Position numbers and translations under genes: made by a program
Source: Bugula neritina
Taxonomy: Eukaryota; Bryozoa; Gymnolaemata; Cheilostomatida; Bugulidae
Assembly: GCA_964035545.1 (NCBI GenBank)
Contig: OZ037772.1
Coordinates: 8,225,650-8,289,649 of the forward strand
Direction of reading: 5' to 3'
DNA: 64,000 nucleotides
Notes under the pieces: generated by a model
Databases searched by the model: none
Told to the model about the DNA's origin: nothing
What the model saw: only the letters and a program-made list of their open reading frames with translations
Shown here: in pieces, positions 1 through 64,000 of the stretch
Layout: every line of letters begins with the position of its first letter
How positions within the stretch are numbered: position 1 is the stretch's first letter

Positions 1-110
1 TCTGTGTTTCACGCTATGTGTTCTAATTTACTTTTTACAATATAGAGTTTACATTCATACACTTTCAACTTTATACTCTGCACTCTACACCACATGTCTT
101 ATATACTCAA

Positions 111-208
111 CACGCACGCGCACGCACGCACGCACACGCACGCACACACACACACACACACACGCACACACACGCACACACACACACGCACACACACATA
201 CACACACG

Positions 209-240
<32 letters not shown>

Positions 241-316
241 CACACACACGCACACACACACACACGCACACACACACACACACACGCACACACACACACA
301 CACACACACGCACACA
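111..316. repeat. AC/GT dinucleotide microsatellite
   Basis: About 205 bases of alternating AC with scattered ACGC variants. The reading frames through it on both strands are only His-Thr or Cys-Val repeats and are not genes. It lies in the intron just upstream of the first visible exon of the partial gene at 421. Confidence 0.95.
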
Positions 317-420
317 TAGCTCACATGGAGTCAGACAACTCCACATGCTATAAATAGCACCTGCCTATATAAACACATTCTGTATATTATATAACTATCT
401 CTTACTTTATCTGCTGGTAG

Positions 421-1338
421 TTTGGATCAATGTTGGATAACTCAGCCATGGGCTCCATGAGATCCGGTGTCTCCCAGGCCTCCACTCCTGACGGCACAGA
501 ACTAGCATTGAGTGCATCAGAACAAACAGGAAGTGAGAGTTTTGACGAAGTGGACTCGCTACAAGTAGAGGTAATTTATCACTAGCTATATATGTATAGT
601 GTTAGACACAACACTCACTGTAATATTGGTTGTACAAGTTGGTTTTGTATTGTTTATAGCTAATTGCAATTTGATATAAACATGTATTACTGATAGCTTG
701 GTTTTAACCAACTCCCTGTATTGCTAAGTGAGTTGGTGCTGTAAGAGGACGACCCTTAACATCAGCATGTTAGTTTCTTTAAACTATTAGTCTAGGTTCT
801 TACAAATACATACATAGCCTCAATGAAGAACAACTATAAATGGGTTGGGGGTCCTCAGTCCAACTCCACTATATTAGTCGATATGGTAGCATTGATGAAT
901 TATCCAATGATATCAGTGTCGACCTTGTAACAGGAAATCACAGGACTGCAGCTAATAGATGGGAGATTTGTTTTTTCTCAGCTTTTAGCTTTGAGACTGC
1001 AAACCAACTTTAGGGTAGCAATAACTTTTGACTAGTTTATATGCTGTGTGCAATACTATATGTCAGCTATACCTATATTGTATGTCATGTAACTTTATAT
1101 TGTCTAATAATACATTGTACTATAAATATATATTGTGGATCTAAAACATTATAATTATATAATAGAATATTATATATAAACTATATTATTATATAACCTA
1201 CATTATTATATAAACTATGCTATTATATATACCATAATATTACGTCATGTCTTATAGCTGGGAGAGTTTGATTCTGACAACGACTCTGTAAGGTCTGGTG
1301 TATCATATATCCACACACCAGTTGGAAGCCTCCAGTAA
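421..1338 (+). CDS. 3' end of an unidentified gene (last two coding exons)
   Basis: Two exons can be read: 421-570 (acceptor GGTAG before 421, donor GAG|GTAATT) and 1258-1338 (acceptor TTATAG, stop TAA at 1336-1338). Both joints are phase 0. They encode about 76 C-terminal residues, rich in Ser, Gly and Asp/Glu, with no recognised domain. A short motif occurs twice, once per exon: MRSGVSQASTPDG and VRSGVSYIHTPVG, i.e. RSGVS followed by TP.G. This looks like a small internal duplication or repeated linear motif. The tail is hydrophilic with no membrane segment. The gene must begin left of the window. The 571-1257 intron is AT-rich with short TATTATATA palindromes. Function unknown; the exon model rests on frame continuity and splice consensus only. 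Confidence 0.5.
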
Positions 1339-2180
1339 CCACCCTCACATGCTTTCATTTCATGCGCCTGGACCTCAGTCTTTCACTCATTATCACGAGT
1401 AGCCCTAAGGTCACCCTCACTGTCTCCAGAACTCTGGCTATTATATGCACTCTCTCTCTCTCTGAGTTGGTTTATTGTACTCTGATTCTGTTACTCTTTG
1501 AGCAATACACGATATTATATCACATTATATACTCGTGTCTAATTCGCTTCCTATTATAAATATAGTGTTTTTTTCACTTCACCTCGTAACAGTTTCAACT
1601 CTCTCACCAACCTACCAGCTCTTCAACGGCGTCTATTCATTTCTAACAACTCTTTAAATGTCAACATTTAGTTAATTTTATTTGGGAAAAAGTTTATATC
1701 ACTTTCAACACTGTACTTATTTTCTCTACAATAATGTTCTCTTGAAGTGCGCGCTTAGTATTTAGAGAGCTGGCTAAGTATGAGGTCAAGTCCCGATAAC
1801 TGGTGGTGTCAGCAAAAACGGCTGATAATAATTGTTTTGGGGCCACAAAAATACCTCAAACCATGTGGTCAGCATGGTGAGAGACACAGTCTGTAGCCTG
1901 CTTTACAACCCTTGTCACCAGGGGTTATCACCTGGATGAAGACTTCAAGCAAAAGGGAGTTATCAAGGAAAATTGCTTGAAGCAGCACCTAGTTGGTGTT
2001 CAATGAGTGCACTGTTCACCCGACATTATGTATCAATATTATAGAGTACACTGTACTCAGTCACCTCCAACTCGGTGCTGCTTTTAGCGATATTCAGATA
2101 TTTATGTAAATGCCAGAATATTCAATATATTATAATAATAATCATAACAGCTGTGTGGTTATGCTTTGTTAACTTCATAG
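1339..2180. other. Intergenic/3' UTR sequence, no gene seen
   Basis: AT-rich sequence after the stop of the partial gene. It probably starts with that gene's 3' UTR, but I see no clear AATAAA close downstream. The stretch 2050-2180 resembles, in reverse orientation, sequence near 59880, so part of it is a dispersed repeat. Confidence 0.4.
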
Positions 2181-2391
2181 ATTATAAAACCCTGGTGGAA
2201 GGAGTTTTTTGTTAAACCCGGCTAATTAGACTTATTCTGATGGGACACAGGAGTAATTATAACTGGATGCTCTTTTTAACATCACCAATGACCTTTTTAG
2301 GAGTTCAAACCTATTACTTCGTGCTTACCTACTAGGCAAACACTCTAAAGCCTAATCACTGGGGCCTAGAGTCCTAGACCGTGGTTGCTCC
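2181..2391 (-). mobile_element. tRNA-derived SINE, copy 1 (minus strand)
   Basis: Read on the minus strand, this shares the order of features of the SINE at 45021: a tRNA-like head with GTTTGCCTAGTA, a B-box-like GGTTTGAACTCC, then CATTGGTGATGTTA, AAGAGCATCCAGT, and a tail ending in a CCAGGGTTTT-type segment. The matching body and opposite orientation show a dispersed family. The B box is imperfect, so this copy is probably not transcribed. Boundaries are good to about 10 bases. Confidence 0.65.
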
Positions 2392-2684
2392 TTATAGAAT
2401 ATAGATTATAAAAATGGATGTTGTTACTTGATTGTAACCTTTAACGTCATGACCTACTTTCACGGTTCAATGGTTCTTTATCAATTTTGTGCAAGTTACT
2501 GTTTCTATAAATACCGGCCACCACAGGACCACAGGGGTAAAAAGTGACCAAGGTGACTACTGTTTCTATAAATAGTCCATTACTTGCTGCATAGTGTGGT
2601 ATGTTGGTGAATAAAACAACAAAATCTCAACTAACATGCAAGTTATATGGGATAGGTTTGTAACTTCAAGTAAGGAGCATATAG

Positions 2685-3497
2685 CAACCTGTATAGACAT
2701 TGAATACTTATCTTGTCTCCCAGCTCCATGAAAGCCATTAAACTTATTTCAAACAACTCAAGCCAATGGCAAGCTGGTAGATAAACTTTGTAAATAAAGG
2801 TGAGTGGGTAAACTGATAATATGCATAATGTGGCAGGGGATATTTTAGCCTTGCTTTAAAAATATGTCTAGTGCAGCCTGTATACTGTAGTAGCATGCAT
2901 ACTGTAGTATTTATACTGTAGTATGTATACTGTAGTATGTATACTGTAGTAATATGTATACTGTAGTAGCATGTATACTGTATATTACTGCAGTATACAC
3001 ATTACTACAGTATGCATACATATTACAGTATAATTACAAATCACGGTATACCTATTACTGTATACACGCTACAGTATCTGTACTACAAAATAATATATAC
3101 TTCAGTATACACACTTCAGTATACACACTTCAGTATACACACTACAGTATACAGTTTACACACTACGTTCCACAGCATGCAAACTACAGCAAACTAAATG
3201 CCCTAAGCGTAATGAAAACTAGAGTAGACACAATATTATGATGGCAATATAGTTGAATGCTACAGTATAGTTATGTACTACACTAAACATCATATTTTGA
3301 AAGTGAGGCTCTGTTTATATGCTGCAACTACAGATAATAGGTATAGTCTGCCATATGCTTTATCAGTTTACCCACTCAACTCTATTTATACAAAGTTTAT
3401 CTATAGGCTTGGCATTGGCTTAGGTTGTTTCAAATTATAAGTTTAATAGCTTTCATGGAGCTGGGAGGCAAGATAAGCATTCAATATCTACAGGTTG
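2685..3497. repeat. Large inverted repeat (palindromic MITE-like element)
   Basis: Arms of about 140 bases, 2685-2826 and 3355-3497, are imperfect reverse complements (for example CAGCTCCATGAAAGC on the left against GCTTTCATGGAGCTG on the right). The centre consists of many TACTGTAGTA-type units on the left and TACAGTATACAC units on the right, which also pair with each other. The whole can fold into one long hairpin. There is no coding capacity. A non-autonomous DNA transposon is the likely origin; I could not define a target duplication. Confidence 0.7.
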
Positions 3498-3813
3498 TTC
3501 GTAGAGTAACATAGAAGAGAAATTGTAGTGCAGTGTTGGCAGAGTATTTTACTAGCTGAAGCGAACTGCAACCTTGAAAGAGATCTACAGATTACAGCAG
3601 GACCGTTAGCAGTTGCCACCAGCTCTAATAAAGTAAGTTCCATTTGTACTGAAAAGTTGTGTGTAGAAATAGTACAGAGAGCAGAGTAGATTTACATTGA
3701 ATGTGTGTGTCTTTACTTTCCCATCACTCATTTATAAATAATTTGGTAGATGAAAATATTCACACTCGTGACTCTCTAATACATTTCAGCACAGATGCTG
3801 ACCCACCATGCTG

Positions 3814-4105
3814 TTAGGTAAAACCGGCACCAGTAAAAACAGCGCAGGTAAAAATGGCACACTGATGCTAAATTTTACCAAACCCCCAACTCTTAAACCT
3901 CAATCCCAAACTCAGACCCCATCCCCAAATCTAACCCCCTAATTGAAACCCCCCAACCACCACCCTAAACCTTAACATTGAAAATTCGCCATTTTCACCT
4001 ACTTTTCCATTTGTGCCATTATTACCTGTGCCATTATTACCTGCGCCATTTTTACCTGTGCCATTTTTACGGTGCCATTTTTACCTGTGCTGTTTTTACC
4101 GGACA
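3814..4105. mobile_element. MITE-A copy 1 (GGTAAAAATGGC inverted-repeat element)
   Basis: Starts with repeated GGTAAAA..GGCAC units and ends with repeated GTGCCATTTTTACC units, which are reverse complements, around a C-rich AACCCCAAACCC core. It ends in TTTTTACCGGACA, as do other copies. The same element recurs at 8038, 11099/18536, 22427 and 48968. A reading frame at 4013-4276 runs out of it and is not a gene. Confidence 0.75.
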
Positions 4106-4108
4106 CTA

Positions 4109-4417
4109 AGCCTAGGGCCACACTGTGCGTATTTTCACATGCGAACATTTAAACCACAAGTAGCAAAGGTGTCCACTGTATGCGTTGAGAAAACATTCGC
4201 ACTTGTTGTTCAGCATTCTGAACGCAAGTGCGAATCGTCTCTGTCGGCGTCACCTAATTTGCTGGTAGTTATTTAGCGAGCCCATTTTTTAATTTAGTGC
4301 TACATTCCAGTAAATTGCGTTTTATTGAAAGCGAGTGCGATTTAAAAATGAAAGCTTTATTTATCACGCATCACTAACGCTACAGTGGACACCTTTACTA
4401 CAGTGTGGCCCTAGGCT
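4109..4417. mobile_element. MITE-B copy 1 (AGCCTAGGGCCACACTG termini)
   Basis: Begins AGCCTAGGGCCACACTG after a TA and ends CAGTGTGGCCCTAGGCT. The full-length relative is at 60191. Here the right inverted repeat lacks about 35 bases present in the other copy, and the right flank no longer reads TA, so this copy is older or internally deleted. It abuts MITE-A copy 1. Confidence 0.75.
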
Positions 4418-5491
4418 AAGCCACTATCATCAGACCTTGTCAGATAGCGGTTGTCAGCAGTTGTGTTTGATTTCTCATACAAACTGCACCTTAATATAAA
4501 GACTTGTCAAGTGTATTCTCTGTAGACTAAATTGAAAATATAATATTGCACAAGTTTACTCCAGTAGTAGGCTACTGCAATAGAACAAAAAGTTATTAAA
4601 TTACTTACCCTCATCGTGCTAAAAGCTTAATTAATTGTGACCATAAATATAGTGTAAATGCATTAACAACTCAATCAATGGCTACAGCAAAATATTGCTT
4701 TGCCAGGTTCTGTGCTGCATTGACTAGCACTAAAACCATCAAGAATAGCTGTTGTCTCTCAGGTCAACAAAGTAGTTGACAACGTTTCTTTGACCACCAC
4801 AGTCTTACAGTTGAAATCAAGAACTCCATAGATAGTGTTTTGTATTGACACATTGCCTCACTTCTTCTATGTCACACTCTCTCTTTGCTTATTACTTCTT
4901 GTCATGTGACTTCCTCCCTTTCTGTCATAAACTGTCTTGCAACTAAGATATTCCTAAACTTTGACTAGCTCTCACACAACCTTTTATTATTCTAGTATTT
5001 TTATTGTAGGTACTTGTGTACTAATGGGTGGGTTTTGTCTCAACAACAGCACATGAAAAGCAGTCATTTCTTGAGACAGTTTGCTCTCTGATGTACTAAT
5101 GTTGAAGGTGTGTGCTAAATTTTCTAATAAGAACACTCATTTTTAAACTGGCACCCATACTCTACGGAAATAAAAGGACATGCAATGTAATTTAGGGAGC
5201 AAATTCAAATTGCAAATTTCAGGGCATTTATGGAGCTAAAACTCTGCCAATTTAATGTTAGCAGCTTAGTTTACTTCACTCTGTCTATCTAAATTAATTT
5301 TTTTAATTCACGGTCAATAGTTAGCTGGGAGGTTTGTCGTTTAGAAGATCAGTAGATTTTTCATTTGACAGAAAACTAAAGCAAAAGTTAAAAAAATCTT
5401 GCTATGCATCTCAGGAGTATTTTAAATTGTTCTTGTAGTACCTCAATTGAGCCTCATGCTTTAGAAAAGAAGTGACCATCTTATTCAACAC
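4418..5491. other. Upstream region of the large gene, no coding exon seen
   Basis: AT-rich and without a convincing coding exon. It may contain the promoter and 5' UTR of the gene starting at 5515; a TTTAG acceptor-like site near 5464 could begin the exon carrying the start codon. I cannot point to a specific core promoter. Confidence 0.3.
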
Positions 5492-5515
5492 ATGAGTAAA
5501 CTCACACAAAGCTGA
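5492..5515 (+). promoter_or_regulatory. Short upstream ORF overlapping the start codon
   Basis: ATG at 5492 opens a seven-codon frame ending TGA at 5513-5515. The last base of that stop is the first base of the ATG at 5515 (TGATG). If this sequence is in the mRNA leader, the uORF could dampen translation or allow reinitiation. That is inference; the transcription start is unknown. Confidence 0.25.
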
Positions 5516-7543
5516 TGGGAAAGCTGATGGGAAAGCTAAGTGGTAAACAGGGCTCTGATTCCAAAAATGATGATGAAGAGAAACAGACAAGCACTTGTGA
5601 GTTGAGGATAACTACCATCTGTCTTGAGGCAGTGTTATATTGTTTTTTGAATTTTCCAAAGTTAATGGCACTGATTTTCCTGACCTATATGAATACGCAT
5701 TCTTACATGTCACATTACAGCTAAAACTGAAGATGCTGTAAAAGTGTCCTCAGATATTCCAATCTGTACAGTTCTCACAAATAGAATAGAAGTTCTCCTT
5801 AAGCAGACCATAGCTGTGAACACAGTTAGAGAGTCTGGATACAGTGTGACAGAACTGGTGGAGACCATCCAGAGACTGGCACAGAAGCTAGATGGAGGGA
5901 AAGCTTTGAAGAAAATTAGAGCTTTGATGAAAATTATAACAAACCTTCATGCTGGACAGCGTGCTGTCCAATATGAAGCTATCAAATGGGAAGAAGAAAG
6001 TCAAACATTCCTTCATCTTCCTCAGACAGGAAGAATCATCATAGAAAATATTAGAGAAGACGAATTGGAGACATTTTTGTCTGCCATTAGTCTGCTTCTT
6101 GACGATGTAATCGTGGCTTTCCCAACTCTAGATGTCTTTGAAGTCACTGAACAAGCTCGTGAAAAGTTGGTTTCTCCAATCAAAGCTGACAAACTGAAGG
6201 GAATTGAGGGGCTCGTTTCCGGTTTATTGCTGAACGTCATGCAGAATAGAGAGTTCCTGTTTCAAGACTTAGTCTCAGAAGTTACACGTTTTTTACCAGA
6301 GACAGTTGTCGAAAGTCTTAACCAGATCTACAAAATGAAAGAAGACGTACTAAATAGAGATGGTCACAGGTTTACAGATCCACAACAACTGAATGAATTT
6401 ACTGACAGATACACAGCTTGTGTCAAGTTCTTCGTTGACGATTTTTACTGTTTCCCTCTTCGACCAAACCAAGAGGTCAGTTGGTTAGCTTTTCTCATTA
6501 GTTAGGATTCGAAATTGACCGCATTATATTCATGTCATACTCTTTGCCCATCATCTTTCTAACGGTTATTTTTGGCATGTTTCAGACCAAGAAGATGCTT
6601 TTGGAGCTGAAACCTACTGCAGAAGAGTTGAGATGCACGTTGAATGTTTACGATGTGTAAGCTTAATTGCATAGATTGTGTTGGTATCTTCATTACTCAC
6701 TTCATTCTTTTTGATACGTCTAAAACTCTTAGCGATATCTCTGCTAACAACACTCTTTCAGTTAATAAGTGCAAAGCCAAATATCAAATGTTGTCAGTTT
6801 TTGACCTGCAATAAAAAAAGTTTTTTTCAAGTGATTTGATTTTGTAATTTTCTTTTGTTTGAGTTTATCACGAGTTAGGCCTTTTGGGTGTTGGAATTTG
6901 TTTTTATAGTGTGGTGTCTCATTGATGAATTTCAGGTTAATTAAAGGCTATAAAGAAAAAGGTGCCTTTACACCGAAAGAAGTAAATTTTCTTGCGAGGT
7001 AAACAACTATAAAAGCTTTGCAGTTCTAATACTTTTAAAGTAGATTTTCTCATATAAGTCTCACAATTGACAGGTTTTACTATTTGTCGTAAACTCGAGG
7101 CTAAACTTGTTTTTAGGAAAGCAATATTCAAGGTGTCGAAAAGTTCATTTTACTCCAATTCACTTATGATATTTTTAAGCATTCTGTAGTAACTCTTTGA
7201 GTTTAAATTTTAGAATTTAATTTACCCAAAACACTGAAACTCAATAGGTATCAGTACACAGTGCTAAATTTGTAGAGCATTCACTTTTCTTCTTTAACAT
7301 GCTAAACAGTGTCAGCTGTTTCTTCATTAGAAGCCACGACCTCAAAACCTCAGTTTTTCTTGGAAAATAAAACAGTATTTTCTCATCTGAGTCAACTAAA
7401 AAACAATTCTTTTTACAGTGAACAGCACAGTCTATGGTCGGCTGCCAACTCTCACCTTGAAAATCTGTTGAAGTTCTCCCGAGAAGATGAGATTGACAAA
7501 GAGGTTGGAGAACAGACAACTGAGGAAGGTATTACTGGTCAAG
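5515..7543 (+). CDS. Start exon and helical module 1
   Basis: Exons 5515-5596, A1 5721-6475, B1 6586-6656, C1 6936-6998, D1 7419-7543. ATG 5515 is chosen because an in-frame TAA lies 18 bases upstream and the frame joins exon A1 (phase 1). The N-terminus is MGKLMGKLSGK followed by an acidic, polar stretch. The module (~338 residues) looks all-helical and hydrophilic, starting KTEDAVKVSSDIPICTVL and ending with EQHSLWSAANSHLENLL and an acidic tail. It has no signal peptide or membrane segment. I do not recognise the family; a death-fold or adaptor-like bundle is only a guess. The block enters and leaves in phase 1, so it can be duplicated without shifting the frame. Confidence 0.6.
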
Positions 7544-8037
7544 GTAAGTTAACATGGGATGTCAAGTGAGAACTCTTTGTAAGCAGACCGTTATAGCTGT
7601 TAAACTGTGAAACTGAATGGTGACACGACGTTTCGAACGTGTCAATTGAAAAATGAACGCTTGGAAAACAGACAAATCGACAATAGACTGCAGTTCAAAA
7701 GTTGAAATTTTGCAAATAAACAATTGTAAAATGAACATTTAAAAAATGAAAAAATATTTAACATAGTCTAGTCCAAAAAAAGCTGTTCAAAATTCGGCCC
7801 AATCCAAAATAGCTTATTGGCAACCGAGGAAAGTGTTACTGTTCAAAATAAGTCGACATGTGATGTCAAGTGAGAACAGAAACTTTTTGGAAGCAGATCC
7901 ATAATAGCTGTTAAGCTGGGGTAACATGAAGTGGTCTTTTTATGTGAAGCTGTATATAGTGATATGATATTTCGCAAAATGTCAACTGGAAAATGAACAA
8001 TTGAAAAACTGACAGAATACCAATAAAAATAGATGAC

Positions 8038-8386
8038 TTTAGGTAAAAGTGGGACTGATAAAAACGGCACAGGTAAAAACGGCCTGGGTAAAAATGGCAC
8101 AGGTAATAATGGCACCAGTAATAAGTGCACAAATGGAAAAGTAGGAAAAAATGGCACACTGATGGTGAATTTTTCTAAAACCCAAACCCAAACGTCCAAC
8201 CCTTAAACCCCAACACCAAACCAAACCCTCATCCCTATAATCGAACCCCTAATTTCAAACACCCAACTCCATCCCAAACCCTAATATTGAAAATGTGCCA
8301 TTTCTACCTACTTTGCCATTTGTGCCATTACGACCAGTGCCATTATTACCTGTGCTATTTTTACCGATGCCATTTTTACCGGACAC
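8038..8386. mobile_element. MITE-A copy 2
   Basis: Same structure as copy 1: GGTAAAA..GGCAC units on the left, AACCCAAACCC core, GCCATTTTTACCGGACA on the right. It lies in the intron between modules 1 and 2, at the position homologous to copies 3 and 4, so it was present before the unit was duplicated. Confidence 0.75.
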
Positions 8387-8599
8387 CCCAATAAACAACT
8401 CGAAAATAGAAATTTTACAAATAAACAGTTCCAAAATAAACATTCATGAAATTAAAATTTAGAAAAAAAAGAATCAATGATTACAATGGCCTAGGCTGGT
8501 AAAGGCTGTTCAAATCTCATTGGGTCCAAAATGGTCAATTGTCAACGTGGTAAATTTTGAATTAATAAACTATTTGGTAACTAACAACACTTCCGTGGT

Positions 8600-8735
8600 A
8601 GGCAATTTAAAAATGACAATTGGAACACACCTATTTGGAAAAACTGACAATTGGCAAATAGAGAATTGGAAAATAGACGATTAGATAATAGACATTTGGA
8701 AAAATGACATTTGGAAAATGGCACGGCCTACTCAG
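8600..8735. repeat. Degenerate GGAAAATAGAC tandem repeat (intronic)
   Basis: Successive units of roughly 14-16 bases such as TTGGAAAATAGAC and TTAGATAATAGAC. Homologous tracts occur at 19015-19121 and 23026-23130 in the introns after modules 2 and 3. Confidence 0.55.
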
Positions 8736-9109
8736 CCAGGTCAAGAATAGCTTAATGAAGACTTAGGCAGTTTTAGATTAGAACTATTTGGTCGCTAACA
8801 CTAGATCCGTGATAGCCTGATTTTTACAGCGTTAATATTTATTGGTAAAAATTTTAAATTATGTAAAATTATTTAATTTATTAGTTACTAGTTATTTGGT
8901 ACTAGTTAATATGTACGTCCAATATATATTCTTCATTAACTCTAAATTATTTTCTCTCTTCCTTTCGAGTTTTAACTCATACTTATATCATACTCCATCT
9001 TGTTTCCAAAATGAAATACCTATCCTTTTTAATAAATGCAGTCATCCAATGAACGATTTTACTGGCTCATATGATTTATGAATACACATTCTTGCGTGTC
9101 AAATTACAG

Positions 9110-10923
9110 CTAAAGCTGAAGATGCTGTAAAGGTGTCTTCAGATATTCCAATCTGTACAGTTCTCACAAGTAGAATAGAAGCTCTCCTCAAACAGACCAT
9201 AGCTGTGAACACAGTGAAAGAGTCTGGATACAGTGTGACAGAACTGGTAGAGACAACCCAGAGACTGGCACAAAAGCTAGATGGAGGGAAAGTTCTGAAA
9301 AAAATTAGAACCTTAGGCAAAATCCTAACAACCCTGCATACTGAACAGCATGCTGTCCAAGACCAAGCTATTGAATGGGAAGAAGAAAGTCAAACATTCC
9401 TTCATCTTCCACAGACAGGAAGAATCATCTTAGAAAATATTGGAGAGAACAAAGTGGAAACATTGTCATCTGCCGTTAGTCTTTGCCTCGACGATGTGAT
9501 CGTGGCTTTCCCAACTCTAGGCGTTTTTGAAGTCATTGAACAAGCTCGTGACAAGTTAGTTTCTCCAATCAAAGCTGACAGACTGAAGGGAGTTGAGGGA
9601 CTTGTTTCCGGTTTAGTGCTGAACATCATACAGGATAGAGAGTTCCTGTTCCAAGACTTAGTCTCAGAAGTTACCTGTTTTTCACCAGAGACAGTTGTTA
9701 AAAATCTCAACCAGATCTACGGAATGAAAGAAAACTTGCTGAACAGAGATGGTCACAGGTTTACAAATTCACAACAACTGAATGAATTTACTGACAGATA
9801 CACAGCTTGTGTCAAGTTCTTTGTTGACGATTTTGACTGTTTCCCTCTTCAACCAAAGCAAGAGGTCAGTTGGTTAGCTCATCCCATCAGTTAGGATTCG
9901 AAATTGACCGCATTATATTCATGTCATACTTTTTGCCCATCGTCTTTCTAAGGTTATTTTTGGCATGTTTCAGACCAGGAAAATGCTTTTGGAGCTGAAA
10001 CCCACTGCAGAAGAGTTGAGATGCACGCTGAATGTTTACGACGTGTAAGTTTAATTTTGTAGATTGTGTTGGTATCTTCATTGTTTACTTTAAGCTTTTG
10101 TAGTCTAAAACCTTTATCAAAATTTTCCCTAATAACACTTTTTCAAATAATAAGTTTCAAATCAAATATCAAATGTTGTCGCAATTGTTAACCTGCAATG
10201 AACAGAGTTACATGTTTCAAGTGATTTGATTTTGTCGCATATGTTTGCTTGAGTTTATCACAAGTTATGCCTTTTTGGTGTTGATGTTTGTTTGTATAGT
10301 GTGGTGTCCCATTTATGAATTTCAGGTTAATTAAAGACTATAAAGAAAGAGGTGCCTTTAAACCAAAAGAAGTGAATTCTCTTGCAAGGTAGACAACTAT
10401 ATAAGCTTTGCAGTTCCAATACTTCTCAAGTAGATTTCTTCATATAAGTACCGCAGGTGACATATTTTTCTGTTTGCTGCAAACTCAAGGCTAAATTTAT
10501 AAGAAAGCTATGTGTAAGGTGTTGTAAAATTTATTTTGCTCAAATCCACTTATGACAATTCTAGGCATTTTTAGTAGTTTTTTGTGTTTAAATTTTATAA
10601 CTTGCAATTCACATCAAACACTAAAACTCAGTAGGTTTTACCACACAGTGCTACATATGCAGAGCACGTACCTTGCTTCTTGAGCATGCTCAAAGGTGTT
10701 CTGTTTCTTCATCGGAAACCACAACCTTAAAAGCTTATCAGTTTTTGCGAAATTGAAAAGTATTTATTTAAATTAAATAAAATAACACTTTTTTACAGTG
10801 AACAGCACAATCTTTGGTCTACTGCCAACTCCCATCTTGCAAATCTGTTGAAGTTCTCCCGAGAAGATGAGAGTGACAAAGAGGTTGGAGAACAGACAAC
10901 TGAGGAAGGTGTTACTGGTCAAG
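9110..10923 (+). CDS. Helical module 2
   Basis: Exons A2 9110-9864 (755 nt), B2 9974-10044 (71), C2 10326-10388 (63), D2 10799-10923 (125). Lengths are identical to modules 1 and 3, and all donors and acceptors are consensus. It joins D1 in phase 1 and D2 leaves in phase 1. The protein starts KAEDAVKVSSDIPICTVL and is closely similar to module 1, with changes such as VLKKIRTLGKILTTLHTEQ and CLDDVIVAFPTLGVFEVIEQ. No stop or frameshift is seen, so the copy looks intact. It is the most diverged of the first three. Family not recognised. Confidence 0.6.
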
Positions 10924-11098
10924 GTAGGTTGACATGTGATGTCAAGTGAGAACTCTTTGTAAGCAGACCGTTATAGCTGTTGAGCTGGGGTAACTCGAAG
11001 AAAATTTTTTTTATGTTAAACTGTACGATATTTTGAAAAATGTCAATTGGAAAATGAACACTTGAAAAGCCGACAGATCACCAATAGAAATGGACAAG

Positions 11099-11211
11099 TT
11101 TAGGTAAAATTGACACTGGTGAAAGTGGCACAAGTAAAAATGACACCAGTAATAAGTGCACAACTAGTAATAAGTGCACAAATAGAAAAGTAGGAAAAAA
11201 AATGGCGCACT
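11099..11211. mobile_element. MITE-A copy 3, left part (split by Gypsy element 1)
   Basis: Left half of a MITE-A copy (GGTAAAATTGACAC and GTAATAAGTGCAC units). It is interrupted at 11211 by the 5' LTR of element 1 and resumes at 18536 after the 3' LTR. The sequence CACT is repeated on both sides (11208-11211 and 18536-18539) as a 4-bp target duplication. Confidence 0.8.
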
Positions 11212-11773
11212 TGTGATAGATTCTCATCCTCTACTCAAGTAACTGCGTGTGTCAGTATTATAATTACTGTTGCGTATATTTTGAATGCTGTAATTGTAGC
11301 TAAGTTGCACTAGCTTTCTAATGCCTTATTATTGTGATTAAGCTTTCAGTATAATGTAATTTTCATTAAATACGCATTTCCAGAGTTATTTTCCCTTTTT
11401 GCTATTTCATCGTTTTGCATTAATACTGATACTGGAAATTTGTGTAGCTTTTATGAATGCCTTCAATAGGTTGTTATTATAGCTAAATTCTTGGCCTATT
11501 GAATTATTCATTCTCCTTTGTCTATTTTTCTTTTGTTACTGCCAAGCTTAACTTTCTTTTGTCTGTTGGAACATTCTAGATGTGAATTCTTGTGTATAAA
11601 AGCAGGCGAGTTTCCAGTGTAGATTCAGACTACTACTGGAGCTCGCTGGTAGTAGGACCACATAAGCTGTATTTAATGCTAATAAAGTTATCTTCATTCG
11701 TATTCAGATACTTGGCTTATTCTCTCTAGAGCATGTAGGCACTAGTTGCATTCAAAACCCACAGTTTACTACA
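11212..11773 (+). repeat. 5' LTR of element 1
   Basis: 562 bp, TG...CA termini. It contains a TATA-like TGTATAAAAG near 11592 and a poly(A) signal AATAAAG near 11682, in the order expected of a promoter-containing LTR. A related solo LTR is at 54989 and a more distant one at 50253. Confidence 0.95.
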
Positions 11774-11823
11774 TTGGTGGCAGCGGTGGGATTTTCGAAT
11801 AACTAGTTGCCGAGCGGCACGCA

Positions 11824-12729
11824 ATGGCCTCAGGGGACTCAGCCCCTGAGGCAGCAACACCACCAGCCCTCACTGTTGAGGCGCTGGTCACAGTCCTTCA
11901 GGGATTGCGAGGGCAAGGACAGGCATCACCTGGTGACAGGTATCGCCTCCAGCCCCCGAATTTCGGAGGAGAAGGAGACGTAGAGCAATTTATCAGGGAG
12001 TTCCAGGATGTGGCCACCATCGCTGAATGGCCAGTACGGGTGCGCATCCTCCAACTCCGGGCCTGTCTGACAGGCCGGGCCAAGAGCTTCGCTCTTGGGC
12101 CTGATGAAGAGCACATCATGCGGGCTCTCAGAGCCCGGTTCGGCCTAACAGCCGAAGAAGCAGCTGATCGTTTGCAGATAATGAAGAGAGACCTGAAGAC
12201 TCCTCTGGAAGATCACGCTAACGAGGTAGAGCGCCTGGCTCAGGCTGCTTTCGGTCAAGCCACTGGCGACGACCGGAAGCGCCTCGTTTATAACGCGTTC
12301 TTCTGGAGCGTGAATCACCCGGACCTGCAGCGATACTGGCTGGCCGCCAAGGTCAACAGTATAGAGGAAGCGCTGGAAATGGGGAAGGCTTACTTCCAGG
12401 TGGAAGAGCCTAGGCGACCGAGCTATACAGCCCGCCAAGTGGTCGAGGAGCATGAGGAGACCACCCCACTTCCAACTCCACAGGTAGCAGCAGCTGCAAC
12501 TAAATCACCCGAGCAGACGCAGCTCACCATGTTACTGGACATGATGAAAGGCCTGCAGGCTACGGTGACGAAGTTGCAGAACGAACAGGCGGATAGGCGG
12601 GCTCCCCGTTCACGGGACAACCCTGTCCGCCCATCTCTGCTAACCTGTTGGGGGTGCGGGGCGCAAGGGCACGTGAGGAGGCACTGCCCTAGAGGCCAAG
12701 GGCCTTTAAACACCCAAGGCTCACGGTAA
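11824..12729 (+). CDS. gag: Gag-like polyprotein of element 1
   Basis: 301-residue open frame starting 50 bases after the 5' LTR. The central part resembles retrotransposon capsid/gag domains: EGDVEQFIREFQDVATIAEW is closely matched in element 2. The C-terminus has one CCHC zinc knuckle, CWGCGAQGHVRRHC (C-x2-C-x4-H-x4-C), the nucleic-acid-binding motif of gag nucleocapsids. It ends in TAA before the pol region, which lies in another frame. The frame is intact. Confidence 0.85.
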   Translation: MASGDSAPEAATPPALTVEALVTVLQGLRGQGQASPGDRYRLQPPNFGGEGDVEQFIREFQDVATIAEWPVRVRILQLRACLTGRAKSFALGPDEEHIMRALRARFGLTAEEAADRLQIMKRDLKTPLEDHANEVERLAQAAFGQATGDDRKRLVYNAFFWSVNHPDLQRYWLAAKVNSIEEALEMGKAYFQVEEPRRPSYTARQVVEEHEETTPLPTPQVAAAATKSPEQTQLTMLLDMMKGLQATVTKLQNEQADRRAPRSRDNPVRPSLLTCWGCGAQGHVRRHCPRGQGPLNTQGSR

Positions 12730-12875
12730 CTTCCGCCAACCGTGGGCCTCACGCCAATCCCATCCGGGATAGGACTCGAAGAGGAGAAGAAGAGACCTCC
12801 ACAGGGTCTGCCGATACCGAGTGGCAGAGGCCACGGAGACCTCGGAGACCGCAAGGTCTACCCGATCCTCTGGCC

Positions 12876-15800
12876 GTGTCACTCGAGACCCGGATGCAGC
12901 TAGAAGAAGCAGGATGGCAGGCACCTCGGAGATCTCGGAGACCGCAAGGTCTACCCGATCCTCCGGCCTGGCCACTCCAGAACCGGTTCGCGGGGTTGCC
13001 CGAGGAGGTTGTGGAGGAGGATTCAGCTTACTCGCAAGAGTACCCCAAGCTACCCTCCCGACCTCAGAAAACCCCCGTTGTCTCTAAGACGAAGAGGAGG
13101 CCCGCTGTGCGGACCCAAGTTGTGTCTCCCCCAGAGACTGACCGCTCCAGGAGCACCCAGCCGTATGGAAGCAGCTACTTCCTGCCCGGAAAGATTTCGG
13201 GTAAAGCTGCCACATTCCTACTGGATACTGGGTGCACTACCAACCTGCTGAGTAGGCATCTCTTTGACACTCTTGGTGCACGAGAGCGGGCGAGCCTCGA
13301 GCCGTATGAAGGTGCGCATGGTACGTTGGCGGACGGATCATGCATTCCTTTCTACGGCGTCATTTCACTACCTGGACGCGTCCGTGATCAAGCAATTCAC
13401 GAGACGTTCATAGTCAGCCAGCTGAAGGAGGACGCCATCCTGGGAATGCCGTTTCTGGAGAAACACCAGTGTCACATGGATTTCCAGAAGTCAGTGGTGG
13501 TGATGGCTGGGAAGGAGCTTGTCTGCATCGAACAAGTTCGGAAGGCCCTTGGTGGGCGGAGTCCAGGTAGTGCGGGACTGCACGGTTCCGGGGAGATCCC
13601 AGGCGACTCTTCGCTGCAGAGTCAACTGCAAGGGGATCGCCGGCCTGGGGGTGGTTGAGGGAACGCACGGAGCGATCCGACTAGCAAACAGCCTGAATCG
13701 GCTAGATTGTCGGCAGGAGCTCCTCGTGCAGTGCATCAACCCCTTCACGGAACCTGTCCGATTATCAACTGGAGCGCTGGTGGGGAAGTACCACTCCATC
13801 CAGGAAGCGGATGTGGGTCCGGCACTGGAGACAGTGGCCGACACCCAGGGGAACCCCCCTCACACCAGACGAGGAGCAGTCCCAGAGCATATGGCTGACC
13901 TATATGATGGAGCGTGTGGAAACTGTACAAGTAGTACTGAACGCCAAGTACTGGCTCAACTACTTGCAGAGTACAGTGATGTCTTCAGTCGTGGCGATGG
14001 AGACATGGGGCTGACCAAGGTCATCTCCCACAAGATACCCCTGGCAGCCGGCACCACTCCCATCAGGCAGCCTACCCGGCGTCTAGGCCCGGAGAAGGAG
14101 AAGGAGGTGAGCCGACAGGTACAGGATCTTCTCGACCGGGATCTGATTGAGCCTGCCCACGGTGCGTGGAGCTCTCCAGTAGTCCTGGTCAAGAAGAAGG
14201 ATGGTAGCTGGAGATTCTGCGTGGACTACCGCAGACTCAACAGTGTTACCATCCAGGACGCCTACCCTCTCCCACGGATAGATGAGTTTCTAGATGCCCT
14301 CGCGGGTAGCAAGTACTTCAGTACTTTGGATCTGCTTAGCGGGTACTGGCAAGTACCCCTCAGTCCTGATGCCCAGGATAAAGCAGCATTCATCACCCGC
14401 GACGGGCTCTGGAAGTAGAAAGTACTGCCATTTGGATTAACGTCCGCTCCGGCAACTTTCCAACGGCTCATGGAGCAGGTCCTCAGTGGGTTACACTGGA
14501 AGACCCTCCTCATCTATCTGGACGACGTCATTGTCATCTCCCCAGACTTCTCGACCCATGTCAGTCGTCTGCGGGAGGTCTTTGACCGTCTCCGGGCAGC
14601 TGGACTGAAGCTAAAGCCCTCCAAGTGTGCACTCCTGCAGCCGGAAGTCACGTACCTTGGCCATGTGGTTGGCCGTGACGGGGTCGCTACCGACCCGGAG
14701 AAGGTACAAGCTGTGAAGGAGTGGACCGTCCCCCGTGACCTCCCTGAGTTGCGTGCGTTCCTGGGCCTAGTAGGGTACTACCGGCAGTACATACCTGGCT
14801 TCGCAGGAGTGGCTCAGCCGTTAAATCGGCTGACCGCAAAGGGGGTCCGGTGGCAGTGGACACAGGAGGAGCAGCAGGCATTTGACCACCTCAAGCAGCG
14901 GCTAATGGAGGCGCCAATTCTGGCGTATCCTGACCCAGCCCAAGAGTACATCCTGGACACTGACGCCAGCGACCACAGCGTGGGAGCTGTCCTGTCTCAA
15001 GTTCAGGGTGGAAGTGAGGTGGTCGTAGCTTACTACAGCAAGACTCTCGCGGCCGCCGAGAAGAACTACTGCACCACTAGGAAGGAACTCCTAGCAGTAG
15101 TCAAGGCGGTCTGTATGGGAGAACGTTCCGTTTGCGAACAGACCATGCATCACTGATATGGCTGTGTAAACGTGCAGAGCCCTTGAGCCAGGTGGCTCGT
15201 TGGCTAGAGATTCTTGCCGAGTTCTCTTACCGGATAGAACACCGTGCTGGCCGGAAGCACGGGAACGCTGACGGCATGAGCCGCCGGCCGGTAGGAGACT
15301 GTAAGCAGTGCCTGCACATTGAGAAGCGGGACGGGGGACCCGCTCGCCTTGACGTGGAAACAGAGTTAGGGGAGGGCGCCGTCTATCGGTGGGAGCACGG
15401 CCATCTTCGGACCGAAACCCACTCAGACGACGTCCAGGCGCTCCACGCCAACCCCACTCTGTACCAGAATGTCAAGGAGCTGTGCCGACTCCAGGAGACG
15501 CTACCCGGCGCGGTAGCGGACATTTTCCGGGCCAAGAAGGAGGGCCGACGACCTAGCGAGGAACAGCAGCGGCAGGGAGACATTGAGTTCCAACTCCTCT
15601 GTCGTCGCTGGGATGCCCTCAAGGTCAGTCCTGATGGCCTCCTGATGATAACGTTAGCAGCAGACAACCGTCAGCAAGAGAGGGACCGCGTCGTCTGTCC
15701 ACGTGCCCTCCGACGGGAACTGATCTGGGACACCCATAAGCAGGCTCATTCTGGAGTCAGTCGGGTCATCAGGTGTCTGCGGCTGCGTTGGTATTGGCCC

Positions 15801-17627
15801 GGAATGACTCGGGACGTACGACTGCGGGTACGGCAATGCGAGGTCTGCCAAGCTAGCAAGCATGGCCGCCCCACGGAAACCACTGGTCGACGCCGGCTAT
15901 ACGCTGGTCGACCGTGGCAAGTAGTGGCGGTAGACCTCGTCGGGCCTATGCCGTTATCCGCCAGAGGGAACACCTGGATACTGGTGCTCACGGACCACTT
16001 TACCCGGTGGGCAGATGCTCTGGCTATTCCAGACGCAACAGCCCCCACGGTGGCCCGGACCCTGGACCAACATGTGTTCTGTTACCTCGGTTTACCCGAG
16101 CAGATACATACGGACCAGGGTGCCCAGTTCCAGTCCCAGCTCATGGGAGACCTCTGCCGGATATGGGGGGTGAACCAGAGTCGGACCACCCCAGATCACC
16201 CGCAAGGGAACGGAGTCGTCGAGCGGAACAACAGGATGTTGGGTGACGCCCTCAGGAGCCTGCTCCTTGGTCGAGGTCAGGAAGAATGGGACGTGGTGCT
16301 GCCGCAAATCATGCGGGCTTACCGCAGCACACCACACTCCGCCACGCAGGAGACCCCAAACTTCCTGATGCTAGGCCGAGAGACGCGGGTTCCGGAACAC
16401 CTGACATACCATGTTCCTGCCCCCGAGTCACCGGTACACGAATATGTGGAGGGTCTGATAGACATCATGGGCAAAGCTCATGATGCACTGCGTACCAAGC
16501 AGTGGCAGACCCGCACAGAGGACTTGGAAGAGCCCCCGTTGTACCAAGTGGGAGACTGGGTCTGGATGGTGAGCTACCGTAGGCGACGCGGACAGTCGGC
16601 TAAACTTCAGCCCAAGTTCGTCGGTCCCTACTGTGTAGTGGAGGTGCTCCCCAACCACACATACCGTGTGGAGCGCTCTGGACAGGTCTCGGTCCAGAGC
16701 GAGCAGCGCCTGAAGCCTTACCATGCCAGCCCAGACGCAGTGGGTGAGGCTCCACCCCTCCTGGAGCCCCACCGCCAGCCCAACCGTCGAGGACGGGCCA
16801 CCCAGCCCCGAGAGGTGGAAATTGTGGTTCCCAGAGAGTCGGACCAGGAGCAGGCCGCCTTGATAGAGCAGCTGGAGCGACAGCAGAGAGAAGAGCGGGA
16901 ACAGGAACAGCGGCAAGCCCTAGGACCACCACCCTCCCTGGGGGAGGACACCCCCACCCCCGTGTTGGGTGAAGGCGGGGACCCCCCTACTAGGGTAGCC
17001 CAGGAGCCACCAACACCACAGGTGCCTGTTCCAATTGAGAGGAGCCAGCGGTCAAGAAGACCCCCCAGGTATCTGGCAGACTATGCTGTAGGGCACCTGG
17101 AGTGGCCCCCTCATGAAGACAACCCACCCAGTACGGACGACCACCCCATCTTGGCTGGAAATTCCCTCCATCACCCCGGAGAATTCCACCAAGAAGAAGA
17201 TTTCACACAGCTAGCACGTGAGTTACAGCTCAAGTTGAATTCTAATCCTGATACCCCTAAGTATAATTTAAACACTGTTATTCAGACACTAGCATCAGCT
17301 ATGGGAATTACCTCGCCAGATACCCAAACAGAGGAGCGTAAGGATACCGAGGAGGCCAGTCGATCCGACTCCCCTCCCCCACCAGCTCCTGTTTTGGCTC
17401 CCGCAGCCAGCAGTACAACACCCCCTCTTCCGAGGTGTGTTCCGCCAGCGTTAGTGGCCCTGACCCCGAACCGGTTGAGCTCCAGCTCACAGCTGGGGAG
17501 GAGCAGGGCAATCTATACGGCGACCACCTCGCAGGCAGAGACGAAGAGGACTCTCCAATACTGGCAATGCCTCGGGCCCTGGTCGCCCGCCAGTATTGGA
17601 TATCTGGAGCACCAGGCAACCAGATAG
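12876..17627 (+). pseudogene. pol: Broken pol of element 1 (protease, RT, RNase H, integrase)
   Basis: Domains in order: aspartic protease (LLDTGCTTNLLS, frame of 12876-13658); reverse transcriptase (13519-14418 and 14470-15156, with LIYLDDVIVIS); RNase H (YILDTDASDHSVGAVL); integrase (HKQAHSGV zinc-binding region, then core motifs VAVDLVGPM, IHTDQGAQF and PQGNGVVERNN) in the frame 15132-17627, followed by a long proline-rich tail. Breaks: a frame change between protease and RT near 13532, an in-frame TAG at 14416-14418 inside RT, and an apparent short deletion near 15105-15125 that shifts the frame. Element 2 has continuous frame across two of these points. A functional polyprotein cannot be made from this copy. 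Confidence 0.9.
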
Positions 17628-17973
17628 AAGAACAGACTCAGCCAACCCACCCACAATTGCCCCGTCACGGGCAGAGTATGGCACTTCCTTACCGAGAGTG
17701 CGTCCTGGATAGCGCAATCGAGGCCTGGTCCCATATCCTCGATCCAAGTACAGAAGAAATAGAAAGCCTGGTGCACCACCTCTAATGATAAAACCGGACA
17801 ACCAGGGGCCGCTGGCAATAGCCAACTGAACTGTAAATGTTCTCGTGTTACGTGTGATTAATCTTAATACTTTCCTGTTAACCGCATATTTTTCTACGTT
17901 TGTGTTTCATTTTTTTTTGTGTGGGATCATTGTTTTGTTATCGAAAAGGGGATGCTTTTCGATGGGGGGAGAA
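17628..17973 (+). other. Element 1 tail between integrase and 3' LTR, with polypurine tract
   Basis: A short non-conserved stretch. An overlapping open frame to 17785 is in the wrong frame and is probably chance. The purine-rich GATGGGGGGAGAA ends exactly at the 3' LTR start and is the expected plus-strand primer. Confidence 0.7.
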
Positions 17974-18535
17974 TGTGATAGATTCTCATCCTCTACTCAA
18001 GTAACTGCGTGTGTCAGTATTATAATTACTGTTGCGTATATTTTGAATGCTGTAATTGTAGCTAAGTTGCACTAGCTTTCTAATGCCTTATTATTGTGAT
18101 TAAGCTTTCAGTATAATGTAATTTTCATTAAATACGCATTTCCAGAGTTATTTTCCCTTTTTGCTATTTTATCGTTTTGCATTAATACTGATACTGGAAA
18201 TTTGTGTAGCTTTTATGAATGCCTTCAATAGGTTGTTATTATAGCTAAATTCTTGGCCTATTGAATTATTCATTCTCCTTTGTCTATTTTTCTTTTGTTA
18301 CTGCCAAGCTTAACTTTCTTTTGTCTGTTGGAACATTCTAGATGTGAATTCTTGTGTATAAAAGCAGGCGAGTTTCCAGTGTAGATTCAGACTACTACTG
18401 GAGCTCGCTGGTAGTAGGACCACATAAGCTGTATTTGATGCTAATAAAGTTATCTTCATTCGTATTCAGATACTTGGCTTATTCTCTCTAGAGCATGTAG
18501 GCACTAGTTGCATTCAAAACCCACAGTTTACTACA
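17974..18535 (+). repeat. 3' LTR of element 1
   Basis: 562 bp, differing from the 5' LTR at two positions (C/T and A/G). Its own poly(A) signal lies in the same orientation as the host gene, so it could terminate host transcripts early. Confidence 0.95.
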
Positions 18536-18760
18536 CACTGATGGTAAATTTTTCTAAACCCCAAACCCCAACCCTTAAACCCCAACGCCAAACTCAAACC
18601 CCCATCCCCATAATCAAACCCTCAATTTCAAACACCCAACCCCATCCTAAACCCTAATAATGAAAATGTGCCATTTCTACCTACTTTGCCATTTGTGCCA
18701 TTATGACCAGTGCCATTATTACCTGTGATATTTTTACCGGTGCCAATTATACCGGACATC
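18536..18760. mobile_element. MITE-A copy 3, right part
   Basis: Continues the MITE interrupted at 11211: C-rich core, then TGCCATTTGTGCC and ACCGGACA. With the LTR element removed it matches copies 2 and 4. Confidence 0.8.
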
Positions 18761-19014
18761 CCAATAGAAAACTCGAAAATAGAGATTTCACAAATAGATA
18801 ATTCGAAAATAAACATTTGGAAAATAAACATTTAGAAAAAAAGAATCGTGATTAAAATAACCTAGCCTGGAGAAGGCTATTCAAATCTGGTCGGGTTCAA
18901 AATGACTGATTGTCAAGGTGGAAAATTTTAAATTATTGAACTATTTGGTAACTAACAACACTTTCGTGATAGCGTAACTGGTGAGTGGGTGACACGACAT
19001 TTTGAAAGTGACAG

Positions 19015-19121
19015 TTGAAAAACACATATTTGGAAAACAGACAACTAGAAAATAGACAATTGGAAAATAGACGATTAGAAAATAGACATTTGGAAAAATG
19101 ACATTTGGAAAATGGCACGGT
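19015..19121. repeat. Degenerate GGAAAATAGAC tandem repeat (intronic)
   Basis: Units such as GGAAAATAGACAATT and TAGAAAATAGACATT in succession, homologous to the tract at 8600 and nearly identical to that at 23026. Confidence 0.55.
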
Positions 19122-19755
19122 CTACTCTGGTGGGAGCTCAACCGGGTCAAGAAAAGCTTAATGGAAACTTAGGCAATTTTAGATTAGAACTATTTGGTAG
19201 CAAACACTATTTCCGTAAAAACCTGATTCTTATGGCGTTTATATTTATTGCTAAAAGTTTTAAATCAGGTAAAATTATTTCATTTAGTAGCTACTAATTA
19301 TTTGGTACTAGTTAATATGTATGTCCAATATATATTCTTTATTAACTCTAAATTATTTTCTCTCTTTCTTTCAAGTTTTAATTTATACTTATACATAGTT
19401 GTGATAAATTTCTATATGATAACTCACTGCACACATCTCCAGTTTTTTTTGTAAAATTAGCGTAACTTAAGCGGTTTACTGTATAATCAAAAGTTCCTAC
19501 CATTAGGCACTCTTTGAACAATTATAAGTCTTTTCTTACTTTATAAAAGCCGTGATGTTACTAATCCAATCATTTCGATTATGATAGTCTGATAATCCAA
19601 CGTGCTGCTCCCTTCGAAAGGAAAAACATAACAAAATACTAGGAAAATATGTATGCAAACATTTTAAACAACTACTCTCACGATAACGTATGTCAATGAC
19701 ATTGGTTTCTGTCATCATTAGAATATCATACTCCATCTTGTTTTCAAAATTACAG

Positions 19756-21579
19756 CTAAAACTGAAGATGCTGTGAAGGTGTCTACAGATATTCCTATCT
19801 GTACAGTTCTCACAAGTAGAATAGAAGCTCTCCTCAAACAGACCATAGCTGTGAACACTGTGAAAGAGTCTGGATACAGTGTGACAGAACTGGTAGAGAC
19901 AACCCAGAGACTGGCACAGAAGTTAGATGGAGAGAAAGCTTTGAAGAAAATTAGAATGTTAGGCAAAATCCTAACAACTCTGCATACTGAACAGCATGCT
20001 GTCCAAGACCAAGCTATTGAATGGGAAAAAGAAAGTCAAACATTCCTTCATCTTCCTCAAACAGAAAGAATCATCTTAGAAAATATTGGAGAGGACAAAT
20101 TGGAAACATTGTCATCTGCCATTAGTCTGCTCCTCGACGATGTGATCGTGGCTTTCCCAACTCTAGACGTTTTTGAAGTCACTGAACAAGCTCGTGACAA
20201 GTTAGTTTCTCCAATCAAAGCTGACAGACTGAAGGGAATTGAGGGACTCGTTTCTGGTCTATTGCTGAACATCATACAGAATAGAGAGTTCCTGTTCCAA
20301 GACTTAGTCTCAGAAGTTACCCGTTTTTCACCAGAGGCAGTTGTCGAAAGTCTGAACCAGATCTACAGAATGAAAGAAGACGTACTAAATAGAGATGATC
20401 AAAGGTTTACAGATTCACAACAAGTGAATGAATTTACTGACAGATACACAGCTTGTGTCAAGTTCTTTGTTGACGATTTTGACTGTTTCCCTCTTCAACC
20501 AAAGCAAGAGGTCAGTTGGTTAGCTTTTCTCATTAGTTAGGATTCGAAATTGACCGCATTATATTCATGTCATACTCTTTGCCCATCATCTTTCTAACGG
20601 TTATTTTTTGGCATGTTTCAGACCGAGAAGATGCTTTTGGAGCTGAAACCTACTGCAGAGGAGTTGAGATGCACGTTGAATGTTTACGATGTGTAAGTTT
20701 AATTGTGTAGTTGTGTTGATATTTTCATTATTCACTTCATTCCTTTCGATACGTCTAAAACTCTTAGCGATATCTCTGCTAACAACACTCTTTCAGTTAA
20801 TAAGTGCAAAGCCAAATATCAAATGTCGTCAGTTTTTGACCTGCAATAAAAAAGTTTTTTTCAAGTGATTTGATTTTGTAACTTTCTTTTGTTTGAGTTT
20901 ATCACGAGTTAGGCCTTTTGGGTGTTGGAATTTGTTTTTATAGTGTGGTGTCTCATTGATGAATTTCAGGTTAATTAAAGGCTATAAAGAAAGAGGTGCC
21001 TTTACACCGAAAGAAGTAAATTTTCTTGCGAGGTAAACAACTATAAAAGCTTTGCAGTTCTAATACTTTTAAAGTAGATTTTCTTATATAAGTCTCACAA
21101 ATGACAGGTTTTTCTATTTGTCGTAAACTCAAGGTTAAACTTGTTTTTAGGAAAGCAATATTCAAGGTGTTGAAAAATTCATTTTACTCAAATTCACTTA
21201 TGATATTTTTAAGCATTCTGTAGTAACTCTTTGAGTTTAAATTTTAGAATTTGATTTACCTGAAACACTAAAACTCAGTAGGTTTTACCACACAGTGCTA
21301 TGTTTGTAGAGTATGCACTTTTCTCCTTTAACATGCTAAACAGTGTTAGCTGTTTTTTCATTAGAAGCCACGACCTCAAAACGTCAGCTTTTTTTGAAAA
21401 AGATTAAACAGTATTTTCTCATCTGAGTCAACTAAAAAACAACTCTTTTTACAGTGAACAGCACAGTCTATGGTCGGCTGCCAACTCCCATCTTGCAAAT
21501 CTGTTGAAGTTCTCCCGAGAAGATGAGAGTGACAAAGAGGTTGGAGAACAGACAACTGAGGAAGGTGTTACTGGTCAAG
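19756..21579 (+). CDS. Helical module 3
   Basis: Exons A3 19756-20510, B3 20622-20692, C3 20970-21032, D3 21455-21579, with the same lengths (755, 71, 63, 125) and phases as modules 1 and 2. The protein begins KTEDAVKVSTDIPICTVL. Exons B-D and their introns are closest to module 1 (for example the shared intron text GGCCTTTTGGGTGTTGGAAT), while exon A and its upstream intron are closest to module 4. That mosaic points to unequal crossing-over or gene conversion. No inactivating change is seen. Function unknown. Confidence 0.6.
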
Positions 21580-21848
21580 GTAGGTTGACATGTGATGTCA
21601 AGTGAGAACTCTTTGTAAGCAGACCGTTATAGCTGTTAAACTGTGAAACTGAATGGTGACACGACGTTTCAAACGTGTCAATTGAAAAATGAACGCTTGG
21701 AAAACAGACAAACCGACAATAGACTGCAGTTCAAAAGTTGAAATTTTGCAAATAAACAATTGTAAAATGAACATTTAAAAAATGAAAAAATATTTAACAT
21801 AGTCTAGTCCAAAAAAAGCTGTTCAAAATTCGGCCCAATCCAAAATAG

Positions 21849-22197
21849 TGTAGTATTTGTGCAATTACTGTGCGTGAGTTTTCTACTTGCGTATTTAGTT
21901 GGCTATTCTACTAGCAATTACTAAGGTAGCTGTCGAGTAATTACTTTTATTATTTACAATACAATACAAAACAAACATTACATCAAATTACACTATAACA
22001 TCAGTCACTACTAATACATGTTTACACTTCAAGCCCTCGCTTACAACAACGTGATGATTGCTAATTGCCCGGGAACTGTCACATGAGTCAGAAATACATC
22101 TTCCAGTTCTCTTTATTGGTTAATACATTGGGGCCTTAGTATTCCCCGAACGGAGAGAGGACGATTCTTATATTAGTACATTGCGTGACCCACTACA
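21849..22197 (-). mobile_element. Solo LTR related to element 2 (minus orientation)
   Basis: A 349-bp insertion with TGTAGT...ACTACA ends, flanked by the 4-bp duplication ATAG (21845-21848 and 22198-22201). Module 1's intron has the uninterrupted sequence at 7807-7820. On the minus strand its start TGTAGTGGGTCACGCAAT and its end (CTCACGCACAGTAATTGCAC) match the LTR of element 2. It therefore arose by LTR-LTR recombination of a related element. Confidence 0.9.
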
Positions 22198-22426
22198 ATA
22201 GCTTATTGGCAACCGAGGAAGGTGTTACTGTTCAAAGTAAGTTGACATGTGATGTCAAGTGAGAATAGAAACTTTTTGGACGCAGATCCATAATAGCTGT
22301 TAAGCTGGGGAACATGAAGTGGTCTTTTTATGTGAAGCTGTATATAGTGATATAATATTTCGCAAAATGTCAATTGGAAATGGAACAATTGAAAAACCAA
22401 CAGATCACCAATAGAAATAAATGACT

Positions 22427-22769
22427 TTAGGTAAAAGTGGGACTGATAAAAATGGCACAGGTAAAAAACGGCACGGGTAAGAATGGCAAAGGTAATAATG
22501 GCACCACTAATAAATGCACAAATAGAAGAGTAGGAAAAAATGGCACACCGATGGTAAATTTTTCTAAACCCCAAAACCATAACCCTTAAACCCCAACGCC
22601 AAACTCTAACCCCCATCCCATAATCAAACCTTCAATTTCAAACACCCAACCCCATCCCAAACCCTAATATTGAAAATGTGCCATTTCTACTTACTTTGCC
22701 ATTTGTGCCATTACGACCAGTGCCATTATTACCTGTGTTATTTTTAACGGTGCCATTTTTACCGGACAT
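22427..22769. mobile_element. MITE-A copy 4
   Basis: Same ends and C-rich core as other copies, in the intron after module 3, at the position homologous to copies 2 and 3. Confidence 0.75.
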
Positions 22770-23025
22770 CCCAATAGAAAACACGAAAATAGAGATTTCA
22801 CAAATAGATAATTCAAAAATAAACATTTGGAAAATGAAAGTTTAGAAAAAAAGAATCAGTGATTAAAACAGCATAGCCTGGAAAAAGCTATTCAAATCTG
22901 GTCGGGTTCAAAATGACTGATTGTCAAGGTGGAAAATTTTAAATTATTGAACTATTTGGTAACTAACAACACTTCCGTAATAGCGTAACTGGTGAGTGGG
23001 TGACACAACATTTTGAAAGTGACAG

Positions 23026-23130
23026 TTGGAAAACACATATTTGGAAAACAGACAACTAGAAAATAGACAATTGGAAAATAGACGATTAGAAAATAGACAT
23101 TTGGGAAAATGACATTTGGAAAATGGCACG
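23026..23130. repeat. Degenerate GGAAAATAGAC tandem repeat (intronic)
   Basis: Near-copy of the 19015 tract, in the intron upstream of module 4. This documents that whole introns were duplicated with the modules. Confidence 0.55.
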
Positions 23131-23764
23131 GCCTACTTTGGTGGGAGCTCAACCGGGTCAAGAAAAGCTTAATGGAAACTTAGGCAATTTTAGATTAGAA
23201 CTATTTGGTAGCAAACACTACTCCCGTAAAAGCCTGATTCTTATGGCGTTTATATTTATTGCTAGAAGTTTTAAATCAGGTAAAATTATTTCATTTATTA
23301 GTTACTAATTATTTGGTACTAGTTAATATGTATGTCCAATATATATTCTTTATTAACTCTAAATTATTTTCTCTTTTCCTTTCAAGTTTTAACTCATACT
23401 TATACATAGTTGTGATAGATTTCTATATGATAACTCACTGCACACAGCTCCAGTTTTTTGTAAAATTAGCGTAACTTAAGCGGTTTACTGTATAATCAAA
23501 AGTTCCTACCATTAGGCACTCTTTGAACAATTATAAGTCTTTTCTTACTTTATAAAAGCCGTGATGTTACTAATCCAATCATTTCGATTATGATAGTCTG
23601 ATAATCCAACGTGCCGCTCTCTTCAAAAGGAAAGACATAACAAAATTCTAGGCAAATATGTATGCAAACATTTTAAACAACTACTCTCAAGATAACGTAT
23701 GTCAATGACATTGATTTCTGTCATCATTAGAATATCATACTCCATCTTGTTTTCAAAATTACAG

Positions 23765-25654
23765 CTAAAACTGAAGATGCTGTGAAGGTGTCTACAGATA
23801 TTCCTATCTGTACAGTTCTCACAAGTAGAATAGAAGCTCTCCTCAAACAGACCATAGCTGTGAACACAGTGAAAGAGTCTGGATACAGTGTGACAGAACT
23901 GGTAGAGACAACCCAGAGACTGGCACAGAAGCTAGATGGAGGGAAAGCTTTGAAGAAAATTAGAATGTTAGTCAAAATCCTAACAACCCTGCATACTGAA
24001 CAGCATGCTGTCCAAGACCAAGCTATTGAATGGGAAAAAGAAAGTCAAACATTCCTTCATCTTCCTCAAACAGGAAAAATCATCATAGAAAATATTGGAG
24101 AGGACAAATTGGAAACATTGTCATCTGCCGTTAGTCTGCTCCTCGACGATGTAATCGTGGCTTTCCCAACTCTAGAGGTCTTTGAAGTCACTGAACATGC
24201 TCGTGACAAGTTAGTTTCTCCAATCAAAGCTGACAGACTGAAGGGAATTGAGGGACTCATTTCTGGTTTAATTCTGAACATCATACAGAATAGAGAGTTC
24301 CTGTGCCAAGACTTAGTCTCAGAAGTTACCCGTTTTTCACCAGAGGCAGTTGTCGAAAGTCTTAACCAGATCTACAAAATGAAAGAAGACGTACTAAATA
24401 GAGATGGTCACAGGTTTACAGATACACAACAACTGAATGAATTTACTGACAGATACGCAGCTTGTGTCAAGTTCTTTGTTGAAGATTTTGACTGTTTCCC
24501 TCTTCATAACAAAATGGTTAGTAATTTGTAATAATTTGCTTTTCTTACAAAATTTATTGGTGACTTTTCAATAACGCGCATCCAATGTTCATATTATGTT
24601 TGTGCTACATGTTAGCTTAAGATGCTGATAGAATTGTTTGCACTTTTGCAATATATGCGGTCAGTGAATGTTTTTCATATACTTGTTGCAGGACTTTCTG
24701 ACGGGTGTTTTATTTTTTAGACTGTTATGGAGAAGCTTCTAGATTCTTGTCTATCCGCTGAGGAACTCAGCTGTACCGTAACAGCATATGACGTGTAAGT
24801 CTATAAACCATGCTTTCTTCACTGTTGCTTTCCTCGTTTTTTCCTGTACATTATTTGCTTGGTCTGCCATTTTTTCTTAAAAAACCTATTAGTCAAATTC
24901 TTTATTGCTGCCTTGAATATTTTTAGTTAGTTAATCTTTTTTTAAAAACACTAGAGTAGCCGACTGTAACTTTTTAAAAGATGTTATGTTTGTATTTTTG
25001 TGTATGCACAACTGCTTGTTTTTGATATTTCACAGCTTGATCCATGGTTTAGAAGGAAAGCCTGAAGATGTTAACCTTCTTGCTAAGTATGATTTTGCAA
25101 CTCTGTTTCATTTCGTTAAAATACGTCAAGTTTTACCACGTTGTAAGAAGTTGCTGCCTCGCGGTTATTCAATAAGTTTTACAGCATACGATCCTAATCT
25201 ATTTTTAAAATAGTTCAGCTTTAGAGTCTTTAAGCTATTTTATGGCATATGGTAATTTTGTACAACATTGCATGGCTTGAACCTATCATTTCTTATTCTA
25301 TGTAAAGTTTATCATGTTATGAAAAACTCAAATGGTTCTCTAGAGAACAGCACAACCTGTGGTCTGCAGCAAATTCTCTTCTGGGCGAACTGCAAGCATC
25401 TTATTCTGAGGATGAGGCTAAAGAGACAATGGAAGCTATAACAGGTAGAGGTTCAATGGTTGTTTAAAATGAATAAATTTGAATTGTTTTATCAGTTTTA
25501 TTAGATTAATAATATTATTTCTGATCAATAATGTACACTATAGATATTTTTTCAGAAACTGCAAATGTCTTAACTTTTGTGTCCAAATATGTTTTAGATC
25601 CAAAAACTCAAAAAAAGAAGGCACAGAAAAGAAAAGATGCACCACCTTCTAAAT
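23765..25654 (+). CDS. Helical module 4 and following basic exon
   Basis: Exons A4 23765-24516 (752 nt), B4 24721-24794 (74), C4 25036-25086 (51), D4 25344-25444 (101), E4 25598-25654 (57). A4 matches module 3 until its last few codons (CFPLHNKM instead of CFPLQPKQE). B4-D4 encode the same fold (AEELSCTVTAYDV, EQHNLWSAANSLLGEL) but are clearly diverged, with unrelated introns; this is probably the ancestral terminal unit. E4 encodes a basic, lysine-rich segment (KTQKKKAQKRK), possibly a nuclear-localisation or linker sequence. E4 ends at GTTAGT in phase 1. Reading on instead gives Cys-stop at 25658-25660, so E4 could also be a last exon. Confidence 0.55.
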
Positions 25655-28321
25655 GTTAGTAGCAATTTTCTAAATTTTATCGGTAACCTAAAAACAAACA
25701 CACAGTTTAAGGTTATAACTTTCCAAATTCAGGCACTGCTTTATGTTATATATAAACGGTTTTCAAGGGATAGCTCAAACAGGTTTTTGTCTCACATTAA
25801 CAAATTATTAATGAAATGATAGCTCTCGCATTCCTCTTCCATGCACTTTTTTATTTTTTCAAAAGAAAATTTTCTGATAAAGTTGTTAGGCAATAAGTAA
25901 ATCTTTACACCCTCAATGTTTCACTGCTGTAGCATAAGGGATTAATTTTATTAAGTTTAAAATTCAAACTTGACGTTCCTTGATATGTTTTCTCTGATAT
26001 ACTTTCTTTGTTTTTTGAAAATCAGTTTATGCTCCTCGCAATTTGGTCAAATCATACATCATTTTGCAAATTTTTTTGCAGTTATCTACATTCTTTATGT
26101 GGTGGAAATCTAGCTACGCTCCTGTGACTAATGATAACTTCCCTAGTACATTTGCAGCACTGGCACTTGTATAGTATAAGTAAAGGCAGAGTTAGTGAAG
26201 CGTGACTAACGAGCACTCAAATACAAGGCATATTGAAGGGGTGTATAAGTTAGGAAATATTTGAAAGGGGGACAATGTTTTTTAACAAGCTATAACTTAA
26301 AAATGAAGGGGCCTTCGAAAAAATTAAAAAAGTATATTGGAGAACATAAGTTTTTTGTTGTTGCTGTAACACTCAACCTGTTCGAGCTATTGGTGGAACA
26401 TTGTTCATATAGAACATAAAGCACCTGGCAAAGAGCCAGAAACTGAAAAAGCATAACCTCAAACTAACTGTGTGCAGCTGTTGGGCTTTCAGTAATTTTA
26501 TAAAAGTAAGAGGTGGTTGAACACTAGTATTAATTTGATCTTGAAAATTTGATGTAAAGTATGTCTTGACCTAAGCATTGTTGGCTTCTTTTGTTCTCGA
26601 GAGACAATGGCTGCACCAGGTAGAGTCATTTTAAGTTGTTGCATTTTTCCATATTACTGTCGAGGCCAATAGGAAAGTGGCAATGGTTGTTGCAGAAACT
26701 ACTACATTTGTAGCTTTTTTGCACCTACTCCGTAGATTTTAGTCTCTAAGTGGATGTTTTTTCTCAAATGGTTACTGCGGTTCTGCTCAGCATGCCTGGT
26801 ATCATTCTTTACTACACACCTTCAAAACCCCGAGCTTTCTCATGGCTGCATGTCAATTCCAGCGCTCCTCCTGTCTTTTTTGCTGGTGTCTCTGGAGCAT
26901 AATCTGAGATGGTCCTAAGGTCTGGGGCCTAAAAGTTCCCGATGCAATAGATCTTGATGAATCTGGCCATCTCCCTTTTTGCACATGTCTAAGTTATTGA
27001 AAACACCTCTGTTTCAAAAAAGTAAAAATTGTCTGCTTTACAGCACGTTGCAGAATGCCAGTATTGAGGATTATGTCTTGTCATTTGATCGGGGTATGCA
27101 TTTTAGACAGCAGAGATGAAGCTTTCTATTCAGTTTTATAGGGTGTTAGGATGTTTAGGTTTTGCCGGAGTCAAGTAGTTTAGACAAAATGTATGCCCTG
27201 TATACATTCATATTAGTGTTTGCTGACAGACTGTTGCTTGTTGGCATGTACTCTCTCGTGTAGCTTGGATATTCCTGCAAAAGCTTTGGCACTCCTTAAA
27301 TTGATCTTAGGCTCAAGTGAGTGGCTTGCGCTGATGGTAAAGCTTAGATACCAAAATATGTCAACTGAGTTCTGCTGACATTTTGCAGATGTTTAACTTT
27401 GACATCTGTATGCTAATGGTAAAGTGGTAGCTGCCACCTGAATTTTGCCACCTGCCTCATCTTGGCTTCGGCTTACAATGTGGCAAAATGGTCGGCTTGA
27501 TATCAAAGCTCGTGTGTAAGTAGACTTCATTTTAGCTCCTCTTGAAGGCATAAGTCAAAATGGTTTGAAAGAAGCTTAGGGCTAGTGTAAAAGTTTGGTG
27601 AATCCTGCTATTAATTGGGAACGACTCTGATAGTGTAACTCACTGCACTGTGTAAAAAGACAGAAAAATAGAATGCAGCTTTGGGGGGGGGGGGTCAGCC
27701 AACTTTTTTAAATAATTGCATTAGGCCACTACTTCATAAGGAGTCAAATGACTTTGTTAGGTTTATAAATTTGAAAAATGTGTATTGTTTTGCTCCTGGC
27801 TTCTTTACTTGTTTTCAGCAAATATTATGTCAATGCTGGATCTCTCTGCTCTGAATCCACACTAAGATTCAAGTACTCTCAGGATCTGTAGTTGGGCCAA
27901 AATGACTTTTGCAACACCTCTGCATCATATGCTTAACAGAGAAATGCCACAATAGCTATTGCAGTCACTATAATCAATTTTGTTTTTATAGTTACTGTTT
28001 TGGGGCCACATAAAACATTTGGCACGGAGCTCTCTCTCAAGCACAACCAAAACAGTTTATCTAAGTTTTTAATAATTTCGCCTTTTTCTGCTTCGATCAC
28101 TTCTTTGGGAGCTTTGTCATTAACAAAGCAGTCAATGGCTCAGCCATGTTTCTTTATTGATTTTGTCCTATCTAATTTATCCAAATTTTAGTTACAACAT
28201 TCTGTGTGAAGGATAGCTCGAGGCAGTGTTTGATCCACCTCTCCATCCATATTTTTGTTATTGATGTTTTTGTCTTTTTGCTCTTTAGTGAAATATTTTT
28301 TGGGGGCATTTAGGGCTTTAG
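25655..28321. other. Long intron or intergenic interval
   Basis: No + strand gene is evident. ATG 26607-26619 (context ACAATGG, then CTGCACCAG|GTAGAG) is a possible 5-codon first exon in phase 1. Joined to the exon at 33422 it gives Gly-Tyr-Lys-Cys-Trp-Phe, as in the paralogous cap. Minus-strand segments at about 26860-28290 look like decayed coding sequence. A G homopolymer lies at about 27684. Confidence 0.35.
26860..28290 (-). pseudogene. Decayed minus-strand coding remnant, unidentified
   Basis: Minus-strand translation shows protein-like stretches broken by stops and frame changes, such as MPPKKYFTKEQKDKN near 28290-28240 and IDCFVNDKAPKEVIEAEKGE near 28130-28070. Similar protein-like text continues on the far side of element 3 (33180-32886, HRHKVEAECIALYQSGLQEE). 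Element 3 therefore seems to have landed in an already dead gene or transposon. I cannot name the family. Confidence 0.3.
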
Positions 28322-28442
28322 TGTTGTGTTAATACCAAGATGATGTATTTTAGCGATAAACATACGTACTATAACAATGCATACGAATAAAACAAACAGT
28401 ACAGTAATTCCGCATGTGCGGTAATTCGAGTATAATACAACA
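28322..28442 (-). repeat. 3' LTR of element 3
   Basis: 121 bp, identical to the other LTR. It contains a palindrome CCGCATGTGCGG. This is very short for an autonomous Gypsy LTR. Confidence 0.95.
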
Positions 28443-28658
28443 CCTCTCTTTCTAAAAACAAACACAACTGAAATGCAAACATGAGTAATATACAAAAAGT
28501 GATACAAAGCGTATAGATGAATTTAGCAAGTATTAACAGGCTGATAAGCATAAAAATACAAACATGTTAACCATTACGAGAACATAATACCAGAATATAA
28601 TATCAGAATATAACATCAGAAAATGATACCAGAATATAACAAGGCATGAGACAGGAGG

Positions 28659-31600
28659 CTAGAGGTCAAGTTTTAGCGGAGCGCGGACTTCGCGGCCAGA
28701 CCTAGTTTTGGACAGACGAACAGCAGAGCTAGAAACTGAGTGGGTCTGTTTGGCCCTATCTAGAGGAACGAATGCTTGGTGGGGGCTAACTGGCCTTTCT
28801 CGGGGCTGAACATCCAACCTACTATCTGATGGGGATTGTTGGGCTTGACCCCCAAATACAGTGGTCTGTCTGGGACTACTATGAATTGGTTGGTCCTTGA
28901 ACTGAACAGCTAGATCACTTGCTAGACTCATAACGGGTGACGAGTGAGTTGGTGTGAGACTTCTACGGTTGCGTCTTAACTCAGTACCACCTGTGTCTTG
29001 AACAGTGTATGATCTCGGTGCGCACTGTTGGATAACTACTGCGTCCCTGTTCAAGTCTCTAATTCTCACCCTGTCGCCTCGTTTCAACGGAGGAAGTTGT
29101 GCAACTTTATGCCTAATATCAAAATTCTCTTTCACTTGACTGCGCTTCAACTCTTCTTTCTCCTGAACTGCCAATCTCTCTACAGGCTGAGGGATTAACA
29201 GCTTAGGGAGTGCAGGAACAGTGGTCTTCAGCTTTCGGCCCATCAACAGCTCAGCAGGAGACAAGCCATTCTCCAGAGGAGAAGATCGATAGGCCAACAG
29301 TGCAAGGTACGGATCTGTCTCTTTCTTGAGCAGGGACTTAACTGTTTGGACTGCCCTCTCAGCCTCTCCATTAGCCTGAGGATGCTTTGGTGAACTAGTG
29401 ACATGGGCAAACTGGTAAGAAGAAACAAACAACTTAAACTCATGACTGGCGTACTGGGGGCCATTGTCTGAAACCAACACATCTGGAACACCATGGCGTG
29501 CAAAGATACTCCGCATATGGCTAATAACTTCCTTACTGGTGAGTTCAGCTAACAAAGCAACCTCGACAAACCTAGAATAATAGTCTACTACTAAGAGATA
29601 CCACCGATCGTGAACAAAAAATAAATCACTACCTAACTTCTCCCAAGGACGCTGAGGAAACTCAGCCACCATCAATGGCTCTACAACAACGTTGGCATGC
29701 ATTCTGCAGGTGTTACACTGGCGTACCATGTCAGCGATCTGCTGAGATATACCCGGCCACCAAACATATTGCCTGGCCCGAGCACGACACTTGGTCACTC
29801 CTAAATGACCTTGATGAATGGTCCGAAGAACTTCCAATCTCTCAACCTGTGGGATAACAATGCGGTCCCCAAGCGCCAACAACCCATCTTGAATAGAAAT
29901 CAACGATCTTGACTCAAAATAAGGGCGAAGAAGTATATCCTGATTGGTAAGGTACTCCGGCCATGAGGTCTCAACAAACTTAATAACTTGGGCCAAGACT
30001 TCATCAGCTCTTTGCAGCTTTGCCAACTGCACGAGCCTCTGACTAGAAGCAAACAACTTATGACCCTCTTTCACGGCCAACTCTACCTCCTCCACAAAAG
30101 CGACTTCATCTACACTGGGCGAAGCCTGAGAGCGGGATAATGCATCAGCAAGCACATTATCCTTACCAGCAATGTGTTCAACAACATACGCAAACCTCAT
30201 AAGCCTCATCCTGAAACGCTGAATGCGAACAGTCAGTTTATCCAGTTCAATTTCATTCAGTAATGGGATCAAGGGCTTGTGATCAGTCTGTATCTTGACT
30301 GTGATACCTGTAATGTAATTTCTAAACTTTGTACATGCCCACACAACCCCCAGTGCCTCCTGTTCAATGGTTGCATACCTCATCTCAGTATCAGTCAGAG
30401 CACGAGAAGCTGCTGCAACAACCCTCTTGGAACCGTCCGGCTGAAGCTGCAGCAATACAGCACCGATGCCATTCCGGCACGCATCAGTCTGTATAGTAGT
30501 CTCAGCCTTCGGGTCATAAGCCGCGAGAACGAAATCTTTCGACAGCTCCTCTTTAATTCGGGCAAAGGCTATAGACTGAGCCTCGCCCCAGAACCAAGGA
30601 GATGTTTTACACAACAAATCCCTGAGAGGTCTAGATAGCTCCGCCAATTTAGGGGTAAACTTACTCAACTGATTAGCCATACCCAAAAAGCTACGAACAT
30701 CTGAGACACTCCGAGGAGTCCTGAAATCTCTAATCCCTTGAACTGCCTCAGGGTTGGCTTGAATGCCTTTATCAGAGATTGAATGCCCCAGAAACTTGAT
30801 TGAACTTTTAGAAAATTCACACTTGGAACTGTTCATAGTCATTCCTGCATCCGACATGCGTCTGAGGACAGCACGAACTCTAGCATCATGTTCCTCCACA
30901 GTATTACCCCAGACACAAACATCATCCATATGGACAATAACTCCCTCTAGACCACAAAGAACCTGTGACACAACTTTAGCGTAGATCTCTGGGCTAGATG
31001 ACAGCCCAAACGGCAACCTATGATAAGCATACCGACCAAATGGGGTCAAAAATGTAGTAAGGAGTTTACTAGACTTAGACAGGGGAATCTGATAAAACCC
31101 AGAGTTTGCATCCAACTTGCTGAAAACTTTCCCGTTACCTAATTTAGCTAGACTAGAGTCGACATGGGCCATTGGGTATACCTCCCTCCTGACCACTTTA
31201 TTCAACTGAGTGTAGTCTACACATATACGAATACGACCACTTGCTTTGGGAACTATGACCATGGGTGAGCACCAATCAGTTGGTTCACTAACAGAGAAGG
31301 TAACTCCTAACTCTACCATTTCATCTAACTCAGCCTTCACCTTATCTAATAATGGATACGGCACAGAACGCGGAACGCAAATAGCATGAGGGGGAGAACC
31401 GGTGTTTACTTGAATCTCTGCCTCCTGGCTCATTTTACCTAGGCCAGAAAAGAGACTAGGAAACTCATTTCTAAACTTATCAGCACTCTCAGTAACACAA
31501 TCAAGTTGGGTATTACATGATACAAGACCTAAGCCTACACATGCACGTCTACTAAGCAAGGCTTTATTATGAGCTACGACATATAGTCTATCTGCTACTT

Positions 31601-32669
31601 TGTACCTGCCTACAGATAGTGTACTGTCAAAATAGCCTAACACTGGTATCTGACTATTACTCGGTCCAAACAATGACTTGTCTGGCTGTTTAAGCTGTAC
31701 TGACTTACAGAGCTGCTGCGGGATGATGGTAACATCTGCACCGGTATCCAACTTGAATCGCACAGGCACCAATAGTTGATCTACGACTACAGACTTTGTC
31801 CATTCAACGTTAACATCTCTGTCTGTTACTTCACCCAAAAAATACTGTCCTTTGTTGCAGGGTTCAACATTGCTGGTGGGCTGGTCATAATCATTCTCTT
31901 CCACAGATTGTACTGCTCCTCCTTTTGACCTGCATACTCTAGCAAAATGTCCTCGTTTTTGGCATTTGTGACACACAGAATCTTGCGCAGGACATTTTCC
32001 AAATCTGTGTGTGTTGTGGCCACATCTACCACATGGGTTAGCATCGGCTTGAGCTGAATTAGCGGCCTTACTCTGTTGGGTTGAGTGTTTATGTTTACTA
32101 CTGCTGACTCTTACTGCATCAAGCGATTTAACATCATTGTATAGCTCCTTCACATTTTTGTCCACTTGTTCTGCTTGTCTAGCCATAGCCACGGCTGTTG
32201 CTTCAGTTAACTGGTCAATGTCCATCTTTTGCATCTCCCGGCTTAGCCCTTGGTCAGCTATACCAACAACTAGTCTATCTCTGATTTGTTCTGACCGCTT
32301 ATCTCCAAAGTCACATTTGTCTGCCAACTCATTTAAAGCACGAATATAATGTTCTACTGATTCGGCTTGCTGCTGGTCACGCTTGAAGAATTTTGCTCTT
32401 TCATAGATGACATATTTCTTGGGTGAGAAGTAGTTCTCAAATCCAGCTAGCACCTCATTGTATTTCTTTTTATTTTCTTCAGAGAGACCTAGGCTGCTAA
32501 AGATGCTTTCACTTGTAGGTCCCATACAATACAAGAAACTATTAATTTGTATTCCTTCCTCCTCTTTATCTAACTTAGAAATCTGTCTATATCTACTCCA
32601 TCTCTTAGCCCACTCTGCCCATTTCTCTGGCAAAAAGTCAAACTCAGCAGGTGGATTAAACTTTGCCAT
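28659..32669 (-). CDS. gag-pol: Gag-pol polyprotein of element 3
   Basis: ATG at 32669 is chosen; the frame is open to 32723 but only from a GTG. About 1336 residues. Domains: gag; two CCHC zinc knuckles at ~213-246 (CGRCGHNTHRFGKC and CHKCQKRGHFARVC); aspartic protease at ~308 (KLDTGADVTIIP); reverse transcriptase at ~440-630 (LPFGLSSSP and VHMDDVCVWG, an HMDD variant of the usual YxDD); RNase H (IQTDACRNGIGAVLL); integrase zinc region (HQGHLGVTKCRA..CNTC) and core (GSDLFF, VSDNGPQYAS, PQANGEAERAV, giving Asp, Asp, Glu). No envelope gene follows. Gag and pol are fused in one frame, unlike elements 1 and 2. No stop or frameshift is seen. Confidence 0.95.
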   Translation of the reverse strand: MAKFNPPAEFDFLPEKWAEWAKRWSRYRQISKLDKEEEGIQINSFLYCMGPTSESIFSSLGLSEENKKKYNEVLAGFENYFSPKKYVIYERAKFFKRDQQQAESVEHYIRALNELADKCDFGDKRSEQIRDRLVVGIADQGLSREMQKMDIDQLTEATAVAMARQAEQVDKNVKELYNDVKSLDAVRVSSSKHKHSTQQSKAANSAQADANPCGRCGHNTHRFGKCPAQDSVCHKCQKRGHFARVCRSKGGAVQSVEENDYDQPTSNVEPCNKGQYFLGEVTDRDVNVEWTKSVVVDQLLVPVRFKLDTGADVTIIPQQLCKSVQLKQPDKSLFGPSNSQIPVLGYFDSTLSVGRYKVADRLYVVAHNKALLSRRACVGLGLVSCNTQLDCVTESADKFRNEFPSLFSGLGKMSQEAEIQVNTGSPPHAICVPRSVPYPLLDKVKAELDEMVELGVTFSVSEPTDWCSPMVIVPKASGRIRICVDYTQLNKVVRREVYPMAHVDSSLAKLGNGKVFSKLDANSGFYQIPLSKSSKLLTTFLTPFGRYAYHRLPFGLSSSPEIYAKVVSQVLCGLEGVIVHMDDVCVWGNTVEEHDARVRAVLRRMSDAGMTMNSSKCEFSKSSIKFLGHSISDKGIQANPEAVQGIRDFRTPRSVSDVRSFLGMANQLSKFTPKLAELSRPLRDLLCKTSPWFWGEAQSIAFARIKEELSKDFVLAAYDPKAETTIQTDACRNGIGAVLLQLQPDGSKRVVAAASRALTDTEMRYATIEQEALGVVWACTKFRNYITGITVKIQTDHKPLIPLLNEIELDKLTVRIQRFRMRLMRFAYVVEHIAGKDNVLADALSRSQASPSVDEVAFVEEVELAVKEGHKLFASSQRLVQLAKLQRADEVLAQVIKFVETSWPEYLTNQDILLRPYFESRSLISIQDGLLALGDRIVIPQVERLEVLRTIHQGHLGVTKCRARARQYVWWPGISQQIADMVRQCNTCRMHANVVVEPLMVAEFPQRPWEKLGSDLFFVHDRWYLLVVDYYSRFVEVALLAELTSKEVISHMRSIFARHGVPDVLVSDNGPQYASHEFKLFVSSYQFAHVTSSPKHPQANGEAERAVQTVKSLLKKETDPYLALLAYRSSPLENGLSPAELLMGRKLKTTVPALPKLLIPQPVERLAVQEKEELKRSQVKENFDIRHKVAQLPPLKRGDRVRIRDLNRDAVVIQQCAPRSYTVQDTGGTELRRNRRSLTPTHSSPVMSLASDLAVQFKDQPIHSSPRQTTVFGGQAQQSPSDSRLDVQPRERPVSPHQAFVPLDRAKQTHSVSSSAVRLSKTRSGREVRAPLKLDL

Positions 32670-32764
32670 AACAGTAAATTGACAATAACGCAAGAAAAGG
32701 AAACCAAGGACAGCAGATGGCACGGATTAAACACGACAAACTTAAAACTTCGTACTGGTCACCA

Positions 32765-32885
32765 TGTTGTGTTAATACCAAGATGATGTATTTTAGCGAT
32801 AAACATACGTACTATAACAATGCATACGAATAAAACAAACAGTACAGTAATTCCGCATGTGCGGTAATTCGAGTATAATACAACA
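32765..32885 (-). repeat. 5' LTR of element 3
   Basis: 121 bp, identical to 28322-28442. No obvious TATA box is visible within it, so how it drives transcription is unclear. Confidence 0.95.
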
Positions 32886-33180
32886 TTTAGCTTGTTTGAA
32901 GTCAGCATACCTGTGTTGCCTCTGATTTAACTTGAGCTAATAATCATCAGAACATGGTCTAGCAATCCGTTAGCATATGCTGCAGAAGGTCAGGAGTGAA
33001 TTTTTGCTGATGTAGCATGAAATTTTCTCAGATGATAGATATGCCGCATGCTTGATCTTCACAGCAAATTCAATTACTTCTCAGTTTTCTCTAAATCAGT
33101 CCTCATTTTAGGACTTCTTCTTGTAGACCAGATTGGTAGAGGGCTATGCATTCTGCTTCCACTTTGTGTCTATGGTGGTT
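32886..33180 (-). pseudogene. Decayed minus-strand coding remnant, second part
   Basis: On the minus strand this reads as protein-like text (HRHKVEAECIALYQSGLQEE near 33175) interrupted by TGA and TAG codons. It appears to be continuous with the remnant at 26860-28290, split by element 3. Family not recognised. Confidence 0.3.
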
Positions 33181-33421
33181 AATTCTCCATTTCTCCAGAA
33201 TCTTGACTAATAATGTACCATTATTATATGATATCTCTTTCTTCATTTCAATTTTATATAATTTCATGATGCAAATGGCACATTAACTGAAACATTTTTG
33301 TAGAAAATAAAAATTCTCCATTTAACTGACAAATGCATGTTGCAAAAAAATGCATATAGCTAGTATATGGAAGTGCCATTCAATTATTATTACTAATCAA
33401 AAGTTGATGGTGTTTTTGTAG

Positions 33422-35496
33422 GCTACAAGTGCTGGTTCCGACATTCTGGAATGGATCCAGTAGTTAGTCAGATCAGTGAGAAAAAGACTGATACTTACTC
33501 TAAAAAGGAAATACTGAGGACTATGGGACAACACACGATCACAGATCTAAAGATTGAGGGTGACATACCTTCCGCTATTACTGAAATAGCTCCAAAAGTT
33601 ACTAATCTCTGTGTCAGATCTCTGACCAATCCTAACAGTCTGGAAGTGTAAGTCTGTGCCTGTATGTTACACTTAAACCCTTTATGTATTGAATAGCTCA
33701 AAGTAACAACAACCAATATCTGCTTACTAAAACTACACACCTATGTTGACTAGACTTGTCTAAAAGTAACCTTGGTTCTCTAACTGAAGAGTCTATAATC
33801 ATTTTATTTAAACCACTTTGAACAGATAGCGTCTCCATTTTCAGCTATGTATTTGTGTCAGATTAAAATATATCAACCTGTTTTAAAAGGAACACTTGTT
33901 CTATTGAATATAATTATACCACTGTCGATTTTTTGGAATTTGTAGAATATTTATGCTGAAGTTCTTGCAGCTATTAGATGTGTCTGACAGCCAGCTGAAT
34001 GACATACCTGAAAGGTAGGCTTTCACTGTTTTCAAATATTACATAATAATGAAAGATGGAAACTTGTGCGGAAATAGTTTTTATAAAGAATATACTTATT
34101 TATTATTATGTAATAACTGTTATCACACTTTCATACCTTTTGTAGCTTATTTAAGCTTCGGTTTCTTCACACGCTCAACCTGTTTTCAAACAACTTAACA
34201 CAACTGGATAGCAAGAGGTAGGATGAGGATGCAAGCTTGTGTCAAATTTAATTTTAAAGTTTATTTTTCATGTCTCACACTTGATTGTGCAACCAGAAAA
34301 ACGTTTTAGCACTTTCCTATTTCGTTACGTTCTATGACATTACGGTATTTTTAAAATTTGTGACAGGTTCTCTCGGCTCACCTACCTCAAGGTTTTAAAT
34401 GTGTCCAAAAACAAATTGACAGAATTTCCTAGCAAGTAAGTTGCTATTCACGATTCCCAAAGAATTACATTTAAGTGTAAATTTTAAAGGGTGCAAATGG
34501 TTTAAAGCTCAGAGATGCTAAATTAGTGTTTTAGCATTAGAAAAATGGTTATGCTATAGCTATATAAGCAAATAGTTTGTAAATAAAACGCTGTATAATA
34601 ATCTGAAGATTACATTTTGTTCTTTGTAGGTTATCGCAGCTTGTATATCTGCACACTTTGAACTTGTCACATAACAGAATGCAGCACTTAGATGACTGGT
34701 ATGTATTATATAAATTATAAAACAGCTGAACAAATTTTACTTCTTTTGCTGTGTTATTTACATTCAATCATGCGGTGTTGACCGTTTTTCTCAATTCAAA
34801 GACTTTTAAACACTGATCGATATAGTAACCAGCTGGAGCCTATATTAGACGAGTGAACATTATGATCACTGTACCAGTTGTTTGATATTGTTTTGCCATA
34901 CTTTTAACACTGCCATTTACTTTGTGTCGGCATGTTGCAGTTTTTCTGGCTGGAAGCGCCTTCAAATAATTGATGTATCTTATAACCATCTGAGGGTAAT
35001 ATCAGAAAGGTGAGTACCGATGTTATTAAATAAGCTGTCTGTATTATTTATGTTATTTTCTACTTTTTTATGCCAATTTATACATATATATTTTAGCCTA
35101 TCCCAGCTTATTTTCCTCCGAAGTTTGAACGTGTCTCATAACAGACTTAGAGCTTTGCCAGAAAGGTAAGCTGCTCTTGTGTGACAACCAATTGGTTGTC
35201 AACTCTTTGTCTTTTCGAAGCCAACTGCTGTGTATATTGTAAATCATTGCTTATTGCAGTGTGTATGAGTTGGTTTTAAAGAAAGCAATTAGGCCTATAG
35301 CTCATTATACTGCATAGACTTTGACATCTAAACTATTTTTTCTGCTGTAGCACTTCACAGCTGTCATATCTGCAAGTACTCAATGCATCACACAACCATC
35401 TCCATACTTTTCCAAAACAGTGAGTTTTGTTTTCATAACGATAACGTTTTAAACTTTGACTCCACTATCAAAGATGTGATTAAAAAGTATTGTGTG

Positions 35497-35548
<52 letters not shown>

Positions 35549-35964
35549 TGTGTTATATATAATTTCTTAGTGCTACTACTAGTGAGAAACACATTATTAA
35601 AATGTTTTTATAATTATGAGAATAGTGCACTAGACTCTATATGCCTGTCATTTTTCTATCAGTATTTTATCTTCTGTTATCAATATACAACTCAGTATTT
35701 TCTCCAAACCTTTTTCTTTGTTGCAGACTTGAAAAACTGATATTCCTTCAAAAGTTGAATGTAGCCAATAATCACCTGAAATCACTGCCTCCTCAGTAAG
35801 TTTTTGTGTGGTACTGTTGTGTTTTACCATAGTAGTATGTTCATTCTTTTTCGGTCTGGAATCAAAGTTTTTTCTAACTCACTTTTATTTTCTAGACTGC
35901 CTAAGCTCCAATATCTGACTGAGTTTGAGTATTCTAACAACCCGCTGACTATTACTCCAAAGCA
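33422..35964 (+). CDS. Cap domain copy 1 and nine single-LRR exons
   Basis: Exon 33422-33647 encodes a ~75-residue cap (YKCWFRHSGMDPVV ... EIAPKVTNLCVRSL) 85-90% like the cap at 48148. Nine exons follow: 33946-34014, 34146-34217, 34367-34435, 34630-34698, 34941-35009, 35097-35165, 35351-35419, 35727-35795, 35896-35964. All are 69 nt except the second (72), and all enter and leave in phase 2, one leucine-rich repeat per exon (for example FLHTLNLFSNNLTQL, FLRSLNVSHNRLRALPE). LRR solenoids bind protein partners. The spacing LxxLxxLxxxxNxLxxLP is typical of ROCO-linked LRRs. No stop is seen. Upstream joint uncertain: E4 gives Cys, D4 or the 26607 exon gives Gly at the junction codon. Confidence 0.65.
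33731..33795 (+). pseudogene. Fossil LRR exon in intron
   Basis: Aligns with the start of exon 48464-48601 (CTAGACTTGTCT... shared), but the splice acceptor and first bases are gone and the frame contains stops. Flanking intron text also matches the second copy, so cap and LRR start were duplicated with introns and this exon then died. Confidence 0.6.
35491..35553. repeat. TGCG tetranucleotide microsatellite
   Basis: About 15 units of TGCG within an intron between the seventh and eighth single-LRR exons. Confidence 0.95.
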
Positions 35965-36615
35965 GTAAGTTGTTATTCATTAGTGTTTTATTATCATAAT
36001 GTTATAGTTCCCAGTATTGTGGGTTTCAGTGTGTAATCGAGTTATTGCATAACATGTAATCCAAATCAACTCTGCGATTGTAGTTCAGATTATAGGAATA
36101 TATTTATACAAACAAACACACAATAAAAACTCTACATCTATTCAGATACGTTACAACAACTCAGCACAGTGTTTCTAGTTTGCCTGTTTACTAACAACTG
36201 CTCTACTACGCGGGAAGTCACAGTTCTAATAAAAATTGACGATTCCTATTAGAGGGTTTGTTATCTCGGGTCATCTTCTATACACGCAGTGACCCCGCAT
36301 TACAGTCAGAAGAGAATTAATGTTCTCCCCCTTTAATTATGACGATAATCCATCGAGCCACCACAATAAATCTACAATCAAAATGTTCTTCAATTCATCA
36401 TGAATTAGTAAAGTCAATAAGTTTTTATACATGCAAACGAATAAGTTTATGAAATCTTTTTAACAGGCTACTGCCGTCACAATACTCATGTTAAAGCAAT
36501 TAGAGAAACATTTTGTTTTATTTATTCATTAAGGAATAAAGTTCATTTAACTACTTTTAGACGATTTATAATAAGTTTGCTCTGTTAATATCATTCATCC
36601 AGGTTTCGAGCATAT
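35965..36615. other. Intron with possible LTR relic on the minus strand
   Basis: Read on the minus strand, a purine tract AAAGGGGGAGAACA (about 36320-36335) is followed by AT-rich, LTR-like sequence down to about 36060 with an AATAAAAAC-type signal. It may be a decayed LTR. No exon is visible. Confidence 0.25.
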
Positions 36616-36902
36616 TGTAGTGGAGCACGCAATATGCGCATCCACGTGTTCCCTAGCCAATTAGAGATGCGTCAGGTGACAACCCCCAGCGATGCGTAAC
36701 GAGAGAGTAGTCAGTAGAGAGAGCGTACTAGCATTTGAAAAATGTAATACTTTTAATCCGTGTGCTTTCTTATATCATTTTATTAGTATGTAATTATAAA
36801 TAAATCTCTTCTAATCTTATCAAAAGCCCTATATTGCGGTGGATAACCAAGTCATAATTACAAGCTAGGAACTCACGCACAGTATTTGCACGAATTACTA
36901 CA
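36616..36902 (+). repeat. 5' LTR of element 2
   Basis: 287 bp, TG...CA ends. Ends in CTCACGCACAGTATTTGCAC-type sequence shared with the solo LTR at 21849. Confidence 0.95.
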
Positions 36903-36963
36903 GTGGTGGCAGCGGTGAGATACTAGCTATTGTATGGAGACGATGGAAAAACATTAGAACATC

Positions 36964-37965
36964 ATGGCCGAAAGTGCAGCTTCAACTGAAGAAGGTGAGC
37001 GAGACATTATCATAAACTCTCTCGGGGCCGAAGAGGAGGCATATAAATATACATTAGAGGCTCCCGTCTTCACGGGCCTTGAAGATGTTGAACAATTTAT
37101 TCGAGAATTCCGTGAAGTTGCAGCCATTACAAGATGGCCACCGAGAGTAGCCCTGATAAAGCTACGAATGGCACTGACGGAGCAAGCCAAGCCGTACGGG
37201 CTGAGACCTAGCGTAGACGGGATCATTGCTGCGCTACGGGCCCGTTTTGGCATACCTGTCGCCGACGCCAAAGCCCGTTTGCAGGGACTGCTCCGCAAAA
37301 CATGTACACCGTTCCCGGACCACCCTACTCTGGTGAAGAGACTGGCACAGATCGCGTATAGCGACCTGCCAGAAACACACAGACGGCGCTATACATTCGA
37401 GGCTTTTGTACAATCCCTCAACGACTTGGACCTCCACCACCAGTTACAAGCGAGAGGAGTGACCACGATAGAGGCTGCAATTCAGGAAAGCGAGGCTTAT
37501 CTAGGAGCCGAGCAACTCTATAGAACGGTAAAGGCTATCCCGCAGACCACTAGGGAACCAGACCATCCGGTCCGAGTGGCTGCCGCTACCACTAGCCCCT
37601 CTTTGGAGATAGAGGTCGACCGCTTAATGACTATGCTGGGACAGTTGGTGGCGACCATAACATACAGCAATCCCATGGAGTACAAGAGACCAACAGTAAA
37701 AACCCCCAGACCGGCTACTCGTTGCTGGAGATGCGGCACCAGGGGACACCGCCGCTCGAGCTGCCCACGACCTAGGAAGCAGCAGAAACCCCACGATCCC
37801 CGGAAGCCCCCAGAGCTCCGCGGACCAAAGCAGAGAGGAAAACGGGGTGGATACCGCCAGGCATCCGTACGGACCCGGCGGTACGCCCTCCACCAGTGGC
37901 AAACACTTCGTAGGAACCAGCCAGCCAGGACGACCACAAGAACCCTTCTCACTGCCTCTCACTAA
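36964..37965 (+). CDS. gag: Gag-like protein of element 2
   Basis: 333-residue open frame. The capsid-like region (LEDVEQFIREFREVAAITRW) matches element 1. One CCHC zinc knuckle, CWRCGTRGHRRSSC. The C-terminus beyond it is basic and poorly conserved. The frame is open despite the heavily damaged pol. Confidence 0.85.
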   Translation: MAESAASTEEGERDIIINSLGAEEEAYKYTLEAPVFTGLEDVEQFIREFREVAAITRWPPRVALIKLRMALTEQAKPYGLRPSVDGIIAALRARFGIPVADAKARLQGLLRKTCTPFPDHPTLVKRLAQIAYSDLPETHRRRYTFEAFVQSLNDLDLHHQLQARGVTTIEAAIQESEAYLGAEQLYRTVKAIPQTTREPDHPVRVAAATTSPSLEIEVDRLMTMLGQLVATITYSNPMEYKRPTVKTPRPATRCWRCGTRGHRRSSCPRPRKQQKPHDPRKPPELRGPKQRGKRGGYRQASVRTRRYALHQWQTLRRNQPARTTTRTLLTASH

Positions 37966-38158
37966 TCGCTTCGGTCCGCTACCAGAAATAGAGCCGACCA
38001 GCGAGGCCCCTACGGGCATCAGAGGGGATCAATCCACCCCTCCGCAAGGAAACTTTCACCGGCCCCGCTAACCGCGGAACAAACGGGCACAGCCCCGTTC
38101 GGCCGAGACCGAGCACGCTGGGGGAGTACGGGTACAGCCTCACGGAGATAGCTACTTC

Positions 38159-41100
38159 TTGCCAGGGAAGGTGGCTAGCAAAGCTGTCACCTTTCTGCTA
38201 GACTCCGGGTGTACCACTAATCTCCTCAGCCGTCGAGTCTTCAACACCCTCCCCTCTAGGGAGAGGGGAGCCTTAGCTCCCTATACCGGGGAACCAGGCA
38301 CCCTAGCTGACGGGTCGCGGATTCCATTCTACAGTGTTATAGAGCTGATTGGGCGCGTCCGCGACCAGGCTATTCAGGAAACCTTCGTCATCAGCCAACT
38401 CGAGGAGGATGCTATTCTAGGAACGCCGTTCTTGAAGAGACACGGTTGCCGCATTGACTTTAGCAAGTCAGCCATGCTGATGGCCGACAAGGAACTCGCC
38501 TGTGTCGACAAGTTCGGTCGCCCCCTAGTGGGAGGCGTGCAGGTAGTACGGAACTGTACCATACTCGGCCGCTCCCGGACTACCATTCACTGTAGAGTGA
38601 ACAATAGCCAACTCTCGGGGTTAGGGGTTGTCGAAGGTGCGCACAAGAGAATCCAACTCGCCAGCAGTCTTAACCGGCTGACTGACCGAGGAGAGATCTT
38701 GGTGCAGTGTGTCAACCCTTTCTCCGAAGCGGTACAATTACCGTCAGGATCCATGCTGCGCCGTTTCCACTCCATCCAGGAGGAGGATATAGGGCCGTCG
38801 CTGGGAGCTGCGACGGAAGGTCCCCAACAGAGCCCGTCAGTTAGGCGGGGGACCGTCCAACAACACGTTCAAGAGCTATACCAGGCAGCGTGTGACGGCT
38901 GCGTGGGCAACGGAGAGCGCCAGGCCATGGCTCAGTTGCTACGTGAATATAGCGACGTGTTCAGCAGTGGGGACCATGACGTAGGCCTAACGACGGCCGT
39001 TCGTCATGAGATACCGCTGGCTGCCGGGACTACCCCTATCCGACAACCTACTCGGAGGTTGGGACCCGAGAAGGAAAAGGAGGTCAGCCAATAAGTCCGG
39101 GATCTTTTGGACCGCGGCCTCATAGAGCCAGCACATGGTGCGTGGAGCTCGCCGGTCGTCCTGGTCCGAAAGAAAGACGGCAGTTGGCGGTTCTGTGTGG
39201 ATTATCACAAACTAAATAGCGTGACCATACAGGACGCCTACCCCTTACCCAGGATCGACGAGTCTCTGGACGCCTTAGCAGGCAGCAAGTACTTCAGTAC
39301 GCTAGACTTGCTGAGCGGTTACTGGCAGGTCTCCCTCAGTCTCGAGGCCCAGGAGAAGGCGGCGTTCATCACGCGGGACGGCTTGTGGAAGTGAAAAGTC
39401 CTCCCCTTTGGACTGACTTCCGCCCCCGCCACGTTCTAGAGGCTCATGGAACAGGTCCTCAGCAAACTCCACTGGAAGACACTGCTGGTATACCTTGATG
39501 ACGTCATCGTGATCTCCCCAGACTTCCAGACACACGTCAGTCGTCTGTGGGAGGTCTTCGAATGACTCAGAGGTGCCAATCTGAAGCTCAAACCCTCGAA
39601 GTGCGCTCTCTTGCAGTTGGAGGTGAAGTACCTGGGACACATCGTCAGCCGTCACGGTGTGGCGACGGATCCCGAAAAGGTATGAGCTATAGAAGATTGG
39701 GTCACCCCCCAGGATTTGACCGGACTTCGGGCATTCCTCGGGCTGGTGGGGTATTACCGGCAATACATACCAGACTTTGCGGGGGTAGTGCAGCCGTTAA
39801 ATCGGCTCACCGCAAAGGGGGTGACCTAGCAGTGGACTTCCATCGAACAGACGGCGTTCGACTGCCTCAAGGGCCGCCTACTAGAGGCCTCCCTCCTAGC
39901 CTACCCAGACCCTGCCTTGGAGTACATCCTGGATACTGACGCCAGTGACCAAAACGTCGGCGCTGTGCTGTCCCAGGTGCAGGAGGGCCGCGAAGTAGTC
40001 GTGGCCTACTACAGTAAGTTTCTCTCGCCCACCGAACGAAATTACTGCACTACCCGAAAGGAACTGCTGGCAGTAATCAAGTCGGTGAAGCACTTCAGAC
40101 CTTATCTGTACGGCAGGAAGTTCCGGCTGCGGACAGACCACGCCTCCTTGATTTGGTTGTGCAAGAGAGCAGAACCGTCCAGCCAGGTCGCCAGGTGGCT
40201 CGAGGTCCTGGCCGAGTTCTCTTACCGGATCGAACATCGGCCCGGTAAAAAACACGGCAATGCCGACGGACTGAGCCGGCAGCCGGACGAGGGGTGAAAA
40301 CAGTGTCTCAACATCGAGAAGAGGACGGGGTCTCCCAAAATCTGAGTTGAGGGCACTAGACCACCCTGGAATGGAGTATGACTGGGACCAGGGTCAACTC
40401 TGACAGAAGGCCGATACGCCTCCGGAGACTATCCAGAGTCTCCGCACCAATCCTGTCTTGACTGGTAACGTCAGAGAGCTACGAAAACTCTAGGAAGACC
40501 TCCCAGGGGTAGTAGCCGACGTGTATCGGACCAAAAAGGAGGGGCGACGACCCAGCGAAGAACAACTGCGGCAGAGATGCGCCGAGTTACGGCTGTACTG
40601 CCAACTTTGGGACTCCCTGCGGATCGGGCCAGATGGTCTGCTGACCATAACAGTGGCCACCTACAACAGCCAGTACGAGAGAGAGAGGGTGATTTGCCCA
40701 GCCGCCATTCGCCGGGAGTTAGTATGGGACACCCACAAACAGGCTCACACAGGGGTCAAAAGGGTGCTCGCCAAATTACAGCTCCGGTGGTACTGGCCCG
40801 GCGTGACGTACGGCTCAGAGTCAAGCAGTGCGAAATCTGCCAGACCAGCAAGCATGGCCGTCTCCCTGGCAAAGCGGGACGGCGTAGGCTATATGCTGGA
40901 AGGCCATGGCAAGTGGTAGCTGTTGACCTGGTTGGACCCATGCCTCTCACCCCGTGAGGAAACAGTTGGATCCTAGTATTAACCGACCACTTTACCAGGT
41001 GAGCAGACGCTCTGGCTATTCCAGATGCGTCCGCCCCGGCGATGGCCAGAGTGCTAGACCAAAATGTAATCTGCTACCTCGGACTACCCGAGCAGATACA

Positions 41101-41776
41101 TTCGGACCAGCGGGCTCAATTCCAATCTCAACTGTTGAGCGACCTCTGCCGCCTCTGCGGAGTAAACCAAAGCAGAACCACCTCGTACCATCCTCAGGGC
41201 AACGGGTTGGCAGAACGCAACAACCGCATGTTGGGCGACGCACTCCGCAGTCTGCTCCTCGGCCGGGGTCAGGAGGAATGGGATACGGTACTACCGCAAA
41301 TTATGCGGGCCTACCGTAGTACACCACATACCAGTACGGGGGAGACCCCTAACCTCCTGATGCTTGATCGAGAGACGCGAGTGCCCGACCACCTCGCATA
41401 CCTTATCCCCGAACAAGACTATACCATCCACGAGCATGCCAGCAAATTGATAGAGGACCTGAAGGCCGCACACGAAATACTGCGAGCAAAGCAGTGGCAG
41501 GTACGGCAAGAGGACTCTCAGGAACCACCCCTCTATCAAATTGGGGACTGGGTGTGGATGGTCAACTACCGTAGGCGTCGAGGACAAGCGGCTAAGCTCC
41601 AGCCCAAGTTCGTGGGACCCTGCGTGGTAGTTGAGGCGATGCCCAATCATACGTACAAGTTGGAGCGCTCTGGACAGGTCTCTGTCCAGAATGAAGCCCG
41701 CTTGAAACCGTATTGGGCTAGCCCAGGAGCAGCAGGAGAAGCCCCGCCCCCCCTCCCCCCCCCCCCCCGTTGTTGA
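38159..41776 (+). pseudogene. pol: Broken pol of element 2
   Basis: Protease (LLDSGCTTNLLS), RT (39107-39850, LVYLDDVIVIS), RNase H (YILDTDASDQNVGAVL) and integrase (HKQAHTGVKRV, VAVDLVGPM, PQGNGLAERNN). From 38159 to 40297 the same frame continues, interrupted only by nonsense codons at 39092, 39392, 39437, 39563, 39683, 39827 and 40295. After 40297 the frame shifts (40521-40805, then the frame of 40577-40957, then 41042-41776). Not functional. Confidence 0.9.
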
Positions 41777-42442
41777 AGCCCAGGAGGCGGACAGCAACGC
41801 GCGGGCGGCAACGACATGGACCAGAATACGAAGTGGTTGTGCCGCGGGAGGAGGACTTGGTAAGGCAGGAAAGGCCACTCCCATCAACGGAAGTGCGCCC
41901 ACCGCCCCCAGTACCCAGTCTACCCCCACCACTTCCGGATCCGCATCCGCGTCCGGAAGTGCAAACCCCCCCACCCCCCCGTGGGAGGGGCTCCATCCGG
42001 AGACAATGTCGGGGAAGAAAATACCATCACCAAAGACGGGCCAGAAACGCCACAGGTGGAGCAAAATAGCCCATCAGTGAGTACACCGCCCCGACCAACA
42101 TCTACACCACCCTCCCCAGCTAGTACGTCACCTCCCTTGGAACGGGGACAGCGTACTAGACAATCCCCAGCATACTTGAAAGACTTCGAATGTGACCGCG
42201 TTACAAATGGCAGTTACGAAAGTCTAGCTGGGCACCGTACGGAAAGACTGGCAGCAAAAGGTGGGAGTTGTGAACACCACGGGAATACTAACTTTTGCGA
42301 AGGCGAAGTAGTAGACAAAACTACTACGCCCGAAGCAAATAGTTCCAGCCGTGCGCAGCAACCACGCTGTCCAGCCTTTTCGTACGCTGATATCGTCAAG
42401 GGCAGACATATACAAACTCAATCCACTAACGTCCAAGCTTGA
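41770..42442 (+). other. Proline-rich tail region of element 2
   Basis: Overlapping open frames (41770-42069, 41981-42442) rich in Pro, Arg and Thr, comparable in place to the proline-rich tail after integrase in element 1. A run of C at about 41750-41769 makes the frame uncertain. Confidence 0.4.
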
Positions 42443-42507
42443 ACGCTGAGTATGATTTCAAATGCCGGGTTCCCAGGTAAGCTTGCTCTGACCTAACATT
42501 CCCACTC

Positions 42508-43595
42508 ATGGAATCAGGTCTAACATCAGTTAGTTCTGATTTAATCGCTCTGATTGAATCAGAACTACTGGGGACTGAGTCTCACGTGAAAGACGACGAG
42601 AACATAACTATGGCCGACGATCTACTAGATCTGGAGCTTGACACTATGTATCCCAGTCAGTCTACACGCCACGACACATTCCTTCGAGTGCCGTCTAAAA
42701 AGATGCATGACTCTCAGACTAGGAACAGTCGGTTGTCATCAGAATTATGCTGTAAAGATAACACTCGATCTAACAATAATTCTGCTCTTTTAGATACCAC
42801 TCGCTCTTCTCTCTCTCAGGACATACCGCCATCAGAGATAGCTTTGGATGAGGAATCTACCCCCGTCACGCTACCGGAAGCACTCCTAACTAAATCATGC
42901 TGAATTACCAGGGATACCAAGGCACTCATCCAGGAGCATAAAGGCGATGACCAATGCACCACCTGCCGTTTGTGTCAGCTTCATTTCACCACACCTTGCA
43001 GAATCCGAGTCCACATCCCCCAACATTATGTCACCACCTTTTGTCCCTGTGGTGAATACAGTTACCACAGGGACTACATCCTCCGTCATCAACGGACCAT
43101 GGGATGCCATGTTAGACATCTCTACGGAGTCGACAAACCCTCTTTCCCGCAATTCCTCGATCTTATCAGGCCATTCATCTCAGACCCGTCTCGCTACGAA
43201 CGGTTGCGCCAAGAGTTCCCCGCGCCCCGTATCATCACACAAGGACCTTGCCCCAAGCCCCGGGGTTCAAGACACTCCGAACGCCCCGTCCATCACCTCC
43301 CGCTCACACAGTTCCCCTTCCCAACTCCATACCTATGGTCCTGCTGCAACTCATCGAAGTGCCCCAACGATGGCGTCCCTCCCCTCCCGTTTCCCCACGC
43401 CCCTCCCGTAAGCGACGTTGGCCATCTTCATCTCCCAGTCGCCACTCTGCTCCCGCCCGGAACCTGAAGGAAACCGAAGACCAAATACGTGAATTGAAGA
43501 GAGAAGTCCATAGGTTGGCGCCTAGGATATCTGCCGCCGCTTCCGAACTCCGGGCTCTCAGCGACTCTGTGGCCCAATTGAAGAAGAGTGCCTAA
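42508..43595 (+). pseudogene. Accessory 3' region of element 2: zinc finger plus coiled coil
   Basis: Between integrase and 3' LTR, absent from element 1. A frame at 42508-42903 (131 residues, acidic, Ser-rich) is followed by 42970-43467, which contains CPCGEYSYHRDYILRH and then a Cys, a C-x-C-x12-H-x5-C zinc-finger-like array. An overlapping frame to 43595 ends in a predicted coiled coil (KETEDQIRELKREVHRLA). A frame change near 43250-43440 would be needed to join finger and coil. No membrane segment is seen, so it is not an envelope-type gene. Function unknown. Confidence 0.45.
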
Positions 43596-43901
43596 CTTTC
43601 CCCTTTCTTTACTTGCCCCCGTTCTCCGGTATGCCGCAGGTGGTGTCTCCCTTACAGCCCTCCATCTCGTGCCCGGTGCCATAACAAATCTCCCAGTGTG
43701 ACACTCTGATAGCTATAAGTGCCTCTTCCCGTTAGTAACACGGTGTCGTTTTCATACTGTTGTATATTTTTTTTGTATTTGTGTTTTTTTATGTACATAC
43801 CATACGCGCTCTCTCTCTCTATTTTATATTTTAAGTATTGTATTTTTTTATTAATTGTATCTGTGTTATCAGGAAGGTAGGCTCCCTGCTGGGGGGGGCG
43901 G

Positions 43902-44188
43902 TGTAGTGGAGCACGCAATACGCGCATCCACGTGTCCCCTAGCCAATTAGAGATGCGTCAGGTGACAACCCCCAGCGATGCGCAACAAGAGAGTAGTCAG
44001 TAGAGAGAGCGTACTAGCATTAGAAAGATGTAATACTTTTAATCCGTGTGCTTTCTTTTATCATTTTATTAGTATGTAATTATAATGAAATCTCTTCTAA
44101 TCTTATCAAAGGCCCTATCTTGCGGTGGATAACCAAGTCATAATTACAAGCTAGGAACTCACGCACAGTAATTGCACGAATTACTACA
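43902..44188 (+). repeat. 3' LTR of element 2
   Basis: 287 bp, about 96% identical to the 5' LTR. Preceded by a G-rich tract (GGGGGGGGCGG) in the place of a polypurine tract. Confidence 0.95.
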
Positions 44189-44394
44189 ATATGAGTATTT
44201 TTATTTTAATAAGGTTTTTTTGTAATACGTTACTTATGCTTTATTTTTACCATAAGTGATGCAATTGAGGTTGTGTTTTAAACAAATTACTAATTTTAGC
44301 TAGCCAAAACACCATATTGTTGTAGTTTTGTGCACTACTAAAATTGGTTTTATTTTGTGTTGGTAATTACTGCATATCCACTGTGAGGTTATGT

Positions 44395-44750
44395 GAAGAA
44401 CCGAACGAGTTGATCATGTAACGAGAGAACTTTATTTAAGTCAATTACACTCGATGAAATCAGTATACATATAAAATCAAAAAAGAGTACAATAGTCGAA
44501 ACAAATACATATTATAGTCAACCTAGTTAGCTACTAACACTGTCCAAGACTGCTGCGGGTGCCAGAAGGCATTGCTTATATACACAGAGTGGATCCTGAT
44601 TGGATTACACAAGATTTCGGTGGTCTTGTCCGTAGTTGCTGGTGGTGTCGAGCGTAGTTACTAGCAGGGCACTGCATAGAAATGCGGCATTACTTGGAGT
44701 TGTCGTTCTTGACCATAATCTATTGAGTTATGTTTAGCAGGGGGTAATGG
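44395..44750 (-). other. Possible solo LTR relic (minus orientation)
   Basis: On the minus strand it holds a TATATAAGCAATGCC promoter-like segment followed about 170 bases later by AATAAAGTTCTC, the spacing of promoter and poly(A) signal in the other LTRs here. I could not find a clean target duplication, so the call is weak. Confidence 0.3.
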
Positions 44751-44813
44751 AGGTATACTTTCCATAACCATTACAATATTCACATCTAGGCATAATCTCA
44801 TTAATATTTTCAG

Positions 44814-45537
44814 ACCACAGTCTATCACTGCCACATCTAATGAGTCTAATACCCAGGATCCAGGGAACTCTAATTTCAAAGAGTCTGCTTATGAAACTGG
44901 AGCTGGAACGGACGAGAAGCAAACCAGTGAACTTGGGACTGAAGAGAGTATGTCACATATTTTAATAATTGCCTTTCTTACGCTTCATGTTATCAGGCTT
45001 AACTTATTTAAACTAAATGTTGCGTGGTCTAGGGGTTAGAGCGGTTGCCTAGTAAACACGAAGGTCATGGGTTCAAGCCCGGACAAAGGCCATTGGTGAT
45101 GTTAGGAAGAGCATCCAGTCATAATTGCTCCTGCGCCTCATTTAAATAAGTCCTTAGCCGCTTTAACAAAAACCCTTTCTATCAGGGGTTTCTCACAGGG
45201 ATAGTGACTATAAACTTGCGTGAGTTGGGTTTTAAATATAGAAGTGTGTTTATTCTCGCAGACTGAGGGAAAAAAAAAATAATAAATAACAGAAAGTGCT
45301 GGATGTTTGATACTCTAAAAAGATAGCTATTTTGTGGTAGCCAAAGTCATTGTATATCAACAACAAAGAAAACCATAATGTAGCTAACATAGCTATGAGA
45401 ATATGATTATAGCTGTTTAACAAGAACTTCTCAAGCTGATGTAATGACCCAACATTAATATTCGCGTGTGCCTGCGTGTGCCTGCGTGTGCCTGCGTGTG
45501 CCTGCGTGTGCCTGCGTGTGCCTGCGTGTGTATGTGT

Positions 45538-45578
<41 letters not shown>

Positions 45579-45602
45579 TGTATGCGTGTGCATGCGTGTG
45601 CA

Positions 45603-45654
<52 letters not shown>

Positions 45655-48059
45655 TGTGTGTGTGCGTGTGTGTGTGCATGTGCACGCGCCTGTGTGTGTG
45701 CATGTGTATGTGTAGACATGTAACTAGAACTGAGTGAATCAACACCAAGAAAATGAAATTTGCGAGAGTCTTGTTGCATATAATTTTGGCAATAGTTAAA
45801 ATATTTATACATGATTAATGCCCATTCAGGTGAAATTGGAGAAAGTTTAGAAACAATGGAAAATATATCTGACTTCAATCCTAAACAAACTACGACAAAA
45901 GTCGAAAAAGAGACTAAAGAAAAACTTTCTGCTAAAGGTGAGTTGGTAATATGTTTTCAAATAAATACAAAGCGTTTCACATGGTTGTAAATTTGTGTGA
46001 AGCAAACAGTTTTTAATAGTTTGCTTTTAGAATACTTTGTCTTATTTCTAAAAAGATGCAAATTTTGTGGAAAAAATTAACTTTTTAATACCATACTTTC
46101 TATTTCAACAAATTAACTTTGGCCTTTGGCGATCAACTTTGAAGTTACATAATTTTAAGCCTCGTTTGAGTTTATCGCGAAATTTGCTAACAAATTTTGC
46201 ATAACTTTCAATTTCATTATTAAAAAGTTACACTTGATTTTGGCCTTATATAAACTGGGTAATATAATTTTGAGAGTATTTTCTTTTATAAAAAGCTTCT
46301 TAAAGTGACGGGAGACCTCAATTCTAGCTAAAATCAGTCATTTTAATTTGCCTCTCAAAACCGCTATTTTAAAATTGAAACTTCAAAATGATAAAATTAA
46401 TTTATAATATGATTCAAAATATAGTGAATTTAACATTTTTATTTATTTAGATGTTCTTCTAAATGTTATAATCTGAATAAAATAAACTGGCTCTCTATAA
46501 TTTGACAGCAGTTTCATGCATTTGAAAGTAGCGTTAAAATTTACTGACAATTTTGAAATTTAGGGATTAAATTGAAAAGCAACTAGCTGGCTTGGTAGCT
46601 ATTAATTTAATCAAATTTAATGGCTCTAATTATTCCAAAATTATTAAGCTGCCCTAACAACCTCAATTACAAAAAGTTTTAGGCTTTTTGGTTGAAAACT
46701 GGAAGTTTAAAGTAAGCGCTATTGTTTGTTTACCTAAAAGACCATATATGGTCCATTGATCTGTAGATAGTGTCGCTTTCAGGGACATATATGGTCCATT
46801 GATCGCGTAAGGGTTAAATCAAAGTTAGGCTGCTCTTGTTCTCTCAATTCTAATACAGTGCGCAATTATTGATTATTAAAGTTTTTTAATAAGATTTTGT
46901 TTTGTCAAATGCAGCTTATCTTATGTGAAAAGGCTTAGGATTTATTGCTATTGGTGGTTATTATAGATATGATTGGTAAAACTAACACCAGGATTTTGGC
47001 AATAGAAAATGTCTTAAAAATAATTCTGAAACAATGCTTGTTGAGTAGCTTATCATGGTGGAGAACAGCTAAAGGATTAAATTGAGAACCACCACTAAGG
47101 CAATTAGTGTGTTTAAAGTAAAGAAACAGTAAATATTGAAGTCAATAATATTTTACTTATCTTAACTAAAACTACAGCCACTCTGTGATTCACAGGATAG
47201 TTAAGGGCAACCTTTTAGCTGCAACTGCCTTGCTGAGGTTTGCATTGTAATCATATAAGAATTCAGTACCAGTAAAATAAAATCTCACCTAATTGTGCTA
47301 GAGTCAAAATTTAAAAACTATGTTGTAGATCTTCTTTTTCTCCAGTGTAAGTTTTTTGGAAATTTCAATTTTCATTTTTTTTGCGAAGTTATAGACAAAA
47401 AACTGCCGAATTTTGGCCAATTTTGCCTGAAAAGCTGACTTTTCAGTACCAGTAAAATATCTCAGCAGCAAAGCATGATATCTGAATAAAAATTGCACTG
47501 CTGGAATCCTGAGATATTTCTCCAGTGTAAGTTTTTTTCTTTTTTCAATAACTCTGCTAGATTGCTCATAAATTGGTGATTTATACACTGAAAATGCCAT
47601 ATTTTCTCATAAGAAACTAGCAGCGCGCAGCACTTCACGCTTCACTGAGCACGTAGGGATGAGAAGATATTGGCACCTACATAATAATTACAGGCTAGCT
47701 AACTGGCAGGCTATAATGAATAGCTTGCTTTGTACTTTGTTTATGTAGCACCAATAATGGAATGTTGATAGATAACGCAGCCCTAACGAAGGTTGCTGCT
47801 TATTGGTTGTAGTTTAATCTTAGGCTAAACAATTACAAGTAGGCAACACGCATGCCACCCGCAGAGCAATATTATTCAAGAACCCGAACTACATTTTGAG
47901 AGAAATTTATGATATTCTCAGTGAGGATGCCCTTAACTATCCTGTGTTGTTGAATTTGCTTTTTAGATAAGTCTGAACAACTTGTTGAGCCATTGACCAG
48001 AACTCTTGGAGTGACTGACTTTTCTGATGAGGAAAGCGCTATCCCAAAACATAGAAAAG
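44814..48059 (+). CDS. Linker exons between LRR array 1 and cap copy 2
   Basis: Exons 44814-44947 (134 nt), 45830-45937 (108), 47967-48059 (93). The first enters in phase 2 from LRR array 1 and leaves in phase 1; the others are phase 1-1. About 112 residues, acidic and rich in Ser, Thr, Glu and Lys (for example SNESNTQDPGNSNFKE, TKVEKETKEKLSAK), with no domain; a flexible linker. The last donor is GTTCGT, weaker than its neighbours. A MITE ends 20 bases before the 47967 acceptor. Confidence 0.55.
45021..45203 (+). mobile_element. tRNA-derived SINE, copy 2
   Basis: tRNA-like head: A-box region TGGTCTAGGGGTTAGAGCGG, GTTGCCTAGTAAACACG, B box GGTTCAAGCCC. Then a body with CATTGGTGATGTTAGG and AAGAGCATCCAGTC, and a tail CAGGGGTTTCTCACAGGGAT. 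The head cannot be a true tRNA gene because no acceptor stem closes it. The same family occurs at 2181-2391. The body motif resembles central domains known from SINEs of several aquatic animals, by memory only. Confidence 0.75.
45464..45714. repeat. CCTGCGTGTG minisatellite and TG microsatellite
   Basis: Seven copies of a 10-mer TGCCTGCGTG followed by TG-rich sequence with TATG and CATG variants. Reading frames through it are repeat artefacts. Confidence 0.95.
45938..47190. other. Intron, AT-rich, with 19-bp direct repeat
   Basis: CATATATGGTCCATTGATC occurs at 46743-46761 and 46786-46804, followed by GCGTAAGGGTTAA. A TTAA next to CCCTTACGCG (minus strand) resembles one end of a piggyBac-like MITE, but I found no partner end. 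No exon is seen. Confidence 0.35.
47191..47946. mobile_element. MITE-C with 19-bp inverted termini
   Basis: Termini CACAGGATAGTTAAGGGCA (47191-47209) and its exact reverse complement (47928-47946). Internally, CAGTACCAGTAAAAT and TTCTCCAGTGTAAGTTTTTT each occur twice. No transposase frame. It ends 20 bases upstream of the exon at 47967. Confidence 0.75.
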
Positions 48060-48147
48060 GTTCGTGATCATTTCATAATTATTATAAATTTTAGTGGCTT
48101 ACTTTTATGCAATTGAGATTGTAAGAAAGTTAATATTTTGTATGTAG

Positions 48148-51100
48148 AAGGTTACACATGCTGGTTCCGACATTCTGGGATGGATCCAGTAGTTGGTAAG
48201 ATTAGTGAAAAAGAGACTGATACTTACTCTAAAAAGGAAATAATGAGGACTATAGGAAAATACATGATCACAGATCTAAAGATTGAGGGTGACATACCTT
48301 TGACCATTACTGAAATAGCTCCAAAAGTTACTAATCTCTGTGTCCGATCTCTGACCAACTCTAACAGTCTAGAGGTGTAAGTGTGTGTCTGTGTTTTACA
48401 TTTATACCATTTATATGTGTCTGGTTACTCAACATGACAATAAATAATATTTGTTTACTGCAGTCTCCCTCAACTCACACACCTCCGTCTACTAGACTTG
48501 TCTGAAAATGACCTGGGTGTTTTGCCTGAATGTATATCGAAGATGACATCACTCAAACACCTGTGTCTTGTGGATTGCAATTTGTCTAGATTACCAAAGG
48601 GGTGAGTTACTAAAATGTTTATCTCAATTCTAATAGTGCTGGTCATGTAATCTAGTATACAGAACGTGTTTAGTCATGTTCTTCCTCTGTTTCAGTCTTT
48701 CTCGGCTCCACAATCTACAGACGTTAAATGTATCTGACAATAGTTTTGACAAGGGAATGTTGCCTGCAGTAATATTGAAGATGAGCTCTCTCATTGAGCT
48801 ACATCTGGTTGATTGCCAATTACTTTCATTACGCAAAAGGTTAGTTGTTTGTTGGTTGAAAAGCTGTGTAACTAATAAACTTTAAAGTTTTGTATTGAGA
48901 GAATAAACTTGATTTAACAGCCAAGCAGCTTTCAGCTGCCACCATGACCTGAGGTGCGGCCACTGAATTTAGGTAAAAATGGCACAGGTAATAATGGCAC
49001 AGATAATAATGGAATAAGTGGAAGTTATCTAAAAATGGCAAACTTATGTTCAATTTAGCTAAACCCCAAACTCGCATTCTAAACCCCTAACCCCACCCTA
49101 AACTCTAATATTGAAACTGTGCTACTCTTACTACTTTGTTGTGTGTGCCATTATTACCTGTGCCATTACTACCTGTGCCATCTTTACCGTGCCATTTTTT
49201 ACCTGTACCATTTTTACTAGACACGGTGGCCACCCCATGGTCACACCTCAGCTTTTTTCCCAACAAGCCAACACAGGTTGGCACGTTAAGGTGCTCTGTA
49301 CCAGACACCGGTTTCACTCTGTACCCCCTTACCAGCACTACTTTTACTGGTAGGCAAATAAAAACTAGTTTTTGTTATTAGAAGTAATAATAGCTAGTAG
49401 GAAAAAAATATTAGAAGCAGTAGTGAAAATGATAAGAAGAAGTGATACTTGAAGGTAATAACCGTTATCAGAAAGCAAGATTTCAAATTTATCTGCCGCT
49501 GTTGCAGTCAAAAATGAAAAAGAAACACGAGCAAGCAATATGGCCGCTCAACGGGAACACTTAGTGGTTTGCACGTAGAACTCTCATTTTGTTTGTGTGA
49601 TTCATCTGAAAAATTTTGGTATGAAAGACATGGCTAATGTTTATTGTAGAGTCTTCACCAGTAGCATCTCATCACTGAAGCGCCTTCAAGTGCTAAACCT
49701 GTCTTTGAATAGACTTCCTACAAGTATCTTAGATGCTGTGTTACCGCCCCTGGTATCCTTGAGAGAATTGAATTTGAGCTAAAGATTTTACCAAAGAGGT
49801 ATGCCAAATATAAAAAGATGTGATTACAATTCCATAAATCTAAACTCAGTTTAGTACTAACTATAATAACTCAAAATGCTTTTAGAGCTTGTGCAGCATT
49901 GTATCCAATCGTTGTGGCAACTTACTTTTTCATGAAAGTTGAATTGTATTTGACAAGAATAATTATTTTATACAATTGAAATGAAGTTTTACTCCATTTA
50001 AATATTACATAAAACTTATATAAGAATAAAGAATTTGTTCTGTGAAGTTCTGTCCACATTCAGAAAAACTATTCAACTCCGAAAAACACAGCTGATTTTG
50101 CCTATCATCTTTTATAGAAAACCAGTGTTTTTAAAGTAGTTTGGTTAGGCAGTAGTTGAGCATGCTACAGTATTTGTCAAGCAAAAGCTTTCTTCATTTT
50201 AATTTAATCACTTTGTTTCCCAATGTGTCTGCTGTGTGCCTTTTACTAATATTGTAGTGATTTTTAGCGCGCAGTGATTTTAGATTTATTTTTCCAAATT
50301 TTTCGTTTAACTACAGTGATTTTTGTGAAATTATGTAAACCGATCTCTGCCAAAAATTGGAAGTGTGAAGGTGTCGCGACTTCCCACTAGGTTTGATGGC
50401 AACTGATTGTCAGATCCGATCGGATTTAATCGAATGTGATCGGACATGTCCGAGGCTCTGACATCTTCGCAGGAACCCTGATTTTCGGACGCAATCAGTA
50501 AAAGATTCGCGAAGGGACAATTTTCCAGTATATAAGAAGGCGAGCTCACAGAGTAGAATCAGTCTACCACTGGAGCTCACTAGATCAAGACACACAAATA
50601 TTCTTACAGCATTTAATAAATATTATTCTACTCAACACGGACAACATATCTTGTTTCTTATATTACGGAGTTATGCTTCCCTTTTAATTGCATTCTACCC
50701 ACAAAACTACTACAATATACACTCAAACTAATATTATGTATTTCTCTATTGTTTTACACGAGTGGCCTCACGTTACTATAAAACGTAATATAATGTTCTA
50801 CAGCATATCTTCACTGAGAAACCTTGAAGTGTTGAATGTCACTGGTAATGTGCTCTCTGATAATCAACCGGATAATGCATTCTCTTCTTTACTATTATTG
50901 AGAGAGTTGAACATGGAGAACTGTCAGCTGAAAACTCTTCCAAAGAGGTATTCATATCATATAATCTAATATTTCTCTTGCTGCGTTTTTTTTATTTGGT
51001 TCATATATCTGCTGTAAAAACCAGTAATAAATTTGAATGAACATGTGCCAGTTTTTATAGCAGTATTATAAAACAATACAGATGTTATCGCATATTATCG

Positions 51101-51335
51101 TATACGTTATCATATATTATAGTTTGTTATTTTCTCATGAATTATAGTACACATTGCTATAAATCATAATATGTGTTCTTATATATTATAGTATATGCAT
51201 GCTGAAGAATCTTGAATATTTGAATCTATCTGAAAACTATCTAAAAAAGTGTTTACCAGAAGACATGTTCATCTCTTTGCTCTCACTGCAAAAAGTCAAC
51301 CTCCGACATGCTGGACTGGACTCTCTGCCAAAGAG
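48148..51335 (+). CDS. Cap domain copy 2 and double-LRR exons
   Basis: Exon 48148-48376 repeats the cap (GYTCWFRHSGMDPVVG ... VTNLCVRSLTNSNSLEV). Exons 48464-48601 (138 nt), 48696-48839, 50804-50947 and 51192-51335 (144 nt each) follow, all phase 2-2, each encoding two LRRs (~48 residues; for example LRLLDLSENDLGVLPE plus LKHLCLVDCNLSRLP). This differs from array 1, where each exon encodes one. A fifth exon of this kind at 49665 is broken and left out of the model; skipping it preserves the frame. MITE-A copy 5 and a solo LTR lie in the introns. Confidence 0.7.
48968..49224. mobile_element. MITE-A copy 5
   Basis: GGTAAAAATGGCACAGG on the left, C-rich core, GTGCCATTTTTTACC and a final TTTTTACTAGACA on the right. 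It lies in the intron after the exon ending 48839 and is not part of the helical-module duplication. Confidence 0.7.
49665..49798 (+). pseudogene. Broken double-LRR exon
   Basis: Homologous to the 144-nt LRR exons, with acceptor AGTAG and donor CAAAGAG|GTATGC, but 134 nt long. A 10-nt loss near 49775 shifts the frame and gives TAA at 49780-49782. The first ~38 codons still read as LRR (LKRLQVLNLSLNRLPTSIL). Confidence 0.75.
50253..50714 (+). mobile_element. Solo LTR (family related to element 1)
   Basis: 462 bp, TGTAGTGA...ACTACTACA, flanked by the 4-bp duplication ATAT (50249-50252 and 50715-50718). It contains TATATAAGAAGGCGAG and CTACCACTGGAGCTC, matching the promoter-proximal part of the element 1 LTR. 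It ends 90 bases before an LRR exon. Confidence 0.88.
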
Positions 51336-52073
51336 GTAAATCTTTCAATATTGTGCTTTAGCACTTGCACAGCCAAATAGTGTGCACAGCAAGCAAATTT
51401 AAGATTTTTCAAAAGTAATTGTCGTTTGTCTTGCTTATAAAGAGTGTGAATTTTCAAGGTTCAAAATATCAGTAGGAGCTGTTATCTCTTTTGACTCAAT
51501 TTATTTCCCATTTGTTAATAAATAAGCTTGTATTGTATAGCTATATTATTACTCAAGAGGGGCAAGTAGATGAATTTGAATGAAAATATCTTGCTTATTT
51601 AGTCACCAAATATAGCTAATATAGTTATTTTCCAAAACCATAATAGCTAGGAGGGAACATTGGACTAATATGTACATGTTGAACTGCATAAAAATAGGAA
51701 TGTTTGAGGCTGACTGATTATACCTTTCAGTGAACTCCACACACTAATATCTATATGTTATTGGACTTATCATTATCTTGGGAAAATATCCTTACATGCT
51801 TGATAAATAGATTAATTTTTTCAGCAAGATTAAATGCCAAACAAGTAGCTTTAGTGGAAATATTTTTTTATGTTTGTGCAATTTTTTGAAACTAAAGCTT
51901 GGCATTACTAGTTTCAACAACTATATTAATATTTCAACAACTAAATTTTATCTGTTTTTTCTTTTAGTGACTATCTTCAGTAGGCTATAGCGTAATTGAT
52001 TGCCACCACAGATATTTTGGGCTATTAATTTGTTTCTGCTCTATGATATATTATGTGCTGTTATATTTTATAG
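51336..52073. other. Intron, nothing recognised
   Basis: AT-rich; no exon or mobile element identified. Confidence 0.5.
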
Positions 52074-54076
52074 CATAGAGGGCCTTCAAAATTTGCAAAG
52101 CCTGGACACTTCAAACAACCACTTCATTCACTTACCGTCTTCTATATACACATTGAGTAGTCTACAGATATTAGACGTTTCCTACAACAATTCCTTGACA
52201 TCCTTGGATCCAGAAATATTGCAGCTCTCTCAACTGCAGGTTCTGAAAGTGGACGGCTGTTATGCTTTTACATCTCCACCACTAGCAGTATGTGAAAGAG
52301 GATTAAATGCTGTGCGACAGTACTACACAGATTTGGCTAAGGGTGCTGGTAAAAACTTACCACTTGTTACAGTGGCTGTATTAGGTAATGCACTGGCTGG
52401 GAAGACCAGTCTAATCAAAACGTTACAGAGCACTGACAAGAAGAGAATGCTGACTGACAGAAGTCCTAACGCTGAGATAGATGAGACTACAAAAGTTTTC
52501 AATGTTGAAGAAATTGAAGTAGATGGTACAGTGCTTCGTCTCATTGATATGGGAGGCCTGGAGGTCTACCACGTAACATATCAACTTACAATGAGACAAA
52601 ACTGCATACCATTAATTGTAGTCAACATGGAGCAGTATGATCAGATTTCAAGTGAGTGTCCAGTTAGAGAGGCTGTCAGAAGGCTGGCCTTTGACTTCAT
52701 GTCTCACCTCTATCTTGCTTATCCGTCTCTTGGCCCACCTAAGCTTGTTTTCACTCATAAAGACAAATTCTCAAACCTCGTATTTAGAAAGCTCCAACAG
52801 GATTTTTTCACAGTTTTACATCAGTTGTGTGCAGAAATTCTTGTAGAAGAGAAAGCATTAGGTGGTGAGGCTGTTCCAATGCAACACTTCAATGATTTAA
52901 TTGGACGAGTTTTTGCCAATGACGATATTTATGAGATTGGAAAAGAAAATGAGTACGAGGTGTTTGACAAGATAAAAAACTCCCTCCTTCAAAGCAGTCA
53001 ATGCTTTGTTAAATCTTTGCCTTTGATTTGGGAGGATGTTAATCGATTGGTTTTGTCTCTTTCATCTCCCTACAGCACTTTTGATAATATTCTAAAAACT
53101 GTACAAACAGAGCTTCAACACATTGAGTCAAGTCAGCTAGACATGATTTTCACATACATGCATGACTGTGGCAAGATTCTTTGGTATAAAGATATCAGCT
53201 CTCTTCATTTTTACATATTTCACAAAATTTCAGAGGTCACCAGACTTCTATGTGTTTTGCATCACCATGATTCAAGCATATGGCAAAGTCGAGTTGATCA
53301 ATTTTTGCCATATGTTTCAAAAGAGCAAATGTTTGTTGAAAAGGAAGACTTTGAGAGGTTTGTGAGTCATTTCACCAACACCGGTTTGATGAGGCAAGAC
53401 CTTCTTTGCTATCTAATTAGAAAAGAAACATCATTTAGCAGCGCAAAGGATGTAGAAGTTGCTGTTTGCTTACTTCAAACCTTTCGTCTGTTGCATGGTC
53501 CTATACAGGTTGGTTTCGAGGAGCCATGCTTTATTGTACCTCAGTTTTCCAATGATTACTACAGCACTTCCTACTCTCCACCGAAGAGCTTGGTCCTTCA
53601 AGTTGAAACACAGTTTAATGGATTGGCCTTACCACAGTATGTTTACCATCAGATGACTGTTGGTTTGCTGAAGCAGTTTCCTGGTGAATTTGCTGTCATG
53701 AAAGTGAAGAGAAATGGAGCTAACATCTACCAAGATGGAATACACACGCAGCTGGTACATGATAACAAGTCTAGAAAAATCTTGTTATACGTGGCATCCG
53801 ATGTTGCCAACATCAGCAGGATGTGGAAGACGCTCATCGCCACCTCCAACCACATACTGAAACCAGTTATGGAAACTTGGCCTGCAAGCAGGCTAGTCAC
53901 CGCAAGTTACTGCGCTCACTGCTTATTACTAGGACTTCCATGTCCTAAAAAGGTAATAAATCCTCGGTGGTGTCTTCGGTCCTTGAAGTCTCCCTTACCA
54001 AAGATCAAGCTGTGTAGCGGATCTTCAACCACCTTGTGTGCTGACGAGGAAATACCTTCTGCTATGGTCTACCCCT
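52074..54076 (+). CDS. Last LRRs and ROC-COR GTPase domains (ROCO family)
   Basis: A single 2003-nt exon. It starts with about three LRRs (LQSLDTSNNHFIHLPSSI, LQILDVSYNNSLTSL). The ROC GTPase has a P-loop GNALAGKTSL (around 52387), a switch-like DMGGLEVY (DxxG) and FTHKDKF as the base-recognition motif. The COR-like region follows (LPLIWEDVNRLVLSLS ... LLHGPIQVGFEEPCFIVPQF), the dimerising partner of ROC in LRRK, MASL1 and DAPK-type proteins. No kinase follows. The GTP-binding residues look complete, so it may bind nucleotide. Enters phase 2, leaves phase 1 at ACCCCT|GTATGT. Likely a cytoplasmic signalling scaffold by family; no membrane segment is evident. Confidence 0.85.
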
Positions 54077-54356
54077 GTATGTTTATTTAACTTAATTTTA
54101 TTTAAAATTGTTTTCTTCAGATTTGAAATCTGACTTCCTAAAATATTCTATCTTATGAGAACGTAGCTTAGAGTAGACCTGTATACAAACACCTAATCGT
54201 TTCTTAGTCTACCAATAATATAGTAAAATTGAATCACCTCCATACTTTTGCACATTTTTGAGACAATGTCATTATTGCGAGTGCACATATGATATTCTAT
54301 ACGCAATTTTTGAGTAGTTTACATAAAACTAATATGTGAAAACATTTGTTGCGCAG

Positions 54357-56036
54357 GTGAGACAATCACAGAAGTTGAAGCTGAAAAATTGGATAAGTTT
54401 GTGAATGAACTGATGAGCCGGAGAGAAGCAAACAAAGCTTCTAAATCTGGTAAAGTACTAGTAGTTTAGGTTTAGGAATAACTGGTTTTAAAGCACTCCA
54501 ATTCTAAAAAAAGTTTAAAGTTTAAACAAAATATAGCACTCGTATAATAAAAATGGAATGAAGTTGTGAATGATTTCGCGTGGCAATAAATTATCTATAG
54601 GTAGTATCTTCAGTCATCATTGGTCAGTTTTATTAAGCGGTGTCATCCCAGATAGACGCTTCCTAGTTAGACGCCAGAATTGTCTTGCTTGTGAATTATG
54701 TTAGAGCAATGTAGTGCTGGATGCTTGTTTATGATAAAAAGAGTTCTCATTTTTGTAAATTGAAAGTTGTTTTAGGTTATATTCTGATTTGGAATAAAAA
54801 ATTACATAACAGTAATTCATTTGTATTTACTTTCTGGTGTTGCAAACATAAGAAGATGTGATTTTTTAATATCTTGTAATAATTGTGCATTTTGTAATAG
54901 TACCGTTCTCTTGTTATAGTAGGCCTATTCCGTAATAGTATTGCTTTCCAAATAAAGATATTTTAGTGAGTTTTAAGTATAATGCTATAGTAATAGATTT
55001 TCACCCTCTATTAGTTTTGAAGTAACTGCGTGAGTCAGTATTATAATTACTGTTGCGTATCGTTGTGAATGCTGTAATTGTAGCTAAGTTGGGCTAGCTT
55101 TCTAATGCCTTATTATTGTGATTGTTGTTAAGCTTTCAGCATAATGTAATTTTCATGAAATACGCATTTCCAGAGTTATTTTCCCTTTTTGCTATTTTAT
55201 CGTTTTGCATTAATACTGATACTGGAAATTTGTGTAGCTTTTATGAATGCCTTCAATAGGTTGTTATTATAGCTAAATTCTTGGCCTATTGAATTATTCA
55301 TTCTCCTTTGTCTACTTTTCTTTTGTTACTGTCAAGCTTAACTTTCTTTTGTCTGTTGGAACATTCTAGATGTGAATTTTTGTGTATAAAAGCAGGCGAG
55401 TTTCCAGTGTAGATTCAGACTACTACTGGAGCTCGCTGCTAGTAGGGCCCTAAGCTGTATCTGATACAATAAAGGTTATCCTCATTTGTACTCAAATACT
55501 TGGCTTATTCTTTCTAGAGCATGTAGGCACTAGTTGCATTCAGAACCCACAGTTTACTACACTATTACACATTTTTATAATTACACAGTTTTTTAAAGTT
55601 TCTTTTTTCAGCTTGTTTTAGATGTTTATGCTGTCGCTTTATTTCATTACCTGTTATTAATCACTAGTGGGAGAGTACCACTGATTTCTGTAATTTTAAA
55701 GGGACAGGCAACTTCCACTTAAGAATAAGTTAAATGAAAACTCAACAATGTTGCTTTTCTTTGGATACCCCTTCTCTAATTACAATCTTGGGTGTTCGCG
55801 GTTCATTTATTATAATATTATTGCATCGTATGAGCTGTAGTTATTATTTTGTTGCTATAGGAGAGAGCAGTGTGCACAGAGAACTAAAATTAGACTATGA
55901 TGATCTGAGTGATCTCTCCGATGAGGATGACTATCTCTACCCTGATAAGAAGGAAGTGGAGCTGAAGTTTATAAGACCCAAACTAAATCCAACTACTAAC
56001 CCAAGGATAACACAACTGTTCTCAAATACTGACAGG
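54357..56036 (+). CDS. Linker exons between COR and caspase fold
   Basis: Exons 54357-54449 (93 nt, phase 1-1) and 55861-56036 (176 nt, phase 1 to 0). About 90 residues: a charged helix (EAEKLDKFVNELMSRREANK), then a strongly acidic stretch (DYDDLSDLSDEDDYLYPDKK) leading to the caspase fold. Such acidic linkers between domains could hold cleavage or phosphorylation sites; none is demonstrable here. Confidence 0.6.
54989..55561 (+). mobile_element. Solo LTR of the element 1 family
   Basis: 573 bp, clearly homologous along its length to the 562-bp LTR of element 1, with CTAT duplicated at 54985-54988 and 55562-55565. The first base pair is mutated from TG. Older than element 1. Confidence 0.9.
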
Positions 56037-56408
56037 GTACTGACTTGCTTTTTAGTCTCAAGTTACAAATTCATTTAGTGGGCTTCATTCAGTCGATTTT
56101 AACATTAATTTATAACAGCTTCCAAGTGAATTTTTCTATGCAAGCACAAGTAAACGTACACAAGTGCAGTGCTTCTGTTTTATTGTTAAACATCCTTATT
56201 TTCAAAAATTTATTTAGGTATAACTTCAAAAATAAACATTTAAATTATTCTTTTGCAAAGCAGGTATAATTTTTTGCTTTGTAAATTTTGTTCTTGTGTT
56301 CACTCTACGAGTTTTGTAAGTTGTTCTAAATATATTGCTAAGGATATTATGAATGTGTAAGCAAGGTATATAGTATCTACCTATATTCTGTCAATAACCT
56401 ACATTTAG

Positions 56409-58770
56409 GTGTACAATATGACACGAAAAAGAGGAAGAGCTTTGATAATAAACAACAAGAACTTTGATGAAAGACCAGATCTGTGTAGGAATGGTTCAGA
56501 TGTTGATGTTGAAAATTTATCTACCATGCTGAAGGCCTTCATGTTTGATGTTGTGACACACACAGATCTAACGGCAATGGTACATGTTAAACATATACAC
56601 TGGTTTTTAGCCTTTGGTATAGTTAATAAATAGTTGCATAGCTTGTCTTGACAGAAATTTGAGTAAACTACCTACTATTTCATTTTATTTGAACAAGTTA
56701 GAACTTGATTAGCTTCAAGAATTGCCCCTATATGGGAGATTTTGCGGTTTTCAAAATTAAAATGGTTTTTAAATAACACCAACAAAAGGTTTTAATTCTA
56801 AAATGTTTGCACTATAAAATCTTTTAGGCTATTCTGTTAACCATCAAAGATGAAGTACAACGTAAAGAACACGAAGACCTGGGATGTCATGTGTTGGTTA
56901 TCATGAGTCATGGAGGAGTGAATAACTATATCTATGGTGTTGACATGAAAGTATTCAGGCTGACAGATGTGTATGATCTACTGACACCTCTGAACTTTCC
57001 AGCCATGGCTGGGAAGCCCAAAGTTGTGATTATTGAAGCTGCTAGTGGAAGTGAGTGGCACATTTACTATATGATGTGAAACTTGAAATACTTTAAGGTT
57101 TTGCTTGGAGTCTCAGTTGTGACGCATCACATATTTCACATCTTTATATTTTTATTATCCATTGCCGGAGTAAAGCTAATTATTTTGACTTGATAGAATA
57201 TAATGTTATGTTGTATCATATTTCATATATTCCATTTATAATATCTAATAATCATACTATTCAGTTGTTTCTAAAATTGAATCATTGTCACTATAATAGT
57301 TGAGTTTTAGGAAGCTTGCTGTGCAGGTGAATATTTTCATTTTCAAGCAATCAGAGGCCTACTATATGTTACAGCAAGGACAGATGTTGGTGAAAGAGGT
57401 ATAAACCGAGCACTTGATCTTGGACAAGCTAAGGTTGAGGATTCTGTAGTAGCCAAACCTGTTGGAGTTTCTGGGGCTAAAACTGCTGAAGCTCTAACCA
57501 GACTGAATTATGATGACCTGTTAGTAATGAAGTCAAGTATGGAGTGTAAGTACTGGTGTAGTTTGCATAGCAGCCATAGTATGAATAGTTACCAGACGAA
57601 TCAGGGTCATTTTGACGAACATTAAACCCATAATAAAAGTATTAGTTGCGGCCTTTTGACCACTTTGGAATTTGCATAAAAGGAGATCCCATTTTAAACA
57701 AACCAAATTAATATTTTGGAAAATAGTATAAAAACAAAGCTATATACAATGAAATTAGCACAATTGAAGAAACCACATAGCCTAAGTGAGCAAATAGAAG
57801 CAAAGTTTTATACCTTTCAGTCTAAAAAATAGTGCAATTTTCAGGAAGAAAATTATTTTTTATAAAAGGGTCAATTGCTTTTTAAACAATATTATTAAAT
57901 TTGGCCACTGGTGCAAATAATGGAGAAATGTTACTTCAAGTTGTTTGCATGTTCCATGCCATCGGTTGTATAGATTATACATATTAGTTATATGCGGCTA
58001 TATATGTGGCTAAATGTGTGGCTAAATGTGTGCGTGTGCGTTCTTGTGTATGCATATATACGTATGTATGTATGTATATATAATTATATTGATTTCTTCA
58101 CATTTAAATTTTATAATTGCTAAATTTATTATATTGATTGTAATAATTATGCTAACATGCATCAATTAAATCGTTTTTTCTTGACATATTTTGTTTAATG
58201 TCCTTCAGCATACTTGCGCATACAAATGTTTTTTGGATGCATTTCTAAAATTGAAAAAACGCTTACTCTTTACTCACTTGTATTGTAGCATTTGTATCAC
58301 GCCGTCACCCGGTATATGGATCTCTAATGATTAGAGCTCTGGTATCGTCCATGTACACGCATGCCTGTCACCATGATCTCTACACCATATTTAAACAGGT
58401 ATTTCCATCTCTACAACTTTTTGTATGTGCATCCATTGACCATCTTGTTCATGCAGCTTGTTTTAAAATGTCTCACTACCATGCACTTTGCTAATAGCCA
58501 ATAGGAGTATAATATGATCATTTTATATAAATTGTAATGCTGAGAACCTCGTGTGATTTGCACACACCTCTGATAGGCTGAGTTTTATATATTTTATTGG
58601 AGTATAAAATTACTAGTATGTGGAGGGCGTGGTTAACTATTTAGGTGCAGACCAAAGTGAGGAAACTGTGTGTAGACAGAAATCTGCATAGTGGACAGCT
58701 GGTTGTAACTTGGGACACCCTCACTCACATGAGAAAACTTTACCTCTTTCCTGGTTTCAACGGCGAGTGA
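56409..58770 (+). CDS. C-terminal caspase-like domain, catalytic cysteine replaced
   Basis: Exons 56409-56579, 56828-57050, 57327-57545, 58289-58398, 58645-58770 (TGA). p20-like part: RGRALIINNKNFDERPDLCR then NGSDVDVENLSTML, with the S1-pocket arginine (codon 56487); VIMSHGGVNNYIYGVD carries the catalytic histidine (codon 56909). GKPKVVIIEAASG lies where caspases have QACxG: the cysteine codon is GCT (Ala) at 57041-57043, and Gln and Arg are also changed. p10-like part: FVSRRHPVYGSLMIRAL keeps the Arg of the SWR motif, and HMRKLYLFPG is the typical last strand. The fold is thus complete but should be inactive as a protease, like c-FLIP-type pseudocaspases. Likely a docking or dimerisation partner; that is inference. 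Confidence 0.85.
57546..58288. other. Intron, nothing recognised
   Basis: AT-rich, with a short GTGGCTAAAT/ATGTATGT simple-repeat tract around 58000-58080. Confidence 0.4.
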
Positions 58771-59137
58771 AGATGACTTTTAAACTACTAACTCTAAACA
58801 CACTATCTACTGTACCAGTAGGACTTCATTTCAGTTCTGATTTAGTTGAGTAGTGTTGTATTTTTCCTTAACAAGCCTCATATTATTTACATTGTAAGAA
58901 AGTAATCTTTATAGGTTCATACTTGGTAATCTTATCTTATATACATCTTCTTCTTGCATGGACTTTATGCATATTTACATTTTGGTATATATATATCTCG
59001 CTAGTAGCTTATATGTAACTATAACACATAGCTTATATATAACTAACTTTTATAGCTTGTATTTTAATAATTTCACAGGAAATTGACTTTTTTAAGGTCT
59101 TGATTTTTAGTCTCTCTTTTATCGTAGTGAAACATAA

Positions 59138-59143
59138 ATAAAG
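59138..59143 (+). terminator. Likely poly(A) signal of the large gene
   Basis: AATAAA about 370 bases after the stop codon at 58770. First canonical signal I see downstream; a 3' UTR of this length is reasonable. Confidence 0.5.
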
Positions 59144-60188
59144 TAGCTATTCATATGCAGAGCCTCTCACTGTTTCAGTTTTGATATTTGTGCATAGTTT
59201 CTGATAATAATGTGTACAGACATTTCTGTCATGTAGCCAAACCCTAATATTGCTTCTTTACCCTTTTACATTGCACAGTTGTAAGACTCTCAAACCAATT
59301 AAATGAGAGCCCTAGCCTCACTCTTGATAGTCTCTGATGGTAATAACTGGGTGGGGCTTAACCACTCTTCTTGTTGCCTCTCGTCAAATACACAGACTAC
59401 ACACAAGACTTTTATAGTGGAATAAAGGACAATTATTTATTCGTTTGTAAACAGATTTTCCTATTTTATAACATAGAAAACTTTGCCTAAGTCATACACC
59501 CACTTTCCAGATTTGAATATCACATAAGATAAAATGATAATTTTGCTGAGTTAGTAATATCCTCATAACCAACAGTATTATGTAATCTAGTCTAGAGTTA
59601 CCTTCTCCTGTCTAAGTTCCCCAACGAGTATCAAAGTGACTTGCCATCAGTGAGGTCACCACACACAAGTCGTTACCTTCAACACAGTACAAGTTTGAGC
59701 TTCTATAGTCATCATATTAGCAGTACTTTGTGGGAATCATTGCTTAGCCATAGGGACAGCTCAATTCTTCCGCAATCCTCTATTGAGTACACAGGCTACA
59801 TGCGGAAATGAAGGGCTCCTACTACTCATTGGAAAGACAGGCTACATTTGAAATACTCCCACTGAGTATTTTCTATAAGCATCTCCGAGTTGGAGGTGAG
59901 GGAGTGCAGTAGTTTGTAGTTCTCATGTTTGGAGTTACGTCCCCAACTCCAAACTTGAGAGTCCTAAGTCACTGCACTCAATCACCCCTAAATGGGACTA
60001 TTTATAGAAACTTTCCTCTCTCTACCAACACATAAGTCATACAGGTTTCCATGCAACATACCACCTCTAATGTTGGCCAACAAAAGAAATCAGGTTTAAT
60101 CTAATTGATCAATTAGCTGTCTTTATGAACTGGAATTGACCTTTCAAAAGAGACTTTTTTGGCAGAGTTCATAAACAACAGGCAGCAA
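59144..60188. other. Downstream intergenic region with a hairpin repeat
   Basis: No gene is seen. It contains the inverted repeat at 59892-59987, described separately, and GTTTCTATAAATAGT-type sequence (minus strand, about 59995-60015) also found near 2560. Confidence 0.4.
59892..59987. repeat. Inverted repeat / hairpin
   Basis: Perfect inner stem GTTTGGAGTT (59927-59936) and AACTCCAAAC (59945-59954) with an 8-base loop, extended outward by about 30 imperfectly paired bases (GGAGTGCAGT against ACTGCACTC). Neighbouring CTCCGAGTTGGAGGTGAG is also found, reversed, near 2060, so it is part of a dispersed element. Confidence 0.6.
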
Positions 60189-60190
60189 TA

Positions 60191-60521
60191 AGCCTAGGGC
60201 CACACTGTGCGTATTTTCACATGCGAAAATTGAAATCACAAGTAGCAAAGGTGTCCACTGTACGCGTTGAGAAAACATTCGCACTTGTCGCTCAGCATTT
60301 TCAATGCAAGTGCGAATCATCTCTGTCGCTGGTAGTTATTCAATGCGCCCAATTTCTTTATTTTAGTGCTACATTCCAGTAAATTGCGTTTTATTGAAAG
60401 CGAGTGCGATTTGAAAATGAAAGCTTTATTTATCACGCATCACTGATGCTACAGTGGACACCTTTGCTACTTGTGATTTCAATTTTCGCGTGCGAAAATA
60501 CGCACAGTGTGGCCCTAGGCT
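60191..60521. mobile_element. MITE-B copy 2 (full length)
   Basis: 331 bp with about 75-bp nearly perfect terminal inverted repeats starting AGCCTAGGGCCACACTG, flanked by TA on both sides (60189-60190 and 60522-60523). TA duplication suggests Tc1/mariner- or PIF-like mobilisation. No coding capacity. Confidence 0.85.
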
Positions 60522-60523
60522 TA

Positions 60524-61927
60524 CAGTACTATTTAACTTTAAATTTATATCATAGGTTTTGCGCAGATTAGTTAGATATAATATGTTTGTAACACTCTAC
60601 CCAGATATAGTAATATGTTCTGTATATATGCATTTAGTGTATTTTGTATATACGCATGTATATAGTAGTATATTCTGTATGCAAACTTGCATATAGTAGT
60701 ATGTATTATTTAATAGATACATGTATAGTTATATACTCTGTATATATACACACATGTAGTAGTGCATTGTAGAAGACTGAATTAACTATAATGTCGTAAA
60801 TAGCTTTAACCTTTTTTGTACTTGAAATTAGTATATTTAAAAGTTGGTAGCACACCCTCAGCGTTATACTGAGAAAATAGCCCAGCAGGTAACTTGAGAT
60901 TCACAAAATTTTGCAACAGCTGCAACTTTAAACATCAGGCTTCCAACTAGTTTTCATCTAGAACATTTGGTGCTGCCTGGCCAGGATTGTGTGTAAAATA
61001 CAGAGTGCACATAACATGACCCAATGAAATTATGTTCTAATTACATTCCTGATTTCATAGCATGTTATTTTGTAAGACAAGTCCTAAATCCCAAAATATT
61101 TAATAGGAAATTCTATAAGAGCTCATGCATGACCTGGTAAGTGTAACAAAACCATCTATTTTATATCTAACTGTACGAATGTATTGGAACAGGTAGCAGC
61201 CATGGCCTAAGGGTTAGCTATAAATTCCCAATAGCCCCCCTCCCCCCCCCCCCCCATCGGCCAGTGAGTTTTTGTTAATGTATTGGAAAAATAGTGGTTG
61301 GAATTAGCCACTAATAACACTTGTGTCTTTTAGCTCTTCCACTCTACATATATCTACTTGCAAGTATTGTGAGATAATATGAAATTATCTCACCCTGCAA
61401 CGAGAGAAACAAATATTACAATATGTGCATGGAGCCCAGTTTCATGATTTGCAACTTTTTATACAAAGTTGTAATTATGTGCATAATTATAATGTAAGTA
61501 CTATAATGCAATGATTATAATGGTGCAAATATATAAGTTTTATTAAGATTATTTTGTTGTCTTGGAAACAACAAACCAGCTCTGTAATACATATATTTTT
61601 ATGAAATGTACCCAACAGCTTGAACTCTATTTCACTACATAAGTTTCCAAATAATACACAGCATCCATTAAGCAAATTATTTAAAGAGGGTTGTTTTCTC
61701 CTGTTAATTAATAGATTCGCTTTTAAGGCATAAGCGTAAAACAACGTTGAAGTACTAATTAATGAGTGCGCTGTGCATTCCTCCACCAACAACATGTCCC
61801 GTTGACGACATGAAGATCTTGCGCTAAAAACCTGCTGATCACCTGTCGATGTGAAGGTTATCTGCAGTAAACTCAACTCAAGATGTTCGTTAGCTACTAG
61901 TAAACTATTGAGGACAAGTATCTGGTT
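60524..61927. other. Intergenic region, nothing certain
   Basis: AT-rich with a C homopolymer at about 61229-61253. GCCATGGCCTAAGGGTTAG at 61201 resembles an A-box and may be a SINE head fragment. The 129-residue minus-strand frame at 61487-61876 shows no domain and is probably chance. Confidence 0.35.
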
Positions 61928-62000
61928 ATGGCTTCCAGATATGGTAAATATATATCTCAGCGAGGCCCTAAAAGGATTGAAGGCTGGTTAAGAGTTTGGG
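61928..62000 (+). CDS. Possible first coding exon of a downstream gene
   Basis: ATG 61928 opens MASRYGKYISQRGPKRIE, then GWLRVW, ending at a strong donor TTTGGG|GTACGT in phase 1. The peptide is basic and unlike its simple-repeat surroundings. No second exon can be identified before the window ends, and I recognise no family. It could be chance. Confidence 0.25.
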
Positions 62001-62029
62001 GTACGTTTGATGTCAATTTTCCCTATTTT

Positions 62030-62610
62030 CAATGTAAACTACAATCATTATGATTATGATTATAATTATGATGATAATCATAATCATGATGATGATGCAA
62101 TTAAATTTAATATTATACTTAGTCGTACTCGTAGCACTAGCAACGTGAATACTTATAGCCTATCGTTAATAGTTATACTAAGTCTAATACGCATACTAAA
62201 TAACTAGTATTACTACTAATACTAGTACTAGTAGTACTAATACTAATAGTAATAGTAATTCTAATGCTAATACTAATAGTAATAGTAATACCCTAATAGA
62301 ACTAGTAATTCAGTAACTGTAAGCAATACTAATTATTACTAATAGTAATAGTAATACTAATAGTAGTTTAAGTTATAGCTAATAGTAATACTAATGAGTA
62401 ATGCAGTAATACTAAGTATAAAGTATTACTATTACTAGGCTATAACTATATATTTATAATGAGTATAACTATGCGTATTATTATTACTATTAGTATTAGT
62501 TATACTTATGGTTATCGGAATACTAATAGTAATAACTATAGTAATGGTAATACTCATAGTCACACTCTATTACTCATAGTCATACTAATACTCACACTGT
62601 AAGTGTAACT
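62030..62610. repeat. AT-rich imperfect trinucleotide tract (TAATAC/TAATAG, ATGATT)
   Basis: Hundreds of bases built from TAATAGTAATAC- and ATTATGATT-like words. Low-complexity sequence; frames through it are not genes. Confidence 0.85.
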
Positions 62611-63789
62611 GTAAATCTATTTTCAAGAGTATGGAGTTTACGACTATATCGGATTTATTGCTGATATATATTGATAATGATATGATATGACTTTGCAACT
62701 GATGGTTACATGGTTCAACTCTTATTTAATCTTTCCAATTCTCCTGGGTTATCGTCACTTCATTTTCATTTCGATTGTGGTGATGAGTTATGGCTATGGT
62801 CATGTGACTGCGTACCACAGTCTTACAAATCCAAAGTGAATTCAAAGATAGACAAATAAGCAAGTCAAAGTGAAAAATATATAGAGTTAAACCTTTGACT
62901 ATGACTACTGAATACTGGCTCATTGTGATTAACTTAGTCTAAAACTAAAGGTGCCAGTTAAAGTGTAGGCGAATTGTGACTTAATTGCCAGTCACCTATT
63001 CTTGCACTGACACTAGAAGGGATTTACTTGATAGTTTGACATAATGATAGTCATTATAATAGTGCTAATCTCTTCGTCATCATAATACTTATAATCATAT
63101 ATTGTCATATATGAATATTTCATTCATCTACAATAACTACAAGTTTTTATTTTGCAATGCAGGTTCTTATAAAATCTTGAATTTAATTTTTTCCATAGAA
63201 ATCTTGAGGAAAGAGGGGAGTAGAAACTGTACTTACATAGTGTACCTTTAAGTGTGTTCTTTCAATAACCAGACTATTGCTATACTTTTAAACACGAAAA
63301 CCTTGTCGATACTACGTTGAAACCTGAATGGTTATTTTGTAAGAAAGTTAGTCAATATTCTTAGTCGCTCTTCACCACTCTTCTGCGGTTTTATTTTATT
63401 TTTTTGTTTTATTTTTATCCTCTACAATTAGTGTGTACTAAGTATGAATTATTGATATTTGGTGAATATTGTTAGTTTGGTCAAATTAGCTGTCACTAGT
63501 TGGATCAATCCGTCTGGAGTTGTCTCACAGATGACAGGATTTTCTCTCTAACTTGTAACTGAATGATAAAAGAGGCGGAGTGATTAACTATTACTTGATA
63601 ATTTAAGTCTCATTTCACTACTTGACAATTTCAGTCTAATTCTACTACTCAGTAATTCAAATTTCATATTATAAATTAAAACTCACTATTCAGATATTTC
63701 AAGATCTATTAAACTTTTCCAATCTGAAAATTCAGTGTACCATGTGGTGAGAATTTTTCAATGGTTCGGTTTTGATGCCTGCTCTACTG
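62611..63789. other. AT-rich sequence, nothing recognised
   Basis: No exon, RNA gene or mobile element is evident. Confidence 0.4.
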
Positions 63790-64000
63790 TATAACACACA
63801 GTGTATAGTCTACTATATAATATACTGTATAGCACACTGTATAGTCTACGTGATGTACTGTATATCACACCGTATAGTCTACGTGATGTACTGTATATAA
63901 CAGTGTATAGTCTACTATATAATATACTGTATAGCACACAGTGTATAGTCTACTATATAATATACTGTATAGCACACTGTATAGTCTACGTGATGTATTG
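63790..64000. repeat. Tandem satellite-like repeat running off the window
   Basis: Higher-order array of ACTGTATAGCACACTG, TATAGTCTACGTGATGTA and TATAGTCTACTATATAATA words recurring every 30-45 bases. The array continues past the window edge. Confidence 0.85.

Follow-up and report, generated by a model that had tools for sequence, protein, structure and literature searches.

The ROCO proteins LRRK2, DAPK1 and MFHAS1 are studied in Parkinson's disease, cell death and inflammation, and the effect of the ROCO GTP switch on the output domain is debated. To our knowledge, human MFHAS1/MASL1, LRRK1/2 and DAPK1 carry no caspase domain. In bacteria, LRR-AP-GTPase-COR proteins with variable C-terminal effectors, a caspase among them, are described in the part of Kaur 2021 (eLife) covered here. 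By that description these prokaryotic proteins have the order LRR, ROC-type GTPase, COR and caspase found in the gene studied here, which bears an animal-type caspase; the likeness is drawn from described domain order. In amphioxus, the covered part of Zhang 2008 reports LRRs-caspase hybrids, and proposes that they link recognition directly to apoptosis. The word Roc is absent from this amphioxus paper. Brown algae encode single LRRs in phase-2 exons, according to the sections of Teng 2024 consulted, as does the present locus. The open-licence literature was covered through titles and abstract openings and, beyond these, parts of PMC8195603, PMC2575513, PMC4104024, PMC11378527 and PMC7159879; among the matches listed, no described animal LRR-ROC-COR-caspase family was found.

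Here we analyse a stretch of 64,000 nucleotides from the bryozoan Bugula neritina (hereafter the window). The author of an earlier note on this DNA knew of no standard ROCO family ending in a caspase fold, a view contradicted by records from Watersipora subatra, B. neritina and Branchiostoma and by at least 93 loci in the genome, as well as by the bacterial proteins in the portion of Kaur 2021 covered. Judged from these records and alignments, the LRR-ROC-COR-caspase architecture already has precedent. A full-length W. subatra homolog, acidic linker included, aligns with the entire query (100%) at 35% identity. Three W. subatra 'MFHAS1 homolog' caspase proteins (P0023, P0040, P0043) share the window's order of LRR, ROC, COR, acidic linker and caspase by alignment, with Pfam Roc below cut-off in all three. 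They differ from the window in that no helix modules were seen, the catalytic Cys is retained and the switch-II position holds His or Asn. The Branchiostoma 'MFHAS1 homolog isoform X2' (P0055) is also LRR-ROC-COR-caspase as in the window family, but is distant (27% over 29% of query P0023). A QACXG active site is kept in the amphioxus group made up of this protein and the hybrids of Zhang 2008. The W. subatra caspase-bearing records are named either MFHAS1 homolog or uncharacterized.

Gene model and domain organization

A gene finder followed by manual refinement gave 43 phase-compatible exons on the forward strand (5515..58770), totalling 9,087 bp and 3,028 amino acids, with AG/GT borders at all introns and no internal stops. 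The phase-compatible chain proposed earlier is thus retained, with 43 exons instead of 44, and the helix modules, two LRR arrays, ROC-COR and caspase fold were all recovered at the positions first assigned to them. The gene finder, whose training set consisted in part of ROC-COR and helix exons of the ROCO-caspase family, the window's own included, scored 442 on the forward strand, against 22 on the reverse complement and 29 on the reversed sequence, and these control strands rule out chance chaining of exons. Three retroelements with TG..CA ends and target-site duplications (11212-18535, 28322-32885 and 36616-44188) all sit in introns, which rules out that the exons are retroelement reading frames, since the elements fall between them. 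The window carries a real gene. Rfam and tRNA scans of the window yielded no lead.

The first coding exon (MGKLMGKLSGKQGS..., 5515..5596, +), present in both the gene-finder and final models, has a similar stretch upstream of the L013 helix module (54% over 24 aa). It is followed on the same strand by four tandem helix-rich modules, whose leading exons begin at 5721, 9110, 19756 and 23765. Unit 1 (5721..7543) has exons of 755, 71, 46 and 118 bp, the last two with uncertain boundaries; units 2 (9110..10923) and 3 (19756..21579) were placed by the gene finder and kept in the final model, and in units 1-3 the two small last exons have a second, equally phase-compatible boundary choice. The exon ends of unit 4 (23765..25444; exons 23765-24516, 24721-24794, 25036-25086 and 25344-25444) were fixed by comparison with the B. 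neritina protein P0039. The helix module gave no clear match against solved structures or curated families, and this absence of a match does not make it a new fold.

The LRR part starts with an N-cap exon A (YKCWFRHSG..., 33422..33647, +), 84% identical to a second cap, exon B (48148..48376, +); the latter comes from the gene finder and from cap matches in the genome, which number 62 with the window's two caps counted. Array A (33946..35964, +) is built from nine phase 2-2 exons, each 69 or 72 bp long and holding a single repeat, and array B (48464-48601, 48696-48839, 50804-50947 and 51192-51335, +) of four phase 2-2 exons of 138-144 bp, an exon type common to the paralogs. An extra LRR exon at about 49660-49800 contains an in-frame stop and was omitted from the model; the remaining LRR exons being of phase 2-2, the frame is preserved without it. 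In one group of LRR exons (group I) the exposed positions are the most variable (pN 0.266 vs 0.055, permutation p 0.0004), with a pN/pS of 1.33 (bootstrap range 0.75-3.69). In group II the exposed positions do not stand out in this way (p 0.11). Because of this and of the wide bootstrap range positive selection is not established: the substitution pattern suggests it in one of the two exon groups only.

The earlier note placed all modules in a single gene, and this can be followed join by join. The passage from helix array to LRR cap (25444 to 33422) is supported by the B. neritina gene model EB796_018105 and by a second locus, L039. In P0039 a helix unit is joined to the LRR cap and then to array-B-type repeats, so that in this relative both kinds of repeat are parts of one unit. 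The join between arrays A and B (35964 to 44814 to 48148) is unproven; phase and the clean retroelement insertion between them are its basis. Here lie three hydrophilic linker exons (44814-44947, 45830-45937 and 47967-48059, +), the least certain part of the model, which come from the gene finder only and match none of the compared family loci and proteins.

It is at this point that the locus might instead divide into two or more head-to-tail genes, one with helix array and LRRs (5515 to about 35964) and an LRR-ROC-COR-caspase gene of ordinary family length starting near 44.8-48.1 kb. We regard this as a serious possibility, though not the favoured one. The lack of homology for the linker exons fits it, as do the rarity of helix modules (20 matches) beside the many ROC-COR/caspase pairs, the helix array of L039, which runs into an LRR cap with no ROC-COR or caspase within the 10 kb examined, and W. 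subatra proteins such as P0040, which begin shortly before the LRR cap and are devoid of helix modules. A single gene is favoured by the phase compatibility of the entire chain, by the first linker exon, which has no ATG either within it or upstream in its open frame, and by the union of helix unit, cap and array-B-type repeats in P0039.

The ROC-COR switch and its join to the caspase

The end of the LRR region, the ROC GTPase and COR are encoded by a single exon (52074..54076, +), placed by Pfam Roc/COR-A and the predicted structure. The ROC motifs are a GNALAGKT P-loop, a DMGGLE switch II and a THKD G4 motif. Pfam Roc matches 32/32 aligned family members, although the window's 26.9 bits fall just short of the cut-off (27). 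COR-A matches 25/32 at E 0.01; the window match is weak (E 0.0066), its 16.8 bits lying under the 35.3-bit cut-off. A ROC-COR fold is predicted with confidence (pLDDT 89); its best PDB matches are LRRK1 and C. tepidum Roco, and it also matches the COR crystal structure 3dpt. The ROC-COR core is common to the window, MFHAS1/MASL1, LRRK1/2, DAPK1 and the brown-algal LRR-ROC-COR proteins. In contrast to LRRK and DAPK, which carry kinases, the 3,028-aa model yielded no protein kinase family at E 0.01 when scanned with Pfam, nor any NACHT or NB-ARC, which rules out an NLR or a kinase ROCO of the LRRK/DAPK subfamilies. A weak NACHT match (E 0.0041) occurs in one of the 32 ROC-COR members.

In the switch II motif D-M-G-G-L-E-V-Y-H (52546..52572, +), Leu stands where the family usually has Gln, at what we take to be the position of Ras Gln61. 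This Leu is found in the window alone among 78 switch-II loci. Of 13 relatives from other species whose sequence reaches this position, 12 have His or Asn there, so the Leu need not block GTP hydrolysis.

Downstream lie two linker exons on the forward strand, 54357-54449 and 55861-56036 (acidic LSDLSDEDD stretch), and the second is kept in all 20 fetched paralogs. The ROC-COR to caspase exon order and strand are identical in 19 of these 20, splice sites are conserved, and exon sizes and phases match closely in the five caspase loci with compared gene models. Across the genome, 72/78 switch-II loci have a same-strand caspase match within 10 kb downstream, against 1/78 upstream and 0/78 on the other strand, and the same holds downstream for 21/23 further COR-A loci. 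ROC-COR and caspase thus occur together at 93 or more places, window included, and with the shared paralog order this makes the ROC-COR to caspase join secure by comparison of loci. For the single-gene claim, then, the caspase join stands by paralogy, the helix to LRR join is supported and the step from array A to B is the weak link. Two proteins labelled B. neritina, P0035 and P0038, match the family locus L018 at 87% and 83%.

The caspase domain and the loss of its catalytic Cys

The caspase is encoded by five exons on the forward strand. C1 (56409..56579) contains RNGSD, presumably the region of the S1-pocket Arg; C2 (56828..57050) keeps the catalytic His (MSHGG) and has Ala in place of the catalytic Cys (EAASG); C3 (57375..57545), 171 bp as in L029 and L030, covers the p20/p10 linker and the start of p10; C4 and C5 (58289-58398 and 58645-58770, with the stop) were placed by comparison with paralogs. 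The C-terminal caspase fold claimed for the same gene as ROC-COR is borne out by the Pfam C14 match of the window (E 1.5e-35, 123 bits, in the scan of the 3,028-aa model) and by the paralog exon order.

Among solved structures it lies closest to animal caspases, with CED-3 matching at E 4.5e-24; taken alone, p10 matches weakly. This proximity, the many introns and the NCBI labelling of relatives as animal MFHAS1 make it very improbable that the fusion was acquired from bacteria, to which the identical domain order reported in the covered part of Kaur 2021 would otherwise point.

Both catalytic His and Cys are present in all 20 fetched paralogs, which are among the closest caspase matches, and in 14/14 other-species proteins checked; among these sequences Ala occurs only in the window. 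Of the earlier suggestion of a pseudoprotease, the part that concerns the window copy is upheld, and a family-wide pseudoprotease is ruled out by these same proteins. From the aligned residues, the dead protease is peculiar to the window copy among those checked.

For the window copy against five paralogs, dN/dS is 0.13-0.18 for ROC-COR and 0.12-0.20 for the caspase, these pairwise values being averages over two branches, with all five ROC-COR dS above 1, and compatible with recent relaxation. The window departs at 9/152 otherwise-invariant ROC-COR positions and 6/87 caspase positions, both catalytic positions among them, and overall its sequence looks constrained. That it is a decaying pseudogene, its catalytic residues gone through neutral drift, we consider unlikely. 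The lost Cys and Gln, the broken LRR exon, the three intronic retroelements and the departures in exon C2 (4 of 40 invariant positions, against at most 2 in any other sequence compared) could be read in this way, but the 3,028-aa frame is open with intact splice sites, dN/dS is low, and the window keeps 143/152 and 81/87 of the otherwise-invariant positions.

Proposed mechanism and significance

The best explanation, and in our view a probable one, is that the window gene belongs to a large LRR-ROC-COR-caspase (ROCO-caspase) family working as a receptor-switch-effector chain, of which the window copy would be a protease-dead regulator. The sequences show which domains are present, a gene order that is conserved, the state of the catalytic residues and a low dN/dS; ligand sensing, dimerisation, caspase activation and the regulatory role are what we infer. 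In ROCO-caspases, ligand would be bound by the variable LRR array, and ROC-COR, as a GTP-controlled dimerisation switch, would bring two C-terminal caspase domains together and so activate them. A ROCO-caspase may thus hold in one chain the sensor, switch and death protease that elsewhere are separate as NLR, adaptor and caspase. With ROC-COR and a true caspase fold in one gene, the cell-death or immune role proposed earlier is the best inference.

The window copy would be a derived member, with its four N-terminal helix-rich modules, the Cys to Ala change in the caspase and the ROC Leu at the Ras-Gln61 position. Given that its sequence looks constrained, it most likely acts without proteolysis, as a regulator that would pair or compete with catalytic paralogs. 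cFLIP plays such a regulatory part toward caspase-8. More tentatively, the gene may be a dedicated brake or helper for its roughly 90 ROCO-caspase relatives, protease-dead, possibly GTP-locked by the Leu and equipped with a four-fold helix array, setting their threshold through mixed ROC-COR/caspase dimers.

As several database records label ROCO-caspases MFHAS1, the family is easily overlooked. A family that exists in dozens of natural copies and has a caspase for its output would offer a simple read-out, cleavage, for the ROC-COR switch. The repertoire of this colonial invertebrate is very large and could sense and kill within a single molecule, and the naturally protease-dead member would provide a way to ask how such a ROCO-caspase arsenal is restrained.

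A ROC-COR-caspase family in the genome

Fusion of ROC-COR to a caspase characterises a whole family in B. neritina, as seen from a search of the genome (215.8 Mb, 295 contigs, with the window at C8:8225650-8289649). In twenty 10-kb regions chosen from caspase-exon matches, the ROC-COR, linker and caspase exons keep their order and strand in 19, the exception being L028, which has no ROC-COR within its 10-kb stretch; in L022, L023, L025 and L036 no distal caspase exons turned up within the 10 kb. Exons close to 2003, 93, 191, 171, 223, 171, 110 and 144 bp recur in loci L019, L021, L029, L030 and L035, and their phases agree; L019 and L021 show some differences. Genome-wide, the switch-II pattern matches 78 loci, at least 72 of which have a same-strand caspase match within 10 kb downstream, against 1/78 upstream and 0/78 on the opposite strand. 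The figure of 72 is a lower bound, because the caspase positions (178 among the matches listed) are the best listed of at least 178 matches, and the other six loci lack such a caspase among the matches listed. Searching with COR-A brought in 23 more loci, none of them among the 78, and 21 have caspase downstream. The pair thus occurs at no fewer than 93 places, the window counted, and the fusion is a family property.

According to Kaur et al. 2021 (PMC8195603), bacterial LRR-AP-GTPase-COR proteins have at least 24 C-terminal domains, caspase included. Amphioxus LRRs-caspase hybrids with QACXG are described by Zhang et al. 2008 (PMC2575513), who propose that recognition is coupled directly to apoptosis; their paper nowhere uses the word Roc. 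Bryozoan records named MFHAS1 fit oddly with the statement of a 2014 review (PMC4104024) that these genes are confined to deuterostomes.

Gene model and intron insertions

A gene finder trained on family exons, including the window's own ROC-COR and helix exons, returned a single large gene on the + strand, scoring 442 compared with 22 for the reverse complement and 29 for the reversed sequence; its ends shift with the penalty, and two settings overrun the true stop. The earlier note had placed helix modules, two LRR arrays, ROC-COR and a caspase fold in one gene, and all these blocks are indeed present in it. Manual refinement, using paralogs and a Bugula protein, gave a chain of 43 exons (9,087 bp, 3,028 aa) with AG/GT at each intron and zero internal stops. 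In this model a Pfam scan matched Peptidase_C14 at residues 2770-2993 (E 1.5e-35), LRRs, and Roc at E 3.1e-5 (24.6 bits, below the cut-off of 27), and found no kinase, NACHT or death domain; DUF4904 matched diffusely across the helix modules (28.5 bits, no individual stretch passing). Weak candidate exons upstream, at 421-1335 (+), may be 5' exons or part of another gene, and an LRR exon of the 144-bp type at 49660-49800 has an in-frame stop, its omission preserving the frame.

Three LTR retroelements with TG..CA ends sit between exons of the gene: element 1 at 11212-18535 (target-site duplication CACT, LTR pair 99.6% identical), element 2 at 28322-32885 on the minus strand (TTTAG, 100%), and element 3 at 36616-44188 (ATAT, 95.8%). 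The long gaps that had been flagged, 24516-33422 and 35964-44814, each hold one of them, and these are later intron insertions; given the LTR identities, at least elements 1 and 2 look recent. The third flagged gap, 54076-56409, holds two linker exons and, between them, a solitary LTR-like stretch (55020-55561), 94% identical to the LTR of element 1.

Helix and LRR arrays

The helix modules are bounded by phase 1 on both sides and the LRR exons by phase 2, which allows either to be duplicated with the frame intact; phase-2 LRR exon shuffling is reported for brown-algal ROCO genes (Teng et al. 2024, PMC11378527). P0039 (349 aa), the predicted product of EB796_018105 in B. neritina, passes directly from the end of a helix module resembling unit 4 (..KETMEAIT) into an LRR cap (AYKCWFRHSG..) and then array-B-like repeats; the window's junction of 25444 to 33422 is the same one. 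At locus L039, too, a related helix array leads to an LRR cap exon whose phase is compatible, with neither ROC-COR nor caspase found in its 10 kb. The join of array A to array B within one gene is putative, and it is a serious, if lesser, possibility that the helix modules and array A form a gene of their own; were it so, the ROCO-caspase core would be unaffected.

Pairwise dN/dS among the four helix modules is 0.29-0.77. Two proteins labelled Bugula neritina, P0035 and P0038, match the helix-module locus L018 at 87% and 83%. Further helix-module arrays lie at C9:8863302-8923646 (8 copies, no caspase nearby among the matches listed) and C6:15629995-15654547 (4 copies). The Watersipora subatra protein P0053 is an LRR-ROC-COR-caspase followed by fibronectin type III domains and a hydrophobic stretch at the end. 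P0040 and P0045, from the same species, begin with MGAKSS and MGCSLS, sequences similar to N-myristoylation signals, shortly upstream of the LRR cap, which makes membrane anchoring possible.

GTPase switch and protease active site

The ROC-COR exon (52074-54076) is predicted with a confident fold (pLDDT 89.3, pTM 0.88), its best PDB matches being LRRK1 and C. tepidum LRR-Roc-COR. Across the 78 loci the switch-II residue is Gln in 71, Asn in 4, His in 2 and Leu in one, the window. In Ras, Gln-to-Leu at this site locks the GTP state; however, 12/13 other-species relatives covering the site have His or Asn, so the effect of the window's Leu is uncertain in this family. Late in COR, the window and its relatives share a conserved C-x-x-C motif (YCAHC), which together with another Cys, invariant across the aligned sequences, is a possible metal site.

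The caspase (exons C1-C5, 56409-58770) is of animal type, with CED-3 as best match among solved structures. All 20 paralogs examined carry the catalytic His and, within ETCSG, EVCSG or EACSG, the catalytic Cys, whereas the window has EAASG. Cys is also found in all 14 caspase-bearing relatives compared (12 W. subatra, one B. neritina, one Branchiostoma), a comparison leaving out three further W. subatra matches without caspase in the precomputed Pfam list.

Selection and proposed mechanism

Between the window and five paralogs, dN/dS is 0.13-0.18 for ROC-COR, where all five dS values are above 1; in caspase exons C1, C2 and C4 it is 0.12-0.20. The window departs from positions invariant in all others at 9/152 in ROC-COR (L027 at 22, L021 at 17, L024 at 10) and 6/87 in the caspase, the switch-II Gln and catalytic Cys among them; in exon C2 its 4/40 is the top of the set. 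Among the 15 LRR exons of group I (pN/pS 1.33, bootstrap 0.75-3.69), variation is focused on the ten xxLxLxx positions (p 0.0004), which were taken from the general LRR consensus and fixed after the exons had been seen; group II (11 exons) has no such focus (0.56, p 0.11).

Domain content and order, the catalytic residues checked, family size and low dN/dS form the observed basis of our reading. The LRRs would bind ligand, GTP would govern ROC-COR dimerisation, and proximity would activate the caspase, with the window copy acting as a protease-dead partner. The genes probably constitute a receptor-switch-protease family, with a regulatory dead copy in the window.
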